45,271 nt of DNA from a virus: IMG/VR virus record IMGVR_UViG_3300015202_000018, positions 1 to 45,271 of that record; one strand, given 5' to 3'. The notes beneath the pieces were generated by a model. The model made no database searches. It was not told where the DNA came from and saw only the letters and a list, made by a program, of their open reading frames with translations. This document shows, in pieces, positions 1-45,271 of this stretch. Each line of letters starts with the position of its first letter. Position 1 is the first letter of the stretch. The translations under genes and the position numbers were made by a program.

Positions 1-110
1 ACTTGTGTAGGTGTAGGTGGAGGTGGACATTGCCCATATGTCGTATTCCATTTTTGAAAATCAATACGAACAACTTCCACAAAATTAACCATTGATATCA
101 CTTCATACAT
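1..110 (-). CDS. Partial hypothetical protein (N-terminus only)
   Basis: The ATG at 110-108 shares its A with the TAA stop (112-110) of the next gene upstream, a TAATG coupling seen several times in this window. The frame stays open for about 36 codons to the window edge and ends in a Pro/Thr-rich stretch (PPPPTPT). No clear Shine-Dalgarno precedes the ATG, so translation probably depends on re-initiation after the upstream gene. Function unknown; the position at the end of a fibre-gene run suggests another virion protein. Confidence 0.5.
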   Translation of the reverse strand, partial: MYEVISMVNFVEVVRIDFQKWNTTYGQCPPPPTPTQ

Positions 111-679
111 TAGAACACAAATATTTCATTAGCATATGTTAATAAGTCGGCAACGGCTTCATCATTAGTGATTGGAACAACATCCGAAGGCAAATTGCCG
201 ATAAAAGCATTTGATTTTACAATCATTAAATTAGAATAAACACTAGTAATTGGATATACAAAAGTTCCAATGGGGAATTCAAAAGAATTTAAGTATTTTG
301 GTATTGTTTGATTTTGAACAGTTGTCGCAATATCAACTGGCACTCTGAAATATAAACCTGATAAAACAGAAGTTAAATTTGCGGATGATTGAGGAGGTAT
401 ATAACCTATCGGGACTATAATTGGCGGCAAAGGCAAAGGACAAATACCTTGGGTTTGTAATATTGATAAAAAATCAAATCTTAAAGATTCAATAAAGTTT
501 AATCCAAGTATTTCAACGTTACTAATACCAGTTGGAGGCGCGTTTAATATAGGTTCAACAGTTTGATTCGTTGCACCTGAATCAATGAAATTGAATTGAA
601 TTATTTCAAAATTGGGCGAAGCAAGTTGATTACTTGACCGCGCTTCAATTATTGAAATTGGTAAAATTTCAAAACTCAC
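110..679 (-). CDS. Hypothetical virion-associated protein, 189 aa
   Basis: The start is GTG (679-677), preceded by AGGAG about 7 bases upstream (ATAGGAGTATTTTAGTG on the minus strand). The protein is rich in Ile, Pro, Asn and Thr, with hydrophobic beta-like segments and a proline-rich middle (LPLPPIIVPIGYIPP). It has no signal peptide, membrane segment or motif that I recognise. It follows a hairpin at 701-725 that separates it from the 610-aa protein upstream, and it is coupled by TAATG to the partial gene at the window edge. A structural role is inferred only from its place after four fibre-like genes. Confidence 0.7.
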   Translation of the reverse strand: MSFEILPISIIEARSSNQLASPNFEIIQFNFIDSGATNQTVEPILNAPPTGISNVEILGLNFIESLRFDFLSILQTQGICPLPLPPIIVPIGYIPPQSSANLTSVLSGLYFRVPVDIATTVQNQTIPKYLNSFEFPIGTFVYPITSVYSNLMIVKSNAFIGNLPSDVVPITNDEAVADLLTYANEIFVF

Positions 680-700
680 TAAAATACTCCTATATAAAAG

Positions 701-729
701 AGCCGCAAGCTTTTAACTTACGGCTTTTT
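701..729. terminator. Intergenic hairpin, probable terminator
   Basis: The arms at 701-709 (AGCCGCAAG) and 717-725 (CTTACGGCT) form a 9-bp stem with one wobble and a 7-base loop. On the plus strand it is followed by TTTTTATT. On the minus strand, the direction of the flanking genes, it is followed by CTTTTAT and then the next gene's ribosome site. It probably attenuates leftward transcription between the 610-aa and 189-aa genes. Confidence 0.6.
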
Positions 730-730
730 A

Positions 731-2563
731 TTATGCAATTCTAATTGCCGGGTAATATAAGCTGCCTTGGTAGTTGCTGCTCCATTGAGAAAAGGCGTAT
801 TTATTAGTAACAGTATACATTTTATAAGTAGCGCCATTATATACAAATGTATCGTGATTATTAATTGCCGTAGTTATTGCTGAAGGAAATAAAATCATGT
901 CAGGTGCTGTTCCACGATATCCAGCGAGCGGGTCCATGAAAGCCATTAAAATACCATCATAATTATTTGTAAATTTATTTAAAAATGGGAAAACATCACT
1001 AACAGTGTTTGAAAGTTCAACTCCTTGAACTGGCAGCAAAGAAGCCGAAAAAGTATTAAAGCTATTAGCAAAATCTCTAAGAACAGGCCAATAAGCTCCG
1101 TAACCTACATTCCCACCACTATAATTATCACTAATGGTATAGCAATTATCAGTTGGGCTAATGCTTGAAATTTTACCTACATAACTTAAGAATTCAACAA
1201 ATCCTGAAACTGCCGAATCACCTTGTAAATCCAGAATTACATGGTCGGCAAAAACATGGGTTCTGTAAGTTACGTTTGTTGTAGGTGTTTGAGTTGTACC
1301 ATAAAAATTAACCTTAATAGCACCTCGTGTATTTAAAACTTTTGAAGTTCCAGCAATTACCGTTCCATTAGGCGTAATGACGTTGGCTAAAGAATTTTCA
1401 AAATGTCTTAAAACATGAGTTTGATTATCGTAATATTCAATTAAAATAGCGTTCAAAGTATAATTGGCATTATCATTAAGTCCTTGAGAGAAGAAAATGG
1501 ATTCATTTGCATTTTTTCCAGAACTATAATAAATTTTATCTGTTTGATATTTAGTTGTAGTTGTAAATATTTTTTGTGTAAATACGGTTGACCAACCAGT
1601 AGTAGCTGTAACTTTGTAAAAATACGTATTAGCAGCTAACCCGCCTGTAGCATATATTTTATAATTTAATGCAGAGCGAGTAGTTGAATTAATAGTGTGC
1701 CAATTTCCTGTAGAAAAAACGGTGTTATCGCTAGCCCAACCTACATTTAAAGTAGGTGTTACACCTATGCCAAGGTCACTTGCACAAGCTAAATAATTAC
1801 CAGAAACAAGAGTGTTAGCAGAACTTGAAAGACTGATAACAATATGATATAAGTTACCAACAACTAAAGAAGCAGGAGAAACAAAAGTAAATTTAGTGTA
1901 TAAACCATTAGTTTGATAATGACTAACGCTGGCAATTGGCAAAGTTAAAGTCGCCAGAGGGACAGCAGCACTAGAAGTTTTTGGAATATTTACATTTGTA
2001 TCCGGGGTGGGATTATTATAAACATTATCATAAATAGAAACTGTTACATTGCCAGTGGGAGCGCCCACTAAATCAAGTGGCAAATCAATTTCTTGTATTA
2101 AAGAATAATTTGCAAAAAATGGTTGTGCCAAAACCGAGTCATAAGCAAGTGAGACAGTACCATCTGTAACGGCAAAAGATTGCGAAATAAAACTTGAGCC
2201 AGCATTTGTTACTGTTAAATTTCCGATAGGCGATTGTGATAAAGCATATAAATTTCCAACTGATGTAGCGGGGACAGACGTTGTTGAAGGGGTATAACTT
2301 CCGTCATCAATAAAAGTTGTTTGATTACCGGGGATTTGAGCCAATAAAAATTCAGAACCTGCTGAAGTGCCACGATAAATTCTCCAACCTGAAGGATTTA
2401 AACCAGCACCCACATTGGGTAAAGTTAAATTAATGGCACCTGTCGAAGGTAGCACAAAACTAGCTTCATTAGAAGGTCCGGTTTCACCTAATGGTGAAAT
2501 AATAACACTTTCTAAAGTGCCTAATAAATTGGATACTTGTACTGTGCCTTCTGAAAACGACAT
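731..2563 (-). CDS. Tail-fibre/adhesin-like structural protein, 610 aa
   Basis: The ATG at 2563 has AGGAG about 6 bases upstream. Residues about 40-100 form a fibronectin-III-like module (INLTLPN, WRIYRGTSAGSEFLLAQ, FIDDGSYTP). Residues about 125-305 form a jelly-roll-like module with the pattern YDNVYNNPTPDTN ... LATLTLP ... LYHIVISL. The 1079-aa protein encoded upstream carries the same two modules, so the two are paralogous fibre or baseplate components. The last ~230 residues are unlike anything I recognise and could hold the receptor-facing domain. Its gene lies 15 bases downstream of that paralogue. Assignment to the tail rests on domain type and context, not on a specific family match. 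Confidence 0.7.
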   Translation of the reverse strand: MSFSEGTVQVSNLLGTLESVIISPLGETGPSNEASFVLPSTGAINLTLPNVGAGLNPSGWRIYRGTSAGSEFLLAQIPGNQTTFIDDGSYTPSTTSVPATSVGNLYALSQSPIGNLTVTNAGSSFISQSFAVTDGTVSLAYDSVLAQPFFANYSLIQEIDLPLDLVGAPTGNVTVSIYDNVYNNPTPDTNVNIPKTSSAAVPLATLTLPIASVSHYQTNGLYTKFTFVSPASLVVGNLYHIVISLSSSANTLVSGNYLACASDLGIGVTPTLNVGWASDNTVFSTGNWHTINSTTRSALNYKIYATGGLAANTYFYKVTATTGWSTVFTQKIFTTTTKYQTDKIYYSSGKNANESIFFSQGLNDNANYTLNAILIEYYDNQTHVLRHFENSLANVITPNGTVIAGTSKVLNTRGAIKVNFYGTTQTPTTNVTYRTHVFADHVILDLQGDSAVSGFVEFLSYVGKISSISPTDNCYTISDNYSGGNVGYGAYWPVLRDFANSFNTFSASLLPVQGVELSNTVSDVFPFLNKFTNNYDGILMAFMDPLAGYRGTAPDMILFPSAITTAINNHDTFVYNGATYKMYTVTNKYAFSQWSSNYQGSLYYPAIRIA

Positions 2564-2578
2564 TGAACTCTCCTAGAC

Positions 2579-5500
2579 TTATAAGTTAGGGTTAATTAAC
2601 GAGAATGTCATGGTAACATCCAACGTGTGCTGCGGGTCTTTTACAACCACAGTAGGCCCATTACCATTATATGTTTTTGCACTTTTAATGGTTGGTGGTG
2701 GTACAGGAGCAATATGAGTATCTGCTACAGTAAGTGGAGCGCCTGCGAATAGATTATTTGAATCAACAATAACTGGCATTGTGATACGGAAATAATCCAA
2801 TGCCAGATTTAACCCAAGAGAAAAATCATTGGCTGTTCCCGTAGGTTGAATTTCGATTGTATGATATCCAGGTGTGAGAACATCTGTGCGGAATACCGAT
2901 TGTTGTTCCAAACGTTCTGCTGAATAGAAATCAACATTTTGAACAAAGTTACCATCAATCTTAATTGCGCCAATACCACGGTCAGGTCCTGTTTCAGAAA
3001 CAATTTCAAAACCGCCACCCATGAAAGTAAACAAAGCTTTTTCTTGCCCTGATAATAGAAGCAAGTAAGTTTCTGCCGTACCGGGTGACGAAGCAATTGA
3101 GGGAACTAATGGGTTTCCATAATTGGCTGAATTACTGCCTACAAAACCGCCTAATGCATAACTATTTGTGCTACCTGTTGAAGTAGCGTCAATACCATAG
3201 CTTACACCAATATCTAACCAATTTCTAACGTTGTTTCCAACCGCAACTAATGCACTTTGGAAATCATTATTAGGCGTGTCAGTTGATTGCACTGCGTAAG
3301 CTGGAAAATATGTTTCATAATCATATACAAGATTGCCATTGGCAGCAGTATAATCACCAGATGTGCCAGTTGCATATAAGCGATAACGTCTTGCTCCAGC
3401 AACAGGATTCCAGGTCAAAGTTGCTCCAAAGCCGCCATTGTTTGTCGTAATGCTGCCATTAACTGTCATTGCAATAGCAGGTACAGGAACGGTTGGCGAT
3501 GTGCCAGTAATAGTGTAAATTGAATCATTTACCGCGATATAATTTGCCTGTGCAAAAGATAATACGTCATTTGATGGGTTACCAATTGCAAAAGAATAAT
3601 TTTCTGGAACCAAGAAATGGTCTGTAGTTTGTACCAAAGGACCCGGTTGACCACCGCCAACAACTGTGTGATTTCCGTTGATTTGTGTCTTAAAGTTAAA
3701 ATTACCGACAGTAGAAGCGATTTGCTGGAATGTACGAGTGGTACTGTTCAGAACGCTAATTTTTAAAGAACGGTCAGACAATATATCAATTTTAAATGTA
3801 TAAGCACTATCACCATGAGACTTAGGAATATCGGTAGTGTTGAAAAGATAAACATTACCAACATTATCATACAAAGCAAAGAATGGACCATGTGCATACA
3901 GGCTTTGGTCACCATTTGTGTAATAATCTTCTAAACGATAATAATGATAATAGCCGTATTCAAAAGTCAAACGTTTATCATTACTTTGAGTTTGAACATT
4001 TGCAGGATTTACAAAAGAGAATAGCGGAACGCGGTTAGGTGCGCCATCAGTGAAAATTGGATTAATTTGGCTTGTACCATCGCTATTAAAAGTACGGGCT
4101 GGCACTGGAGAATCGGCCAATGGGATTTGTACGTTAACGTAATAACTTTGACCTGGGCGAGCCAATCTGGTTGATGATACGACAAAGGGAACACCTGCTG
4201 GAACGTTCATTTGCAACTGACTTTCGCCTGTTGAAGCGGGTGTTACGATACTGTAATAATCACTATTATCATTTGTAATATTCCATTTTGCTGGATTCAA
4301 AAGAGAAGTAGTGAAATATTCGGTAAAAGGAGCAGCAGCAGAAACTGGTGAAGTCAAAGTAAATTCGCCTGATGCAGCCGTTTCATATTCCGTACCATAT
4401 AATGGTGTTGGAATTGTATTGTAAGCGTTATCATAAAATTGAGGTCCTGGCACTCCTGGATGAACAAAAGGTCCAACGGAAATAGAATTGACTATTGGCC
4501 CTTGCATAACTGCCGAGATTTTATAGAATTTATTTTGACCAAGTTGTAATGTTCCGCCATTAGTACCATCGGCAACTCCTAACAGTCCTGTTGGAGTCGC
4601 AATTGAAGAAGCTGTTGGCGGGTGAATTGTAGCACTTGGTACAACAGTTCCATTATCGTAAAAATACTGACGAACTGTACCAAGAGTTGCTAATAAATTT
4701 AAACTTCCAGAAACATTTTTATATACTTTAATCTTTGAAGTAAATTCTGGCAATTCAAGGTAGGTAGGCAAAGTCAAACGAACTGTTCCTTGAGTAGTAT
4801 TTGTTGAGTCCAAGTTGTTCTCTGGGAATGCCATAACTTGAAAATCAGCAGATTGCGCCGTTTCTTTATCAAATTGTACAGCAGTAACAACATAATCATG
4901 AGTTACTGCGCCACTCGTTGAGTAATAAGTTTTAAAACCTAAATCTTGCGATGGTGAAACAGCAGCGTATAAGCCACCGCTATTAGTTGACACTGATAAT
5001 TTACCAAAAGCATACTGGTCTGCAACAGAACCAAAAATATCATATGAGTTTGCAGCATCTGTGCCTGGGCAAGATACCACAATGTGATAAACTGCGCTTG
5101 CAGCTACGGTCACTGTATTAAATTTGGCAATTCTCCAACGTTGTACTGGTTCAGAAAACACAGAAATCGCTGAAGTGGCTAACAAAGCGTTAGGTACACC
5201 AGCATTGTCGCTGTATAATTGAACAATCAAAGGAAATGCAGGATTACCACTTGAAGCAAGACTTAAAGCTAATTCAGTTAAATTAGTGACTCCTGATGAG
5301 CCACCGCTTGCTGAAACGGTAAAGGTTTGGTCGTAAAATGTTGTGCCATAAATTTTAGAAACATTTGAAATGTCAATAATTTGAGCTTGGTCAAGTTCTG
5401 GAGTAGCAGTGAATTTAGTATCTAATGTACCAGGCACTTGAAAAAGTGTACGATTCAAAGGAACGGGATTAACAGTTCCAGACATGTAATATGTTAATTC

Positions 5501-5818
5501 TGTTAAATCGCCAATAGCTTCATTGGAATTAAAATGTGTTGCAACAAGGAACTGTTTATTTCCCTGAAGGTTCCCAAGTGTTGATGTACCCGGAGTAAAA
5601 GTTGCAGTTTTTACCGCAATCTTACTGATAAGACCAATCTGATTTGTATCTGGCGTAATGTCACTTGAACCAACGCCAATTTGAGGGTGCGTGTTGAAAT
5701 CATTTGTGGTAGCATTACACAAATATTCAAGACCAGCATCTAAGATGGTGTTTTGCATTTCAAAAGACTCGACTAATTTGCCGCCAAGGTCTTTCTTTTC
5801 TACTCTAAAAATACCCAT
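2579..5818 (-). CDS. Large tail-fibre protein with carbohydrate-binding-like domain, 1079 aa
   Basis: Residues 1-130 form a phage fibre-type N-terminal domain (GVGSSDITPD, then GDLTELTYYMSG and NRTLFQVPG), the same layout as the 159-aa protein at 6404-6883. A jelly-roll-like module follows (LIVQLYSDNAGVP, VYHIVVS), then an FN3-like module (VRLTLPTYLEL, LLATLGTVRQYFYDNG). The C-terminal ~150 residues resemble a galactose-binding/CBM fold (FTFMGGGFEIV, GAIKIDG, LTPGYHTIEI, LDYFRI), typical of glycan-binding adhesins. The ATG overlaps the stop of a decayed endonuclease gene as TAATG, and the only good ribosome site (GGGAG) lies inside that pseudogene's last codons. It probably binds the host surface; this is inferred. 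Confidence 0.8.
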   Translation of the reverse strand: MGIFRVEKKDLGGKLVESFEMQNTILDAGLEYLCNATTNDFNTHPQIGVGSSDITPDTNQIGLISKIAVKTATFTPGTSTLGNLQGNKQFLVATHFNSNEAIGDLTELTYYMSGTVNPVPLNRTLFQVPGTLDTKFTATPELDQAQIIDISNVSKIYGTTFYDQTFTVSASGGSSGVTNLTELALSLASSGNPAFPLIVQLYSDNAGVPNALLATSAISVFSEPVQRWRIAKFNTVTVAASAVYHIVVSCPGTDAANSYDIFGSVADQYAFGKLSVSTNSGGLYAAVSPSQDLGFKTYYSTSGAVTHDYVVTAVQFDKETAQSADFQVMAFPENNLDSTNTTQGTVRLTLPTYLELPEFTSKIKVYKNVSGSLNLLATLGTVRQYFYDNGTVVPSATIHPPTASSIATPTGLLGVADGTNGGTLQLGQNKFYKISAVMQGPIVNSISVGPFVHPGVPGPQFYDNAYNTIPTPLYGTEYETAASGEFTLTSPVSAAAPFTEYFTTSLLNPAKWNITNDNSDYYSIVTPASTGESQLQMNVPAGVPFVVSSTRLARPGQSYYVNVQIPLADSPVPARTFNSDGTSQINPIFTDGAPNRVPLFSFVNPANVQTQSNDKRLTFEYGYYHYYRLEDYYTNGDQSLYAHGPFFALYDNVGNVYLFNTTDIPKSHGDSAYTFKIDILSDRSLKISVLNSTTRTFQQIASTVGNFNFKTQINGNHTVVGGGQPGPLVQTTDHFLVPENYSFAIGNPSNDVLSFAQANYIAVNDSIYTITGTSPTVPVPAIAMTVNGSITTNNGGFGATLTWNPVAGARRYRLYATGTSGDYTAANGNLVYDYETYFPAYAVQSTDTPNNDFQSALVAVGNNVRNWLDIGVSYGIDATSTGSTNSYALGGFVGSNSANYGNPLVPSIASSPGTAETYLLLLSGQEKALFTFMGGGFEIVSETGPDRGIGAIKIDGNFVQNVDFYSAERLEQQSVFRTDVLTPGYHTIEIQPTGTANDFSLGLNLALDYFRITMPVIVDSNNLFAGAPLTVADTHIAPVPPPTIKSAKTYNGNGPTVVVKDPQHTLDVTMTFSLINPNL

Positions 5819-6401
5819 TATAAATTTACTCCCAGTTTACGAAGTCTTGCCAATCGGCGTCCCTCTATTTGTTTTTGAATAATTTCAGGGTTCCATTTTA
5901 AACCTTTATTCCAGGCTTTAGAACCTTGTTTTGATTTAGAAAGTTTTATTTTAATTTCTTCAGACATTGGCTTACCGTAATTTGGATTATTAATGCCCTT
6001 GTTTGCCATCGAAGTTTTATATTTGGCTTCTTCAGAACGTTTTTTACCAAACATATGATTGCCATTTCCAGTAATTTTTAATTTAGATTCAACAGATTAT
6101 TTAATCCCTAAATTATTTGTAGCATAAATTCTTTTATTATATTCTGGTTTTAATTCATCTATCCAATACTGCTCTTTACTTTCTAATAAATTATTATCTT
6201 TTAATAATTCTATAATTGAAAAAATAAAAGATTCTTCTGAATATTTATTAAAAGCAGCTTGTAAATGCTTATTAATGTGTTTATTAAACCTTAAAGAACT
6301 AATATGGTCTTCACGCCTTTTTATAACGTTTTTACTACTTCCAATATATAGTTTTTATTTACTAAATTATAAATACAATAAATAGCAACTAATTTTTTCA
6401 A
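5818..6401 (-). pseudogene. Broken GIY-YIG/NUMOD3 homing endonuclease
   Basis: Reading leftward from a TTG at 6401, one frame gives the GIY-like start LVAIYCIYNLVNK. After a one-base shift near 6350-6356 (an A5 run where A6 would keep the frame) it continues with KLYIGSSKNVIKRREDHI, FNKYSEESFIFSIIELL and ESKEQYWIDELKPEYN, the GIY-YIG catalytic core. An in-frame TAA at 6099-6097 then interrupts it, and the same frame resumes with the NUMOD3 DNA-binding repeats (NPNYGKPMSEEIKIKLSKS, GSKAWNKGL). The gene therefore has two lesions. Its last codons (LGVNL, stop) contain GGGAG and overlap the ATG of the 1079-aa fibre gene as TAATG. A 78-aa ORF from 6054 could still make the DNA-binding tail alone. 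Confidence 0.85.
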
Positions 6402-6403
6402 AT

Positions 6404-6883
6404 TTAAACTCTTCTTATAACAATAGTCGTGGTAATGAAAGCAGTTTGCAAATTAGTTTTTACAATTGCTGGTGTGAATAAAATTCTGTTAAACATAATG
6501 TTATCAACTGTGAATAATCCAGCTTCCGTCAAGGTTCCAACAGCATCTGTTGTTGCCAACTCAGCTTTCTTTTGATAAGAAAAAACGCCAGCAGAAATTT
6601 TAGGCACATGCGTTGTTAGAATTTGGAAAAAGTCTTGATTTAACGACAAGTCAGTGACAACAGGTGTCGAGGGGAAAGCAGCATTACCAAGATGTAGCAT
6701 ATCAAATTCGGCAGGACCATATCCATGAGCCATGTGAACAATGGCATTGTCAACAATAATATTATCTTGAGTATGGTCAAGCTCTAATTTGCCTGTTTCA
6801 GCATTAAAAAGCTGTACATTCCAAATGCCTTTAAACTCAAGCCCTTGTTGCGGAGCAATATGCGGCTTTACTTCATTGTTCAT
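6404..6883 (-). CDS. Tail-fibre N-domain-like protein, 159 aa
   Basis: This looks like a stand-alone version of the N-terminal domain of the 1079-aa fibre protein. It has an early strand (WNVQLFNAETGKLELD), an N-x-I-x-D segment (DNIIVDNAIVHMAHG), then GTLTEAGLFTVDN and FNRILFTP, matching GDLTELTYYMSG and NRTLFQVPG in the larger protein. Such domains usually anchor fibres to baseplates, but a function for the separate copy is inferred. The ATG at 6883 lies 12 bases after the 642-aa gene. The broken GIY-YIG gene begins two bases after its stop, so the endonuclease has been inserted between two related fibre genes. Confidence 0.7.
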   Translation of the reverse strand: MNNEVKPHIAPQQGLEFKGIWNVQLFNAETGKLELDHTQDNIIVDNAIVHMAHGYGPAEFDMLHLGNAAFPSTPVVTDLSLNQDFFQILTTHVPKISAGVFSYQKKAELATTDAVGTLTEAGLFTVDNIMFNRILFTPAIVKTNLQTAFITTTIVIRRV

Positions 6884-6895
6884 AATTTATACCTA

Positions 6896-8824
6896 TTAGA
6901 TATGTGTTAAAGAGAATGTGACTTGGGGAGGGCTTATGACAACATCATATTCATGTGGCCCAATTTGAGCCTTCGTTCTAACAGAGGAATAATAATAGAA
7001 AGACGGAATGGCCGAGTTATTACTCAAAAATGTTGTAGCACTTAATTCTTCTGTTACATTATATGTCGTATAAAAGGTATATGGCGCTATATCTTTAAGA
7101 ATTTTTAAACTTATACTACTAAGTCCTGAAACGGATTGAATTCCTTCAACAATTCCGAATTCTTCCCTCAAATTTACAGGTGGCTCTGCCACTGTTGTTT
7201 TTATATGAATTTCGTTTAAAAAGCCAAGATAAAAATCAGTGGCTATATTAAAATTAAAATCTGCCCGCGTTGAAAATACAATACTCAATATTTCATGAAT
7301 TTGTAGTTTCTCGATAACAGAATCAGCCAATTTTTCTTCTGAACTAAGTAAATCAATTTTAGGTTCGGTAATTTCGAGCAATTCTTTTGAAGCATAATAT
7401 GGGTCTATATACAAATTGAAAAAACTACTATCATTTATAGAAAATGATTCTAACTTTGTATTTTCCGAAATGAATATAGTCTGAATGTTTTCAAAGCTGG
7501 GGAATTCAAAATCATTGATATAAAATTTGTCGTGACCTAATAATCCATCTACAGAATCAATAGTCTTTATAAATTTGTCAGTTTGAATATGAACTAATTC
7601 TTCAATAACAAAATATTCATTACGTCTTTGAATATTTGGAGAAACCGCAGTGAATACGTATCTAGGACCTCTGCCATCTGGTAATGGACCTCTATCATTA
7701 TCATCAAAAATGTATAATTTTTCATTAAGTACGGGCGCGGTTGTCGATTCTTTTTTTGAAGAATAAAAAATATTTAAATCTTTCAAACCAAGTGATTCAA
7801 TTCCCAAATCTTTTTTCGTGACTGTTAATTTTTCTGTAAAAACGTCAGAACTTTCAGAAACAACAAAGTAATCTCCAAAAGCAGGATGGTTGGCAGGAAT
7901 AAAATTAAGCTTAAAATCAGGCTTTAAATCATCAGATATGGTTAGGAACTCATCACGTATCTTAACTGACGCTACAACGTCTGCAATAGCTCTTAAGTCT
8001 GATACCTGAGAGACAATAAAGTAATCAGAAATGCCGTTTGTGCCCGTGCTAACCAAAATCAAATTAGCAGTTTCAAATAATTCAGAAATATTAAATTCTT
8101 CATTGGAAATTTGGCTGTAAGTACCCAAGGCAAGAACATTGGATTCCGCTTTTTCAGCAATAACAAAATATTCATCAACAAAATTGCCCTGCATAAATGT
8201 AATGAAAGCAGGTAAATCCTTTGTAATGAATTGGAAATTAGGATTACTAAAAGCAATATATACTTTTTTACTATTTATCGTATCACATTCAAAGCTAAAC
8301 AAGAATTTACCTTTGTCTACCAATTGAATTTGCATAGAAGTGACTGTGCCAGGAATAATAGCTTTGTAATTTTTAATAATACTAAAACTATCGCAACCTT
8401 GAACATAATTAAATGTGTCAACATATGATGGTGGAATAAAAAACAAGAAAGTATCATCTGCATTTATTACCACAGTAGGCAAAGACCCAGAAGCGGCTAT
8501 AGTCGTAGTATTAACCACACCATTAACGTAGTTTTGTAGGTTTATAGAGCTATCTGGCAATAGATAACCAGTAACAGGATAACCATTCAAATCAAATTTG
8601 GTATTTGAGCTAAAACCACCAGAAATAAATAAAGTTTCAGAACTCCAAGTCTGGGTTGGAGTCTTGTACTTATACCATAACGATTTGTTTTTAGTGTAAA
8701 AAACGTACTGGCCTGCCGGGAATAAAACATTGCCAACCGGATTAACTAATAAAGAAAAACGGTCTTCTGAAACGTTATTACTAAGAACACTGCCTGCTAT
8801 CGGGAAATGTGGTAATCCAGCCAT
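6896..8824 (-). CDS. Repetitive tail/fibre-like protein, 642 aa
   Basis: No family is recognised. The N-terminal ~100 residues look like a beta-rich carbohydrate- or surface-facing domain (YVFYTKNKSLWYKYKTPTQ). The central part carries a repeated short strand motif YF[VI][VI]-x-[EQ]: DEYFVIAEKAE, SDYFIVSQVSD, GDYFVVSESSD and NEYFVIEELVH, with weaker forms (HDKFYINDFE, QTIFISENTKLE) further on. The spacing is irregular, about 40-80 residues, so these may be parallel strands of an elongated fibre. The ATG lies 3 bases after the stop of the 410-aa gene, and the 159-aa gene starts 12 bases after it. A virion role is inferred from context. Confidence 0.7.
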   Translation of the reverse strand: MAGLPHFPIAGSVLSNNVSEDRFSLLVNPVGNVLFPAGQYVFYTKNKSLWYKYKTPTQTWSSETLFISGGFSSNTKFDLNGYPVTGYLLPDSSINLQNYVNGVVNTTTIAASGSLPTVVINADDTFLFFIPPSYVDTFNYVQGCDSFSIIKNYKAIIPGTVTSMQIQLVDKGKFLFSFECDTINSKKVYIAFSNPNFQFITKDLPAFITFMQGNFVDEYFVIAEKAESNVLALGTYSQISNEEFNISELFETANLILVSTGTNGISDYFIVSQVSDLRAIADVVASVKIRDEFLTISDDLKPDFKLNFIPANHPAFGDYFVVSESSDVFTEKLTVTKKDLGIESLGLKDLNIFYSSKKESTTAPVLNEKLYIFDDNDRGPLPDGRGPRYVFTAVSPNIQRRNEYFVIEELVHIQTDKFIKTIDSVDGLLGHDKFYINDFEFPSFENIQTIFISENTKLESFSINDSSFFNLYIDPYYASKELLEITEPKIDLLSSEEKLADSVIEKLQIHEILSIVFSTRADFNFNIATDFYLGFLNEIHIKTTVAEPPVNLREEFGIVEGIQSVSGLSSISLKILKDIAPYTFYTTYNVTEELSATTFLSNNSAIPSFYYYSSVRTKAQIGPHEYDVVISPPQVTFSLTHI

Positions 8825-8827
8825 GTT

Positions 8828-10060
8828 TTAACCTAATGTTTCGCGGAAATTACTTGCAGAATCTTCACTTGTGGCAATTGTCAATATATTCTGATATAAC
8901 TCTTTCTCTTTGAGTAAAACAAATCCCTCAATCGAATAAGTTCCGGCATTTCCAATTGTTTGGTCAATAAAACAATTTGGTCCCGTATTTACTGGAAGAG
9001 TCGAAGTTGTTTCGATTTGATTAATTAAAGCGCCATCAGCCGTTAGGTACAATTGAACGTTTGAATTTGTAATAGTTACATTGTAACTTGGTGGCGTAAA
9101 GATAAGCCCTGGACTATGAGGAATGACGATGTAATTTCCAGGAACTAAATTAATAATCTCAAAATACCCTGTGGCATCTGTTTGAACATTAATAGCATTT
9201 GCCTCAATAGGCGGAGGATTATCATTTGGAACTGGGGCTGGCGAAGGTGTCAAGTTTTGTACCACAAAAGCCTCCATCAAGTTCGTAGAAACAGGTTGTA
9301 CAGCCACACCAATGCCACCACCGCTTAAGGCTGAATTTCTAATCGTTATAGACGCAAGCGTATCTTTAGAAGAAAATTGTGTAAATGAAACTGTTGCCAG
9401 AGTATCAATATCAAAAGGAGGACGACGAAAATTAACTGTGGCCGGAATATTAATATTTACCTGTCCAATAATTTTGATAGTTGCGGGGAAATCATCAAAA
9501 TTATTGAAGTTACCAAAGCCTTTTTGAACAACAACTTGACGAATTTGCATAGTGGCGGAGAAATCCGTCTTTGATGTTCGATTAAAAGTAACGTTAGCTG
9601 GTATGTCCTTACGTAATTGACCCAAAAAAACATTGGCAGGTAAAGAAAACTTACCTAATTTCAAGAAATGAACGCTAGCCGGGAGATTGTAATTCTTGAA
9701 GAACGTTACTTTGGCACGAGTGTCGAATTCACCTGATTGAACAAAATGAACTGAAGCAGGAAAGTTATAACGATAAGGGAATGTTACCGAGGCAGTAATA
9801 AAAGAACTACCCGCATGAGACTGAAAGGTGACGTGGGCTGGAATAGAATAAAGATTTCCAGTACGTACAAAACTTACAGAAGCGAGTAGGTCTTTTTTAT
9901 ATTGAAATTTTACAGAAGCAGGAATGTCATGCGTGGAAAAAAGCGGAGTAGGACGCACAAAATTAACAACGGCAAATACGTTCTTTACGGCTTTAGCGCG
10001 AAAAGTAACGTTGCCGTTGAAATCTAATTTAGATGCGATTGGTTCAGTAAAAACGGGCAT
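8828..10060 (-). CDS. Beta-repeat structural protein with carboxypeptidase-regulatory-like domain, 410 aa
   Basis: The first ~250 residues consist of about 16 tandem copies of a short strand motif, [IFLT]-[PSTR]-A-x-[VI]-x-[FI], every 12-18 residues. Examples are IPASVKFQ, LLASVSFV, IPAHVTFQ, FPASVHFV, TRAKVTFF, LPASVHFL, IPANVTFN and TLATVSFT. Residues about 290-350 fit a carboxypeptidase-regulatory/transthyretin-like sandwich (VQTDATGYFEIINLVPGNY). The ATG at 10060 has GGGAG about 6 bases upstream. The same strand motif recurs in the 280-aa protein at 32455-33297. An elongated beta structure on the tail or baseplate is likely, but no named family is recognised. Confidence 0.7.
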   Translation of the reverse strand: MPVFTEPIASKLDFNGNVTFRAKAVKNVFAVVNFVRPTPLFSTHDIPASVKFQYKKDLLASVSFVRTGNLYSIPAHVTFQSHAGSSFITASVTFPYRYNFPASVHFVQSGEFDTRAKVTFFKNYNLPASVHFLKLGKFSLPANVFLGQLRKDIPANVTFNRTSKTDFSATMQIRQVVVQKGFGNFNNFDDFPATIKIIGQVNINIPATVNFRRPPFDIDTLATVSFTQFSSKDTLASITIRNSALSGGGIGVAVQPVSTNLMEAFVVQNLTPSPAPVPNDNPPPIEANAINVQTDATGYFEIINLVPGNYIVIPHSPGLIFTPPSYNVTITNSNVQLYLTADGALINQIETTSTLPVNTGPNCFIDQTIGNAGTYSIEGFVLLKEKELYQNILTIATSEDSASNFRETLG

Positions 10061-10084
10061 ACGATGCTCCCACTAGCTTAGAGC

Positions 10085-10606
10085 TTATAGTGCGATTTCG
10101 TAAGGAGAACCTTCTATCGCTTTACCATTTGGCTCCGCACGTAAATATACCTTTAACACTGGTTTTGGAGCCTCAATATTATCAATATACATTGTTGTTT
10201 CAACAAAACGATTGCCAATATTTGGTAAGGTCTTCCATGCCGACCATCCAAGCAAGAATTTCTCGATTACAACTCCGCCTTCCGGCCTAAATGCAATATT
10301 GAAATCTTGATGCGCTTGTTTGAAGTGATGGAAAGCGTACCTTACGCCTTCACCGCACACTGGAACTGCCTTGTTGCCATACGGCAGAATAATATTTGTA
10401 CTTTTATTCAACCTATGGTCTTTAAGATGAAAGATTCCATTCTTTAAATCAATGAAGTAACTACTTCTTTGACCTTGGATTAATCCAAAATGAGTAATCT
10501 TTTCACGAGGCAATTCTTTGTATAAATTCTCTGTCCCATCTGGGTTAAACTCTGTAATGGTGGTGCCATCATTTAAGAAAGCTACCCACATAAATCTCTG
10601 CTCCAC
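10085..10606 (-). CDS. Hypothetical protein, 173 aa
   Basis: The frame opens with GTG at 10606 (AAAGG 8 bases upstream). An ATG at 10591, preceded by GGAG at 9 bases, is an equally good start and would give 168 residues. The sequence is a soluble alpha/beta mixture with aromatic strands (MWVAFLNDGTTITEFNPDG, SSYFIDLKNGIFHLKD, GVRYAFHHFKQAHQDFN). I recognise no domain, signal or membrane segment. It lies between the small paralogous pair at 10.6-12.0 kb and the beta-repeat protein, with 24-27-base gaps on both sides, so it is part of the same leftward unit. Confidence 0.65.
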   Translation of the reverse strand: MEQRFMWVAFLNDGTTITEFNPDGTENLYKELPREKITHFGLIQGQRSSYFIDLKNGIFHLKDHRLNKSTNIILPYGNKAVPVCGEGVRYAFHHFKQAHQDFNIAFRPEGGVVIEKFLLGWSAWKTLPNIGNRFVETTMYIDNIEAPKPVLKVYLRAEPNGKAIEGSPYEIAL

Positions 10607-10633
10607 TATTTTTGCCTTTCGGACATTCTATTC

Positions 10634-11083
10634 TTAGCTGTAAAGGTAATTTAATCTAATCAAAAACTGGGCTGGTCCAGCAGTTACTGTATTTGGTGCC
10701 ACGATTTTAGTGTTTACAAAAGCGTAAGTACCGCCAACTGCACCAGAAATAGTACCAGGGGCAGCATTACCAATAGGAGCCGTTGTAGGACCGCCAACTG
10801 CCGTATAAACAGTATCGCCTTGCGATGTACATTCAATGTTGAAAATTAAATTAGTGACGATTTCTTGACCATTAGCTACTGTATCACCTGTATCTAATCC
10901 GTTAAAAGTCTTTGTCGTAACAGAAACTTGAACTGCATCCGAAATGATGCTGGTGCCACCTTTGTTATTCCAAAATAGCAAAGGAACAATGCCGCCAGTT
11001 GAACCTGCATTGACATTATTATATGATACCGATGTAATTGTTGCCGATGAAGCATCGGTCACGGTGAAAAGTGGACTTGGCAT
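10634..11083 (-). CDS. Small virion-like protein, 149 aa (paralogue A)
   Basis: This is a beta-rich, Thr/Gly/Val-rich protein homologous to the 155-aa product at 11520-11987. Both run through TVTDAS or TITDIN, ISDA, a shared TKT[FY]NG-x-D[ST]GD[ST]VANG core, then a hydrophobic strand with C-T-S and a C-terminal FLIR[LV] strand. The ATG at 11083 overlaps the stop of a broken HNH endonuclease as TAATG, and its ribosome site (AAAGGGGA) lies in that pseudogene's last codons. The two paralogues were probably adjacent before the endonuclease entered between them. The role in the virion is unknown. Confidence 0.7.
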   Translation of the reverse strand: MPSPLFTVTDASSATITSVSYNNVNAGSTGGIVPLLFWNNKGGTSIISDAVQVSVTTKTFNGLDTGDTVANGQEIVTNLIFNIECTSQGDTVYTAVGGPTTAPIGNAAPGTISGAVGGTYAFVNTKIVAPNTVTAGPAQFLIRLNYLYS

Positions 11084-11518
11084 TATTTTTCCCCTTTGTG
11101 TTTTATCAAATAGTTTATCGCATTTTGTAAAGAATTGACGTTATCCTTGAAATAACCCAACCCTTTATTGCAAGAGGTACAAACAAATTCTCTTACTTTA
11201 TTTGTTTTATGACAATGGTCTACGACAAACGCTCTATTTAAAGAATCTTTAACTTCTGTTTCGGAACGCAAACATATCGGGCAAAATTGCGGTTTTTTAA
11301 CTTTAATCCTGCTTCTCCATATTTGTATTTTATTGCCATTCTCGCTTTTTTATTTCTAACGTCTACACTGTTTGAATATTTATTTTTTCTTCTTTTATTC
11401 TCACATTGGCTACAAGCGCTTGATATACCACTTTTTGCCCTTTATGCGACCAAAATTTATCAATATTTTTATCTTCTTTGCAAGTGCAGCATTTTGCAGT
11501 TTTTATATCAGTATTCAT
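11083..11518 (-). pseudogene. Broken endonuclease-VII-type HNH homing endonuclease
   Basis: The ATG at 11518 (TAATATG after the 155-aa gene) opens a frame with a zinc-knuckle start, KCCTCKEDKNIDKFWSHKG. After a one-base shift near 11432-11440 (an A5 run where A6 would restore frame) it continues SACSQCENKRRKNKY and RNKKARMAIKYKYGEAG. A second one-base shift near 11300-11310 leads to PQFCPICLRSE and the HNH core VVDHCHKTNKVREFVCTSCN, with GLGYFKDN after it. This is the recombination-endonuclease-VII arrangement (CxxC, DHCH, CxxCN). Both lesions are single-base losses, so full-length protein cannot be made from the sequence as given. A 62-residue C-terminal ORF from 11271 remains. Confidence 0.85.
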
Positions 11519-11519
11519 A

Positions 11520-11987
11520 TTAGTTATATTGGAATGCAACTCTGATTAAAAAGCTAATATTACCTGCCGTTGCAGAAGCTGGAACTTGGGCTCTCAACAA
11601 ACATTCAGCATAGTTATTACTATGAATTGTTGGGGGTGGAGGAGTGTTCCCAGACAATGGAGGAGAGTCGGAAATACTCTGAACATTCGGTCCACCAATT
11701 GAGAAATAACTAGTCTGCCCAGAAGATGTACACTGAACTTGAATCATCTGATTTACTACGACTTCATTACCGTTAGCAACGGAATCTCCGCTATCTTCAC
11801 CGTTATAAGTCTTCGTAGTAATCGTAGGATTCAAAGCATCAGAAATACCAGCGGCATTTGCAAGATTGTTGAAAACACGCACACGAACGCCACCCGTTTC
11901 ATTGCCTGCGTCTACAACGCCGAAATTCAACGTGGGAAGTACCGTGTTATTAATATCTGTAATTGTTAAAACTGGTGATGATGCCAT
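11520..11987 (-). CDS. Small virion-like protein, 155 aa (paralogue B)
   Basis: Paralogue of the 149-aa protein at 10634-11083. They share the TKTYNGEDSGDSVANG core, a following hydrophobic strand (MIQVQCTSSGQT) and the C-terminal FLIRVAFQYN strand. This copy carries an extra Pro-rich loop (SGNTPPPPTIHS). The ATG at 11987 has AGAGGTG about 9 bases upstream, and a TTGCATA motif lies 43 bases before the ATG, directly after a terminator, so this gene probably starts a transcription unit. The broken HNH gene starts one base after its stop. Function unknown; beta-rich neck, decoration or tail proteins of this size are common in phages. Confidence 0.7.
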   Translation of the reverse strand: MASSPVLTITDINNTVLPTLNFGVVDAGNETGGVRVRVFNNLANAAGISDALNPTITTKTYNGEDSGDSVANGNEVVVNQMIQVQCTSSGQTSYFSIGGPNVQSISDSPPLSGNTPPPPTIHSNNYAECLLRAQVPASATAGNISFLIRVAFQYN

Positions 11988-12029
11988 TTAATATTCACCT
12001 CTAAGCTTAGGATAGCTCACACAAGAATA

Positions 12030-12036
12030 TATGCAA
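12030..12036 (-). promoter_or_regulatory. TTGCATA motif, candidate phage promoter (site a)
   Basis: The minus strand reads TTGCATATATTCTTGTG, between the terminator at 12051-12079 and the ATG at 11987. It is one of six TTGCATA-N4-6-YTTR sites in gaps upstream of minus-strand genes in this window. No consensus -35 box is visible. Confidence 0.45.
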
Positions 12037-12050
12037 GTATTGTGATAAAA

Positions 12051-12079
12051 GAAAAGAACTGACGCTTTTAAACGCCAGT
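12051..12079 (-). terminator. Rho-independent terminator after the 201-aa gene
   Basis: On the minus strand ACTGGCG and CGTCAGT pair as a 7-bp stem with one wobble around an 8-base loop, followed by the U-rich run TCTTTTCTTTTAT. It ends the leftward unit of the three paralogous genes at 12.1-14.2 kb. Confidence 0.75.
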
Positions 12080-12103
12080 CTCTCCAGTTATGATAAACGA
12101 CTA

Positions 12104-12709
12104 TTAATCGTTATCGTAATCTCCGCCTTCAAGCTCTTCAATGCGTTCTTCGATTGCATCTTCAATGAACTCACGGTCTTCAAGCTCGCCGTATGCCTCA
12201 AGTTCATCAATGTCTTCACAGTCAAAGATATAATTAAGAGCAGCACGTTTGTTCATTGGCAGACCAGATGGATGTACGCCAACTTTAGCCTTGCCTGAAC
12301 GATGCTTGCGCTTCTCACGGGCACGTTCGATTTCAGTTACTTCGTCCTCAGTTACGATGCGAAGCTTACGGTCCATTAAGCACTTCTTGAAACGCTTGTT
12401 CTCAAGCTCTGACTTATCAAATGGACGAACCTCATCTACTTCAAAGACTTCTGCTGTGTCTGAATCGGCTGTCTTCAATGAGATTGGGGGAACGTGGAAT
12501 TCTGCACCTGAAATATTGTGAACCCAAACAGTATCGCCAGAACCCTTCACTGCTGATAATTGACTCTCAATTTCATCGCGATTGTTGTCAAGGGCACTCT
12601 TGCGAGCCTTTGCTCCACCACGGGTGCCTTCTGATAATGCCAATGAATCTTCTAGTTCAGCCTTTGCTGCTGAAGTTTTACCGGACTTTACTCTCTTAAT
12701 TGCGGCCAT
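12104..12709 (-). CDS. Head/neck-region protein with SGAE-VPP domain, 201 aa
   Basis: The central domain (residues about 60-120) has the signature VWVHNISGAEFHVPP, then DSDTAEVFEVDEVRPFD and SELENKRF. It is shared with the 264-aa product encoded just upstream, so the two genes are tandem paralogues. The flanks are charged: a basic N-terminus (IKRVKSGKTSAAKAEL) and a very acidic tail (EEELEG-type, ending GGDYDND). The ATG at 12709 overlaps its neighbour's stop region and uses AGAGGC as ribosome site. It lies downstream of the capsid gene cluster, where head-completion proteins often lie, but no family is recognised and the role is open. Confidence 0.7.
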   Translation of the reverse strand: MAAIKRVKSGKTSAAKAELEDSLALSEGTRGGAKARKSALDNNRDEIESQLSAVKGSGDTVWVHNISGAEFHVPPISLKTADSDTAEVFEVDEVRPFDKSELENKRFKKCLMDRKLRIVTEDEVTEIERAREKRKHRSGKAKVGVHPSGLPMNKRAALNYIFDCEDIDELEAYGELEDREFIEDAIEERIEELEGGDYDND

Positions 12710-12710
12710 T

Positions 12711-13505
12711 TTATGCCTCTTTCTCTTCTTGGTTTTTGGTGATTATTTCAGTTTGCTTAGACTTTGATTCTTTAACTTCTAAAATCAAATCTTCAATTTG
12801 ATTTAAAGTTGTTAAAATTGAATTATTCGTTTTCTCTAACAAATCTTCATCGAACTTTCTTACCTCTGTAATAGGAGAAGAAAATTCTAATTTATTAGTG
12901 GACAATCGAATTTGATTTAATTTTTCATTCCCTTCATCTTGAACAGGTGTGGACGAAGAAGGATATGGATAATCTTTATCAGCCTGACGTAAAGTTTGAA
13001 TTCTTTGAGAAATAGTGTATTTAACTAAAGACCTATCCTCAAGTTCTTCAAGTAAATCATCAAATTCACCAGATTCTTTTAAATTACTTGCTTCTACTAA
13101 ATCTTCATCGGAAAGACTGGTATCAGAATTTTGAATCTTTTTAATTAAAGCAATTTTTCGTTCATACTCTTTTCTTCTTTGAAGAGCAAGGTCTTCTCTT
13201 GCTTTTTTTTCAGCTAAAATAGCTTTGGCTTCCTTTTCGGAAACAATCTTAATTTTACCAGAATTTAAAGAAATTTCAAAGTTTGATGCACGAAGTTCCG
13301 AACGTTTAAATGAACGCACTTCATTTACATTAAAAATTTCTGCCGTATCTGAATCTGATGTTCTTAAAGATACTGGTGGCACATGATATTCTGCGCCTGA
13401 CATATTATATACCCAAACTTTATCCGCTAAAATAGCATCAATAAATTGAGCTAATTTTACCAGTAGCTTAGGCTGCTCGTAATGAGCGCTTAAGGTGTTT
13501 TGCAT
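12711..13505 (-). CDS. Head/neck-region protein with SGAE-VPP domain and coiled coil, 264 aa
   Basis: Residues about 25-90 repeat the domain of the 201-aa neighbour (VWVYNMSGAEYHVPPVSL, DSDTAEIFNVNEVRSFKR). The C-terminal two thirds are highly charged and helical, with probable coiled coils (KEAKAILAEKKAREDLAL, LLEKTNNSILTTLNQIEDL). The ATG at 13505 has AAGGGA about 9 bases upstream. The stop is one base from the ATG of the next gene, so the pair is translationally coupled. This is a lineage-specific duplication with different C-terminal extensions; the function is not known. Confidence 0.7.
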   Translation of the reverse strand: MQNTLSAHYEQPKLLVKLAQFIDAILADKVWVYNMSGAEYHVPPVSLRTSDSDTAEIFNVNEVRSFKRSELRASNFEISLNSGKIKIVSEKEAKAILAEKKAREDLALQRRKEYERKIALIKKIQNSDTSLSDEDLVEASNLKESGEFDDLLEELEDRSLVKYTISQRIQTLRQADKDYPYPSSSTPVQDEGNEKLNQIRLSTNKLEFSSPITEVRKFDEDLLEKTNNSILTTLNQIEDLILEVKESKSKQTEIITKNQEEKEA

Positions 13506-13522
13506 TCGTATTTTCCCTTTTA

Positions 13523-14236
13523 TTATTTTGTTTTCTTAGTGTTGGACCTACGTTTGCTAACCGCCCCTTTCTGCATTTTTGATTTACTCGGTTCTGGAAC
13601 CGGAGCATTATATTTGGATAGGTCTTCTGGATGATGAGGAACATACCCAGCAGTACCTGTGTTGTTAGTGTCAGCATCATCGTCTGACGTTCCACCCATA
13701 TGAGTAACAGGATGAGAATTTAAATCATAAACAATTTCCGCATTGCCATATTGAATGGCAGTATTTACAGTCTTTGGTGCCCCTGTAAAATCAGGCTCAC
13801 CCTCGGGTGCCATATCATCCATTGGATTCCATTGACGCTTCTGCTGCGATGCACGACGAACGGCCTCGTCAACAATTTTCTGCTTTTCTTCAGCACTAGG
13901 ACCAGCACTAGCTGTGCCTAATTGAGTAGGAATAAATACCTTCTCATCTACAATCTTGGGACCACCAATTGGTATATTAACCTGGAAGTTAAAATTATTC
14001 GTGGTGTTTCCAGGCTTATTACCAGTCATATGGTCAATTTCACCCTGGATTAAACCGCCTACAACCTGATTTCCAACGTTCTCCAATACAGGAGTTAACC
14101 ACTGCAAATTCTTAATCATAGACTTAATCTCAGGCTGCTTTGTCTCGTCTTCATCTAAATCAATCTCCGCACCAGGAGCTAACATCTTGTTCTCGGAAAT
14201 TCTAACGTGCGAAGCCGATACATTCTTATACTTCAT
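13523..14236 (-). CDS. Virion-associated hypothetical protein, 237 aa
   Basis: The N-terminal ~50 residues (YKNVSASHVRISENKMLAPG, then EIDLDEDE) loosely resemble the SGAE-VPP domain of the next two genes (NxSxxxxxV, then an acidic strand), so it may be a more distant member of the same family. A central hydrophilic segment follows, then an acidic/Asn-rich low-complexity stretch and a strongly basic C-terminus (SKMQKGAVSKRRSNTKKTK) that could contact DNA or capsid. The ribosome site is weak (AGAGAAT). It is the first gene after the odd GC-rich patch at 14237-14588. Confidence 0.65.
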   Translation of the reverse strand: MKYKNVSASHVRISENKMLAPGAEIDLDEDETKQPEIKSMIKNLQWLTPVLENVGNQVVGGLIQGEIDHMTGNKPGNTTNNFNFQVNIPIGGPKIVDEKVFIPTQLGTASAGPSAEEKQKIVDEAVRRASQQKRQWNPMDDMAPEGEPDFTGAPKTVNTAIQYGNAEIVYDLNSHPVTHMGGTSDDDADTNNTGTAGYVPHHPEDLSKYNAPVPEPSKSKMQKGAVSKRRSNTKKTK

Positions 14237-14268
14237 ATTCTCTGCTCTTTTTCTAGTCGCTACATAGT

Positions 14269-14385
14269 TTAGCGGCTTAATTTTAATCCCGTGACGACTT
14301 CAGCGGCTCGTACAGCCGAAGGGCTGAGACGTATCTGACTCACCGGAACGGGACGCGCCGTAGCGCTTGCTTCTGCTTTTATCAT
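14269..14385 (-). CDS. Possible small protein, 38 aa
   Basis: The ATG at 14385 has GAGG 8 bases upstream and opens 38 codons, ending at TAA 14269. The product begins MIKAEASATARPVP and continues through a plausible amphipathic helix (LSPSAVRAAEVVTGLKLSR). Codons are distinctly G+C-rich (GCG, CGT, CCC, GTC, ACG), unlike neighbouring genes, which suggests a separate origin. It overlaps no larger gene. Because it is short and unmatched to any family, it is only a candidate. Confidence 0.35.
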   Translation of the reverse strand: MIKAEASATARPVPVSQIRLSPSAVRAAEVVTGLKLSR

Positions 14386-14386
14386 T

Positions 14387-14495
14387 TTAAGGTCCTCGGT
14401 AGTGGATTTTTAGTATACCACGTTCGACAAGATATTCCTGGATAAGTTTATCTTCTAAATCTAGATATATCTCGAATCGAGAGTTCCGCTTTCAT
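14387..14495 (-). pseudogene. Possible frameshifted small ORF, about 35 aa
   Basis: The ATG at 14495 opens MKAELS, then runs out of frame. One base shift near the palindrome at 14471-14483 leads into FEIYLDLEDKL, QEYLVERG and ILKIHYRGP before TAA at 14387, two bases before the ATG of the 38-codon ORF. The total length is one base more than a multiple of three. The sequence after the shift looks protein-like (charged helix), so this is either a decayed small gene or the tail of a gene disrupted when the endonuclease arrived. Confidence 0.3.
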
Positions 14496-14588
14496 GCCTT
14501 GCGGCAACCTCTATACATACTTAGTCGAGTATCGAAAATTTGTATCACTTTAATACTCATTTTCAGCGTAATTATGAAATTTTTACGC

Positions 14589-15383
14589 TTAAGTCTCGCT
14601 CACTATCACAGAAGCTAACTCAATTTTATACTTCATGCACTCCGGTACATAAGGGGTAATCAAACTTGCTAATTTACGAGCTTCATTGGCTGAAAAAAGC
14701 AAAGAAGTTAGCTTGCGTCCTACAGATTGTAAAGTGCAATGAATATTCCATCTTTTTTGAAACCAATCTAAAATCATGCGCTGTTCAGTTTCCGTAAAAT
14801 TACATGTAGCTAATTTCATATATGAAGAACGATTACCTTTATGCCTAAAATAGCTGCCGTCATCACAATGCCAAAAAGCTAAAGCTAATTTATCAATATT
14901 CTCTAGTATCTCCGGTGTTACTACCTTGACCCCATTATTATAAAACTTATGATACATTTCTGTAAATAAAGGATGTGCCACAGTGGTTAATTTCGCGCTT
15001 TTATAAAACTTGCTATTGAACCCTGAAGTTTTTTCATTTTGCAATGTTACATCGTTTGAATTCAACCAAGGTTTTAGTATTGCAAATTTATATCTTAAAT
15101 AATCAATTTGACTTTGCCCATGCTCTATACGCAAACAAGCATTTGTGCCATTTTTTTGAATAGATAAATTACCATCACCTAATAAAGTCCCATATACTAA
15201 TGATTTTTGTTCATCAGTAAATACATTGGGAAATCTTTGTGATTTTTCTATTCCAAAAGCGTATAAAGCTCTACGAACAGTATTAAGACCTACACCATAT
15301 AATTTAGCTAATTCAGGTGCGTCAATTCTGTTCATTATATAATTTTGATAGAGTTTTTGCTTGTCTTCTAATAATTTTGCCAT
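14589..15383 (-). CDS. LAGLIDADG homing endonuclease with N-terminal helix-turn-helix, 264 aa
   Basis: Residues about 20-45 form a helix-turn-helix (DAPELAKLYGVGLNTVRRAL). Two LAGLIDADG helices follow: YGTLLGDGN at 64-72 and LALAFWHCDDGSY at 166-178, each with the acidic residue that coordinates metal. The length suits a single-chain, two-motif enzyme of the LAGLIDADG_2 type. It would cut a specific DNA site and promote copying of its own gene. It is free-standing, placed after the capsid gene's terminator, with its own promoter (TTGCCA, 17 bases, TATAAT) whose -10 box ends only 9 bases before the ATG. No Shine-Dalgarno is visible, so a leaderless mRNA is likely. Unlike the other two free-standing endonucleases here it is intact. 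Confidence 0.9.
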   Translation of the reverse strand: MAKLLEDKQKLYQNYIMNRIDAPELAKLYGVGLNTVRRALYAFGIEKSQRFPNVFTDEQKSLVYGTLLGDGNLSIQKNGTNACLRIEHGQSQIDYLRYKFAILKPWLNSNDVTLQNEKTSGFNSKFYKSAKLTTVAHPLFTEMYHKFYNNGVKVVTPEILENIDKLALAFWHCDDGSYFRHKGNRSSYMKLATCNFTETEQRMILDWFQKRWNIHCTLQSVGRKLTSLLFSANEARKLASLITPYVPECMKYKIELASVIVSET

Positions 15384-15392
15384 AGTAATTAC

Positions 15393-15421
15393 ATTATACT
15401 ACATTAGTTTAATTTTGGCAA
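15393..15421 (-). promoter_or_regulatory. Sigma-70-like promoter of the LAGLIDADG gene
   Basis: On the minus strand TTGCCA (15421-15416), a 17-base spacer and TATAAT (15398-15393) form a near-consensus bacterial promoter. The expected start point falls at or within a base or two of the ATG at 15383, predicting a leaderless transcript. Confidence 0.8.
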
Positions 15422-15434
15422 GTCTATGGAGAAC

Positions 15435-15464
15435 AAAAAAAGACCACTTTTTCAAGTGGTCTTT
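15435..15464 (-). terminator. Rho-independent terminator after the capsid gene
   Basis: On the minus strand AAAGACCACTT and AAGTGGTCTTT form a perfect 11-bp stem with a 4-base loop, followed by a T-run. It lies 20 bases after the stop of the major capsid gene and insulates it from the LAGLIDADG unit. Confidence 0.9.
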
Positions 15465-15484
15465 GATTTCAAAGGGCTTATCTA

Positions 15485-16354
15485 TTAGTTTACTGAGATT
15501 TTTGAGATACCCTTTGGGTTGACTATGGCAACCCCGATTTCCTCGTACACAACCCAGCCAAGACGTAAGCGCGATGGCTTGTCTGCTGGAATTACTGTAA
15601 TCTCTTGTCTTACGGGCATAACGCCGACGAATTCTGCTGGTGCAAGAACCAAGACTGAGTTGTCAGGTACTAAGTTGCTGATAAGTAATTCTGAGGTCCA
15701 AAGACGACCGAATACGCCTGTTAGCAATACTTCACGCTGAGTTACGAAGTCGAAGTAGTCCTTGCCCCATGCGCGAATGTCTGCGAAGCGCTGTGAGTTA
15801 AGAACAACCTTTGATACTGTCAAACGATGCTTTTCGATTTTGGCGAAAGCTGCGTTTACAAGGTCAAGTGTCAAACGGCCTGAAGCGGTTGAAATCAAGT
15901 GGTTGAAACCAGCGTTTACTGGGTCAGCAGGTACTGCTGAGTCGATTGCCTTGAAGATTTGTGTATCTTCTGCAATTGAGATTTCGTTCTTGGCTTTCAC
16001 CTGGGCGCGGTCGATAATGTTAAACATACGCTGTTTAACTTGTGACAAACGAATCTGTGGGTAGCTGGTGATTTCCCATGTTGGTACAAGGAAGTCAGCG
16101 CCTTCGATTAGAACGTCAGGAGCCTGTCCACGCTTTGAAATCAAGGTTGCAGGTGCGTCGATATCTTTTTCATAACGAGCAAGTGCGCCCTGTGGCAATG
16201 GGTCTACAACCAATAGTTTACGACCGATTGACTGATACAAGAGTGATGTTTGGATAGGGTTAGCCATTGACTCAGCTAAGGCGATACGGCCTTCTTCAGT
16301 CGAAATAGCTTCCTGGAGAATCGCTTCTCTTTCGTCTACTGATACTTTATTCAC
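15485..16354 (-). CDS. Major capsid protein, 289 aa
   Basis: The sequence has HK97-fold-type features. There is a helical N-terminus, an early P-domain-like region (GALARYEKDIDAPATLI), a long helix-rich centre (KQRMFNIIDRAQVKAKNEI, then AEDTQIFKAI), a strand with N-S-Q-R-F-A-D-I, and a C-terminal strand set (VLVLAPAEFVGVMPVRQ, VVYEEIGVAIVNPKGI) typical of phage major capsid proteins. The start is GTG at 16354 with a full GGAGGT site 8 bases upstream. It follows the decoration-like gene and is closed by a strong terminator, as expected for a highly expressed virion gene. TATAAT at 16387-16392 may be a -10 box, but no good -35 is seen. The short length suggests no N-terminal delta domain; scaffolding is probably separate. 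Confidence 0.85.
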   Translation of the reverse strand: MNKVSVDEREAILQEAISTEEGRIALAESMANPIQTSLLYQSIGRKLLVVDPLPQGALARYEKDIDAPATLISKRGQAPDVLIEGADFLVPTWEITSYPQIRLSQVKQRMFNIIDRAQVKAKNEISIAEDTQIFKAIDSAVPADPVNAGFNHLISTASGRLTLDLVNAAFAKIEKHRLTVSKVVLNSQRFADIRAWGKDYFDFVTQREVLLTGVFGRLWTSELLISNLVPDNSVLVLAPAEFVGVMPVRQEITVIPADKPSRLRLGWVVYEEIGVAIVNPKGISKISVN

Positions 16355-16404
16355 GATAAATCTACCTCCGAATAATCTTATTGATTATTATAGCTATTTG
16401 ACTG

Positions 16405-16989
16405 TTATACAGTTGTTAATTTGAATTCGAGCAAACCGTTACCATCAACGGCCTTGGTGCAGATACCAACTTGAACGGTACCAGTTGCTGAAAGGAAACC
16501 ATCTGTTGTGGTGCTTGCGAACAATGCGGTACCTGGAACATAAGTTCCGGCATCGAACTGGTCAGTTGCGTATAAACCACCACGGATGTACATTGTTACG
16601 AAACGAGCATCTGCGTTTACGTTGGTAGCAGTTTCGTCGCGAAGCAAGGTTGTGGTTGGAATTGTGTTTGCTGGGATTACATTGCTTGTGCTACCAGTTG
16701 TGCCGTAGAGCGAGTTGCCCTGACCTGGCTGGTTGAACAATGATTCGTCGCCGTATGCGCCTGGATTTGATGGAAGGTAGTTAGCATTTGACATACCAAC
16801 AGTCGTGCTACGACGGTCTGCAATGATGCCGAATGCGACTGTACTGGTACCAGCAACGAACTTAGTTCCTTTGCCGTTGTTGTCCAAAGCTCCAACCATA
16901 CCGGCTTCAAAATAAACTGGTGCAGAAGCATTGAATGGTTGAACTGGGAACGAGGCTGGTGTGCCTTCTAGAATAACTTTAAGTGCCAT
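16405..16989 (-). CDS. Capsid decoration-like protein, 194 aa
   Basis: This is a beta-rich protein of low charge with Gly/Thr/Ala-rich loops (VYFEAGMVGALDNNGKG, VAFGIIADRR, FVTMYIRGGLYATDQFD). The gene lies between the scaffold-like and major capsid genes, the position occupied by head decoration proteins in lambda-like clusters (protease, scaffold, decoration, capsid). A decoration or head-stabilising role is inferred from this order. It has a perfect AGGAGG site 8 bases before the ATG at 16989, consistent with high expression. A hairpin at 17082-17121 precedes it. Confidence 0.7.
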   Translation of the reverse strand: MALKVILEGTPASFPVQPFNASAPVYFEAGMVGALDNNGKGTKFVAGTSTVAFGIIADRRSTTVGMSNANYLPSNPGAYGDESLFNQPGQGNSLYGTTGSTSNVIPANTIPTTTLLRDETATNVNADARFVTMYIRGGLYATDQFDAGTYVPGTALFASTTTDGFLSATGTVQVGICTKAVDGNGLLEFKLTTV

Positions 16990-17081
16990 TTTATGACGCC
17001 TCCTGGTTTTAAAACCGATAAAGTTTTGTGGAAAACTTTTACAATAAGATACTTATTCGAGCTTTATTTATTTGTAACAAA

Positions 17082-17121
17082 GTCCATCGGAAAGCCGTTT
17101 TTCAGTAACTTTCCGATGGAC
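17082..17121 (-). terminator. 13-bp hairpin between scaffold-like and decoration-like genes
   Basis: GTCCATCGGAAAG (17082-17094) and CTTTCCGATGGAC (17109-17121) are a perfect inverted repeat with a 14-base loop. The leftward strand continues only with TTTGTTAC, a poor U-tract, so it may be a partial terminator or an RNA-processing or stability element that raises expression of the downstream capsid genes. Confidence 0.6.
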
Positions 17122-17132
17122 GAACTTGTTAT

Positions 17133-19220
17133 TTAGTGATTGTCGAAGTACTCGTCAAGGTCAGCCTTCTTACGAGCTTCAACCTTTGGGTCAGTCCATG
17201 CAACTTTAGATAGAGCGTCTGCAATATCACTACCACCACGGGTGATAGTTGATGCACGATGGTTGATGATTGATTCGGTACCGGACATTAGAGGGGTTTT
17301 TAGGCCACCACGTTCTGCGCGGCGTGTTTTTGTTGATGCGCGACGAACTGAAGTTTCTTCTTCGTCTTCATCTTCGTAGGAGCGGGCTGATGCGCGACGC
17401 ACTAATCCGGCTTCCTTTTTCTCCATTTTTTCGTCATCTTTTTCGTCATCTTCGTCTTCATCTTCATCATGTTCCACTGGCATTTCAGCGGCTACACGCG
17501 ATGGGCGAGTGCGAACTGTTTCCTTGGTTAGATTTGATGATAGGAATGATGCTACTACTGTGAATTGTGAATCATCCATTGAGGCTAATTCAGCAATCTT
17601 TTCGCCAAGCTGTGCTTCAGTCTTGATAAGACCTAGGTCAGCCATTTTTCCGGCCAATTTAACGGCGCGGTCGGTGCGAATCTTGATGATTTCGTTCATC
17701 TGTGCTAGGCCGACAAGACGGTCACCTGATGGTGTAGTATCTGATTCGGACTTAGCTTTTTCCCAATCTTTGGTCTTGGTGTGTGAGCCTTCGCCCATTT
17801 CCATGCCTTCGGTTGGTGATGATGGAGTTGATTTTTGAACTGCGGTTCCTTCATCTTTAAGAACGCGCTTATTGTTTACGTCCTTTGAAGAATCGGATTC
17901 CATTGTTGGTTCGTAACGGTCTTTACCTGGATTGTTTGACATGTAAATTGCGTTTGGCTCGTCTGTACCAGCCATTGATTTATCATGTTTAACTGGGTCG
18001 CGACGGTCCTTAATTACATCAAGGCCATCTTCTGCGTTACTTGTTGAATACTGAATCTTGGCATCGCCCTTAAGATTGTCTTCGGTTGTACCACTTGAAG
18101 TAGGTACTTCTTTTGGAGTCTTCATGGTCTTACCGTCAACAGTTGCTGAACGCTTCATTGAAGCTAGACGAGCTTTAAGAATTGCTTTACGCTCTTCCAT
18201 TGATGGCTCTTTGTCTTCTTTTGCTTCAGCTTTTTCTTCAGCTTCCTGAAGGAAGTTTGGCTTGCCGCCTTCTGATTCGTCTAAGTCTTCCTTGTCGTCC
18301 GACTTGTCTTCTTTGGCTTCTTGCATATCTTCGATTGATGCATAAAGGTGCTTTAAAGCAAGCTTTAGAACAGCTTCTTTATCCATTGATTCGTCCTTTT
18401 TATCTTCTTCTTCGGACTTATCTTTTTCTTCGGTTGAATCATCAAGAGCAGCTAGCAACTGACGTACAGTTGCCTTAAGTGCAGTTGCTTTTACGTCTTT
18501 CATGCTACCGTCCTCTTCAGTTTCGTAATCTTTCATCAATGCTGGACTTGAGTCCACACGATTTAGTTCATTATCTTGACTTACTTCATGAGTATCGCCT
18601 TCGAGTACGCCAGCGAGTGCTTTAAGCTTTGCAGCTTTTGCAAGACGTTGTGCCTTTGGAAGTGACATTAGAAGTGCTAATTTGTGTTCTGGTTTCATTT
18701 CTTTTTCGTCTTCTTCAGGTGCTTCTTCGGCCTTTGGCTCTTCTAGCTTTTCAGCAGGAGCAGCGGCTGGTGGGGTTTGTGCAACAGCAGGAGCAGTAGG
18801 TGACATTTTTGCCAAGTCTTGCTTCATGTGTTCTTCCAATTGTTGTACTTCTTGAATTAGACGATGGTCATCCATTGTCTGAACTTCGTGTTCTAAGTCT
18901 TCAGCCATGTGCATAGCTGGGTCTTTAAAGTCCATTGCTTCTTCTTCTGGATTTTCGCCAGCATCAGCAAGTTCCATAGCTTTCTTGAGGATGGCTAGGG
19001 TACGTGCCTTCTTAGCAGTGTGATACTTAGCAGCTTCTGGTTCAGCTTCCATTACTTTCATAATAGATTCGATGACGCTCTTAATATCAGTCTGTTCTGG
19101 GGATACTTTATCAACAATACCCGAAACCTTACCAGGTTCGAGTGCTGCTGTTACTTCACGTAGCACTTTAAGACGTGCTTCTAAAGCAATTCTTTGTACT
19201 TCCGGTAATCTTTTGTTCAT
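17133..19220 (-). CDS. Acidic scaffold-like head protein, 695 aa
   Basis: Very Glu/Lys/Asp/Ala-rich, mostly predicted helical or disordered, with long charged tracts (EEDEKEMKPEHKLALL, HDEDEDEDDEKDDEKMEKK) and no recognised catalytic domain. The C-terminal part carries repeated basic VRRAS motifs (AGLVRRASARS, TSVRRASTKT, INHRASTIT). The gene sits between the prohead protease/ParB-like pair and the decoration/capsid genes, the classic scaffold position, so a scaffold or internal core protein cut by the protease is the best guess. The ATG at 19220 has AAGGGAGA upstream and begins 14 bases after the ParB-like gene. Confidence 0.7.
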   Translation of the reverse strand: MNKRLPEVQRIALEARLKVLREVTAALEPGKVSGIVDKVSPEQTDIKSVIESIMKVMEAEPEAAKYHTAKKARTLAILKKAMELADAGENPEEEAMDFKDPAMHMAEDLEHEVQTMDDHRLIQEVQQLEEHMKQDLAKMSPTAPAVAQTPPAAAPAEKLEEPKAEEAPEEDEKEMKPEHKLALLMSLPKAQRLAKAAKLKALAGVLEGDTHEVSQDNELNRVDSSPALMKDYETEEDGSMKDVKATALKATVRQLLAALDDSTEEKDKSEEEDKKDESMDKEAVLKLALKHLYASIEDMQEAKEDKSDDKEDLDESEGGKPNFLQEAEEKAEAKEDKEPSMEERKAILKARLASMKRSATVDGKTMKTPKEVPTSSGTTEDNLKGDAKIQYSTSNAEDGLDVIKDRRDPVKHDKSMAGTDEPNAIYMSNNPGKDRYEPTMESDSSKDVNNKRVLKDEGTAVQKSTPSSPTEGMEMGEGSHTKTKDWEKAKSESDTTPSGDRLVGLAQMNEIIKIRTDRAVKLAGKMADLGLIKTEAQLGEKIAELASMDDSQFTVVASFLSSNLTKETVRTRPSRVAAEMPVEHDEDEDEDDEKDDEKMEKKEAGLVRRASARSYEDEDEEETSVRRASTKTRRAERGGLKTPLMSGTESIINHRASTITRGGSDIADALSKVAWTDPKVEARKKADLDEYFDNH

Positions 19221-19234
19221 ATTGCTATTCTCCC

Positions 19235-20785
19235 TTAACCATTTGAAGAATTGTCGAGAGGGCGATGTTCTTTCACACCTAAATTATTCAACCAAACTGG
19301 ACCCTCATCAAAGTGACAAAGAACTCCGCCGTCCACAATATAAGTATGTGGGTTGCCAGCAAAAGGACATGTGCCGCATGAACGGGTTAAAAATCCGCCT
19401 TCAATTGGACAGCGAACTAATCCAGTATCGTCATTATTTCCAATTACTTCAGTTAAACGCTTTTTCCAAGCGGTCTTCTCAAGTTTATTGGATTTCACAC
19501 TAGATACCTTATTCAAGCGACCATCTTTTGTATCATTTGAAGCCGCTTCATGCTCAATCTGATTGTCAAAAACGAGAACTTTGACAAAGAACTTGCTTTT
19601 TGATTGCTCAATTCGTGCAATACTGTAGCGACGGTTGCCATGATAAACATTAATACGCAAATATTTGTCAACAAGCATGTTGACTTCTTGATGACGACCA
19701 GACATGTGATAATCAATGCCTGCTTCAAGTTTCAAATCGCCAAATGGAATTTCAATTTCTTCCATATGTGATGCAACTCGGGTCATCTTGCTAGAGTCTT
19801 TAACGAGTGCTACAATCATGTCGAACGCAGCAGTGTGTTTTGTAGGGTCAAGCTGTGGGTCAAGACCAGGAACGGTATTAGCAGGATTTTTACCTGTCGT
19901 AGGTTGACTTGATTTCATGCATGCACATGAATCTGTTGGCATACCGCAATCTTTGCAAGGCTTATTTGATGAAGCTTCTTGGACCATATCATTTGGTTCG
20001 CGTGGCCCAGTACGGCGTTGGTCGCCTTTATTTGGGTCATTTTCTCCAGCGGTATCTTCGCCTCGGGTTGTTTCATTAGCATATTCTTGGTCTGCTGTTG
20101 AACCAAAGTTTGTAGCGCCACCAGTATCGGCATCTGCTAGTTTATTGATTTCAGCAACAACTTCCATATGGTTGAGCCCTGTTTCAATAGCAATTTTAGC
20201 CTTGGCAACAAGAACTTGCATAGCTTTAATTTGCTTCTCTTGATTGGTCATTCCTGACTCCTCCACAGATGGGTATTTCTTCAATACTTCTGCTAAATTA
20301 AATTCATCTTCGCCGCCGCCATAAAAAGTAATCTTGGCTTTGTACGTCGATTTTTTTGCGATTTTACATGCTCTAATGCGGTGGTTTCCATCATCAACGT
20401 AAGCTTTTCCGTCATGTTGGACGCCAATTTCTACTGGATGTTCGCATTCAAACTTTGAATCTATTACAAGTTCTGAAAGTTTTTGAATCTTGGGCATATC
20501 ATAACGTAAAACTTTGTGTTCGCCGCGCAATCCTGGAAGCTTTAGTAACCAGGCTACAGGAGCATCAACTAATTTTGTTATTCTACCAGTTGGGCGACCA
20601 GGGTGTTCTTCAACCCAGGAGTCGCTTTTCTTATAGTCTTTGAGTGGATATTTTTTTACTATATCTGCGGCAACAATGATTTTGCCATCAGACGTTCTTT
20701 CTATAATATCAGCTATTGTATAATCTGAATTGTAAAAGAAGTCAGCAATATTATCAAATGTTTTTCTATTATCTCTTTCGTCCAT
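19235..20785 (-). CDS. ParB/sulfiredoxin-like domain protein of the head module, 516 aa
   Basis: Residues about 95-150 match a ParB-N/Srx-like domain: LSELVIDSKFECEHPVEIGV, then AYVDDGNHRIRACK, where the DGNHR motif (132-136) is the nucleotide-binding signature of the family. The rest is a long variable region with two Cys clusters (KPCKDCGMPTDSCACMK; RCPIEGG with SCGTCPFAGNPH) that could bind zinc. ParB-like domains bind or hydrolyse CTP/ATP or act as nucleases; which applies here cannot be read from the sequence. Its ATG lies inside the end of the protease gene (17-base overlap), so it is co-translated with capsid maturation functions. Confidence 0.7.
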   Translation of the reverse strand: MDERDNRKTFDNIADFFYNSDYTIADIIERTSDGKIIVAADIVKKYPLKDYKKSDSWVEEHPGRPTGRITKLVDAPVAWLLKLPGLRGEHKVLRYDMPKIQKLSELVIDSKFECEHPVEIGVQHDGKAYVDDGNHRIRACKIAKKSTYKAKITFYGGGEDEFNLAEVLKKYPSVEESGMTNQEKQIKAMQVLVAKAKIAIETGLNHMEVVAEINKLADADTGGATNFGSTADQEYANETTRGEDTAGENDPNKGDQRRTGPREPNDMVQEASSNKPCKDCGMPTDSCACMKSSQPTTGKNPANTVPGLDPQLDPTKHTAAFDMIVALVKDSSKMTRVASHMEEIEIPFGDLKLEAGIDYHMSGRHQEVNMLVDKYLRINVYHGNRRYSIARIEQSKSKFFVKVLVFDNQIEHEAASNDTKDGRLNKVSSVKSNKLEKTAWKKRLTEVIGNNDDTGLVRCPIEGGFLTRSCGTCPFAGNPHTYIVDGGVLCHFDEGPVWLNNLGVKEHRPLDNSSNG

Positions 20786-21914
20786 TGTGTAATGCCTTTG
20801 CGATGCGCTCTGCTTTTGCTAAAGTAGCAGTACAATCAATGCCTTCTCCCAATTCCTCTTCCGCTAGGGATAGTAGGGAATCAAGTTCGCGCTGAAGTGA
20901 TGCGACCTTGGCTTCTTTATAATAACGATTCCATGAATCTAACTCGGCTAATACCATTGAATTATCTACGCCAGCGGCGCGAAGCGTTGCAGCTTCTTGA
21001 ATAAGATTTTGAATCTTAATCATTATAATATGTTCTGGCGATTCTATCTTATCCGATGGAGTTGGAACATCTTTAACAATTCCGTCGTCAGTTTTGAATA
21101 CACCTTCGCTCTTTGGCTCGGTTTCTTCAATTTTAACTTCTGGAATTGTCATTTTGTTTGATGCGCCATCAAGTTCGGCAGCGATGATAGTCTCTAGATT
21201 TTTTTGTGATTCCATCAATTGAGATACCAATGATGAATCAAGTGATGCCGCTGCCCATAGCTGGCGAACATCTGAATTTGTAATACGAGCTTGTTTAGCA
21301 ATGATTTCAAGAACCTTTGCCTGTGCATCTGCGCCAGTAGTTACGAAAGAAACTTCGATGAATTCAACGCCGTGATTTTCTTCATATACTGGGCGACCAT
21401 CATATGCTCCGCCTTTATGCATGCGGACATGGAAGCAGTAATCTTTAACTGTTTTAGCAGCGTGTTGACAAATTGAGCAATTTGAATAAGCTACTTGACA
21501 ACCCATGGAAACAGAATCAACCATTCCGGCCTTAATCATGCGAGCCAAATCAGGATAGGCTTCAGCATTGACTTCCAAAACAGTTGCTACATATGCATTT
21601 TGTGAGCCACGGTCTTCGATGAACTTAGCGTCAACGATTTTGCCGCGCTTCTTTTCAATATCACTTGATTGGTGATTAACGAAAACGCCTTTGCCAACGA
21701 AAGTAGGCCAGGCTCTTTTTAATTCATCATAAGTAAAATGGTCGCCGTTACCATTGGTACCAACTGATACAGCACGAACAACAACATAAAGCATTCCAGG
21801 ACGCTTTTCAAAACTCCACTGTGAACTGTCTCTGTTCATGGTTGCATTGTTAACCAAAGAATCATCTGCGGCTACAATTTCCATAATTGAACTTTTTGCA
21901 ATTTGAATAATCAT
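20769..21914 (-). CDS. Prohead serine protease (S78-like), 381 aa
   Basis: The N-terminal ~200 residues fit the phage prohead protease fold. FVGKGVFVNHQSSD supplies a candidate catalytic His (about 81), MVDSVSMGCQ a candidate Ser (134 or 136), and VEFIEVSFVTTGAD the typical last strand with an acidic residue. A zinc-knuckle-like insert, NCSICQH then YCFHVRMH, sits after the Ser. The C-terminal ~170 residues are charged and helical and may be a scaffold-like segment removed on maturation. It would cleave scaffold and capsid proteins in the prohead. It is preceded by AAAGG at the ATG (21914) and followed by the overlapping ParB-like gene. Confidence 0.8.
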   Translation of the reverse strand: MIIQIAKSSIMEIVAADDSLVNNATMNRDSSQWSFEKRPGMLYVVVRAVSVGTNGNGDHFTYDELKRAWPTFVGKGVFVNHQSSDIEKKRGKIVDAKFIEDRGSQNAYVATVLEVNAEAYPDLARMIKAGMVDSVSMGCQVAYSNCSICQHAAKTVKDYCFHVRMHKGGAYDGRPVYEENHGVEFIEVSFVTTGADAQAKVLEIIAKQARITNSDVRQLWAAASLDSSLVSQLMESQKNLETIIAAELDGASNKMTIPEVKIEETEPKSEGVFKTDDGIVKDVPTPSDKIESPEHIIMIKIQNLIQEAATLRAAGVDNSMVLAELDSWNRYYKEAKVASLQRELDSLLSLAEEELGEGIDCTATLAKAERIAKALHNGRKR

Positions 21915-21924
21915 ATTTTAGCCT

Positions 21925-22344
21925 TTATGGAACGTGGGGCAAATGTAAATGAATTGGATGAAAAGGTGTAGGCGCTGAAGTTGGGTTTACAGAAGCGGAA
22001 ACAGCCGATGGCCCTGGGTGCGTGATATATGAGGGGATGATTGCACTAGCGATACCTAAAAATGCAACGAAAATAGCGCCACCAACATATTTTACACCAT
22101 TAACGAAGCCTTTTCTAAAAGTCGTATTTGCGGTTTCGGCGTGTTCCAATTTTTTAATCGACTCAGCTTGTGCCACAGCAGTTGTCTTAATTTCATCAAA
22201 ATGAACTTTCATTTCGACTCGATAATCGTTCATATCGTCTTTAGTAACAACTGTTTTGTTCAATTCATAAACGTCGTCGCGGGTCGCTCGTTGCTCGTGC
22301 AAAATAGTTTGGAGAAGCAAGCTGTTGTTATCGTCAGTAGGCAT
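21925..22344 (-). CDS. Coiled-coil plus single membrane-segment protein, about 139 aa
   Basis: A hydrophilic helical region with heptad-like spacing (LHEQRATRDDVYELNKTV, HFDEIKTTAVAQAESIKKLE) is followed by one membrane segment (VGGAIFVAFLGIASAIIP) and a Pro/His-rich tail. This layout resembles XhlA-type holin-associated proteins, but tail or virion membrane proteins can look the same, so holin is only a possibility. I prefer the ATG at 22344, which has GGGAGAG upstream; the in-frame ATG at 22362 has no ribosome site. A TTGCATA motif at 22392-22398 lies about 50 bases upstream, back to back with the plus-strand Rad52-like gene. Confidence 0.65.
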   Translation of the reverse strand: MPTDDNNSLLLQTILHEQRATRDDVYELNKTVVTKDDMNDYRVEMKVHFDEIKTTAVAQAESIKKLEHAETANTTFRKGFVNGVKYVGGAIFVAFLGIASAIIPSYITHPGPSAVSASVNPTSAPTPFHPIHLHLPHVP

Positions 22345-22391
22345 TTTTCCAAACTCTCCCATTCCAAAAATAAAAGACTACATAAGGTACT

Positions 22392-22398
22392 TATGCAA
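22392..22398 (-). promoter_or_regulatory. TTGCATA motif, candidate phage promoter (site b)
   Basis: The minus strand reads TTGCATAAGTACCTTATG, in which CATAAG-TAC-CTTATG is also a perfect inverted repeat. It lies upstream of the coiled-coil/membrane protein gene. Confidence 0.45.
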
Positions 22399-22430
22399 TA
22401 TTTGACGAAGAAATAACTATAGCCAAGTAC

Positions 22431-22457
22431 TATAATGTTAATAGGTCGCATTGACCT
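22431..22457 (+). promoter_or_regulatory. Likely promoter -10 and operator-like repeat of the annealing gene
   Basis: TATAAT at 22431-22436 is a perfect -10 box for the plus-strand gene at 22488. Immediately downstream AGGTC-GCATT-GACCT (22443-22457) is an inverted repeat covering the expected start point, a usual place for a repressor site. The best upstream -35 (TTGACG at 22402) is too far (23 bases), so an activator or phage factor may be needed. Confidence 0.5.
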
Positions 22458-22487
22458 GTTTAAATTATAGGAGATAAATTAAAAATT

Positions 22488-23000
22488 ATGACTGATTCAG
22501 AAACATATAGTAAACTTAGCGCACCCATTAAAACTCTAGAACGGCCAGGTAAGGGCGGTGGTAATCCTCAAAAGTATGTTCCGCACGGAAACGTAACTGA
22601 TAGAATCAATGAAGTTTTAGGACTTAATTGGAGCTTTGAAATTTTACGAGAATCCCTGGTAAACCAAAGCGAAGTATATGCCGTTGTTCGTATTCACTAT
22701 CGTTTGGAAGATGGTACTCCTTATTTTAAGGATGGCATTGGTGGACTTGGCTACCAACCTGCGGTTGGTTTAGGAAATCAATTTAAAGGAAGTGTTTCGC
22801 TAGCTTTAGTTAAGGCAGCATCACTTATGGGAATTGATATTCGAGAAGACGAATCCACTACTGAGCAACATGAAAAAATCAGAGAACTTGTCTTAGCACT
22901 TGGCGGTAAAGCCCCAGGCGATGAAAGACTTAAGGTAATGATGTTCAACGAAGCCAATAAGCTTATCGAAGAACTCGATAAGAAAGTTAAGTCCCAATAA
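22488..23000 (+). CDS. Rad52-family single-strand annealing protein, 170 aa
   Basis: The sequence fits the Rad52/22 (Sak-like) core. KYVPHGNVTDRINEVLG and NWSFEIL are followed by a beta hairpin (EVYAVVRIHYRLEDG), a glycine-rich turn (FKDGIGGLGY) and a helix with KGSVSLALVKAASLMGID. Such proteins form rings that anneal complementary single strands in phage recombination. The C-terminal ~50 residues form a charged helical tail. It is one of only three plus-strand genes here and sits alone in the head module, with its own TATAAT box, operator-like repeat and terminator, so it is regulated apart from its neighbours. AGGAG lies 14 bases before the ATG, a little far. Confidence 0.85.
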   Translation: MTDSETYSKLSAPIKTLERPGKGGGNPQKYVPHGNVTDRINEVLGLNWSFEILRESLVNQSEVYAVVRIHYRLEDGTPYFKDGIGGLGYQPAVGLGNQFKGSVSLALVKAASLMGIDIREDESTTEQHEKIRELVLALGGKAPGDERLKVMMFNEANKLIEELDKKVKSQ

Positions 23001-23006
23001 ATAGTA

Positions 23007-23032
23007 GGCGGTCTTTAAAAGGCCGTCTTTTT
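23007..23032 (+). terminator. Rho-independent terminator of the annealing gene
   Basis: GGCGGTCTT and AAGGCCGTC form a 9-bp stem with two wobbles around a 3-base loop, followed by TTTTTATTA. The convergent MuF-like gene has its stop (23015) inside this hairpin. Confidence 0.85.
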
Positions 23033-24013
23033 ATTATCCGCCGAAATGAATTGGCATCTGCAATCGTTGTGACAGAAAAATGATGGACCATCTAGTTTTG
23101 CAATTTTAAGAATATCATCAATGTTATATATGATAGCGTCGGTTGACTTGATATGAGAAAGTTCTTTACCCTCTGCATCTTTTAAAATTGAATCGCCATT
23201 TTGAAATGCTCGGCACGTTAAACAATCATCAATATGATGACCAGTTTTCCAGGCAACGTGTCGAACGCTATCTTTTTTTAATTGGTAGATATTTCCAAAA
23301 GAATATACCTGCCAACAGTGCTTTCTAAATATTTCCTGCATGTCGCAAGAATGTTTGGAGAATTTTTTATTTAAAAATATGATAATTTCAGGTTTTGAAT
23401 AACCCTTGGCATAGCAACGTTTAATATTTTTTTCAGTTTCTAATCTTAAATAATCCAAATAGACAAAAAGCTCATCTTTTAAGTGTGCCGCGATAGAATC
23501 AAAGCTTTCACTCTCACGTTGGTCATATGACGCGAACTTTTTAATGCTTACTTGGGAATTTGGATTGGCAACTGTTTGGTGCATTCGGCCTTGACCGAAA
23601 ATGTCTATGAGCAGACTATTGTAGAATGCATCACACTCTAATTCATAATCGGCAAATTTATCGCTTACAGTCGCTTTGACGGATTCCTCGCTTGGAGCTA
23701 ATTTTGACTTGCCATTGATGTTTTTTATGCTATTCATCATTTTGTCAGTTAGCTCGGCATAAGAACTTAGACCAAAGTCTTCAAATTGAATAACCAAGTT
23801 TTTAGCAGCCCTAACAATCTTGGCGTTCTTTATTCTGTTCTGTGGATTAACTATCTCTTTAAAACTACCTGTTTTAACTAATAAGTTTAAACCAGTGGCA
23901 TAAGATAAAGGAACGGTCGAACTTGAATGCTTACCACTTGCTTGACTTTCGAATAAAGGCAAATAAGATTCGAGGATTGCCTCAATCTTTTGCAGCTTCT
24001 TTTTACTAAGCAT
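23015..24013 (-). CDS. Mu gpF-like minor head protein, 332 aa
   Basis: The C-terminal ~90 residues carry the MuF/head-morphogenesis signature: a tryptophan followed by TGHHIDDCLTC (Cys 264, 267), a spacer, then FFCHNDCRCQF (His 315, Cys 318, 320). These residues probably bind zinc. The N-terminal 200 residues are helical. Such proteins are minor capsid components that bind the portal and are often ejected or needed for assembly. The ATG overlaps the stop of the 84-aa gene by 8 bases and the gene follows the portal, the standard order portal then MuF. The protein is longer than the MuF domain alone; the N-terminal extension is unrecognised. Confidence 0.8.
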   Translation of the reverse strand: MLSKKKLQKIEAILESYLPLFESQASGKHSSSTVPLSYATGLNLLVKTGSFKEIVNPQNRIKNAKIVRAAKNLVIQFEDFGLSSYAELTDKMMNSIKNINGKSKLAPSEESVKATVSDKFADYELECDAFYNSLLIDIFGQGRMHQTVANPNSQVSIKKFASYDQRESESFDSIAAHLKDELFVYLDYLRLETEKNIKRCYAKGYSKPEIIIFLNKKFSKHSCDMQEIFRKHCWQVYSFGNIYQLKKDSVRHVAWKTGHHIDDCLTCRAFQNGDSILKDAEGKELSHIKSTDAIIYNIDDILKIAKLDGPSFFCHNDCRCQFISADNKKTAF

Positions 24014-24260
24014 TCTTTAATTTAAGACCTTTAACTTCGATATGATTTAAAGGTGCATCGTTCAAAGGAACAACTTCCATTCCTTCGAAGTATTCAAATC
24101 TGCCGTTTGGGAATAGAGTTGTATTTTTGCAGATTTCGTTTTTCATAGAAGAATATGTCTCTTTAGACATAAATAGATAATAAGGTAATCTGCCTTCGTC
24201 TTTAATACTTGTCATTTTTAAATAAATATCTTTGACAATTTCCTCAAAACTAATCATCAT
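24006..24260 (-). CDS. Small hypothetical protein between portal and MuF genes, 84 aa
   Basis: Compact alpha/beta protein (EEIVKDIYLKMTSIKDEG, then YYLFMSKETYSSMKNEI and EYFEGMEVVPLNDAPLNH). The YLFMSKETYSxM pattern recalls the hinge-strand region of some capsid proteins, but the match is too short to call. The start overlaps the end of the portal gene by 11 bases and the end overlaps the MuF gene by 8 bases, so the three are translationally coupled and probably act together in head assembly. Confidence 0.7.
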   Translation of the reverse strand: MMISFEEIVKDIYLKMTSIKDEGRLPYYLFMSKETYSSMKNEICKNTTLFPNGRFEYFEGMEVVPLNDAPLNHIEVKGLKLKNA

Positions 24261-25992
24261 CTTCCTCTATCGCTGTTCTTACATCTTGGAGTAGTTTGTT
24301 AATAATATTTGCATTTGCTTGTTGTGATGCAACCGCAGGTCTGCTTCCTGCTGAATCTAACGGAGCAAATTGACCACTAGGCATAGAACTTAAAATGTCT
24401 CCGCCCGGTGGAGGAGTCGAACCTTGTTGACCTGGTAACGCTGGCGGCGTACCTTGGCCTGGAGGCGCTTGTGGCGGCATTCCGCCTGCTCCGCCCATTA
24501 GCTGTTGGAACTGATATTGAAGACCCATCTGAGTTTCTTGAGTAACCTTAATCTGACGAGCAAGAATACGATTCATATCAAAGATTGTATCGCGTTCTTC
24601 GGTAAGGTTGATGGCTTCTGTTTCTGGATTAATATGGTAAGCATTTAGCAATGTCTTTGCGGATAGTAAGCTTGACTGACGCAAGGCAAGTAATGCCTGC
24701 TGACGACTTGCTTCGTCCTGAAGACGTAGTGCTTCCCATTTGAATTCAACCTTGATTAAATATTCTTCATCAGTGTCCGGGTCGGCATCATAAAAATTGT
24801 TCAGTTCAAGAATAGGTTTAAATACCTTTTCTTCAATCCACTCTTTTAATGTCTGACGAAAATTTTCTAGCTTTTGAAGGAATGCATTACCACCGATGGA
24901 AGCATTGGCATATGTTGGGCCGAGGCCATCGAGGAATGCACGAGATACACCTAGACCTGCAATCATTTCTCTTTCAGTAAAATCATATTCGCCCGAAAGC
25001 TGCAATGTTTTACCTGAAATACCTTGCCAGTCAGCAGTAAGTCTTTGAGTAGTAACCAAAACCAATGAAGGGTCGTTCAATACAGCATCCAATTGAGCTT
25101 GCATTGCGTCGATTTCTTCTTGTGGAGGTGGCTCGTCAATCGTACCAAGTTTAAAAATCTTCAATGGCGTTACATAACGCTCTGCGATTACGAACTGGGC
25201 ACGACGAAGCATTTCTTTATACATCAAAGTCTTAAAAATACGCTTAAGGATTGGTGTTCCATACACGCCGTAAGGCGTGGGCATGTGACGCAAATGCGTA
25301 ATATGTGCAGGGTCAATAGGAATATTCTTGCCTGCTTTTACTGCCTGAACAACGTCAGGAAGGAACATGCGGAAGTATTCATAAAGTTCACGAGGATTGC
25401 GGTCAAACACAATCTTCTTGATATCATCATCGGGAATCAATTCGATAACTGGAGTATCTGCCAATACATTTCTGCGAACTTCTACTTGGTCAGGATTCAA
25501 TGGAACGAGTCTCTTCCAAGTCTTATGACTTTCGTCAAGCTCGGCCATAACAAAAACATCGCCAATCATAAAATATTCAAGAGCAATGCCCTGAAGAATT
25601 TCACGAAGTTTAAGGCGAGTACACATGTCTTCTATGAATTTGCGGACATGCGGATTCGCTGATTCAATTGTCCATGCGGTAATAGGAAGAGAAGCGTAAA
25701 GGTCGATTACAGCAGCAGGAATTGCTTCTGTGTTATAGAAGTGTCGGCACCATACATTAATTTGTTTACGGTCACGAGGAAGCTGGAGAGACGTTGGAGT
25801 ATAAAGAGGGTTGTAATATGTTGGTGGGGTAACAGAAATACCAGACGCCATGCGCTTCATACCGTTTTGTTTACGGATGCCTTGCTTGACCTCTTTCATT
25901 GTTTCTTTACTAATAAAATTATTAGTTCTTACTAATGTATCTGTTCCCTGCGACTCGTTTGTCGTAGCAGCTTTTCTATTTACTCTTGCCAT
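24250..25992 (-). CDS. Portal protein, 580 aa
   Basis: Typical portal features appear in order: a hydrophilic N-terminus, a clip/wing region (WCRHFYNTEAIPAAVIDLYA), IALEYFMIGDVFVMAEL, LVPLNPDQVEV, a strand-turn (IPIDPAHITHLRH), then YGTPILKRIFKTLMYKEMLR and the stem-crown part with FTEREMIAGLGVSRAFLDG and LENFRQTLKEWIEEKVFKP. The C-terminal ~100 residues are a Pro/Gln/Gly-rich low-complexity tail. The portal forms the dodecameric vertex for DNA entry and exit. It is followed by the overlapping 84-aa and MuF genes. The ATG at 25992 uses AAAGG as ribosome site. Confidence 0.9.
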   Translation of the reverse strand: MARVNRKAATTNESQGTDTLVRTNNFISKETMKEVKQGIRKQNGMKRMASGISVTPPTYYNPLYTPTSLQLPRDRKQINVWCRHFYNTEAIPAAVIDLYASLPITAWTIESANPHVRKFIEDMCTRLKLREILQGIALEYFMIGDVFVMAELDESHKTWKRLVPLNPDQVEVRRNVLADTPVIELIPDDDIKKIVFDRNPRELYEYFRMFLPDVVQAVKAGKNIPIDPAHITHLRHMPTPYGVYGTPILKRIFKTLMYKEMLRRAQFVIAERYVTPLKIFKLGTIDEPPPQEEIDAMQAQLDAVLNDPSLVLVTTQRLTADWQGISGKTLQLSGEYDFTEREMIAGLGVSRAFLDGLGPTYANASIGGNAFLQKLENFRQTLKEWIEEKVFKPILELNNFYDADPDTDEEYLIKVEFKWEALRLQDEASRQQALLALRQSSLLSAKTLLNAYHINPETEAINLTEERDTIFDMNRILARQIKVTQETQMGLQYQFQQLMGGAGGMPPQAPPGQGTPPALPGQQGSTPPPGGDILSSMPSGQFAPLDSAGSRPAVASQQANANIINKLLQDVRTAIEEDDD

Positions 25993-26002
25993 TTTTTAAC
26001 CT

Positions 26003-27169
26003 TTATGTGTTATCAACTCCGCTAAAATTTTGCGTATCACCTTCCATTCCCATCCCGCCTGAACCACTGTTCGAAACGTTAAAGTAATGCTCGGTGTCCT
26101 CTGTCTTATTGTAGCGCAATTTCTTCCGATATTTCGTTGAGTCATCATTAACTTTGTCATTTTCGTTACTGAAGTCACCCTTGCCGTCTGTCATGCCCTT
26201 GCCAGTGTATCCAGTTGTCTCACCATTAGTGTCCAAATATTCGTCATCATCTTGTCCACTGTTTGGATTAGATGAAGGAGTTACAGGTCCATAATCTGCT
26301 TTGCGAATAAAGAAACGCAAAAGTCCAGCCGTATTATCAATCCCGCTGTAATTTTTTGATTCTTCAGTTTTTTCGTTACCTTCAAGAGGAGCATCACCCG
26401 CGCCTCGTCCGTCGCTCATTTGGTCGCCATTGCCAAAATCATGACTTACACGGTCTGCTTTTACATCATTTTCATCTGGATACATAACGTCTCCAACATT
26501 TGAATGATTCTTATAGTCCGTGTCGGGATTTGAAGCTTTTTTAAATTGTGACTGTGCAATACTGCTTGCAAAGAATGGTCGCGATTTCAAGTGAGCAAAT
26601 GTTTTACCCTTATTGATATCAGGAGTCGCTTTACCTTCTTCGTTTTCTTTTATTTTATCTGTATCAACAACACCTGGGTCGCGAGCAATTGAAACGTCCG
26701 CTTCATTTGTTGGGTGCGGCGTATTATTGATAACCGAATCCATGCCTTCTTGTTCTGAAAGCTCTTCGCGTGGATGACCGTCTTCCATCGTTTGCGGAGA
26801 ATCGGCAACGCCACCTGATGTTGAATTCTGTAAAAAGAAGTTAGTTTCATCGGCTGTTTTTACAAAGAAGCGTAGTAGACCAGCACTCACGCCATCGCCG
26901 TTATTTGCATGATTATCATCGACTAACGCCTCATTAAAAGGTGCTTCACCCGATTCATTTTCTACTTCATGACCTTGTTCGCCCAATGGCGTAACAGGGT
27001 GGTTTGCTTGCCCCCCAGCGGGTACGGAGCCTTGACCGTCACCATTTGATGGCTCATTAGTATTTATGCCGTTTTGTAATGTTTCAGAGCCGTCTTCTGT
27101 GCTTAGGAAATCAGAACCAGAAGAACCACCACCATATGATTCGGCAATTTTATGTAATTTTTTCGCCAT
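26003..27169 (-). CDS. Acidic low-complexity protein with AGLLRFF repeats, about 388 aa
   Basis: Start chosen at the ATG at 27169 (MAKKLHKIAES), which has GGAGG 8 bases upstream; the frame extends further but without a ribosome site. The protein is Asp/Glu/Asn/Gly-rich and probably disordered. It contains a repeated hydrophobic patch (SAGLLRFFVKTADE and TAGLLRFFIRKADY), a repeated SG[IV]DNT (the second copy is the C-terminus) and RVSHDFGNGDQ, which has a counterpart in the 1131-aa protein (RVSHDYGNRSR). Immediately upstream of the portal, it may be a scaffold, portal-binding or ejected protein; nothing in it names a family. Confidence 0.65.
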   Translation of the reverse strand: MAKKLHKIAESYGGGSSGSDFLSTEDGSETLQNGINTNEPSNGDGQGSVPAGGQANHPVTPLGEQGHEVENESGEAPFNEALVDDNHANNGDGVSAGLLRFFVKTADETNFFLQNSTSGGVADSPQTMEDGHPREELSEQEGMDSVINNTPHPTNEADVSIARDPGVVDTDKIKENEEGKATPDINKGKTFAHLKSRPFFASSIAQSQFKKASNPDTDYKNHSNVGDVMYPDENDVKADRVSHDFGNGDQMSDGRGAGDAPLEGNEKTEESKNYSGIDNTAGLLRFFIRKADYGPVTPSSNPNSGQDDDEYLDTNGETTGYTGKGMTDGKGDFSNENDKVNDDSTKYRKKLRYNKTEDTEHYFNVSNSGSGGMGMEGDTQNFSGVDNT

Positions 27170-27437
27170 GTCCGGTGCCTCCTGGTGTAATAACAATCCA
27201 ACCGATGAAGTCTTCGTTATTTGTAAGAGTATCTGGATTTTGAGTTGCAAATAAGAGCTTTTCTAAAACTGGCAATCGCAGAAGCATAGCTTTTATCTGC
27301 TCACCAACGTCTTGTAAAGCTTCGGTTTCGCCAAGAATCAAAGCTATTTCTCTTTCGATATGAGCCGTTTCAAGGATTGTATGACAATCCTCTATTTCTT
27401 CTTTAATAATTTCTTCACGAGATTTACGTAAACGCAT
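27150..27437 (-). CDS. Small helical protein, 95 aa
   Basis: Highly charged, helical N-terminal two thirds (REEIIKEEIEDCHTILE, HIEREIALILGETEAL), then a more beta-like end (DFIGWIVITPGG). No family recognised. The last 20 bases overlap the start of the 388-aa gene and contain its ribosome site (GGAGG), so the two are coupled. It is the first gene of a leftward run that includes the portal; a TTGCATA motif lies 42 bases before its ATG. Confidence 0.65.
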   Translation of the reverse strand: MRLRKSREEIIKEEIEDCHTILETAHIEREIALILGETEALQDVGEQIKAMLLRLPVLEKLLFATQNPDTLTNNEDFIGWIVITPGGTGHGEKIT

Positions 27438-27478
27438 TTAATTATTCTTCTCTTAAGAATTCACCTTACCTAAACAAA

Positions 27479-27485
27479 TATGCAA
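27479..27485 (-). promoter_or_regulatory. TTGCATA motif, candidate phage promoter (site c)
   Basis: The minus strand reads TTGCATATTTGTTTAGG, beginning right after the glycosyltransferase stop and 42 bases before the ATG at 27437 that opens the portal unit. Confidence 0.45.
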
Positions 27486-28607
27486 TTAATGCATTTTTAC
27501 AATGTTTTCAGTATACGAGCCAGGTTCACCATCAGGATAAACACCAATACTAGAAAGCGCGTTTATCCATTGGTTTACTCCCAAAGTAATACTATGATTT
27601 TCAATTACATTATCATAATTATTTTTAGCGACAGTCTTTCTTAATTGTTCATCGGCAATCAAGGTCTTCAAATTTCTTTTCCAATTTGAATTTGAGTCAG
27701 CTAAATAACCGACATTGTTTTTAGTACTTCTAATAAATTGAGAGTAAGGACCGTAATCAGAAGCCACAAAAGGGATGTTTGACATACCGTATTCGATTAG
27801 CTTAATATAACTCTTGCTGCGATTAAAAGCCACGTTCAATAGCGGTGCAATAGCAATATCAATATCTGATTTATCTAATAGTTCGTAGTATTTTACTACT
27901 GGATTGCCACCTTCGGCGTCATAAAATAAAGCTTTACCGTTGTGAATTGGAAAAGTATGCCCTGTGTAATGAATTCTTTTTCTCATTTCTAAAGGAAACA
28001 AATTAGAATAATTTTGTCCAACAAAAACAAACCTCGTTTGAGGGAATTCTTTTAAAATTTCTGTCACAGGCTTAATAACCTGCTGCAAGTCGTCTAAGTG
28101 GGTGGCCGAACCAGCCCACCCTAATCTAATAGTGCCATCTACCCGTGGTTCCTTCGGAACATTTTTAAAATCCGATGGGTCTATGACATTATAACAGACA
28201 TGAACGTTTGATGCCCACTTCTTATAGTTATCTCCTAAAGGAGGCGTCGAAACAGTTAGAAGGTCCGAAAGCTCCATAAAGGATTCCATAGCCTTTAATG
28301 CCTGCCCGCCCCTAGGGTAACTTGCCCTAGCTGGGTTATTAGGGGGGAGTTCGTGGAAATAATCGTCTAACTCGAACACCAGTTTGCCCCCTCTAGCCTT
28401 GAAATCCTTGGCTAAAGCCAAAATTCCCTCATGATGCTGCCTTTGAAGGACCAAAACATCTTGAGGATTCAATTCGACGTTCAATTTATTGGTCAAAATT
28501 ACTTCGAATCCCAGTTTGCTTAAGTGCTTATAGGGCATTGCACATCTATAATAACCGCACCCCAGGAGGTCACCTACGCCTATTACTATCTTGCTTCTTT
28601 GACTCAT
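27486..28607 (-). CDS. Glycosyltransferase, GT-B fold (GT4-like), 373 aa
   Basis: The N-terminal half has a Rossmann start (KIVIGVGDLLGCGYYRCAMP), VLVLQRQHHEG and VFELDDYFHELP. The C-terminal half has the GT1-type nucleotide-sugar region: RLGWAGSATHLDDL, TRFVFVGQNYS, DIAIAPL, and the loop KLIEYGMSNIPFVASDYGP, whose E-x-G-x-x-P pattern is characteristic of GT4-like enzymes. It would transfer a sugar from a nucleotide donor, perhaps to virion proteins, phage DNA or the host surface; the acceptor cannot be inferred. It starts the leftward run upstream of the portal unit and faces away from the plus-strand gene at 28778. Confidence 0.85.
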   Translation of the reverse strand: MSQRSKIVIGVGDLLGCGYYRCAMPYKHLSKLGFEVILTNKLNVELNPQDVLVLQRQHHEGILALAKDFKARGGKLVFELDDYFHELPPNNPARASYPRGGQALKAMESFMELSDLLTVSTPPLGDNYKKWASNVHVCYNVIDPSDFKNVPKEPRVDGTIRLGWAGSATHLDDLQQVIKPVTEILKEFPQTRFVFVGQNYSNLFPLEMRKRIHYTGHTFPIHNGKALFYDAEGGNPVVKYYELLDKSDIDIAIAPLLNVAFNRSKSYIKLIEYGMSNIPFVASDYGPYSQFIRSTKNNVGYLADSNSNWKRNLKTLIADEQLRKTVAKNNYDNVIENHSITLGVNQWINALSSIGVYPDGEPGSYTENIVKMH

Positions 28608-28675
28608 TTTTCGACTCTTCTCTAGCTAAAATTAATGATTTTGCCCTATTGGGGCGGTGTTTGAATTGAAAACAC

Positions 28676-28704
28676 TTGACTTTTAGATTAAATACAGGTA
28701 TATT
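28676..28704 (+). promoter_or_regulatory. Sigma-70 promoter of the winged-helix-like gene
   Basis: TTGACT at 28676-28681, a 17-base spacer and TATATT at 28699-28704 form the best host-type promoter on the plus strand of this window. The transcript would have a leader of about 70 bases. Confidence 0.85.
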
Positions 28705-28739
28705 ATTCGTAAGCCCGGTCATCACACCGAGGTAACTAA

Positions 28740-28753
28740 GCTCCATAAGGAGC
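28740..28753 (+). promoter_or_regulatory. Leader hairpin that hides a GGAG sequence
   Basis: GCTCC-ATAA-GGAGC folds as a perfect 5-bp stem with a 4-base loop and pairs a GGAG that could bind ribosomes. A second purine run (AAAAGGAAAG) follows about 10 bases before the ATG at 28778. A translational switch is possible but not shown. Confidence 0.45.
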
Positions 28754-28777
28754 GAAACAAAAGGAAAGAATTAACAC

Positions 28778-29371
28778 ATGGCAGTAGCAGACCACGAAAC
28801 CCCGGAAACAGAAATGTCCATCAAACTACCCGAGAACGAATTTGCGTTCTTACAAGAAATTCTGAAGAACCCTATCGGCGACAACCGATTTGAAATCAGC
28901 AAAGAAGCACCGAAGGCGGCTTTCAAGGGCCGAGGTTCACCGAAGACCCTGGCGCAAACTGCCAAGAACAAACTAATCGAACGCGGCATCATCGAATCAA
29001 TTCAAAGGGGCGGAGCGCAATCACGAGCGATTGTCCGAGTTTTGAATAATAACGTCGAAATGTCGAACGAAGGAAGAGGCCGAAAGGTAACCACAGGGCG
29101 TCGAGCATCTTCCGAACCCAAGAAACCAGATGGACGGCGGAAAGCCTCGGCAACGAACCGCACTGAGCGCACACCTGTGCGTGGCAAACGCGAAGAGCCA
29201 GCAACGCCCGGTCCTGGTCGGCGAGGAAAATACTCCCTTGGCGGAGTTTTCTCCAAAATGCGCGACAATTACGAAAACCTTGATGCTTTCCAAAACGAGC
29301 TACAAGGGCTGGAGAAACGATATCCAAACTCATTTACCAATTTTCTGAAAACGCTCCGGGGAGCAGCCTAG
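28778..29371 (+). CDS. Winged-helix-like basic protein of an autonomous plus-strand unit, 197 aa
   Basis: Residues about 15-90 look like a winged helix-turn-helix: LPENEFAFLQEILKNP, then SPKTLAQTAKNKLIERGIIE and a wing-like strand (SRAIVRVLNNN). A long basic linker follows (GRKVTTGRRASS, KKPDGRRKASATNR, GPGRRGKY) and then a helical C-terminus (VFSKMRDNYENLDAFQ). It is likely to bind DNA or RNA. The gene is richer in G+C than its neighbours, lies on the opposite strand, and has its own consensus promoter and perfect terminator, the layout of a phage moron. It may act early on host or phage transcription; no named family is recognised. Confidence 0.75.
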   Translation: MAVADHETPETEMSIKLPENEFAFLQEILKNPIGDNRFEISKEAPKAAFKGRGSPKTLAQTAKNKLIERGIIESIQRGGAQSRAIVRVLNNNVEMSNEGRGRKVTTGRRASSEPKKPDGRRKASATNRTERTPVRGKREEPATPGPGRRGKYSLGGVFSKMRDNYENLDAFQNELQGLEKRYPNSFTNFLKTLRGAA

Positions 29372-29396
29372 TCTAAACTAAACTGGGGAATAAAAA

Positions 29397-29425
29397 GGCC
29401 CGCCTTAAACAAGCGGGCTTTTTTT
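29397..29425 (+). terminator. Bidirectional rho-independent terminator
   Basis: GCCCGC (29398-29403) and GCGGGC (29413-29418) with a 9-base loop are flanked by AAAAA on the left and TTTTTTT on the right. It closes the plus-strand winged-helix unit and can also stop leftward transcription from the 466-aa gene. Confidence 0.9.
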
Positions 29426-29456
29426 AATTTATGCCCTTATTGGACATTATAGTCTA

Positions 29457-30857
29457 TTAGTATGTGAACGCCGTAATATGAATCATATCAAATGCTACAC
29501 AAGCGGCAGTTTCTATATGACTAACGCCGAAAGAAGAGTTTGCCGGAAGTTCAAAGCCATCAGAGAATGGGGAAAGACTTCGGTCCAAAGCATTGGTTGC
29601 AGTACTCGCGGCAGGGATATTCACCATTCTGGTTTTTAGTAAAAGGGATGCGGTAGTAATAGTACCACCGCCAATGAGTTCTCTTAAGTGAACTTTTTTC
29701 ATACAAGCCGTACCAGAGGCAGCGGTTTGCATTGATTCTACACCAAATCCTTCAATTCTCAATATTTTATTCGCAGGTACAGTGATTGTAGAAGTGGCAG
29801 TTTGCAATACGCCATTAAGCGTCCAACTCAGTGTATATAATGCTTCAGTTGTACTTCCTGTTACTGTAGTTCCATCAGTATAAGCAGTAAATCCTTGACG
29901 ATTAACATCCTTTGGTTCTTGAACTGGCTTGTAATACATTGAAGATTGGCCTCTAAAATTTGCGTCTTCAATTCCACTTGGAGTAGTCGTAATATTTACA
30001 GTTCCCGAAGTATAGCTAGTAACAATTGTTCTATAATACTGAATTCCTGTTGGAGCAGCAGCATAGTAATAACCATTAGCAGTACCGGATGTAACATAAT
30101 TATTATTACCGCCGTTATAATAAACGGGAACGGTAAACCAGTTAACGTTATCAGGTGAGCCCTGGAATGAGTAAGTGGCCGAATATGTTCCCGTAACCAC
30201 AAAAAGAACCGAAGGCGTATTATTTATTAAAACACCTGTTGTAGAAGTGGCCGAAGATAATAAAGATGTGTTGTTTATAAATGGAGCAGAAACAACGTTA
30301 CCAATTGTATTAGAACTTGATGGAAGGCCAGCATTCAAGAATATAGCACCAGAACCATTTGAAAAACGAATTGAAATTGATGGAGTACCAGTTAATGTTC
30401 CTACTGAACGCACACGCATATATTTATTACCAGCAACATTACCACGGTATAAACCATTAGTGGTCACGACATAGCTTAAAACCGTATTTACAACACCCGT
30501 TTGACGACCATTAACTGCAATCCAGTTACCATCAATACCAGTTGTGCTATCATCTGATTCTTCAAAATATAGGTTGCCCGATGTTAATCCTGTAATTGTT
30601 ACACTCCAAGCGCTAGAAGAACTTGGGTTTTGTAAAAATACATATGAACCAGATGTTGAAGTGCCAGTGCGAAAAGTGCCATCACCAGCAGGGGCCGATA
30701 CTACCGCATCTGTTGTAGCAATTGTTCCCACCGTTGAAGCATCAATTTGTTTTACAATTTGTCCAGTTGACACATCGGTGCCAGCAGCAAAACCTGCTGT
30801 TGATGAAACCAACAACAAAGAAGATGTTAAAATGACCGCCAATAATTTTTTAATCAT
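29457..30857 (-). CDS. Secreted Thr/Ser-rich beta protein with signal peptide, 466 aa
   Basis: The N-terminus is a textbook signal peptide: MIKKLLAVILTS, a hydrophobic core LLLVSS, and an AxA-type cleavage site (GFAAG) near residue 25. The mature part is Ser/Thr/Gly/Asn-rich and beta-like (FLQNPSSSSAWSVTITGL, YMRVRSVGTLTGTPSISI), similar in style to phage fibre and host-surface proteins. Signal peptides are unusual among phage structural genes, so it could be exported during infection or lysogeny, or be a captured surface protein. TTAGG precedes the ATG by 5 bases. It is the last gene before the bidirectional terminator. Confidence 0.75.
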   Translation of the reverse strand: MIKKLLAVILTSSLLLVSSTAGFAAGTDVSTGQIVKQIDASTVGTIATTDAVVSAPAGDGTFRTGTSTSGSYVFLQNPSSSSAWSVTITGLTSGNLYFEESDDSTTGIDGNWIAVNGRQTGVVNTVLSYVVTTNGLYRGNVAGNKYMRVRSVGTLTGTPSISIRFSNGSGAIFLNAGLPSSSNTIGNVVSAPFINNTSLLSSATSTTGVLINNTPSVLFVVTGTYSATYSFQGSPDNVNWFTVPVYYNGGNNNYVTSGTANGYYYAAAPTGIQYYRTIVTSYTSGTVNITTTPSGIEDANFRGQSSMYYKPVQEPKDVNRQGFTAYTDGTTVTGSTTEALYTLSWTLNGVLQTATSTITVPANKILRIEGFGVESMQTAASGTACMKKVHLRELIGGGTITTASLLLKTRMVNIPAASTATNALDRSLSPFSDGFELPANSSFGVSHIETAACVAFDMIHITAFTY

Positions 30858-30872
30858 AAAAACCTAACATAA

Positions 30873-31088
30873 TTAATTTACAATTTTTTTTGAAAGCAAA
30901 AGAAGTTCTTTAAGTCTCATCTGATAAGCAGAAATAAACTTAAGAACTTCTTCATTTTCAACATCTTTTACGGTTAACAAAAGATTACTTGCCGTGGTTA
31001 ATTCTTGAGACATTAATCCCAATTCATTAATTGTTAACAAAAGTAAACCCAAGGTTACATCTAAAAATGTTTCATTTTTTCTTGCCAT
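30873..31088 (-). CDS. Small helical protein, 71 aa
   Basis: Almost wholly helical with leucine-rich heptads (DVTLGLLLLTINELGLMSQEL, then LKFISAYQMRLKELLLLSKK). Although hydrophobic, it alternates with charged residues, so a coiled coil or helical bundle is more likely than a membrane protein. Strong AGGAG before the ATG at 31088. It lies between two beta-rich virion-like genes, just as the 82-aa coiled-coil gene does, suggesting small assembly or chaperone partners for the long proteins. TATAAT at 31122-31127 may be a -10 box but lacks a -35. Confidence 0.7.
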   Translation of the reverse strand: MARKNETFLDVTLGLLLLTINELGLMSQELTTASNLLLTVKDVENEEVLKFISAYQMRLKELLLLSKKIVN

Positions 31089-31143
31089 TATAATACTCCT
31101 ATTTGTTTAGTGGTATTACGTATTATAAGACAATTTTCAATTA

Positions 31144-32151
31144 TTAGTTCTCTGCCCAAAAGAATGTTGTATAAGCTGATACGGCATTTGTTGGGTCTTC
31201 GTTATTTGCTACAACCTGGAAACGAACATTTACTCCGTCACCAGCAACCGTATTAAGTTCAAGTGCATTTTGTGTTTTGAATTCATATACCAAATTTGAA
31301 CCTGAAGTAAATACTGAGAAAACAGTTGTTGCAACAGCAGATACATTAACAGTCTGCACGTCAAAGCGCATTGGAGCAGATGAAGTAACAATTAATTGCT
31401 GTAATGAACCAACTTTTGTACTAGTAACAAGTGGCGATTGAAGAGTTTGTGTGCCACCATTGGCAGCAACAACTGATGTACTGATAATTTGCCCTGAAGA
31501 TTTTAATGTTCCGGCAGAAGGTGCAGTTGAGCTTGTAAATAATGGATTACCAGATGATGTACCTGGTCCAGTAATTTGTACGCCATTAGTTGTGCCGGGT
31601 GTTGTCTGGTCGATGCGGAAGTTACCGACAATATTTGTGCCAGCATTTAGTCCAACAGTACCGAGTGAATTTAAACCAGTTGGCAATGCATTTGTAATAG
31701 AGGTAAGAGCAGTTACAGTTGTAACAGTTGCAATATTACCAATTGAATTAGTACCAGTTGGAAGTGCAGCATTAATTTGTACGCCGTTTGTAGTGCCCGG
31801 TGTTGTTTGGTCAATTGCAACTTGTCCAACTTTAGCAGAACCAGCAGTTAACTGTGTGAATGAAGGTGAACCTATTATTGCACCAACACTTGTTGATGCA
31901 AGTGATGTAAATAATGGGTTAACATTAGAAGCGCCAGGTCCCGTAATTTGAACGCCATTTGTAGTACCTGGAGTTGTTTGGTCAATACGGAAGTTTCCAA
32001 CAACTGCTGAACTAGCAGTTAATAGAACTGATACTGCACCAGATGCACTAACGGCAGCTTTATTCACGCCGCCAGCATCAACTATAGAAACTACTACATC
32101 GCCAGCATTTTTTGTTTTAATTACTAAAGGTGTTAAAATGTCAGTAGGCAT
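31144..32151 (-). CDS. Repetitive virion-like protein with TPGTTNGVQI repeats, 335 aa
   Basis: A low-charge Thr/Ser/Ala/Val/Asn-rich protein. Three near-identical units carry [FQ][RA]IDQTTPGTTNGVQI, each preceded by VGNFRI or VGQVAI and twice followed by TGPG and NPLFTS. The C-terminal ~110 residues form a separate beta domain (QQLIVTSSAPMRFDVQTVNV, NVRFQVVANNED). The DNA repeats are also conserved, so the copies are recent. It is probably a trimeric fibre or head-fibre-type protein; the function is inferred. The ATG overlaps the stop of the 82-aa gene as TAATG, with the ribosome site (AAGGGAG) in that gene's last codons. Confidence 0.7.
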   Translation of the reverse strand: MPTDILTPLVIKTKNAGDVVVSIVDAGGVNKAAVSASGAVSVLLTASSAVVGNFRIDQTTPGTTNGVQITGPGASNVNPLFTSLASTSVGAIIGSPSFTQLTAGSAKVGQVAIDQTTPGTTNGVQINAALPTGTNSIGNIATVTTVTALTSITNALPTGLNSLGTVGLNAGTNIVGNFRIDQTTPGTTNGVQITGPGTSSGNPLFTSSTAPSAGTLKSSGQIISTSVVAANGGTQTLQSPLVTSTKVGSLQQLIVTSSAPMRFDVQTVNVSAVATTVFSVFTSGSNLVYEFKTQNALELNTVAGDGVNVRFQVVANNEDPTNAVSAYTTFFWAEN

Positions 32152-32399
32152 TATTTGTCTCCCTTATCAAGAAGTAAGTCTTTATTAAGTAATTCTTTTT
32201 CGGATTTTTCTAAATCTTTAATTTGTTCTCTTACTTGTGTCATTTCGTTCTCATAAAGAACAAAATTTTCACTAATACGGGAAATTTCATGTTCTAATTC
32301 TGCAACTCGAACAGACTGAGTAAATTTAGATAATTCAATCTGTTGAAGTCTTAAATTTAATTGCATTTTTTGCAATTTTAGACTAGATAAATCTGCCAT
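32151..32399 (-). CDS. Coiled-coil protein, 82 aa
   Basis: Heptad-like Leu/Ile spacing throughout (LKLQKMQLNLRLQQIELSKF, VAELEHEISRISE, VREQIKDLEKSEKELL) predicts a long coiled coil, probably a dimer or trimer. It is coupled by TAATG to the 335-aa repetitive protein, so it could be that protein's trimerisation or assembly chaperone; this is inferred from the gene pairing. AGAGGA precedes the ATG at 32399 and a TTGCATA motif lies 38 bases upstream of it. Confidence 0.75.
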   Translation of the reverse strand: MADLSSLKLQKMQLNLRLQQIELSKFTQSVRVAELEHEISRISENFVLYENEMTQVREQIKDLEKSEKELLNKDLLLDKGDK

Positions 32400-32436
32400 T
32401 ATATAAATCCTCTTTTATTTCTGTTCTTAAATAAAG

Positions 32437-32443
32437 TATGCAA
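32437..32443 (-). promoter_or_regulatory. TTGCATA motif, candidate phage promoter (site d)
   Basis: The minus strand reads TTGCATACTTTATTTAAG in the 55-base gap between the 280-aa gene and the 82-aa coiled-coil gene. Confidence 0.45.
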
Positions 32444-32454
32444 TTTTAAACATA

Positions 32455-33297
32455 TTAAAACACACCAAGTAATGTTCCTGAATAACTTGCTGTTCCAGAG
32501 CCTGTATTTGTGACTGTTATCGAAACAATATCATTAACATTTAATAATAAAGAACCTGGTATTTCAAATTTAATATCCGGTTTTAAAATATTAGTCATAA
32601 ATCTAAAAGATGGAACATTGTTAATATTTACAAAATAAACACCATTATCATCACCAGATGCTTGAATACCTGATAAGTTCCCAGAAGATGCTAAAACAGT
32701 AAATGTAGACAATGCAGAAAAGCCACCAACTGGGACATTTGGTGACGTTGCCGCAACATGTTTTAAATAAGATGGCGGGGTTGCGGGTGGGTAAATGGTA
32801 AATAATAAATTTCCAAAATAATCAGATGTTCCAATACCAGTATTTACTACTTGTAAAGAAACAACATTGCCAGATTTGAAAGCCAATTCGCCTGGTAGTT
32901 TATAATCAATTTGTGGGCTGGCTGAATTTGTTGTAAAACGAAAAACTTGAATTCCGTTTACTAACAATAAATAAGAACCATTAGCATCGCCTGATGCTTG
33001 AATGCCTGTTAACCATGCACCCGAAAAAGGAACGTTATAAGATGCTACAGTAGCTGAAGAATTTGGCGCAATTCCTGTAGCTAATCCATTTACCCGCATT
33101 ACTGATAAAGGAATTAAATTACCATTACCGCCACTACTGCTGCTTCCAGAGGTTTGACACGTTACAGGAACATTAACTGGCGTAGGCGTTTGAGTTGTAA
33201 CAGCCGGAATAATATTAATACTACGGGGATGAAAAAAAGTCACGAACGCCGGAAAGTTAATATTAACGACTGTTTCTAGCGGGACAATAATAGCCAT
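32455..33297 (-). CDS. Virion-like protein with internal domain duplication, 280 aa
   Basis: The N-terminus repeats the strand motif of the 410-aa protein (INFPAFVTFFHP, INIIPAVTT), followed by a Ser/Gly linker. Two homologous ~80-residue domains follow: LTGIQASGDANGSYLLLVNG with FRFTTN and PGELAFKSGNVVSLQVVNTG, then LSGIQASGDDNGVYFVNINN with FRFMTN and PGSLLLNVNDIVSITVTNTG. The duplication is clear. Such beta sandwiches suit a decoration or fibre protein. AAAGGAGA lies before the ATG at 33297 and a TTGCATA motif 51 bases upstream, so it probably starts a transcription unit. Confidence 0.75.
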   Translation of the reverse strand: MAIIVPLETVVNINFPAFVTFFHPRSINIIPAVTTQTPTPVNVPVTCQTSGSSSSGGNGNLIPLSVMRVNGLATGIAPNSSATVASYNVPFSGAWLTGIQASGDANGSYLLLVNGIQVFRFTTNSASPQIDYKLPGELAFKSGNVVSLQVVNTGIGTSDYFGNLLFTIYPPATPPSYLKHVAATSPNVPVGGFSALSTFTVLASSGNLSGIQASGDDNGVYFVNINNVPSFRFMTNILKPDIKFEIPGSLLLNVNDIVSITVTNTGSGTASYSGTLLGVF

Positions 33298-33347
33298 AGC
33301 GCAAATCTCCTTTCCCGGCGTTTACAAAAAGTATTATCTAAGTATAA

Positions 33348-33354
33348 TATGCAA
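33348..33354 (-). promoter_or_regulatory. TTGCATA motif, candidate phage promoter (site e)
   Basis: The minus strand reads TTGCATATTATACTTAG, in the gap between the nuclease and the 280-aa gene. It overlaps an inverted repeat, TATTAT-ACTTAG-ATAATA. Confidence 0.5.
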
Positions 33355-33373
33355 GAAAGCTACAAAAAATTAG

Positions 33374-34213
33374 TTAGCGAAAGCTAGGGTCTTTTTTTGT
33401 TTCTTTAACGTTAGAAAAACCCCAAACACCCTTATCTTCAGGGTCTTTGACAGGTTTTGGTTTTCCGTGACACATTTCATAATATGTCTTACTGCATTTA
33501 TACATACACTCAGGAGAATCAGGTTCAAACTTGTATTTTGGCTCTTTCTTTTCTGCAAAAGCTTTCCACAAAACTCGTGTATATTTTAAAAGTTCTTTAA
33601 TGGCCGCTTCGTTTTTGTTAACTAAAAATTCCATAATTTTATGGTCATTTTTGCTTTCATATAAAATAATAGCTCGGGTAATCGTGCGCCCTTGCAAAAC
33701 TGCTGCAATTTCAGGCACATCCCGATTTAATTCTAATAGATGAAAATATAGCTGAACTTGTTTTTGATGTTCAATATCCGGGGAGCCGTCTTGACCCATC
33801 AAATGCATAGAATAGCTTTTCGCGCTTTTTAATTCTACCAAAAAAAGCTCACCATCAACTTCGATAACCGAGTCGATTCTTGCTCTAATCTTATGCTCGG
33901 TATCTTCGAGGGTGGTTTCATTTAATCTTAAAACTTTTGCAATGTCAAATTGATTTTGAATATATTCGTGAAAAGCGTTTCCGACAGCTTTGGCTCTTTC
34001 GCCTTCGTAGGTTATGTCGGTTGGGTCAACAGGCAAGTGGGAACCACCTGAAAACTTGAGGTTAAAATAACCTTTTGTCATACACATAAAATCAATACTA
34101 GGACTAAGGTTTTTCTTTTGATAAAAAGCTCTAGCTTCAGCTTCGTTTAAAGCTTTAGTAACAACTGAATCTTTAAGAATCTTAGAACAAATACCTATTT
34201 GTTTAAATGCCAT
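33374..34213 (-). CDS. PD-(D/E)XK nuclease, Cas4/AddB-like, 279 aa
   Basis: Core motifs of RecB-family nucleases are in order: GNAFHEYIQ (His 82), RIDSVIEVDG (Asp 114), LFLVELKSAK (Glu 127, Lys 129) and HQKQVQLYFH (Q-x3-Y, Gln 152 to Tyr 156). Three C-terminal Cys (C236-x3-C240-x7-C248) together with an N-terminal Cys (FMCM, 44) match the 4Fe-4S arrangement of Cas4 and AddB nucleases. It probably processes DNA ends, perhaps with the annealing protein at 22488 or during packaging. It lies among virion genes, three genes after the terminase and with no Cas genes nearby, so it is a phage nuclease. The ribosome site is weak (AGAG). Confidence 0.85.
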   Translation of the reverse strand: MAFKQIGICSKILKDSVVTKALNEAEARAFYQKKNLSPSIDFMCMTKGYFNLKFSGGSHLPVDPTDITYEGERAKAVGNAFHEYIQNQFDIAKVLRLNETTLEDTEHKIRARIDSVIEVDGELFLVELKSAKSYSMHLMGQDGSPDIEHQKQVQLYFHLLELNRDVPEIAAVLQGRTITRAIILYESKNDHKIMEFLVNKNEAAIKELLKYTRVLWKAFAEKKEPKYKFEPDSPECMYKCSKTYYEMCHGKPKPVKDPEDKGVWGFSNVKETKKDPSFR

Positions 34214-34289
34214 TTATAATCTCTATCTTTATTTAATATTTATTTATATATATAAGCTAACTAATCATTATGTAGACATATTAGGACAC

Positions 34290-34994
34290 TTATTGCTTTT
34301 TATCCCACACTTCTAATAATTCTTCAACTATAGTTTCTCTATTTTTTACTGAATTAATAAATTTTAATTCGTTATAAGCATTTATCCAGGAACCCATGTT
34401 GTCATCTGGTAACTCATCATCTTGATAGTACTTATACATGGTTTCTGAACTGAATCCATATGATTCTTCAAATCTCTTTATTTGATTATTTAAATTGTCA
34501 ATACGCTTTTGTAAAGCTTTTGTGTTTTTTCCCCTCTTGCGTTTTTTGAAAGGTTCTGGTAGACTTGGTAAATTCATCAGGGTCATAATTAACGACAATT
34601 TAGAAGCGTCTTTTTTACTAATATAATCTGCAATTGTTTTATGCGGATTCTTGATTCGACCTTCTTGGTCTATAATGTGCAGACCATATGAAACCATATT
34701 CTCCAAAAACGAATTGCTCTCGTCGCTGTAGTCTAGGTTTAACAAACTGCGCCAGGTATATCCTGATTTTAAAGTGGAAACGGTCAAAACATCTTGTATT
34801 TTTTCCTGAGGCATTAAATGATTGCAAATTTGTTTGATAAATTCTGTATAACTTTCTATGAATTTTTCAAGATTTTCAGGGTCAAAGCTGCGTGTGAAAA
34901 CTCTGTATTCATCACCTTTTGCAGCCAAGTCAAACTCTTCTTTTTTTACATAGATAGAAACTTCACCAGTGGTAGGTTCATATGAAAATCGCAT
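34290..34994 (-). CDS. Hypothetical protein, 234 aa
   Basis: A soluble, charged alpha/beta protein. The N-terminus is beta-like (MRFSYEPTTGEVSIYVKK), the centre helical, with a basic patch (FKKRKRGKNTKALQKRIDNL) and a coiled-coil-like stretch, and the end acidic (EELLEVWDKKQ). No family recognised. Located between the small beta-barrel gene that follows the terminase and the Cas4-like nuclease, it may belong to DNA packaging or end-processing. GAGGA precedes the ATG at 34994. The 76 bases downstream contain a TATATATAAATAAATA stretch that could serve as a promoter for the nuclease. Confidence 0.65.
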   Translation of the reverse strand: MRFSYEPTTGEVSIYVKKEEFDLAAKGDEYRVFTRSFDPENLEKFIESYTEFIKQICNHLMPQEKIQDVLTVSTLKSGYTWRSLLNLDYSDESNSFLENMVSYGLHIIDQEGRIKNPHKTIADYISKKDASKLSLIMTLMNLPSLPEPFKKRKRGKNTKALQKRIDNLNNQIKRFEESYGFSSETMYKYYQDDELPDDNMGSWINAYNELKFINSVKNRETIVEELLEVWDKKQ

Positions 34995-35003
34995 TTTAAA
35001 TCC

Positions 35004-35282
35004 TCAAAGATTCGAGTTGTTTTGACCAGTAACCGACACTTCGCCGTTAATTCCATTTGTGAATAAAAGAGTTTGAAAATTTTGTTCAAAAATGATAGGC
35101 GGATTTCCAGGAATTATTATGGTTGCAATAATTGGGTCTAAATTAGACCCATTGACTCTATGAAATGTTCCACGTATATTTGTCACTGTACCTTCACCAT
35201 AAATAGTTTGCACTTTTTGACCAACAGTTAATTTAATAAAACCGGAATTTTTTAAAATTGCTTGATTAGTATAAGCATTCAT
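35004..35282 (-). CDS. Small SH3/KOW-like protein after terminase, 92 aa
   Basis: Start chosen at the ATG at 35282 (MNAYTNQAI), with GGAAG about 7 bases upstream inside the last terminase codons. The open frame extends to 35378 but runs inside the terminase gene in another frame. The product looks like a small beta barrel (LTVGQKVQTIYGEGTVTNI, then IIATIIIPGNPPIIFEQ), in the style of SH3/KOW domains. It overlaps the terminase end, so the two are coupled. A role in packaging is possible but only contextual. Confidence 0.7.
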   Translation of the reverse strand: MNAYTNQAILKNSGFIKLTVGQKVQTIYGEGTVTNIRGTFHRVNGSNLDPIIATIIIPGNPPIIFEQNFQTLLFTNGINGEVSVTGQNNSNL

Positions 35283-35286
35283 AATT

Positions 35287-37680
35287 TTACTTCCATGCGG
35301 AAGAGCCTCCGCCAGCTTTAAATGCACTACCTGTAGGCCAGGCTTTTGCCTTTGGTAATTTAGACATAGACTTGGCAAAAAACGCAGTTCTTACAGCGTC
35401 TACAATGTGGTCTGGGTAAACAATACTCTTTGAATAAATAATAGTGCCACCAGAGCCAACTGAATATGTGTGATTACGGAATTGATTTTCGATTTCATCA
35501 TCAATATCAACACCAGGCATAAGTACCATTCGGTTTTGTGCGGCCATAACAATGCTATCTGTCATAAATTGTTTTACAGGAACAAGAACAGTTTCACCAT
35601 TGAATTTACTTGAAACTTGAACTTTATTTGCAAAGTTTACAGCATGTAAACGTTTTTCAAAGTTGTGCTGCTTAAACTTATTGTGGCCTTGTTCTTTAGC
35701 TTTCAAAACCTGTTCGACCATTAAACCGTTTGAACCTTGGTCCATGCCAAGTGCTTCAAACAAATAAAAATTATCTAACAAAGCAATAATATCAACCTGA
35801 GTTAAATATGGAATATGTTCCATGTGAATTCTCAAAATTAATTTCATTACACCATTCCATTCTTCAAAAACTACGAATTCTGAAGGGTCGGATTGGTAAC
35901 CTAAGTCGGCCCCGAACCAGTAACGTTTGTTCTCTGTTCTTCCAGGGAACTTACTGCGTAACCAAATACCCAATTGGCTATGACCAATTTTCGCAATATC
36001 TTCTGGTGTTAAATTAATGCGTTCGTATTCATCTGGGTAAGGCTTACGTTTTCTACCGTATTCTGAATTGAAAATACGATAAACAGGCGTCTTAATTGGC
36101 ACTTCTGGGTCCGCTGGATTTGGTCTTTCATCTTCCATTCTGAATACCCATTCAAAATAAGTCCAGTCGAATACACCTTCTTCAACAGTTCCCCATGCTG
36201 CTTCAATTTCATGTTCATAGACAGAACGTGGATGTTCATTTAAGAATTCGCGATTGAATTCTGGTGTAAAGTTTGGATTTTCTTTAGACGGAATATGAAA
36301 TTCTTGATAGTTCCAATCAGGTTTAGTACAATTAGCAACGCCATAACCATTGACACAATAAGAATGGTCATTACCAACAGTTAAATTATAGACCGTAGTC
36401 GTGTTATTTATTGAATCATATTGTTTAATAGGAACATATAAGAATTCGCCTTCAACCTGTCCTAAGAATACTTTTTCAGGATTCTTTACAGCAGTTAAAG
36501 GAATGGCAAGAAAATCACCAATACCTAATTCACTAATGCGATGGTATGTTGGTTTAACTGGTTCTAATCCAGTATGTTCACCATGTAAAACGCAAAGACT
36601 TCTATTTTTCCAAACATATTTGGAACAAGATTTACAATAACGTTCTATCTTACGTAAAGCCATAAATCTATGGCTAGAAGTGGCGGTGATAACTTGGTCA
36701 TTTAACGTTGTCATGAATGAAATTAGCTTACCATTATACTCGCGATTCATCGTCTCGGTAACTGGTTCCGGTTTACCATAACGATTTAAAACAATATCGC
36801 CGTTAATGATTGCTTGAATTGGTTTATTGCTGCCATCAACCATCGTAACAGGAGTATCTTCAGTAAAGCATGCATTGTAAAAATGTTCACGCTTACCAGT
36901 AGGAGTGGACGACAAAATGACCAGGCCATGTTCGCCTGCGTTAATAGACGTAGCTTTTTCAGCCTCGAAGAAAACAGGAGGCATGTAATCGGCTTCGTCG
37001 TAGAGTTTATAATCAAAAGTTTTGGAACGAGCAGTTTGTCCACCAGCACCAGGACCACGGAAAGTAATTGTCGCTTCTTCGGTCCATCCTGCAATTTTGA
37101 AAACTAACTCGGGGAAAGGATGTAGTTTCTTAACTAAAGAACCTTCTTCCATTGCGGCTGATAATTTATCAGAGGCGGCAACGAATTTCATTACTCGTTC
37201 AAAAATAGTACGAGCTTTATCGGCATCGGCGGAACCAACAATGATTTTTGCTCCACGAACAAATGGCTCATCAACTTCCGTCCAACCTGTTTCGTTAATT
37301 GTTCCATCAGGCTTTAAAGTTCCAATCAATAAATGGTCTTTGAAACGGCGTGGTTTTGTATAGTGAATGGGACGACAAATGGCTAAAAATAATGCGGCTA
37401 TCGCGAGACATTCAGTTTTCCCAGACTGACGACCAATGCGCCATGCAAACTTTTGAATAGGTTTGCCGCGCAACTTGGCCTCATGATAATCATCAGGATA
37501 ACAATAGGAATTATCAACACAGCCTAGTAATAAATATTGATACCAAGCTTGCTTTCCATTATTTTTGTTAACCATTGGACGCCAGTTAAATTCTCGTTCA
37601 GCCCAAAAAACTGGTTTACTCAGCTTACCAAGATGATAAAGATAATTTAAACGTTCCTCTTTTTTTGATGCTATCGACAT
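35287..37680 (-). CDS. terL: Terminase large subunit with in-frame mini-intein, 797 aa precursor
   Basis: The N-terminal ATPase has a Walker A (RIGRQSGKTE, 81-90), a Walker B (YKLYDEADY, 224-232) and the coupling motif SSTPTG (257-262). The C-terminal nuclease has WFGADLGYQSD (Asp 592), GMDQGSNG (Asp 647) and YPDHIVDAV (Asp 757). Residues 271-450 are an intein inserted right after the coupling motif, giving a mature protein of about 617 residues once spliced. It packages DNA through the portal. The ATG at 37680 has AGAGGAAC upstream. No small terminase lies next to it; the 224-aa protein at 44.6 kb is only a possible candidate. Confidence 0.92.
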   Translation of the reverse strand: MSIASKKEERLNYLYHLGKLSKPVFWAEREFNWRPMVNKNNGKQAWYQYLLLGCVDNSYCYPDDYHEAKLRGKPIQKFAWRIGRQSGKTECLAIAALFLAICRPIHYTKPRRFKDHLLIGTLKPDGTINETGWTEVDEPFVRGAKIIVGSADADKARTIFERVMKFVAASDKLSAAMEEGSLVKKLHPFPELVFKIAGWTEEATITFRGPGAGGQTARSKTFDYKLYDEADYMPPVFFEAEKATSINAGEHGLVILSSTPTGKREHFYNACFTEDTPVTMVDGSNKPIQAIINGDIVLNRYGKPEPVTETMNREYNGKLISFMTTLNDQVITATSSHRFMALRKIERYCKSCSKYVWKNRSLCVLHGEHTGLEPVKPTYHRISELGIGDFLAIPLTAVKNPEKVFLGQVEGEFLYVPIKQYDSINNTTTVYNLTVGNDHSYCVNGYGVANCTKPDWNYQEFHIPSKENPNFTPEFNREFLNEHPRSVYEHEIEAAWGTVEEGVFDWTYFEWVFRMEDERPNPADPEVPIKTPVYRIFNSEYGRKRKPYPDEYERINLTPEDIAKIGHSQLGIWLRSKFPGRTENKRYWFGADLGYQSDPSEFVVFEEWNGVMKLILRIHMEHIPYLTQVDIIALLDNFYLFEALGMDQGSNGLMVEQVLKAKEQGHNKFKQHNFEKRLHAVNFANKVQVSSKFNGETVLVPVKQFMTDSIVMAAQNRMVLMPGVDIDDEIENQFRNHTYSVGSGGTIIYSKSIVYPDHIVDAVRTAFFAKSMSKLPKAKAWPTGSAFKAGGGSSAWK
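36331..36870 (-). mobile_element. Mini-intein in terminase, 180 aa, with Cys-cluster insert
   Basis: The element starts with Cys (CFTEDTPVTMVDG), has a block-B TxxH-like SSHRFMAL, a block F VYNLTVGNDHSYCVNG and ends VAN before Cys +1 (CTKPDW). It has no endonuclease domain. Where one would sit there is a zinc-finger-like segment, YCKSCSKYV followed by SLCVLHGEH (Cys 349, 352, 363; His 366 or 369). The penultimate residue is Ala rather than the usual His, which can slow or change splicing chemistry. It is inserted between coupling motif and nuclease, where loss of splicing would inactivate packaging. Confidence 0.88.
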
Positions 37681-37696
37681 AGTTCCTCTTTGTTAA

Positions 37697-37726
37697 ATAA
37701 AAAACGAGAGTATTACAACTCCCGTT
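37697..37726 (-). terminator. Rho-independent terminator before terminase
   Basis: On the minus strand AACGGGAGT and ACTCTCGTT form a 9-bp stem with one wobble and a 6-base loop, followed by TTTTTTATTT. It ends the unit of the 291-aa gene 24 bases after its stop. Terminase starts just 17 bases later with no visible promoter, so read-through must occur. Confidence 0.8.
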
Positions 37727-37750
37727 TTCTTACTACTTATAAGTATGAAA

Positions 37751-38626
37751 TTAGTCCCACATTTTATCCAAATATGATTTTAATTTCTTATCTTTCTTAT
37801 CGTATTTCAAGCTAGCTTGAGTGCTACGGCCACCAGATTCACCGCCACCAGCTAAATCACTTACGTCACTTACAACGGTATCTTTGTCTTTGTGTGCAGA
37901 ATCAGGGTCTTTTTGACCATTAAAAGGTGTCATTGTCGAATTTAACCATGAACACGATTTAGCTGCTTGAACCTTTTCAACATCCAGTCCCTGCGAACAA
38001 GAGTTTTCTGCTGCATTGAAATTGGCACAATATTTACAAGGTGGGTATGCATTGCTTCTGTCTGCTCCAGGAGTTATTGGAGTAGGCGAACCATTTTGCC
38101 CAGCTTGATTATCATCCGCGCTTTTCAATAAAGCTTTTTTCTTGTTGTGAACTTTAACAGACTGTTCATTGCCAGTATCTTCGATACCATCTTCTTCTTT
38201 TGAAAGCGGGTCAACAGTACCTTGTTCATTATGTGTATAAGGCTTATCGTTGTCATCAGATTCTTGCATCCACTGCTGGAGTTGTGCAGGGTCCGCGCTT
38301 GGATTTAATGACGTATCAGCCATAGGGTCAGCTTGTGCCTGCGGCAATTGAGCAGAAGGGTCTGTAACAGGGTCCATAACAATACTAGGAGTTAATTCAA
38401 CGATAAATTCTGGACCACCTACGTTAATTAAATATTTATTATTCCATATTTTAGGCTTTGGGTCAGCAGGGGGCATACCCATCATTGATGGGTCCATACC
38501 CATACTTGGGTCCATTGCCGCATTTGGGTCAGGTGCAGGCGGAAGACCTGAACTGAGTTCATCTTCGGGTAATTTATCTACAGCTTCCTTTTTTAATTTT
38601 TCAGAAAGTTTTCTTAACCAAGACAT
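37751..38626 (-). CDS. Acidic low-complexity protein with CxxC-x9-C cluster, 291 aa
   Basis: A helical basic start (MSWLRKLSEKLKKEAVDKL) is followed by Asp/Pro/Met-rich repeats (DPSMGMDPSMMGMPPADP), an acidic disordered centre and a Cys cluster: PPCKYCANFNAAENSCSQG then KSCSWL (Cys 197, 200, 210, 225). The C-x2-C-x9-C spacing and the aromatic-Asn after the first pair match the 110-aa protein at 44234, so both probably carry the same small zinc-binding fold. The C-terminus is Lys-rich. Location just before terminase suggests packaging or head assembly; no family is recognised. AAGGG precedes the ATG. Confidence 0.65.
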   Translation of the reverse strand: MSWLRKLSEKLKKEAVDKLPEDELSSGLPPAPDPNAAMDPSMGMDPSMMGMPPADPKPKIWNNKYLINVGGPEFIVELTPSIVMDPVTDPSAQLPQAQADPMADTSLNPSADPAQLQQWMQESDDNDKPYTHNEQGTVDPLSKEEDGIEDTGNEQSVKVHNKKKALLKSADDNQAGQNGSPTPITPGADRSNAYPPCKYCANFNAAENSCSQGLDVEKVQAAKSCSWLNSTMTPFNGQKDPDSAHKDKDTVVSDVSDLAGGGESGGRSTQASLKYDKKDKKLKSYLDKMWD

Positions 38627-38683
38627 AATTATTGACCCTTCTTTTCCGAATCGTATTTTTTTTGATAAATACCACTTAAATTA

Positions 38684-38923
38684 TTAATCATTTTTAATAT
38701 TTTCACGAATTTCATGAAAATTCTTCATGATTTCAAATTTACTACGTGAAAAGACTCTATCATTCGTGATAGCCATTTCCATTGTCTCAATTACTCTTTT
38801 CATTAAAATAGATAAATAAAAATCTAATTTATCTTCTTTTGACAAAGTGGCCGGGTCCACTAACTCGTTACGTTCGTTTTTAAAGTTAGCCATGCTCAAC
38901 GAATTCTTCTTCTTATCTATCAT
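38684..38923 (-). CDS. Small charged helical protein, 79 aa
   Basis: Start at the ATG at 38923, with AGAGAGAT upstream; an inner ATG at 38893 (MANFKNE) is less well supported. The product is mostly helical (KEDKLDFYLSILMKRVIETM, then FEIMKNFHEIRENIK) with Lys/Glu-rich ends. No domain recognised. Gaps of 22 bases upstream and 57 bases downstream place it in the same leftward unit as the two acidic proteins that flank it. Confidence 0.6.
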   Translation of the reverse strand: MIDKKKNSLSMANFKNERNELVDPATLSKEDKLDFYLSILMKRVIETMEMAITNDRVFSRSKFEIMKNFHEIRENIKND

Positions 38924-38945
38924 TTTAATCTATCTCTCTTCAAAT

Positions 38946-40412
38946 TTACCCAAAGGCTTTAATAATACCTTTAGTCGGATATCCCATTTCGTTTAACGCA
39001 GTTATGATTTGTGCGTAATCTTCAGTTTCGTTTAAAGCCGTTTTTACCAATTCAACAACTTCTTTTGCAGCGGCGGGCGTAAGACCATGTTCTTTTTCAA
39101 GCTGTTGTTGACGCTCAAGCGCACGTTGTGCGTTGTCTTGCATATATTGCATTTTCTCTTGAGTTGCATTATTTGGCTCATTACCTGTTTGAGCAGTTCC
39201 ATTTTCTACGGCACGTTGGTAATCTTCTTGTTGTTTTTGCAATCTGCGGTCAGTTGCAGGATTTGAAGAAGAATGTGCGCTGTCAGCACCAGGTGTTGGA
39301 AAAACAGGATTCTGTTTTTCAACTGCTGGAGGCTGAGTTGCCATGCTAGGCTCTGACATTTTTGGTGAGCTTGGCGCAGTTTGTGGAGCCACTTGTGGAC
39401 TTGAATTTGGTTGAGTTGTATTCTGTTTTGGAACCAGGTTTTTTAAATAATCAACAAATTTTTGAACATGGTTTCCACTTGGTTGATTATGCTTGCCAGG
39501 TGCAACTTGGCTCTTAACATTATCTACGACAGACTTAACTTTGTCACCGATTTGTTGTGCAAAACCTGGACCTTGATGTTTTGGTTTTGGAGCTTCGTGC
39601 TTACCAGGAGTTGTATTGAAATAATCTTTAAGGACCTTGCCTGCCTGACCCATAGGTCCTGCCATAAAATCATCTTTAATACTAGTTGTACCAGGAGTCT
39701 TAGGAGTTGGGGCCTTAGCAGGTTTTTCCGCTAAATTAGGGTATAATTTATTAAAGTCAAAAGTCGATTTTTGCCCAGGTATTTTAGCTGGAGCAGGAGC
39801 TTCGTCACGACGACCACTTGGAAGTGCTGGCTTCTTGCCCACTACTCCGTCGCCAGCGCCACCCATTGGAATGCCACCAGGGTTGAGGGCTTCTTTCAAT
39901 AGTTGGTGAGCCTTCTTGCTCTTGGGAACACAATTAGGAACTTCTTTACCGTTCTTCATCTTTTTCCCGACCATTTCGTAGCCTTCCCAACAAGGGTCTT
40001 CGCTTTTCATTTCTTCGCTTGCACGAGAAGTCAAAAAATCAATAATAGGCGTTTCAGAAACAGCTTTATTAGAATGCAAACCACGGGCACGGTCCATATC
40101 AATAGGACCGCCCTTAAGAGCTACTTCTAAACAAGCTCCAGTAGAACCGTTGATATCACTATCATCTTCGGCTACTTTAAAAAAATCGTTTAAAACTTTA
40201 CTGGCTTTAGGTTCGATGTTACTTAAAGTGGTACGGTCAATGTTTTTGTACTTATCAGTCTTAGGTTGCTTTCCTAAATTTTCAGGACTTTTACCAACCC
40301 AAGTCTTTTCTTTTTTAGCAATGTCCGTTTTATGTTCCAAATTAAGGGCACGGTTATCAACAGCCTTTTTTAAGAAGCTGCTGATAACATCTTGTGCGCG
40401 TTCATTCTTCAT
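38946..40412 (-). CDS. Low-complexity virion-associated protein with PNCVP motif, about 488 aa
   Basis: Start chosen at the ATG at 40412 (MKNERAQDV), with AAAGGAA 8 bases upstream; the frame is open further but only inside the preceding gene. It contains a short motif, DPCWEGYEMVGKKMKNGKEV then PNCVP, of a type that recurs in large-phage structural proteins. Short hydrophobic patches are repeated (VISSFLKKAVD, VLNDFFKVAED, VLKDYFNTTPG). The centre is Pro/Gln/Lys-rich and disordered (GKHEAPKPKHQGPGFAQQ). The C-terminus is helical. A scaffold, ejection or portal-binding role is possible; no catalytic domain is seen. Confidence 0.65.
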   Translation of the reverse strand: MKNERAQDVISSFLKKAVDNRALNLEHKTDIAKKEKTWVGKSPENLGKQPKTDKYKNIDRTTLSNIEPKASKVLNDFFKVAEDDSDINGSTGACLEVALKGGPIDMDRARGLHSNKAVSETPIIDFLTSRASEEMKSEDPCWEGYEMVGKKMKNGKEVPNCVPKSKKAHQLLKEALNPGGIPMGGAGDGVVGKKPALPSGRRDEAPAPAKIPGQKSTFDFNKLYPNLAEKPAKAPTPKTPGTTSIKDDFMAGPMGQAGKVLKDYFNTTPGKHEAPKPKHQGPGFAQQIGDKVKSVVDNVKSQVAPGKHNQPSGNHVQKFVDYLKNLVPKQNTTQPNSSPQVAPQTAPSSPKMSEPSMATQPPAVEKQNPVFPTPGADSAHSSSNPATDRRLQKQQEDYQRAVENGTAQTGNEPNNATQEKMQYMQDNAQRALERQQQLEKEHGLTPAAAKEVVELVKTALNETEDYAQIITALNEMGYPTKGIIKAFG

Positions 40413-40425
40413 TGCTAAATTCCTT

Positions 40426-43400
40426 TTACTTTGAAAAGCGACGTTCGGCTTCGGCCATAATTGTATGTTCAGAATAACCCATATCAAGAAGAGCATCTAC
40501 TACTAGTTCAAATTCGGCTTGACCTAGGCCAGCGGTAATTGAACGAAGTTCATTTGCTTTTGAAGCATATCTGTCGTCATTCTGGATTTTATCTGCAAGG
40601 TCGTCGTTTCTTTTCTTCTTGTATTCATCACCTAGTCTACCTAGTGGTGAATCATTACGCAATTCTTTACGATTTTTATTACGCTCTTCTTTTGATGGAA
40701 GCTCTTCAGCTTCTTCAGAATTGACTGGGCGTTTTTGGAACAAGTTTTCGTCATTAGTTTGATTTCTCTTAGGAGCAATTTGACTTTTTGAAGTACTATT
40801 TTCTAAATTAGTAGCAGCATCATCAAGACCTTCTGAGGCATTACCTAAGTCACGAGTTGTACCTCTGGTATCTCTGTCGCGCTGGTTAATACCTTTTGCA
40901 ACGTCATCATGTGTTGCATGAAGATGTTGTGGCAACATTTTCTTACGCTGCTCATCAGATAAATGAGGTGTCATTCCATGAAGACCTTCCATTAACGAAC
41001 TAGAGTCTTGTCCTTCATTTACAGGATTGCCTTCTTCATCAAATTCGGCTGCTTTCGGATTTGATAACTGATTTACTAATTGGTCAATATTACGCTGCTT
41101 ATCAGGCGGGACACTTTGTTTGTTTGTAGGAATAGCGCCATTACCATTATCATTGGTAAATTCTTTAGCATTATCTAAACCGAGAATGTCTTGTGATGGC
41201 GTACTGTCCCACTTTGCCTTTGTTTCTGGTGTTGCTGGCTTGTGGTCGTTATCTGGATTATCAACTGGGACTCCACCGCTGTTGCGAAGCTTACCGGCAA
41301 AGCCTTTTGCTTTGCCCGCAAAGGCATCAAAGTCTGAAACTAATTTAGCATGAGCCTTTTCGCGGTTTGCTGGCAAGCGGTCAAAGGTTGATTTAGGCGC
41401 AGTAAATTTTGGACCTGATGGAGACGTATTGCCGCCAAAAAATTCACCTGGATAATGCCCATGTGCCATGCTCTTTGCAAGTTCTAGGCTCTGGTCTTTG
41501 TCGTGTGCAATCGCGCCAACTTCTGGATGGTCTGCGCTCATTGACTGAACCATACCATGCCATGCATCTGGGTGAACCTTATCAAAGATTTGCTCTGGTC
41601 CCACTTGCTGCTTTGCGCCGCCGCCACCAGGAGCCTTTTTAGGTGCTACTGGGGCTGGAGTTGCTGCGGCAGGCGCAGGAGGAGCATCCATTACTGCTGG
41701 TTCAGCAGTTTTCAAGAAATTATATGCAGCTTCTAACGCAATAGCCAATTTTGTTTCGCGTGTTTCTGTTGCATAGTTATCGTTGATGAAAGGCATTAAT
41801 GATGCAGCTTTGTTTGCAATTAATGAAGCTTTTAATGCATTGGGTAATGCATGTTCCATATCAGCAAGAGGTGCATAACCGCCGCTGCCATTAGAAGGTT
41901 TTGCTACTCCCATATGCGGTTTAACAGAGTCAACTGCTTTTTGAGCAACTGGCTGGGCAGATGAAGGTAACTTGCCAACAGCTTTGTCAATAAGGGTTTT
42001 TGCGCCATTACCAATTGTATTAACGATTGCCTTGCCTAAATCACCTGCGATTACTGTTTTTTTTGACATTAAATCTAAGGCAGCAGTAATTGCCATTTCT
42101 TCATGTTCTTCTGGTCCGGCTTCGGGGAACATTTTTTCAATATGAGGAAGCATTTCAGAAGCGGTATCAAGTACTGCATTATCGGTTGTTTGAACATCTG
42201 CTGGATTTGTAGTGTCGCCACTGTTATCAAAAATAGCTTCTTGTTCATTCATCATACCGCCACCCATTGCATTGTCAGGTGATGGTTCTAGAACTGTTTC
42301 AGGAATTTCGTTGAAGCCTAGTGTGCCTTCGCCGCCTGGAACTGCTGGTTGCGCCATAGGCATAGCCATTTCGTCCACTTCATGTTCTGCATTTAATGCA
42401 GGTGGAGCTTCAATTTGAAGTTCTTCAGGTAAAGAAGCCCATTTTGCGAATGTTGAATCGGATTCAACGAAGTCAGCAAAGGCTTCCAATGACTTGGCAT
42501 GGAAAGTATTTTCTGCGGATACCATTAAGAAACCGCTATCGGTAAGATAGTAGTTCCAAGCCAATTTTGAACGGTCGCTGAATACAGCAGACATGTGATT
42601 AATTGGAGGATGGTTTTCAATTACAGTGCGGTCAACAGTAGACAATCTTACTGATTGAACCGGAAGTTGTGCGGACACTTTGCCTACAAAGCTAAAGATT
42701 TCCATCTTTGCTTTTTCAGCCTTTTGAGTTTTCAAGTTTGCTACTTGACGTGAAGCAAAGTCTGGACCAGCTTGGTCTACGCGCTTTACGCCTTCTTGTG
42801 GCATGTCGTTCATTTCTGAAGCGTCAGGCACATAGTTGTCGCCGCCAGAATATGTGCCAACGCCTTCGTTAAGCATTGGGTCTTCAGGCATTTGCTCTGG
42901 AGTAGCTTCTGGAGGTTGACCATTAATCATAGCATCAGCTTGCGCGTCGTCAAGTTTAGTAACGCCGCTATTTTCCATACCTTCGCTGTGTGCAACGTCG
43001 GCAGATGGGCCTGATTCCGAACTTGAATCAGTCATACCGTCTGCGCCGTTTGCTAGAGCAAAAGCACTTGGTGCTTCTTCTTCTAATGGCATTTGCATAT
43101 CAGCAGCAACTTGTTCGATTAGACGTGAACGATTGCCATAATCATGTGATACGCGGCCAAAACCTTCTGATAATGTTGGAGCATTCGTGTCAACTGAAGC
43201 AACTGTTCCGTGCGGAGTAACAGCAGATTCGCGCTTCATTTCACGATTTATATCTAAGTGTTCAAGAGCTTCATGAACAATTGTTTTTAAAGCCGAACGA
43301 CCAGCTTGGGCATTCGAAATTGGTGAAGAAATTTTGATTGGGACAATTAAGTCAACAAGCAAACTTGCATTTACTTTTTTGCTTAATCCAAGTTCGTTTA

Positions 43401-43821
43401 GAATGCTTGGTAGCATTTCTGCAACTTGAGCTTTAACAACTCCAAAATCAACCTGGTCCAATGAAGACTGAGCCTTGCGAATTTCACCGAGGTTACGTTC
43501 GGTGCGGTCGGATTCTTCTCCAGCAGCACGAGTCATCTTCTTACCTTCAATAAGTGCGCGATTAGACGCAAGTTTATCAGCAAGACGAGCCATGTCAGGC
43601 GATAGAGAATTAGCCTTCTTTTGCAAGAAAACCTGCTTCCAATGTGATGCATTCAAGTGACGTTCGTTGGAATTGCAATCATTGCAATGTGCCAAACGTA
43701 CATCATCTGTGCCGCGCTTGAAAGCTTCTTGGCAAATGCCGCAAAACTTCAATGAAGCGCTAGCTTTGCGCTCATTCTTGTCTCCGTCATCTTTATTACC
43801 AAATAGTCCTTTGATAATCAT
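40426..43821 (-). CDS. Very large acidic protein with N-terminal zinc-ribbon-like domain, 1131 aa
   Basis: Residues about 25-60 hold paired Cys motifs, FCGICQEAFKRG and AHCNDCNSNERH, a likely zinc ribbon. A helical stretch follows (NSLSPDMARLADKLASNRAL), then long Glu/Ala/Pro/Met-rich low-complexity regions with islands such as RVSHDYGNRSRL, SKLAWNYYLTDSGFLMVSAE and AYNFLKTAEPA. The C-terminus is charged and helical (LVVDALLDMGYSEHTI). It shares the VSHD[FY]GN motif with the 388-aa protein before the portal. No enzyme is recognised; an internal virion or ejected protein is one idea. GGAGAAG precedes the ATG at 43821. Confidence 0.65.
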   Translation of the reverse strand: MIIKGLFGNKDDGDKNERKASASLKFCGICQEAFKRGTDDVRLAHCNDCNSNERHLNASHWKQVFLQKKANSLSPDMARLADKLASNRALIEGKKMTRAAGEESDRTERNLGEIRKAQSSLDQVDFGVVKAQVAEMLPSILNELGLSKKVNASLLVDLIVPIKISSPISNAQAGRSALKTIVHEALEHLDINREMKRESAVTPHGTVASVDTNAPTLSEGFGRVSHDYGNRSRLIEQVAADMQMPLEEEAPSAFALANGADGMTDSSSESGPSADVAHSEGMENSGVTKLDDAQADAMINGQPPEATPEQMPEDPMLNEGVGTYSGGDNYVPDASEMNDMPQEGVKRVDQAGPDFASRQVANLKTQKAEKAKMEIFSFVGKVSAQLPVQSVRLSTVDRTVIENHPPINHMSAVFSDRSKLAWNYYLTDSGFLMVSAENTFHAKSLEAFADFVESDSTFAKWASLPEELQIEAPPALNAEHEVDEMAMPMAQPAVPGGEGTLGFNEIPETVLEPSPDNAMGGGMMNEQEAIFDNSGDTTNPADVQTTDNAVLDTASEMLPHIEKMFPEAGPEEHEEMAITAALDLMSKKTVIAGDLGKAIVNTIGNGAKTLIDKAVGKLPSSAQPVAQKAVDSVKPHMGVAKPSNGSGGYAPLADMEHALPNALKASLIANKAASLMPFINDNYATETRETKLAIALEAAYNFLKTAEPAVMDAPPAPAAATPAPVAPKKAPGGGGAKQQVGPEQIFDKVHPDAWHGMVQSMSADHPEVGAIAHDKDQSLELAKSMAHGHYPGEFFGGNTSPSGPKFTAPKSTFDRLPANREKAHAKLVSDFDAFAGKAKGFAGKLRNSGGVPVDNPDNDHKPATPETKAKWDSTPSQDILGLDNAKEFTNDNGNGAIPTNKQSVPPDKQRNIDQLVNQLSNPKAAEFDEEGNPVNEGQDSSSLMEGLHGMTPHLSDEQRKKMLPQHLHATHDDVAKGINQRDRDTRGTTRDLGNASEGLDDAATNLENSTSKSQIAPKRNQTNDENLFQKRPVNSEEAEELPSKEERNKNRKELRNDSPLGRLGDEYKKKRNDDLADKIQNDDRYASKANELRSITAGLGQAEFELVVDALLDMGYSEHTIMAEAERRFSK

Positions 43822-43967
43822 TATAACTTCTCCGTTGTCGTGGGTAGTTGTTCGGGTTACCCGTTAGATAACTCTTCTAAATTTTGTCGATATAATATAT
43901 CTTACAAGTATTAATATGCAGTAAAAATTCTTTTGTCACTGTATCATAGTGATATTAAAACAAGTTA
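43822..43967 (-). other. Upstream control gap of the 1131-aa gene
   Basis: The 146 bases are very AT-rich. They hold the GGAGAAG ribosome site, an imperfect AACGGGTAACCCGAAC repeat near 43850-43866, a TATATTATA stretch near 43890 and the TTGCATA-like site at 43915-43921. GTGACA, 17 bases, TATTAA (about 43916-43944) is a weak host-type promoter overlapping that site. No small gene is evident. Confidence 0.45.
43915..43921 (-). promoter_or_regulatory. CTGCATA motif, candidate phage promoter (site f)
   Basis: The minus strand reads CTGCATATTAATACTTGTAAG, a one-base variant of the TTGCATA-N4-6-YTTR motif, 94 bases before the ATG of the 1131-aa gene. Confidence 0.4.
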
Positions 43968-44207
43968 CTATTTATTTCTTAACTCTGACACGCCAACCCA
44001 ACTAAGGATTGTGCCATGAACTTGATTAATTGTTAATTGTTTATTCCTGAGAACGCCATATTTTTCAATTGTGTCGTGCCAGAACATGGCTGTTTTATTT
44101 TTAAGCTCTATGCTTTTGGACGGGTCAGAAATTGCGTCGTTGTAAAGCTCTGTGATTTCGTACCAACGACTTTTGTCGTCGTCGTCCATGTAAACTAAAA
44201 TTTCCAT
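43968..44207 (-). CDS. Small hypothetical protein, 79-84 aa
   Basis: The preferred start is the ATG at 44207 (MEILVYMDDDDKSRW); a TTG at 44222 would add five residues. Neither has a Shine-Dalgarno. A TATATT box ends five bases before the ATG, so a leaderless message is possible, although no -35 is seen. The protein is soluble alpha/beta with an acidic start and a helical centre (YEITELYNDAISDPSKSI), ending in a beta-like segment (LTINQVHGTILSWVG). It is divergent to the plus-strand Cys-rich gene, whose ATG is 27 bases away. Function unknown. Confidence 0.6.
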   Translation of the reverse strand: MEILVYMDDDDKSRWYEITELYNDAISDPSKSIELKNKTAMFWHDTIEKYGVLRNKQLTINQVHGTILSWVGVSELRNK

Positions 44208-44233
44208 CTTATAATATACCAAAAGGGGTTTTT

Positions 44234-44566
44234 ATGAAAGTTCCAAATTATCCAAAGACGCCTATGCGTAATTGTTTATATTGTAGACATTATAATTCGA
44301 AATCGAATACTTGTACCGCACCAGGGGCTGAAAGAGTCGCTAATTTTGCGCCAAGAGAAGATGCAGACTGTTTATTGTTTAAATATGAGATTACTGAACC
44401 GCCGAAAGAAAACAACGGTGATTTTGTTGAGCGTTATTGTATTGGCACAAAATGTCCGTACTACTATTTAAAATCTAACATTTGTACTCGACCTTCAAAG
44501 TGTCCTTACCAAGAAAGTGAACAGAAATCACGATTCGAAACGCTTAATTTTGACAAAGAAATTTAA
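44234..44566 (+). CDS. Cys-rich zinc-binding-like protein, 110 aa
   Basis: Two Cys clusters make up most of the protein. The first is MRNCLYCRHYNSKSNTCTAP with a fourth Cys at 46 (Cys 14, 17, 27, 46). The second is CIGTKCPYYYLKSNICTRP with SKCPY (Cys 69, 74, 84, 90). Both contain an aromatic residue and a SKSNxC or LKSNIC turn, so the halves look duplicated, and the first matches the cluster in the 291-aa protein. Zinc binding is likely, function unknown. Plus-strand, with AGGGG 6 bases before the ATG. Its stop overlaps the stop of the convergent 224-aa gene. Confidence 0.7.
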   Translation: MKVPNYPKTPMRNCLYCRHYNSKSNTCTAPGAERVANFAPREDADCLLFKYEITEPPKENNGDFVERYCIGTKCPYYYLKSNICTRPSKCPYQESEQKSRFETLNFDKEI

Positions 44567-45237
44567 AGTTCAAACACTTGGCTTTCGCCATTCATTGCAT
44601 CTTCATCTTCTTTGGCTAACTGTTCTGGAGTTTTATAGAAACTTTCATCTTCAGCAAAATCTGTCATAGCTCTACGTTCAATTTTCATTCCGCCCTTAGC
44701 CGTTTCAGCTTCACGCCATTGTTCAAGACTTAACGTTGGTGTTTCGCCGTTCATTTCTTCAGCATCACTACCTAGAAGTTTGCTAATCATTTCTTTACCA
44801 GATTCTCCACCCTTAAGATTATTCTTTAGGCCAAGAGATTTGATGCAAGAAAGAATTTGTGCAACTGGGTCTTGTGGTGCGGTTCGGTCCATAAAACGAC
44901 CAAACATTGACTCCATACGTGCTTTTCTAAAGACTCGGACAGCAGCATATGAAAGCAAGTCAATAAGCATTTCATCAACGATTGATATTTCGCCCTTTTC
45001 AGCAATCACTTTTTCAATGAATTTACTGCGGTAATATTGTACAATCATTTTTTCATCATCGTGATAGTGCATGTTACTTGAGTTTAATGCACCACGATTA
45101 CTTGCTTTTAAAGCTTTCTTTGCGGCTTTTTCTTTCGGGTCTTTGTTCTTACGTCTATCAGTTCCATCATCTTTGGGCTGTCTCGTTTTTTGCCCATCTT
45201 TGATTCGTTGATACGCCTCTGCTTCTGATTCGTGCAT
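44563..45237 (-). CDS. Hypothetical protein, 224 aa (terminase small subunit possible)
   Basis: A Lys-rich N-terminus (RRKNKDPKEKAAKKALKASN) is followed by a helical region (YYRSKFIEKVIAEKGEISIV and DLLSYAAVRVFRKARMESMF) and a Glu-rich C-terminal tail. A basic DNA-binding-type N-terminus and a helical oligomerisation core fit the general plan of small terminases, but there is no clear HTH and the large subunit is 7 kb away, so this is weak inference. The ATG at 45237 has AAGGA 6 bases upstream. The convergent plus-strand gene shares a four-base overlap at the stops (TTTAAA). Confidence 0.6.
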   Translation of the reverse strand: MHESEAEAYQRIKDGQKTRQPKDDGTDRRKNKDPKEKAAKKALKASNRGALNSSNMHYHDDEKMIVQYYRSKFIEKVIAEKGEISIVDEMLIDLLSYAAVRVFRKARMESMFGRFMDRTAPQDPVAQILSCIKSLGLKNNLKGGESGKEMISKLLGSDAEEMNGETPTLSLEQWREAETAKGGMKIERRAMTDFAEDESFYKTPEQLAKEDEDAMNGESQVFEL

Positions 45238-45245
45238 GCTGTTCC

Positions 45246-45271
45246 TTATTTGCCATCCATTGGAGATTCTT
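45246..45271 (-). CDS. C-terminal end of an upstream gene (partial)
   Basis: On the minus strand one frame reads ESPMDGK and stops at TAA (45248-45246), 8 bases before the ATG of the 224-aa gene, with that gene's ribosome site (AAGGA) overlapping the stop. This spacing is typical of the operon here. Only a few codons are visible, so the call is tentative. Confidence 0.3.

Follow-up and report, generated by a model that had tools for sequence, protein, structure and literature searches.

What reads the short TTGCATA sites that stand before genes of the structural block in this phage fragment? The window, meaning the whole stretch of DNA analyzed, is a linear virus contig of 45,271 bases with a GC content of 0.39, whose minus strand codes 40 of the 43 genes called by a simple script. 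Its gene content comprises capsid, portal, head-protease, terminase (with an intein), and probable tail genes. The major capsid protein (MCP) is 58% identical to gp27 of Bacillus phage G and the portal protein is 37% identical to gp14. Judged by these similarities, the window is a structural-block fragment of a huge phage that is a distant kin of Bacillus phage G.

A small set of relatives is available for comparison. The closest by MCP (87%) is a 12 kb contig, G001. Two contigs, G002 (130 kb) and G003 (169 kb), are overlapping assemblies of one phage, with 2 mismatches in 46.5 kb; joined, they give a relative of 252 kb (MCP 77%), which is possibly incomplete. A further related contig, G009, spans 15 kb. 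Gene order is mostly kept between the window and these relatives. Portal, tail, and exonuclease searches for more close relatives returned no phage beyond the same four, and none was found in bacterial genomes.

The initial annotation had listed six intergenic sites of the form TTGCATA-N4-6-YTTR as candidate phage-specific promoters. All six are present on the minus strand, five as TTGCATA and the one at 43915 as CTGCATA, and, counted from its first base, the motif stands 36 to 100 nt ahead of a minus-strand start codon. The terminator reported next to one site is a good hairpin (12080-12057) that directly precedes the 12030 site. The earlier list, in which the sixth site is the CTGCATA, does not include the copy at 732-738, which makes six exact sense copies in all.

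12030..12036, minus strand: -10-like TTGCATA, 49 nt before gene 11520-11987; the G002 ortholog has TTGCGTA, also at 49 nt
12057..12080, minus strand: intrinsic terminator ending the preceding unit, immediately before the putative promoter; hairpin and T-run at the ortholog (by eye)
22392..22398, minus strand: -10-like TTGCATA, 36 nt before gene 21925-22362; each of the four phages has the exact word before the syntenic gene
27479..27485, minus strand: -10-like TTGCATA, 48 nt before gene 27150-27437
32437..32443, minus strand: -10-like TTGCATA, 44 nt before gene 32151-32399, which is without an ortholog in the relatives
33348..33354, minus strand: -10-like TTGCATA, 57 nt before gene 32455-33297, for which no ortholog was found in the relatives
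43915..43921, minus strand: -10-like CTGCATA, 100 nt before gene 40426-43821 (1131 aa)
732..738, minus strand: extra exact sense TTGCATA, doubtful, overlapping the stop of gene 731-2563

The copy at 732-738 is doubtful because it overlaps a stop codon and a terminator-like hairpin (725-701) stands before the next start. A weaker site proposed at 44263-44269 did not hold up, as a conserved plus-strand gene (44234-44566; 53% identity in a relative) covers it. Since the distance from motif to start codon varies, the motif is not a ribosome signal.

By raw count TTGCATA is unremarkable, with 15 copies in the window versus 12.4 expected, and over-representation by count was therefore dropped as an argument. 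The placement of the copies is what stands out. All 6 exact minus-strand copies lie in sense-upstream sequence, which makes up 4.2% of the strand (5.5e-9; 9e-5 after correction for all 7-mers). In the window, TTGCATA ranks first among upstream-enriched 7-mers, and TGCATA among 6-mers. Among 7-mers with at least 4 upstream copies, TTGCATA alone has every copy upstream. Orientation is equally strict, with 6 of 6 sense and 0 antisense copies upstream of the minus-strand genes, and none of the 9 plus-strand copies lies upstream of a plus-strand gene. There are 5 exact matches to the composite TTGCATA-N4-6-YTTR on the minus strand, and none on the plus strand or in a reversed control. De novo discovery by EM on 53 upstream regions from the four related phages (W=20) scored the motif at 79.4, compared with at most 68.4 for dinucleotide shuffles. 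With the 23 regions of the window alone, the motif was the top one at width 12, yet not above shuffles; the window by itself is too small for de novo motif discovery. Several transcription units of the window are without a clear copy.

Conservation was assessed in the upstream DNA of three diverged relatives, for those listed sites whose gene has an ortholog; 32437 and 33348 were left out because their genes have none. Exact TTGCATA is found upstream of 3 of 7 site-gene orthologs and 0 of 38 control orthologs (p=0.0025). The degenerate form [TC][TC]GC[AG]TA is found upstream of 6 of 7 and 1 of 38, respectively (Fisher p=6e-6). This wider form was adopted after the relatives had been inspected, and the strict-word figure is thus the conservative one. 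On the antisense strand of the same site-gene regions there are 0 of 7. At 22392 the flanks in the four phages are otherwise unalignable by eye, and TTGCATA is exact in all. The spacing from site to start is retained between window and ortholog at 12030 (49 and 49 nt) and at 43915 (100 and 99 nt), where the G002 counterpart reads AGTAAC-N13-TCGCGTATTAATG. The counterpart of 27479 in G002 is TTGCGTA, 37 nt before a small syntenic ORF, and in G009 it is a degenerate TTGAATA. Genome-wide transfer of the window's PSSM to the 252-kb relative was poor and not significant (3 among the top 40, 1.6 expected), and the motif in that phage is thus either weak or drifted; a PSSM that included the upstream element described below, with G001 and G009 sites in the training set, gave 6 of 40 (p=0.005).

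Alignment of 16 chosen sites from the four phages gives the -10-like consensus TYGCRTA, in which the G and the C are present in 16 of 16. The alignment also reveals a second block upstream, spanning -18 to -14 from the first T, whose consensus is GTTAY; all 16 sites have a pyrimidine at position -14. When the upstream sequences were randomly re-phased in 5,000 trials, the score of the -14 column was reached at a rate of 0.0002 and the 5-column score never. The best spacing between GTTAY and the -10-like element, among spacings of 8 to 20, is 13. Thus, with this weaker second element 13 nt upstream, the promoter looks bipartite. GTTAY stands out more in the relatives; in the window, several sites fit it poorly:

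12050..12054, minus strand: upstream element TTTCT of site 12030, a weak GTTAY in the register of the 16-site alignment
22412..22416, minus strand: upstream element TTATT of site 22392, within GTTATT; weak GTTAY, register off by one base in the 16-site alignment
27499..27503, minus strand: upstream element ATTGT of site 27479, placed by the 16-site alignment
32457..32461, minus strand: upstream element GTTTT of site 32437, placed by alignment and spacing count
33368..33372, minus strand: upstream element TAATT of site 33348, a poor GTTAY match in the 16-site alignment
43935..43939, minus strand: upstream element GTGAC of site 43915; the ortholog has GTAAC at the matching place
17054..17060, minus strand: degenerate candidate not listed before, GTTAC-N13-TCGAATA, 71 nt upstream of gene 16405-16989, the first of the capsid pair
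17074..17078, minus strand: upstream element GTTAC of the capsid-pair candidate, placed by alignment and spacing count

The capsid-pair candidate scores poorly with the window PSSM alone. At its orthologs GTTAC-N13 is retained in G001 (followed by TTGCTTA) and in G002 (TTTTATA), with the -10 changed.

These findings refine two parts of the initial description. The shared TTGCATA/CTGCATA stands, and the trailing YTTR is loose, being present at N4 to N7 in some of the relatives' sites but not all. Similarly, the lack of a good -35 is correct for a σ70-type -35, as hexamers at 16 to 18 nt from the sites have 1 to 3 of 6 matches (background 2.6), but not in general, given the weak upstream element. 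Nor do the sites fit the host σ70 form TTGACA-N16-18-TATAAT, having G-C before ATA where σ70 wants T at -12.

Promoters of the host type are nevertheless present in these phages. Two were found in the window:

15393..15421, minus strand: host-type promoter TTGCCA-N17-TATAAT, contrast class, before the LAGLIDADG homing endonuclease gene 14589-15383
28676..28704, plus strand: host-type promoter TTGACT-N17-TATATT, contrast class, before plus-strand gene 28778-29371; the G002 ortholog is host-type too

In the 252-kb relative, strict σ70-type promoters are enriched upstream of genes (18 versus 2.6 expected). They precede 0 of 21 regions in the structural block and 24 of 161 elsewhere (p=0.08), whereas strict TYGCRTA-type sites show the opposite distribution, 5 of 21 and 6 of 161 (p=0.004). 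Thus, a recurrent, oriented motif that differs from the host σ70 consensus lies upstream of structural, presumably late, genes, and other genes are served by host-type promoters. The sites are very probably promoters, and a phage-specific promoter is the best supported reading because they are oriented, intergenic, conserved at orthologs, and present where host-type promoters are missing.

Which protein would read them is a separate matter. The 252-kb relative encodes two adjacent σ70-family proteins of 237 and 283 aa (G003 64660-65373 and 65377-66228), both with region-4-like parts, and a σ-like protein of 159 aa with region 2 only (G003 112146-112625). These proteins show weak similarity to FliA/WhiG and SigB/F/G models, far below family cut-offs. 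No σ gene was found in the 45-kb window fragment. The window gene 34290-34994, which lies near the place of the phage G σ factor gp3, after TerL, is not recognizable as one. Because the 252-kb relative encodes σ70-family proteins, an alternative σ is favored among the factors that the initial annotation had put forward, and we infer that the window's own phage also carries such a gene.

The full account, in which the sites are phage-specific late promoters that host RNA polymerase recognizes by means of a phage σ, is less certain than promoter function itself, but we consider it probable. The proposed consensus is GTTAY-N13-TTGCATA in the window, with TYGCRTA across the clade. On the model of phiEco32, described below, the -10 role would fall to TTGCATA, in which G-C replaces the T at -12, and transcription would begin at the purine of YTTR, 3' of TTGCATA and beyond a T-rich discriminator some 7 to 10 nt long. 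GTTAY would function as a weak -35. A σ70-family factor encoded by the phage, and presumably produced at an earlier stage of infection, would take the place of the host σ on the host's RNA polymerase and bring the enzyme to the sites, and the structural genes would thereby be switched on late.

Other readings account for some of the same features. T4 MotA boxes are TTGCTTA-like and resemble TTGCATA, and the sites are without a σ70 -35, so that TTGCATA could be an activator box near -30 of host σ70-type promoters, with the host -10 lying downstream. Such a MotA-like co-activator is disfavored because no -10 is enriched there: TATAAT-like hexamers in the 26 nt downstream of the sites average 4.17 matches (background 4.32), and the 16-site alignment has no conserved downstream TA...T columns. 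In addition, GTTAY is conserved upstream, as a -35 would be. We regard this arrangement as unlikely. An alternative σ of the host, rather than of the phage, is suggested by the spacing and by the G-C at -13/-12, which recall σ28 promoters (TAAA-N15-GCCGATAA) and σB promoters (GTTTAA-N14-GGGTAT). However, the 252-kb relative has its own σ genes. Furthermore, the motif is not enriched in more distant phage-G-like phages, with 2 matches in Bacillus phage G versus 8 in a reversed control and no enrichment in 73 further MCP relatives, which points to a reader that belongs to the phage lineage. A host σ as the reader is accordingly improbable.

The palindromic TGCA core and the position in gaps would also suit binding by a phage regulator (a repressor or nucleoid-type protein) or some other non-promoter signal. 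An operator does not need the strict orientation observed, and some sites are placed after terminators; we think this interpretation improbable. That the motif was simply picked by eye from AT-rich gaps is an objection with some basis, given the raw count and the failure of EM on the window alone to exceed shuffles. Yet the placement of the copies survives correction for all 7-mers, and the ortholog test used the DNA of other phages. Chance is largely refuted by that test, and we consider it very unlikely. Finally, jumbo phages with their own polymerase have short promoters with one strong element, which would fit a phage-encoded RNA polymerase, either single-subunit or of the phiKZ/AR9 type. 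A multisubunit phage polymerase is disfavored because neither phage G nor the 252-kb relative nor the window yielded β or β' domains in searches whose controls worked. The search for a single-subunit polymerase (PF00940) gave no match, and its positive control was unmatched too. A polymerase of the phage's own is the least credible of these readers.

Several known systems come close to the proposed arrangement. T4 late promoters, TATAAATA, are transcribed by host RNA polymerase with phage factors (gp55, gp33, gp45). As in T4, a single -10-like element precedes late genes here; the T4 element itself is not found at the sites, whose consensus is TYGCRTA instead. In bacterial promoters of the σ28/FliA and σB types, a TTA/TAAA-like -35 and a G-starting -10 stand about 15 nt apart, an arrangement that the sites share, although the hexamers differ. 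In phiEco32, host RNA polymerase with the phage σ gp36 reads a single element, tAATGTAtA, and starts 6 to 8 nt downstream; the element lacks a σ70 -35, and a few copies of it precede middle and late genes (PMC8948821). The present sites likewise consist of a short, strong -10-like element without a σ70 -35, in few copies before genes; unlike phiEco32, they have another sequence and a weak upstream element, and two of the candidate σ proteins of the 252-kb relative have region-4-like parts. In phage 7-11, a relative of phiEco32, late promoters are GTAAtg-N16-aCTA and are read by SaPh711_gp47, a σ with region 4; the promoters of the two phages lie at similar genome positions, with the sequence changed (PMC8948821). 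The sites resemble those of 7-11 in looking bipartite and in staying in place among related phages as their sequence changes, and differ from them in sequence and spacing. The nearest named phage is Bacillus phage G, in which the motif is absent.

The kind of promoter is thus already known from phiEco32, 7-11, and T4 late genes, and the consensus appears to be new. Nothing relevant on TTGCATA in phage promoters came out of a literature search, and the papers found describe no promoter class of phage-G-like huge phages. A defined late promoter would provide a testable early-to-late switch for uncultured phage-G-like phages, a rule for telling early from late genes in their genomes, and a new specificity that could be matched to a phage σ. 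More speculatively, the clade may have its own late σ, unlike characterized ones, with the specificity GTTAY-N13-TYGCRTA, and the late-promoter code of each phage-G-like lineage may be set by its own σ factors, with code and σ genes co-evolving. We put this forward tentatively, as a possibility that is more doubtful than not. If it is true, promoter codes and σ genes could be matched computationally across hundreds of metagenomic relatives. Phage G and other relatives encode σ-like proteins (Pfam σ domains) yet are without the motif. An overview states that group 3 jumbo phages, phage G included, lack σ factors (PMC7824862); contrary to that overview, Pfam σ domains and the NCBI annotation show σ factors in phage-G-like phages, those of phage G being annotated as gp3 and gp69.

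The putative promoter whose TTGCATA, the -10-like element of the proposed late promoters, lies at window 22392-22398 (minus strand) is arranged divergently from the plus-strand gene at 22488-23000, whose weakly Rad52/Rad22-like product all four of the clade's phages share. A further exact TTGCATA, a candidate site of doubtful function, overlaps the stop of gene 731-2563; ATTAC occupies its -35-like position, and a terminator-like hairpin lies between it and the next gene. The homing endonuclease gene that adjoins the major capsid gene is preceded by a strong predicted terminator and, judging from the sequence, has its own host-type (σ70-type) promoter, TTGCCA-N17-TATAAT. The large terminase gene contains an intein, with matches to Hint/intein-splicing domains. 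Window features:

701-738 region, minus: candidate TTGCATA
14589-15464, minus: LAGLIDADG homing endonuclease gene with flanking signals
15464-15439, minus: predicted terminator
22488-23000, plus: weakly Rad52/Rad22-like protein
35287-37680, minus: large terminase gene with intein

Another phage-G-like genome, G006 (IMGVR_UViG_3300032116_000001; 378,848 bases), carries an upstream repeat that is a different signal from the window's TTGCATA. About 39 copies of AAAAATCCCCt-TTT stand in front of genes, and for many of them the distance to the start codon is close to a constant 49 nt. ATCGGATATATAAA is a separate enriched word in this genome.

Bacillus phage G (NC_023719) has two genes annotated as encoding sigma factors, with Pfam sigma-domain support:

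3213-3839: gp3
45667-46287: gp69

This annotation and domain support are at odds with the statement that sigma factors are absent from group 3 jumbo phages (PMC7824862).
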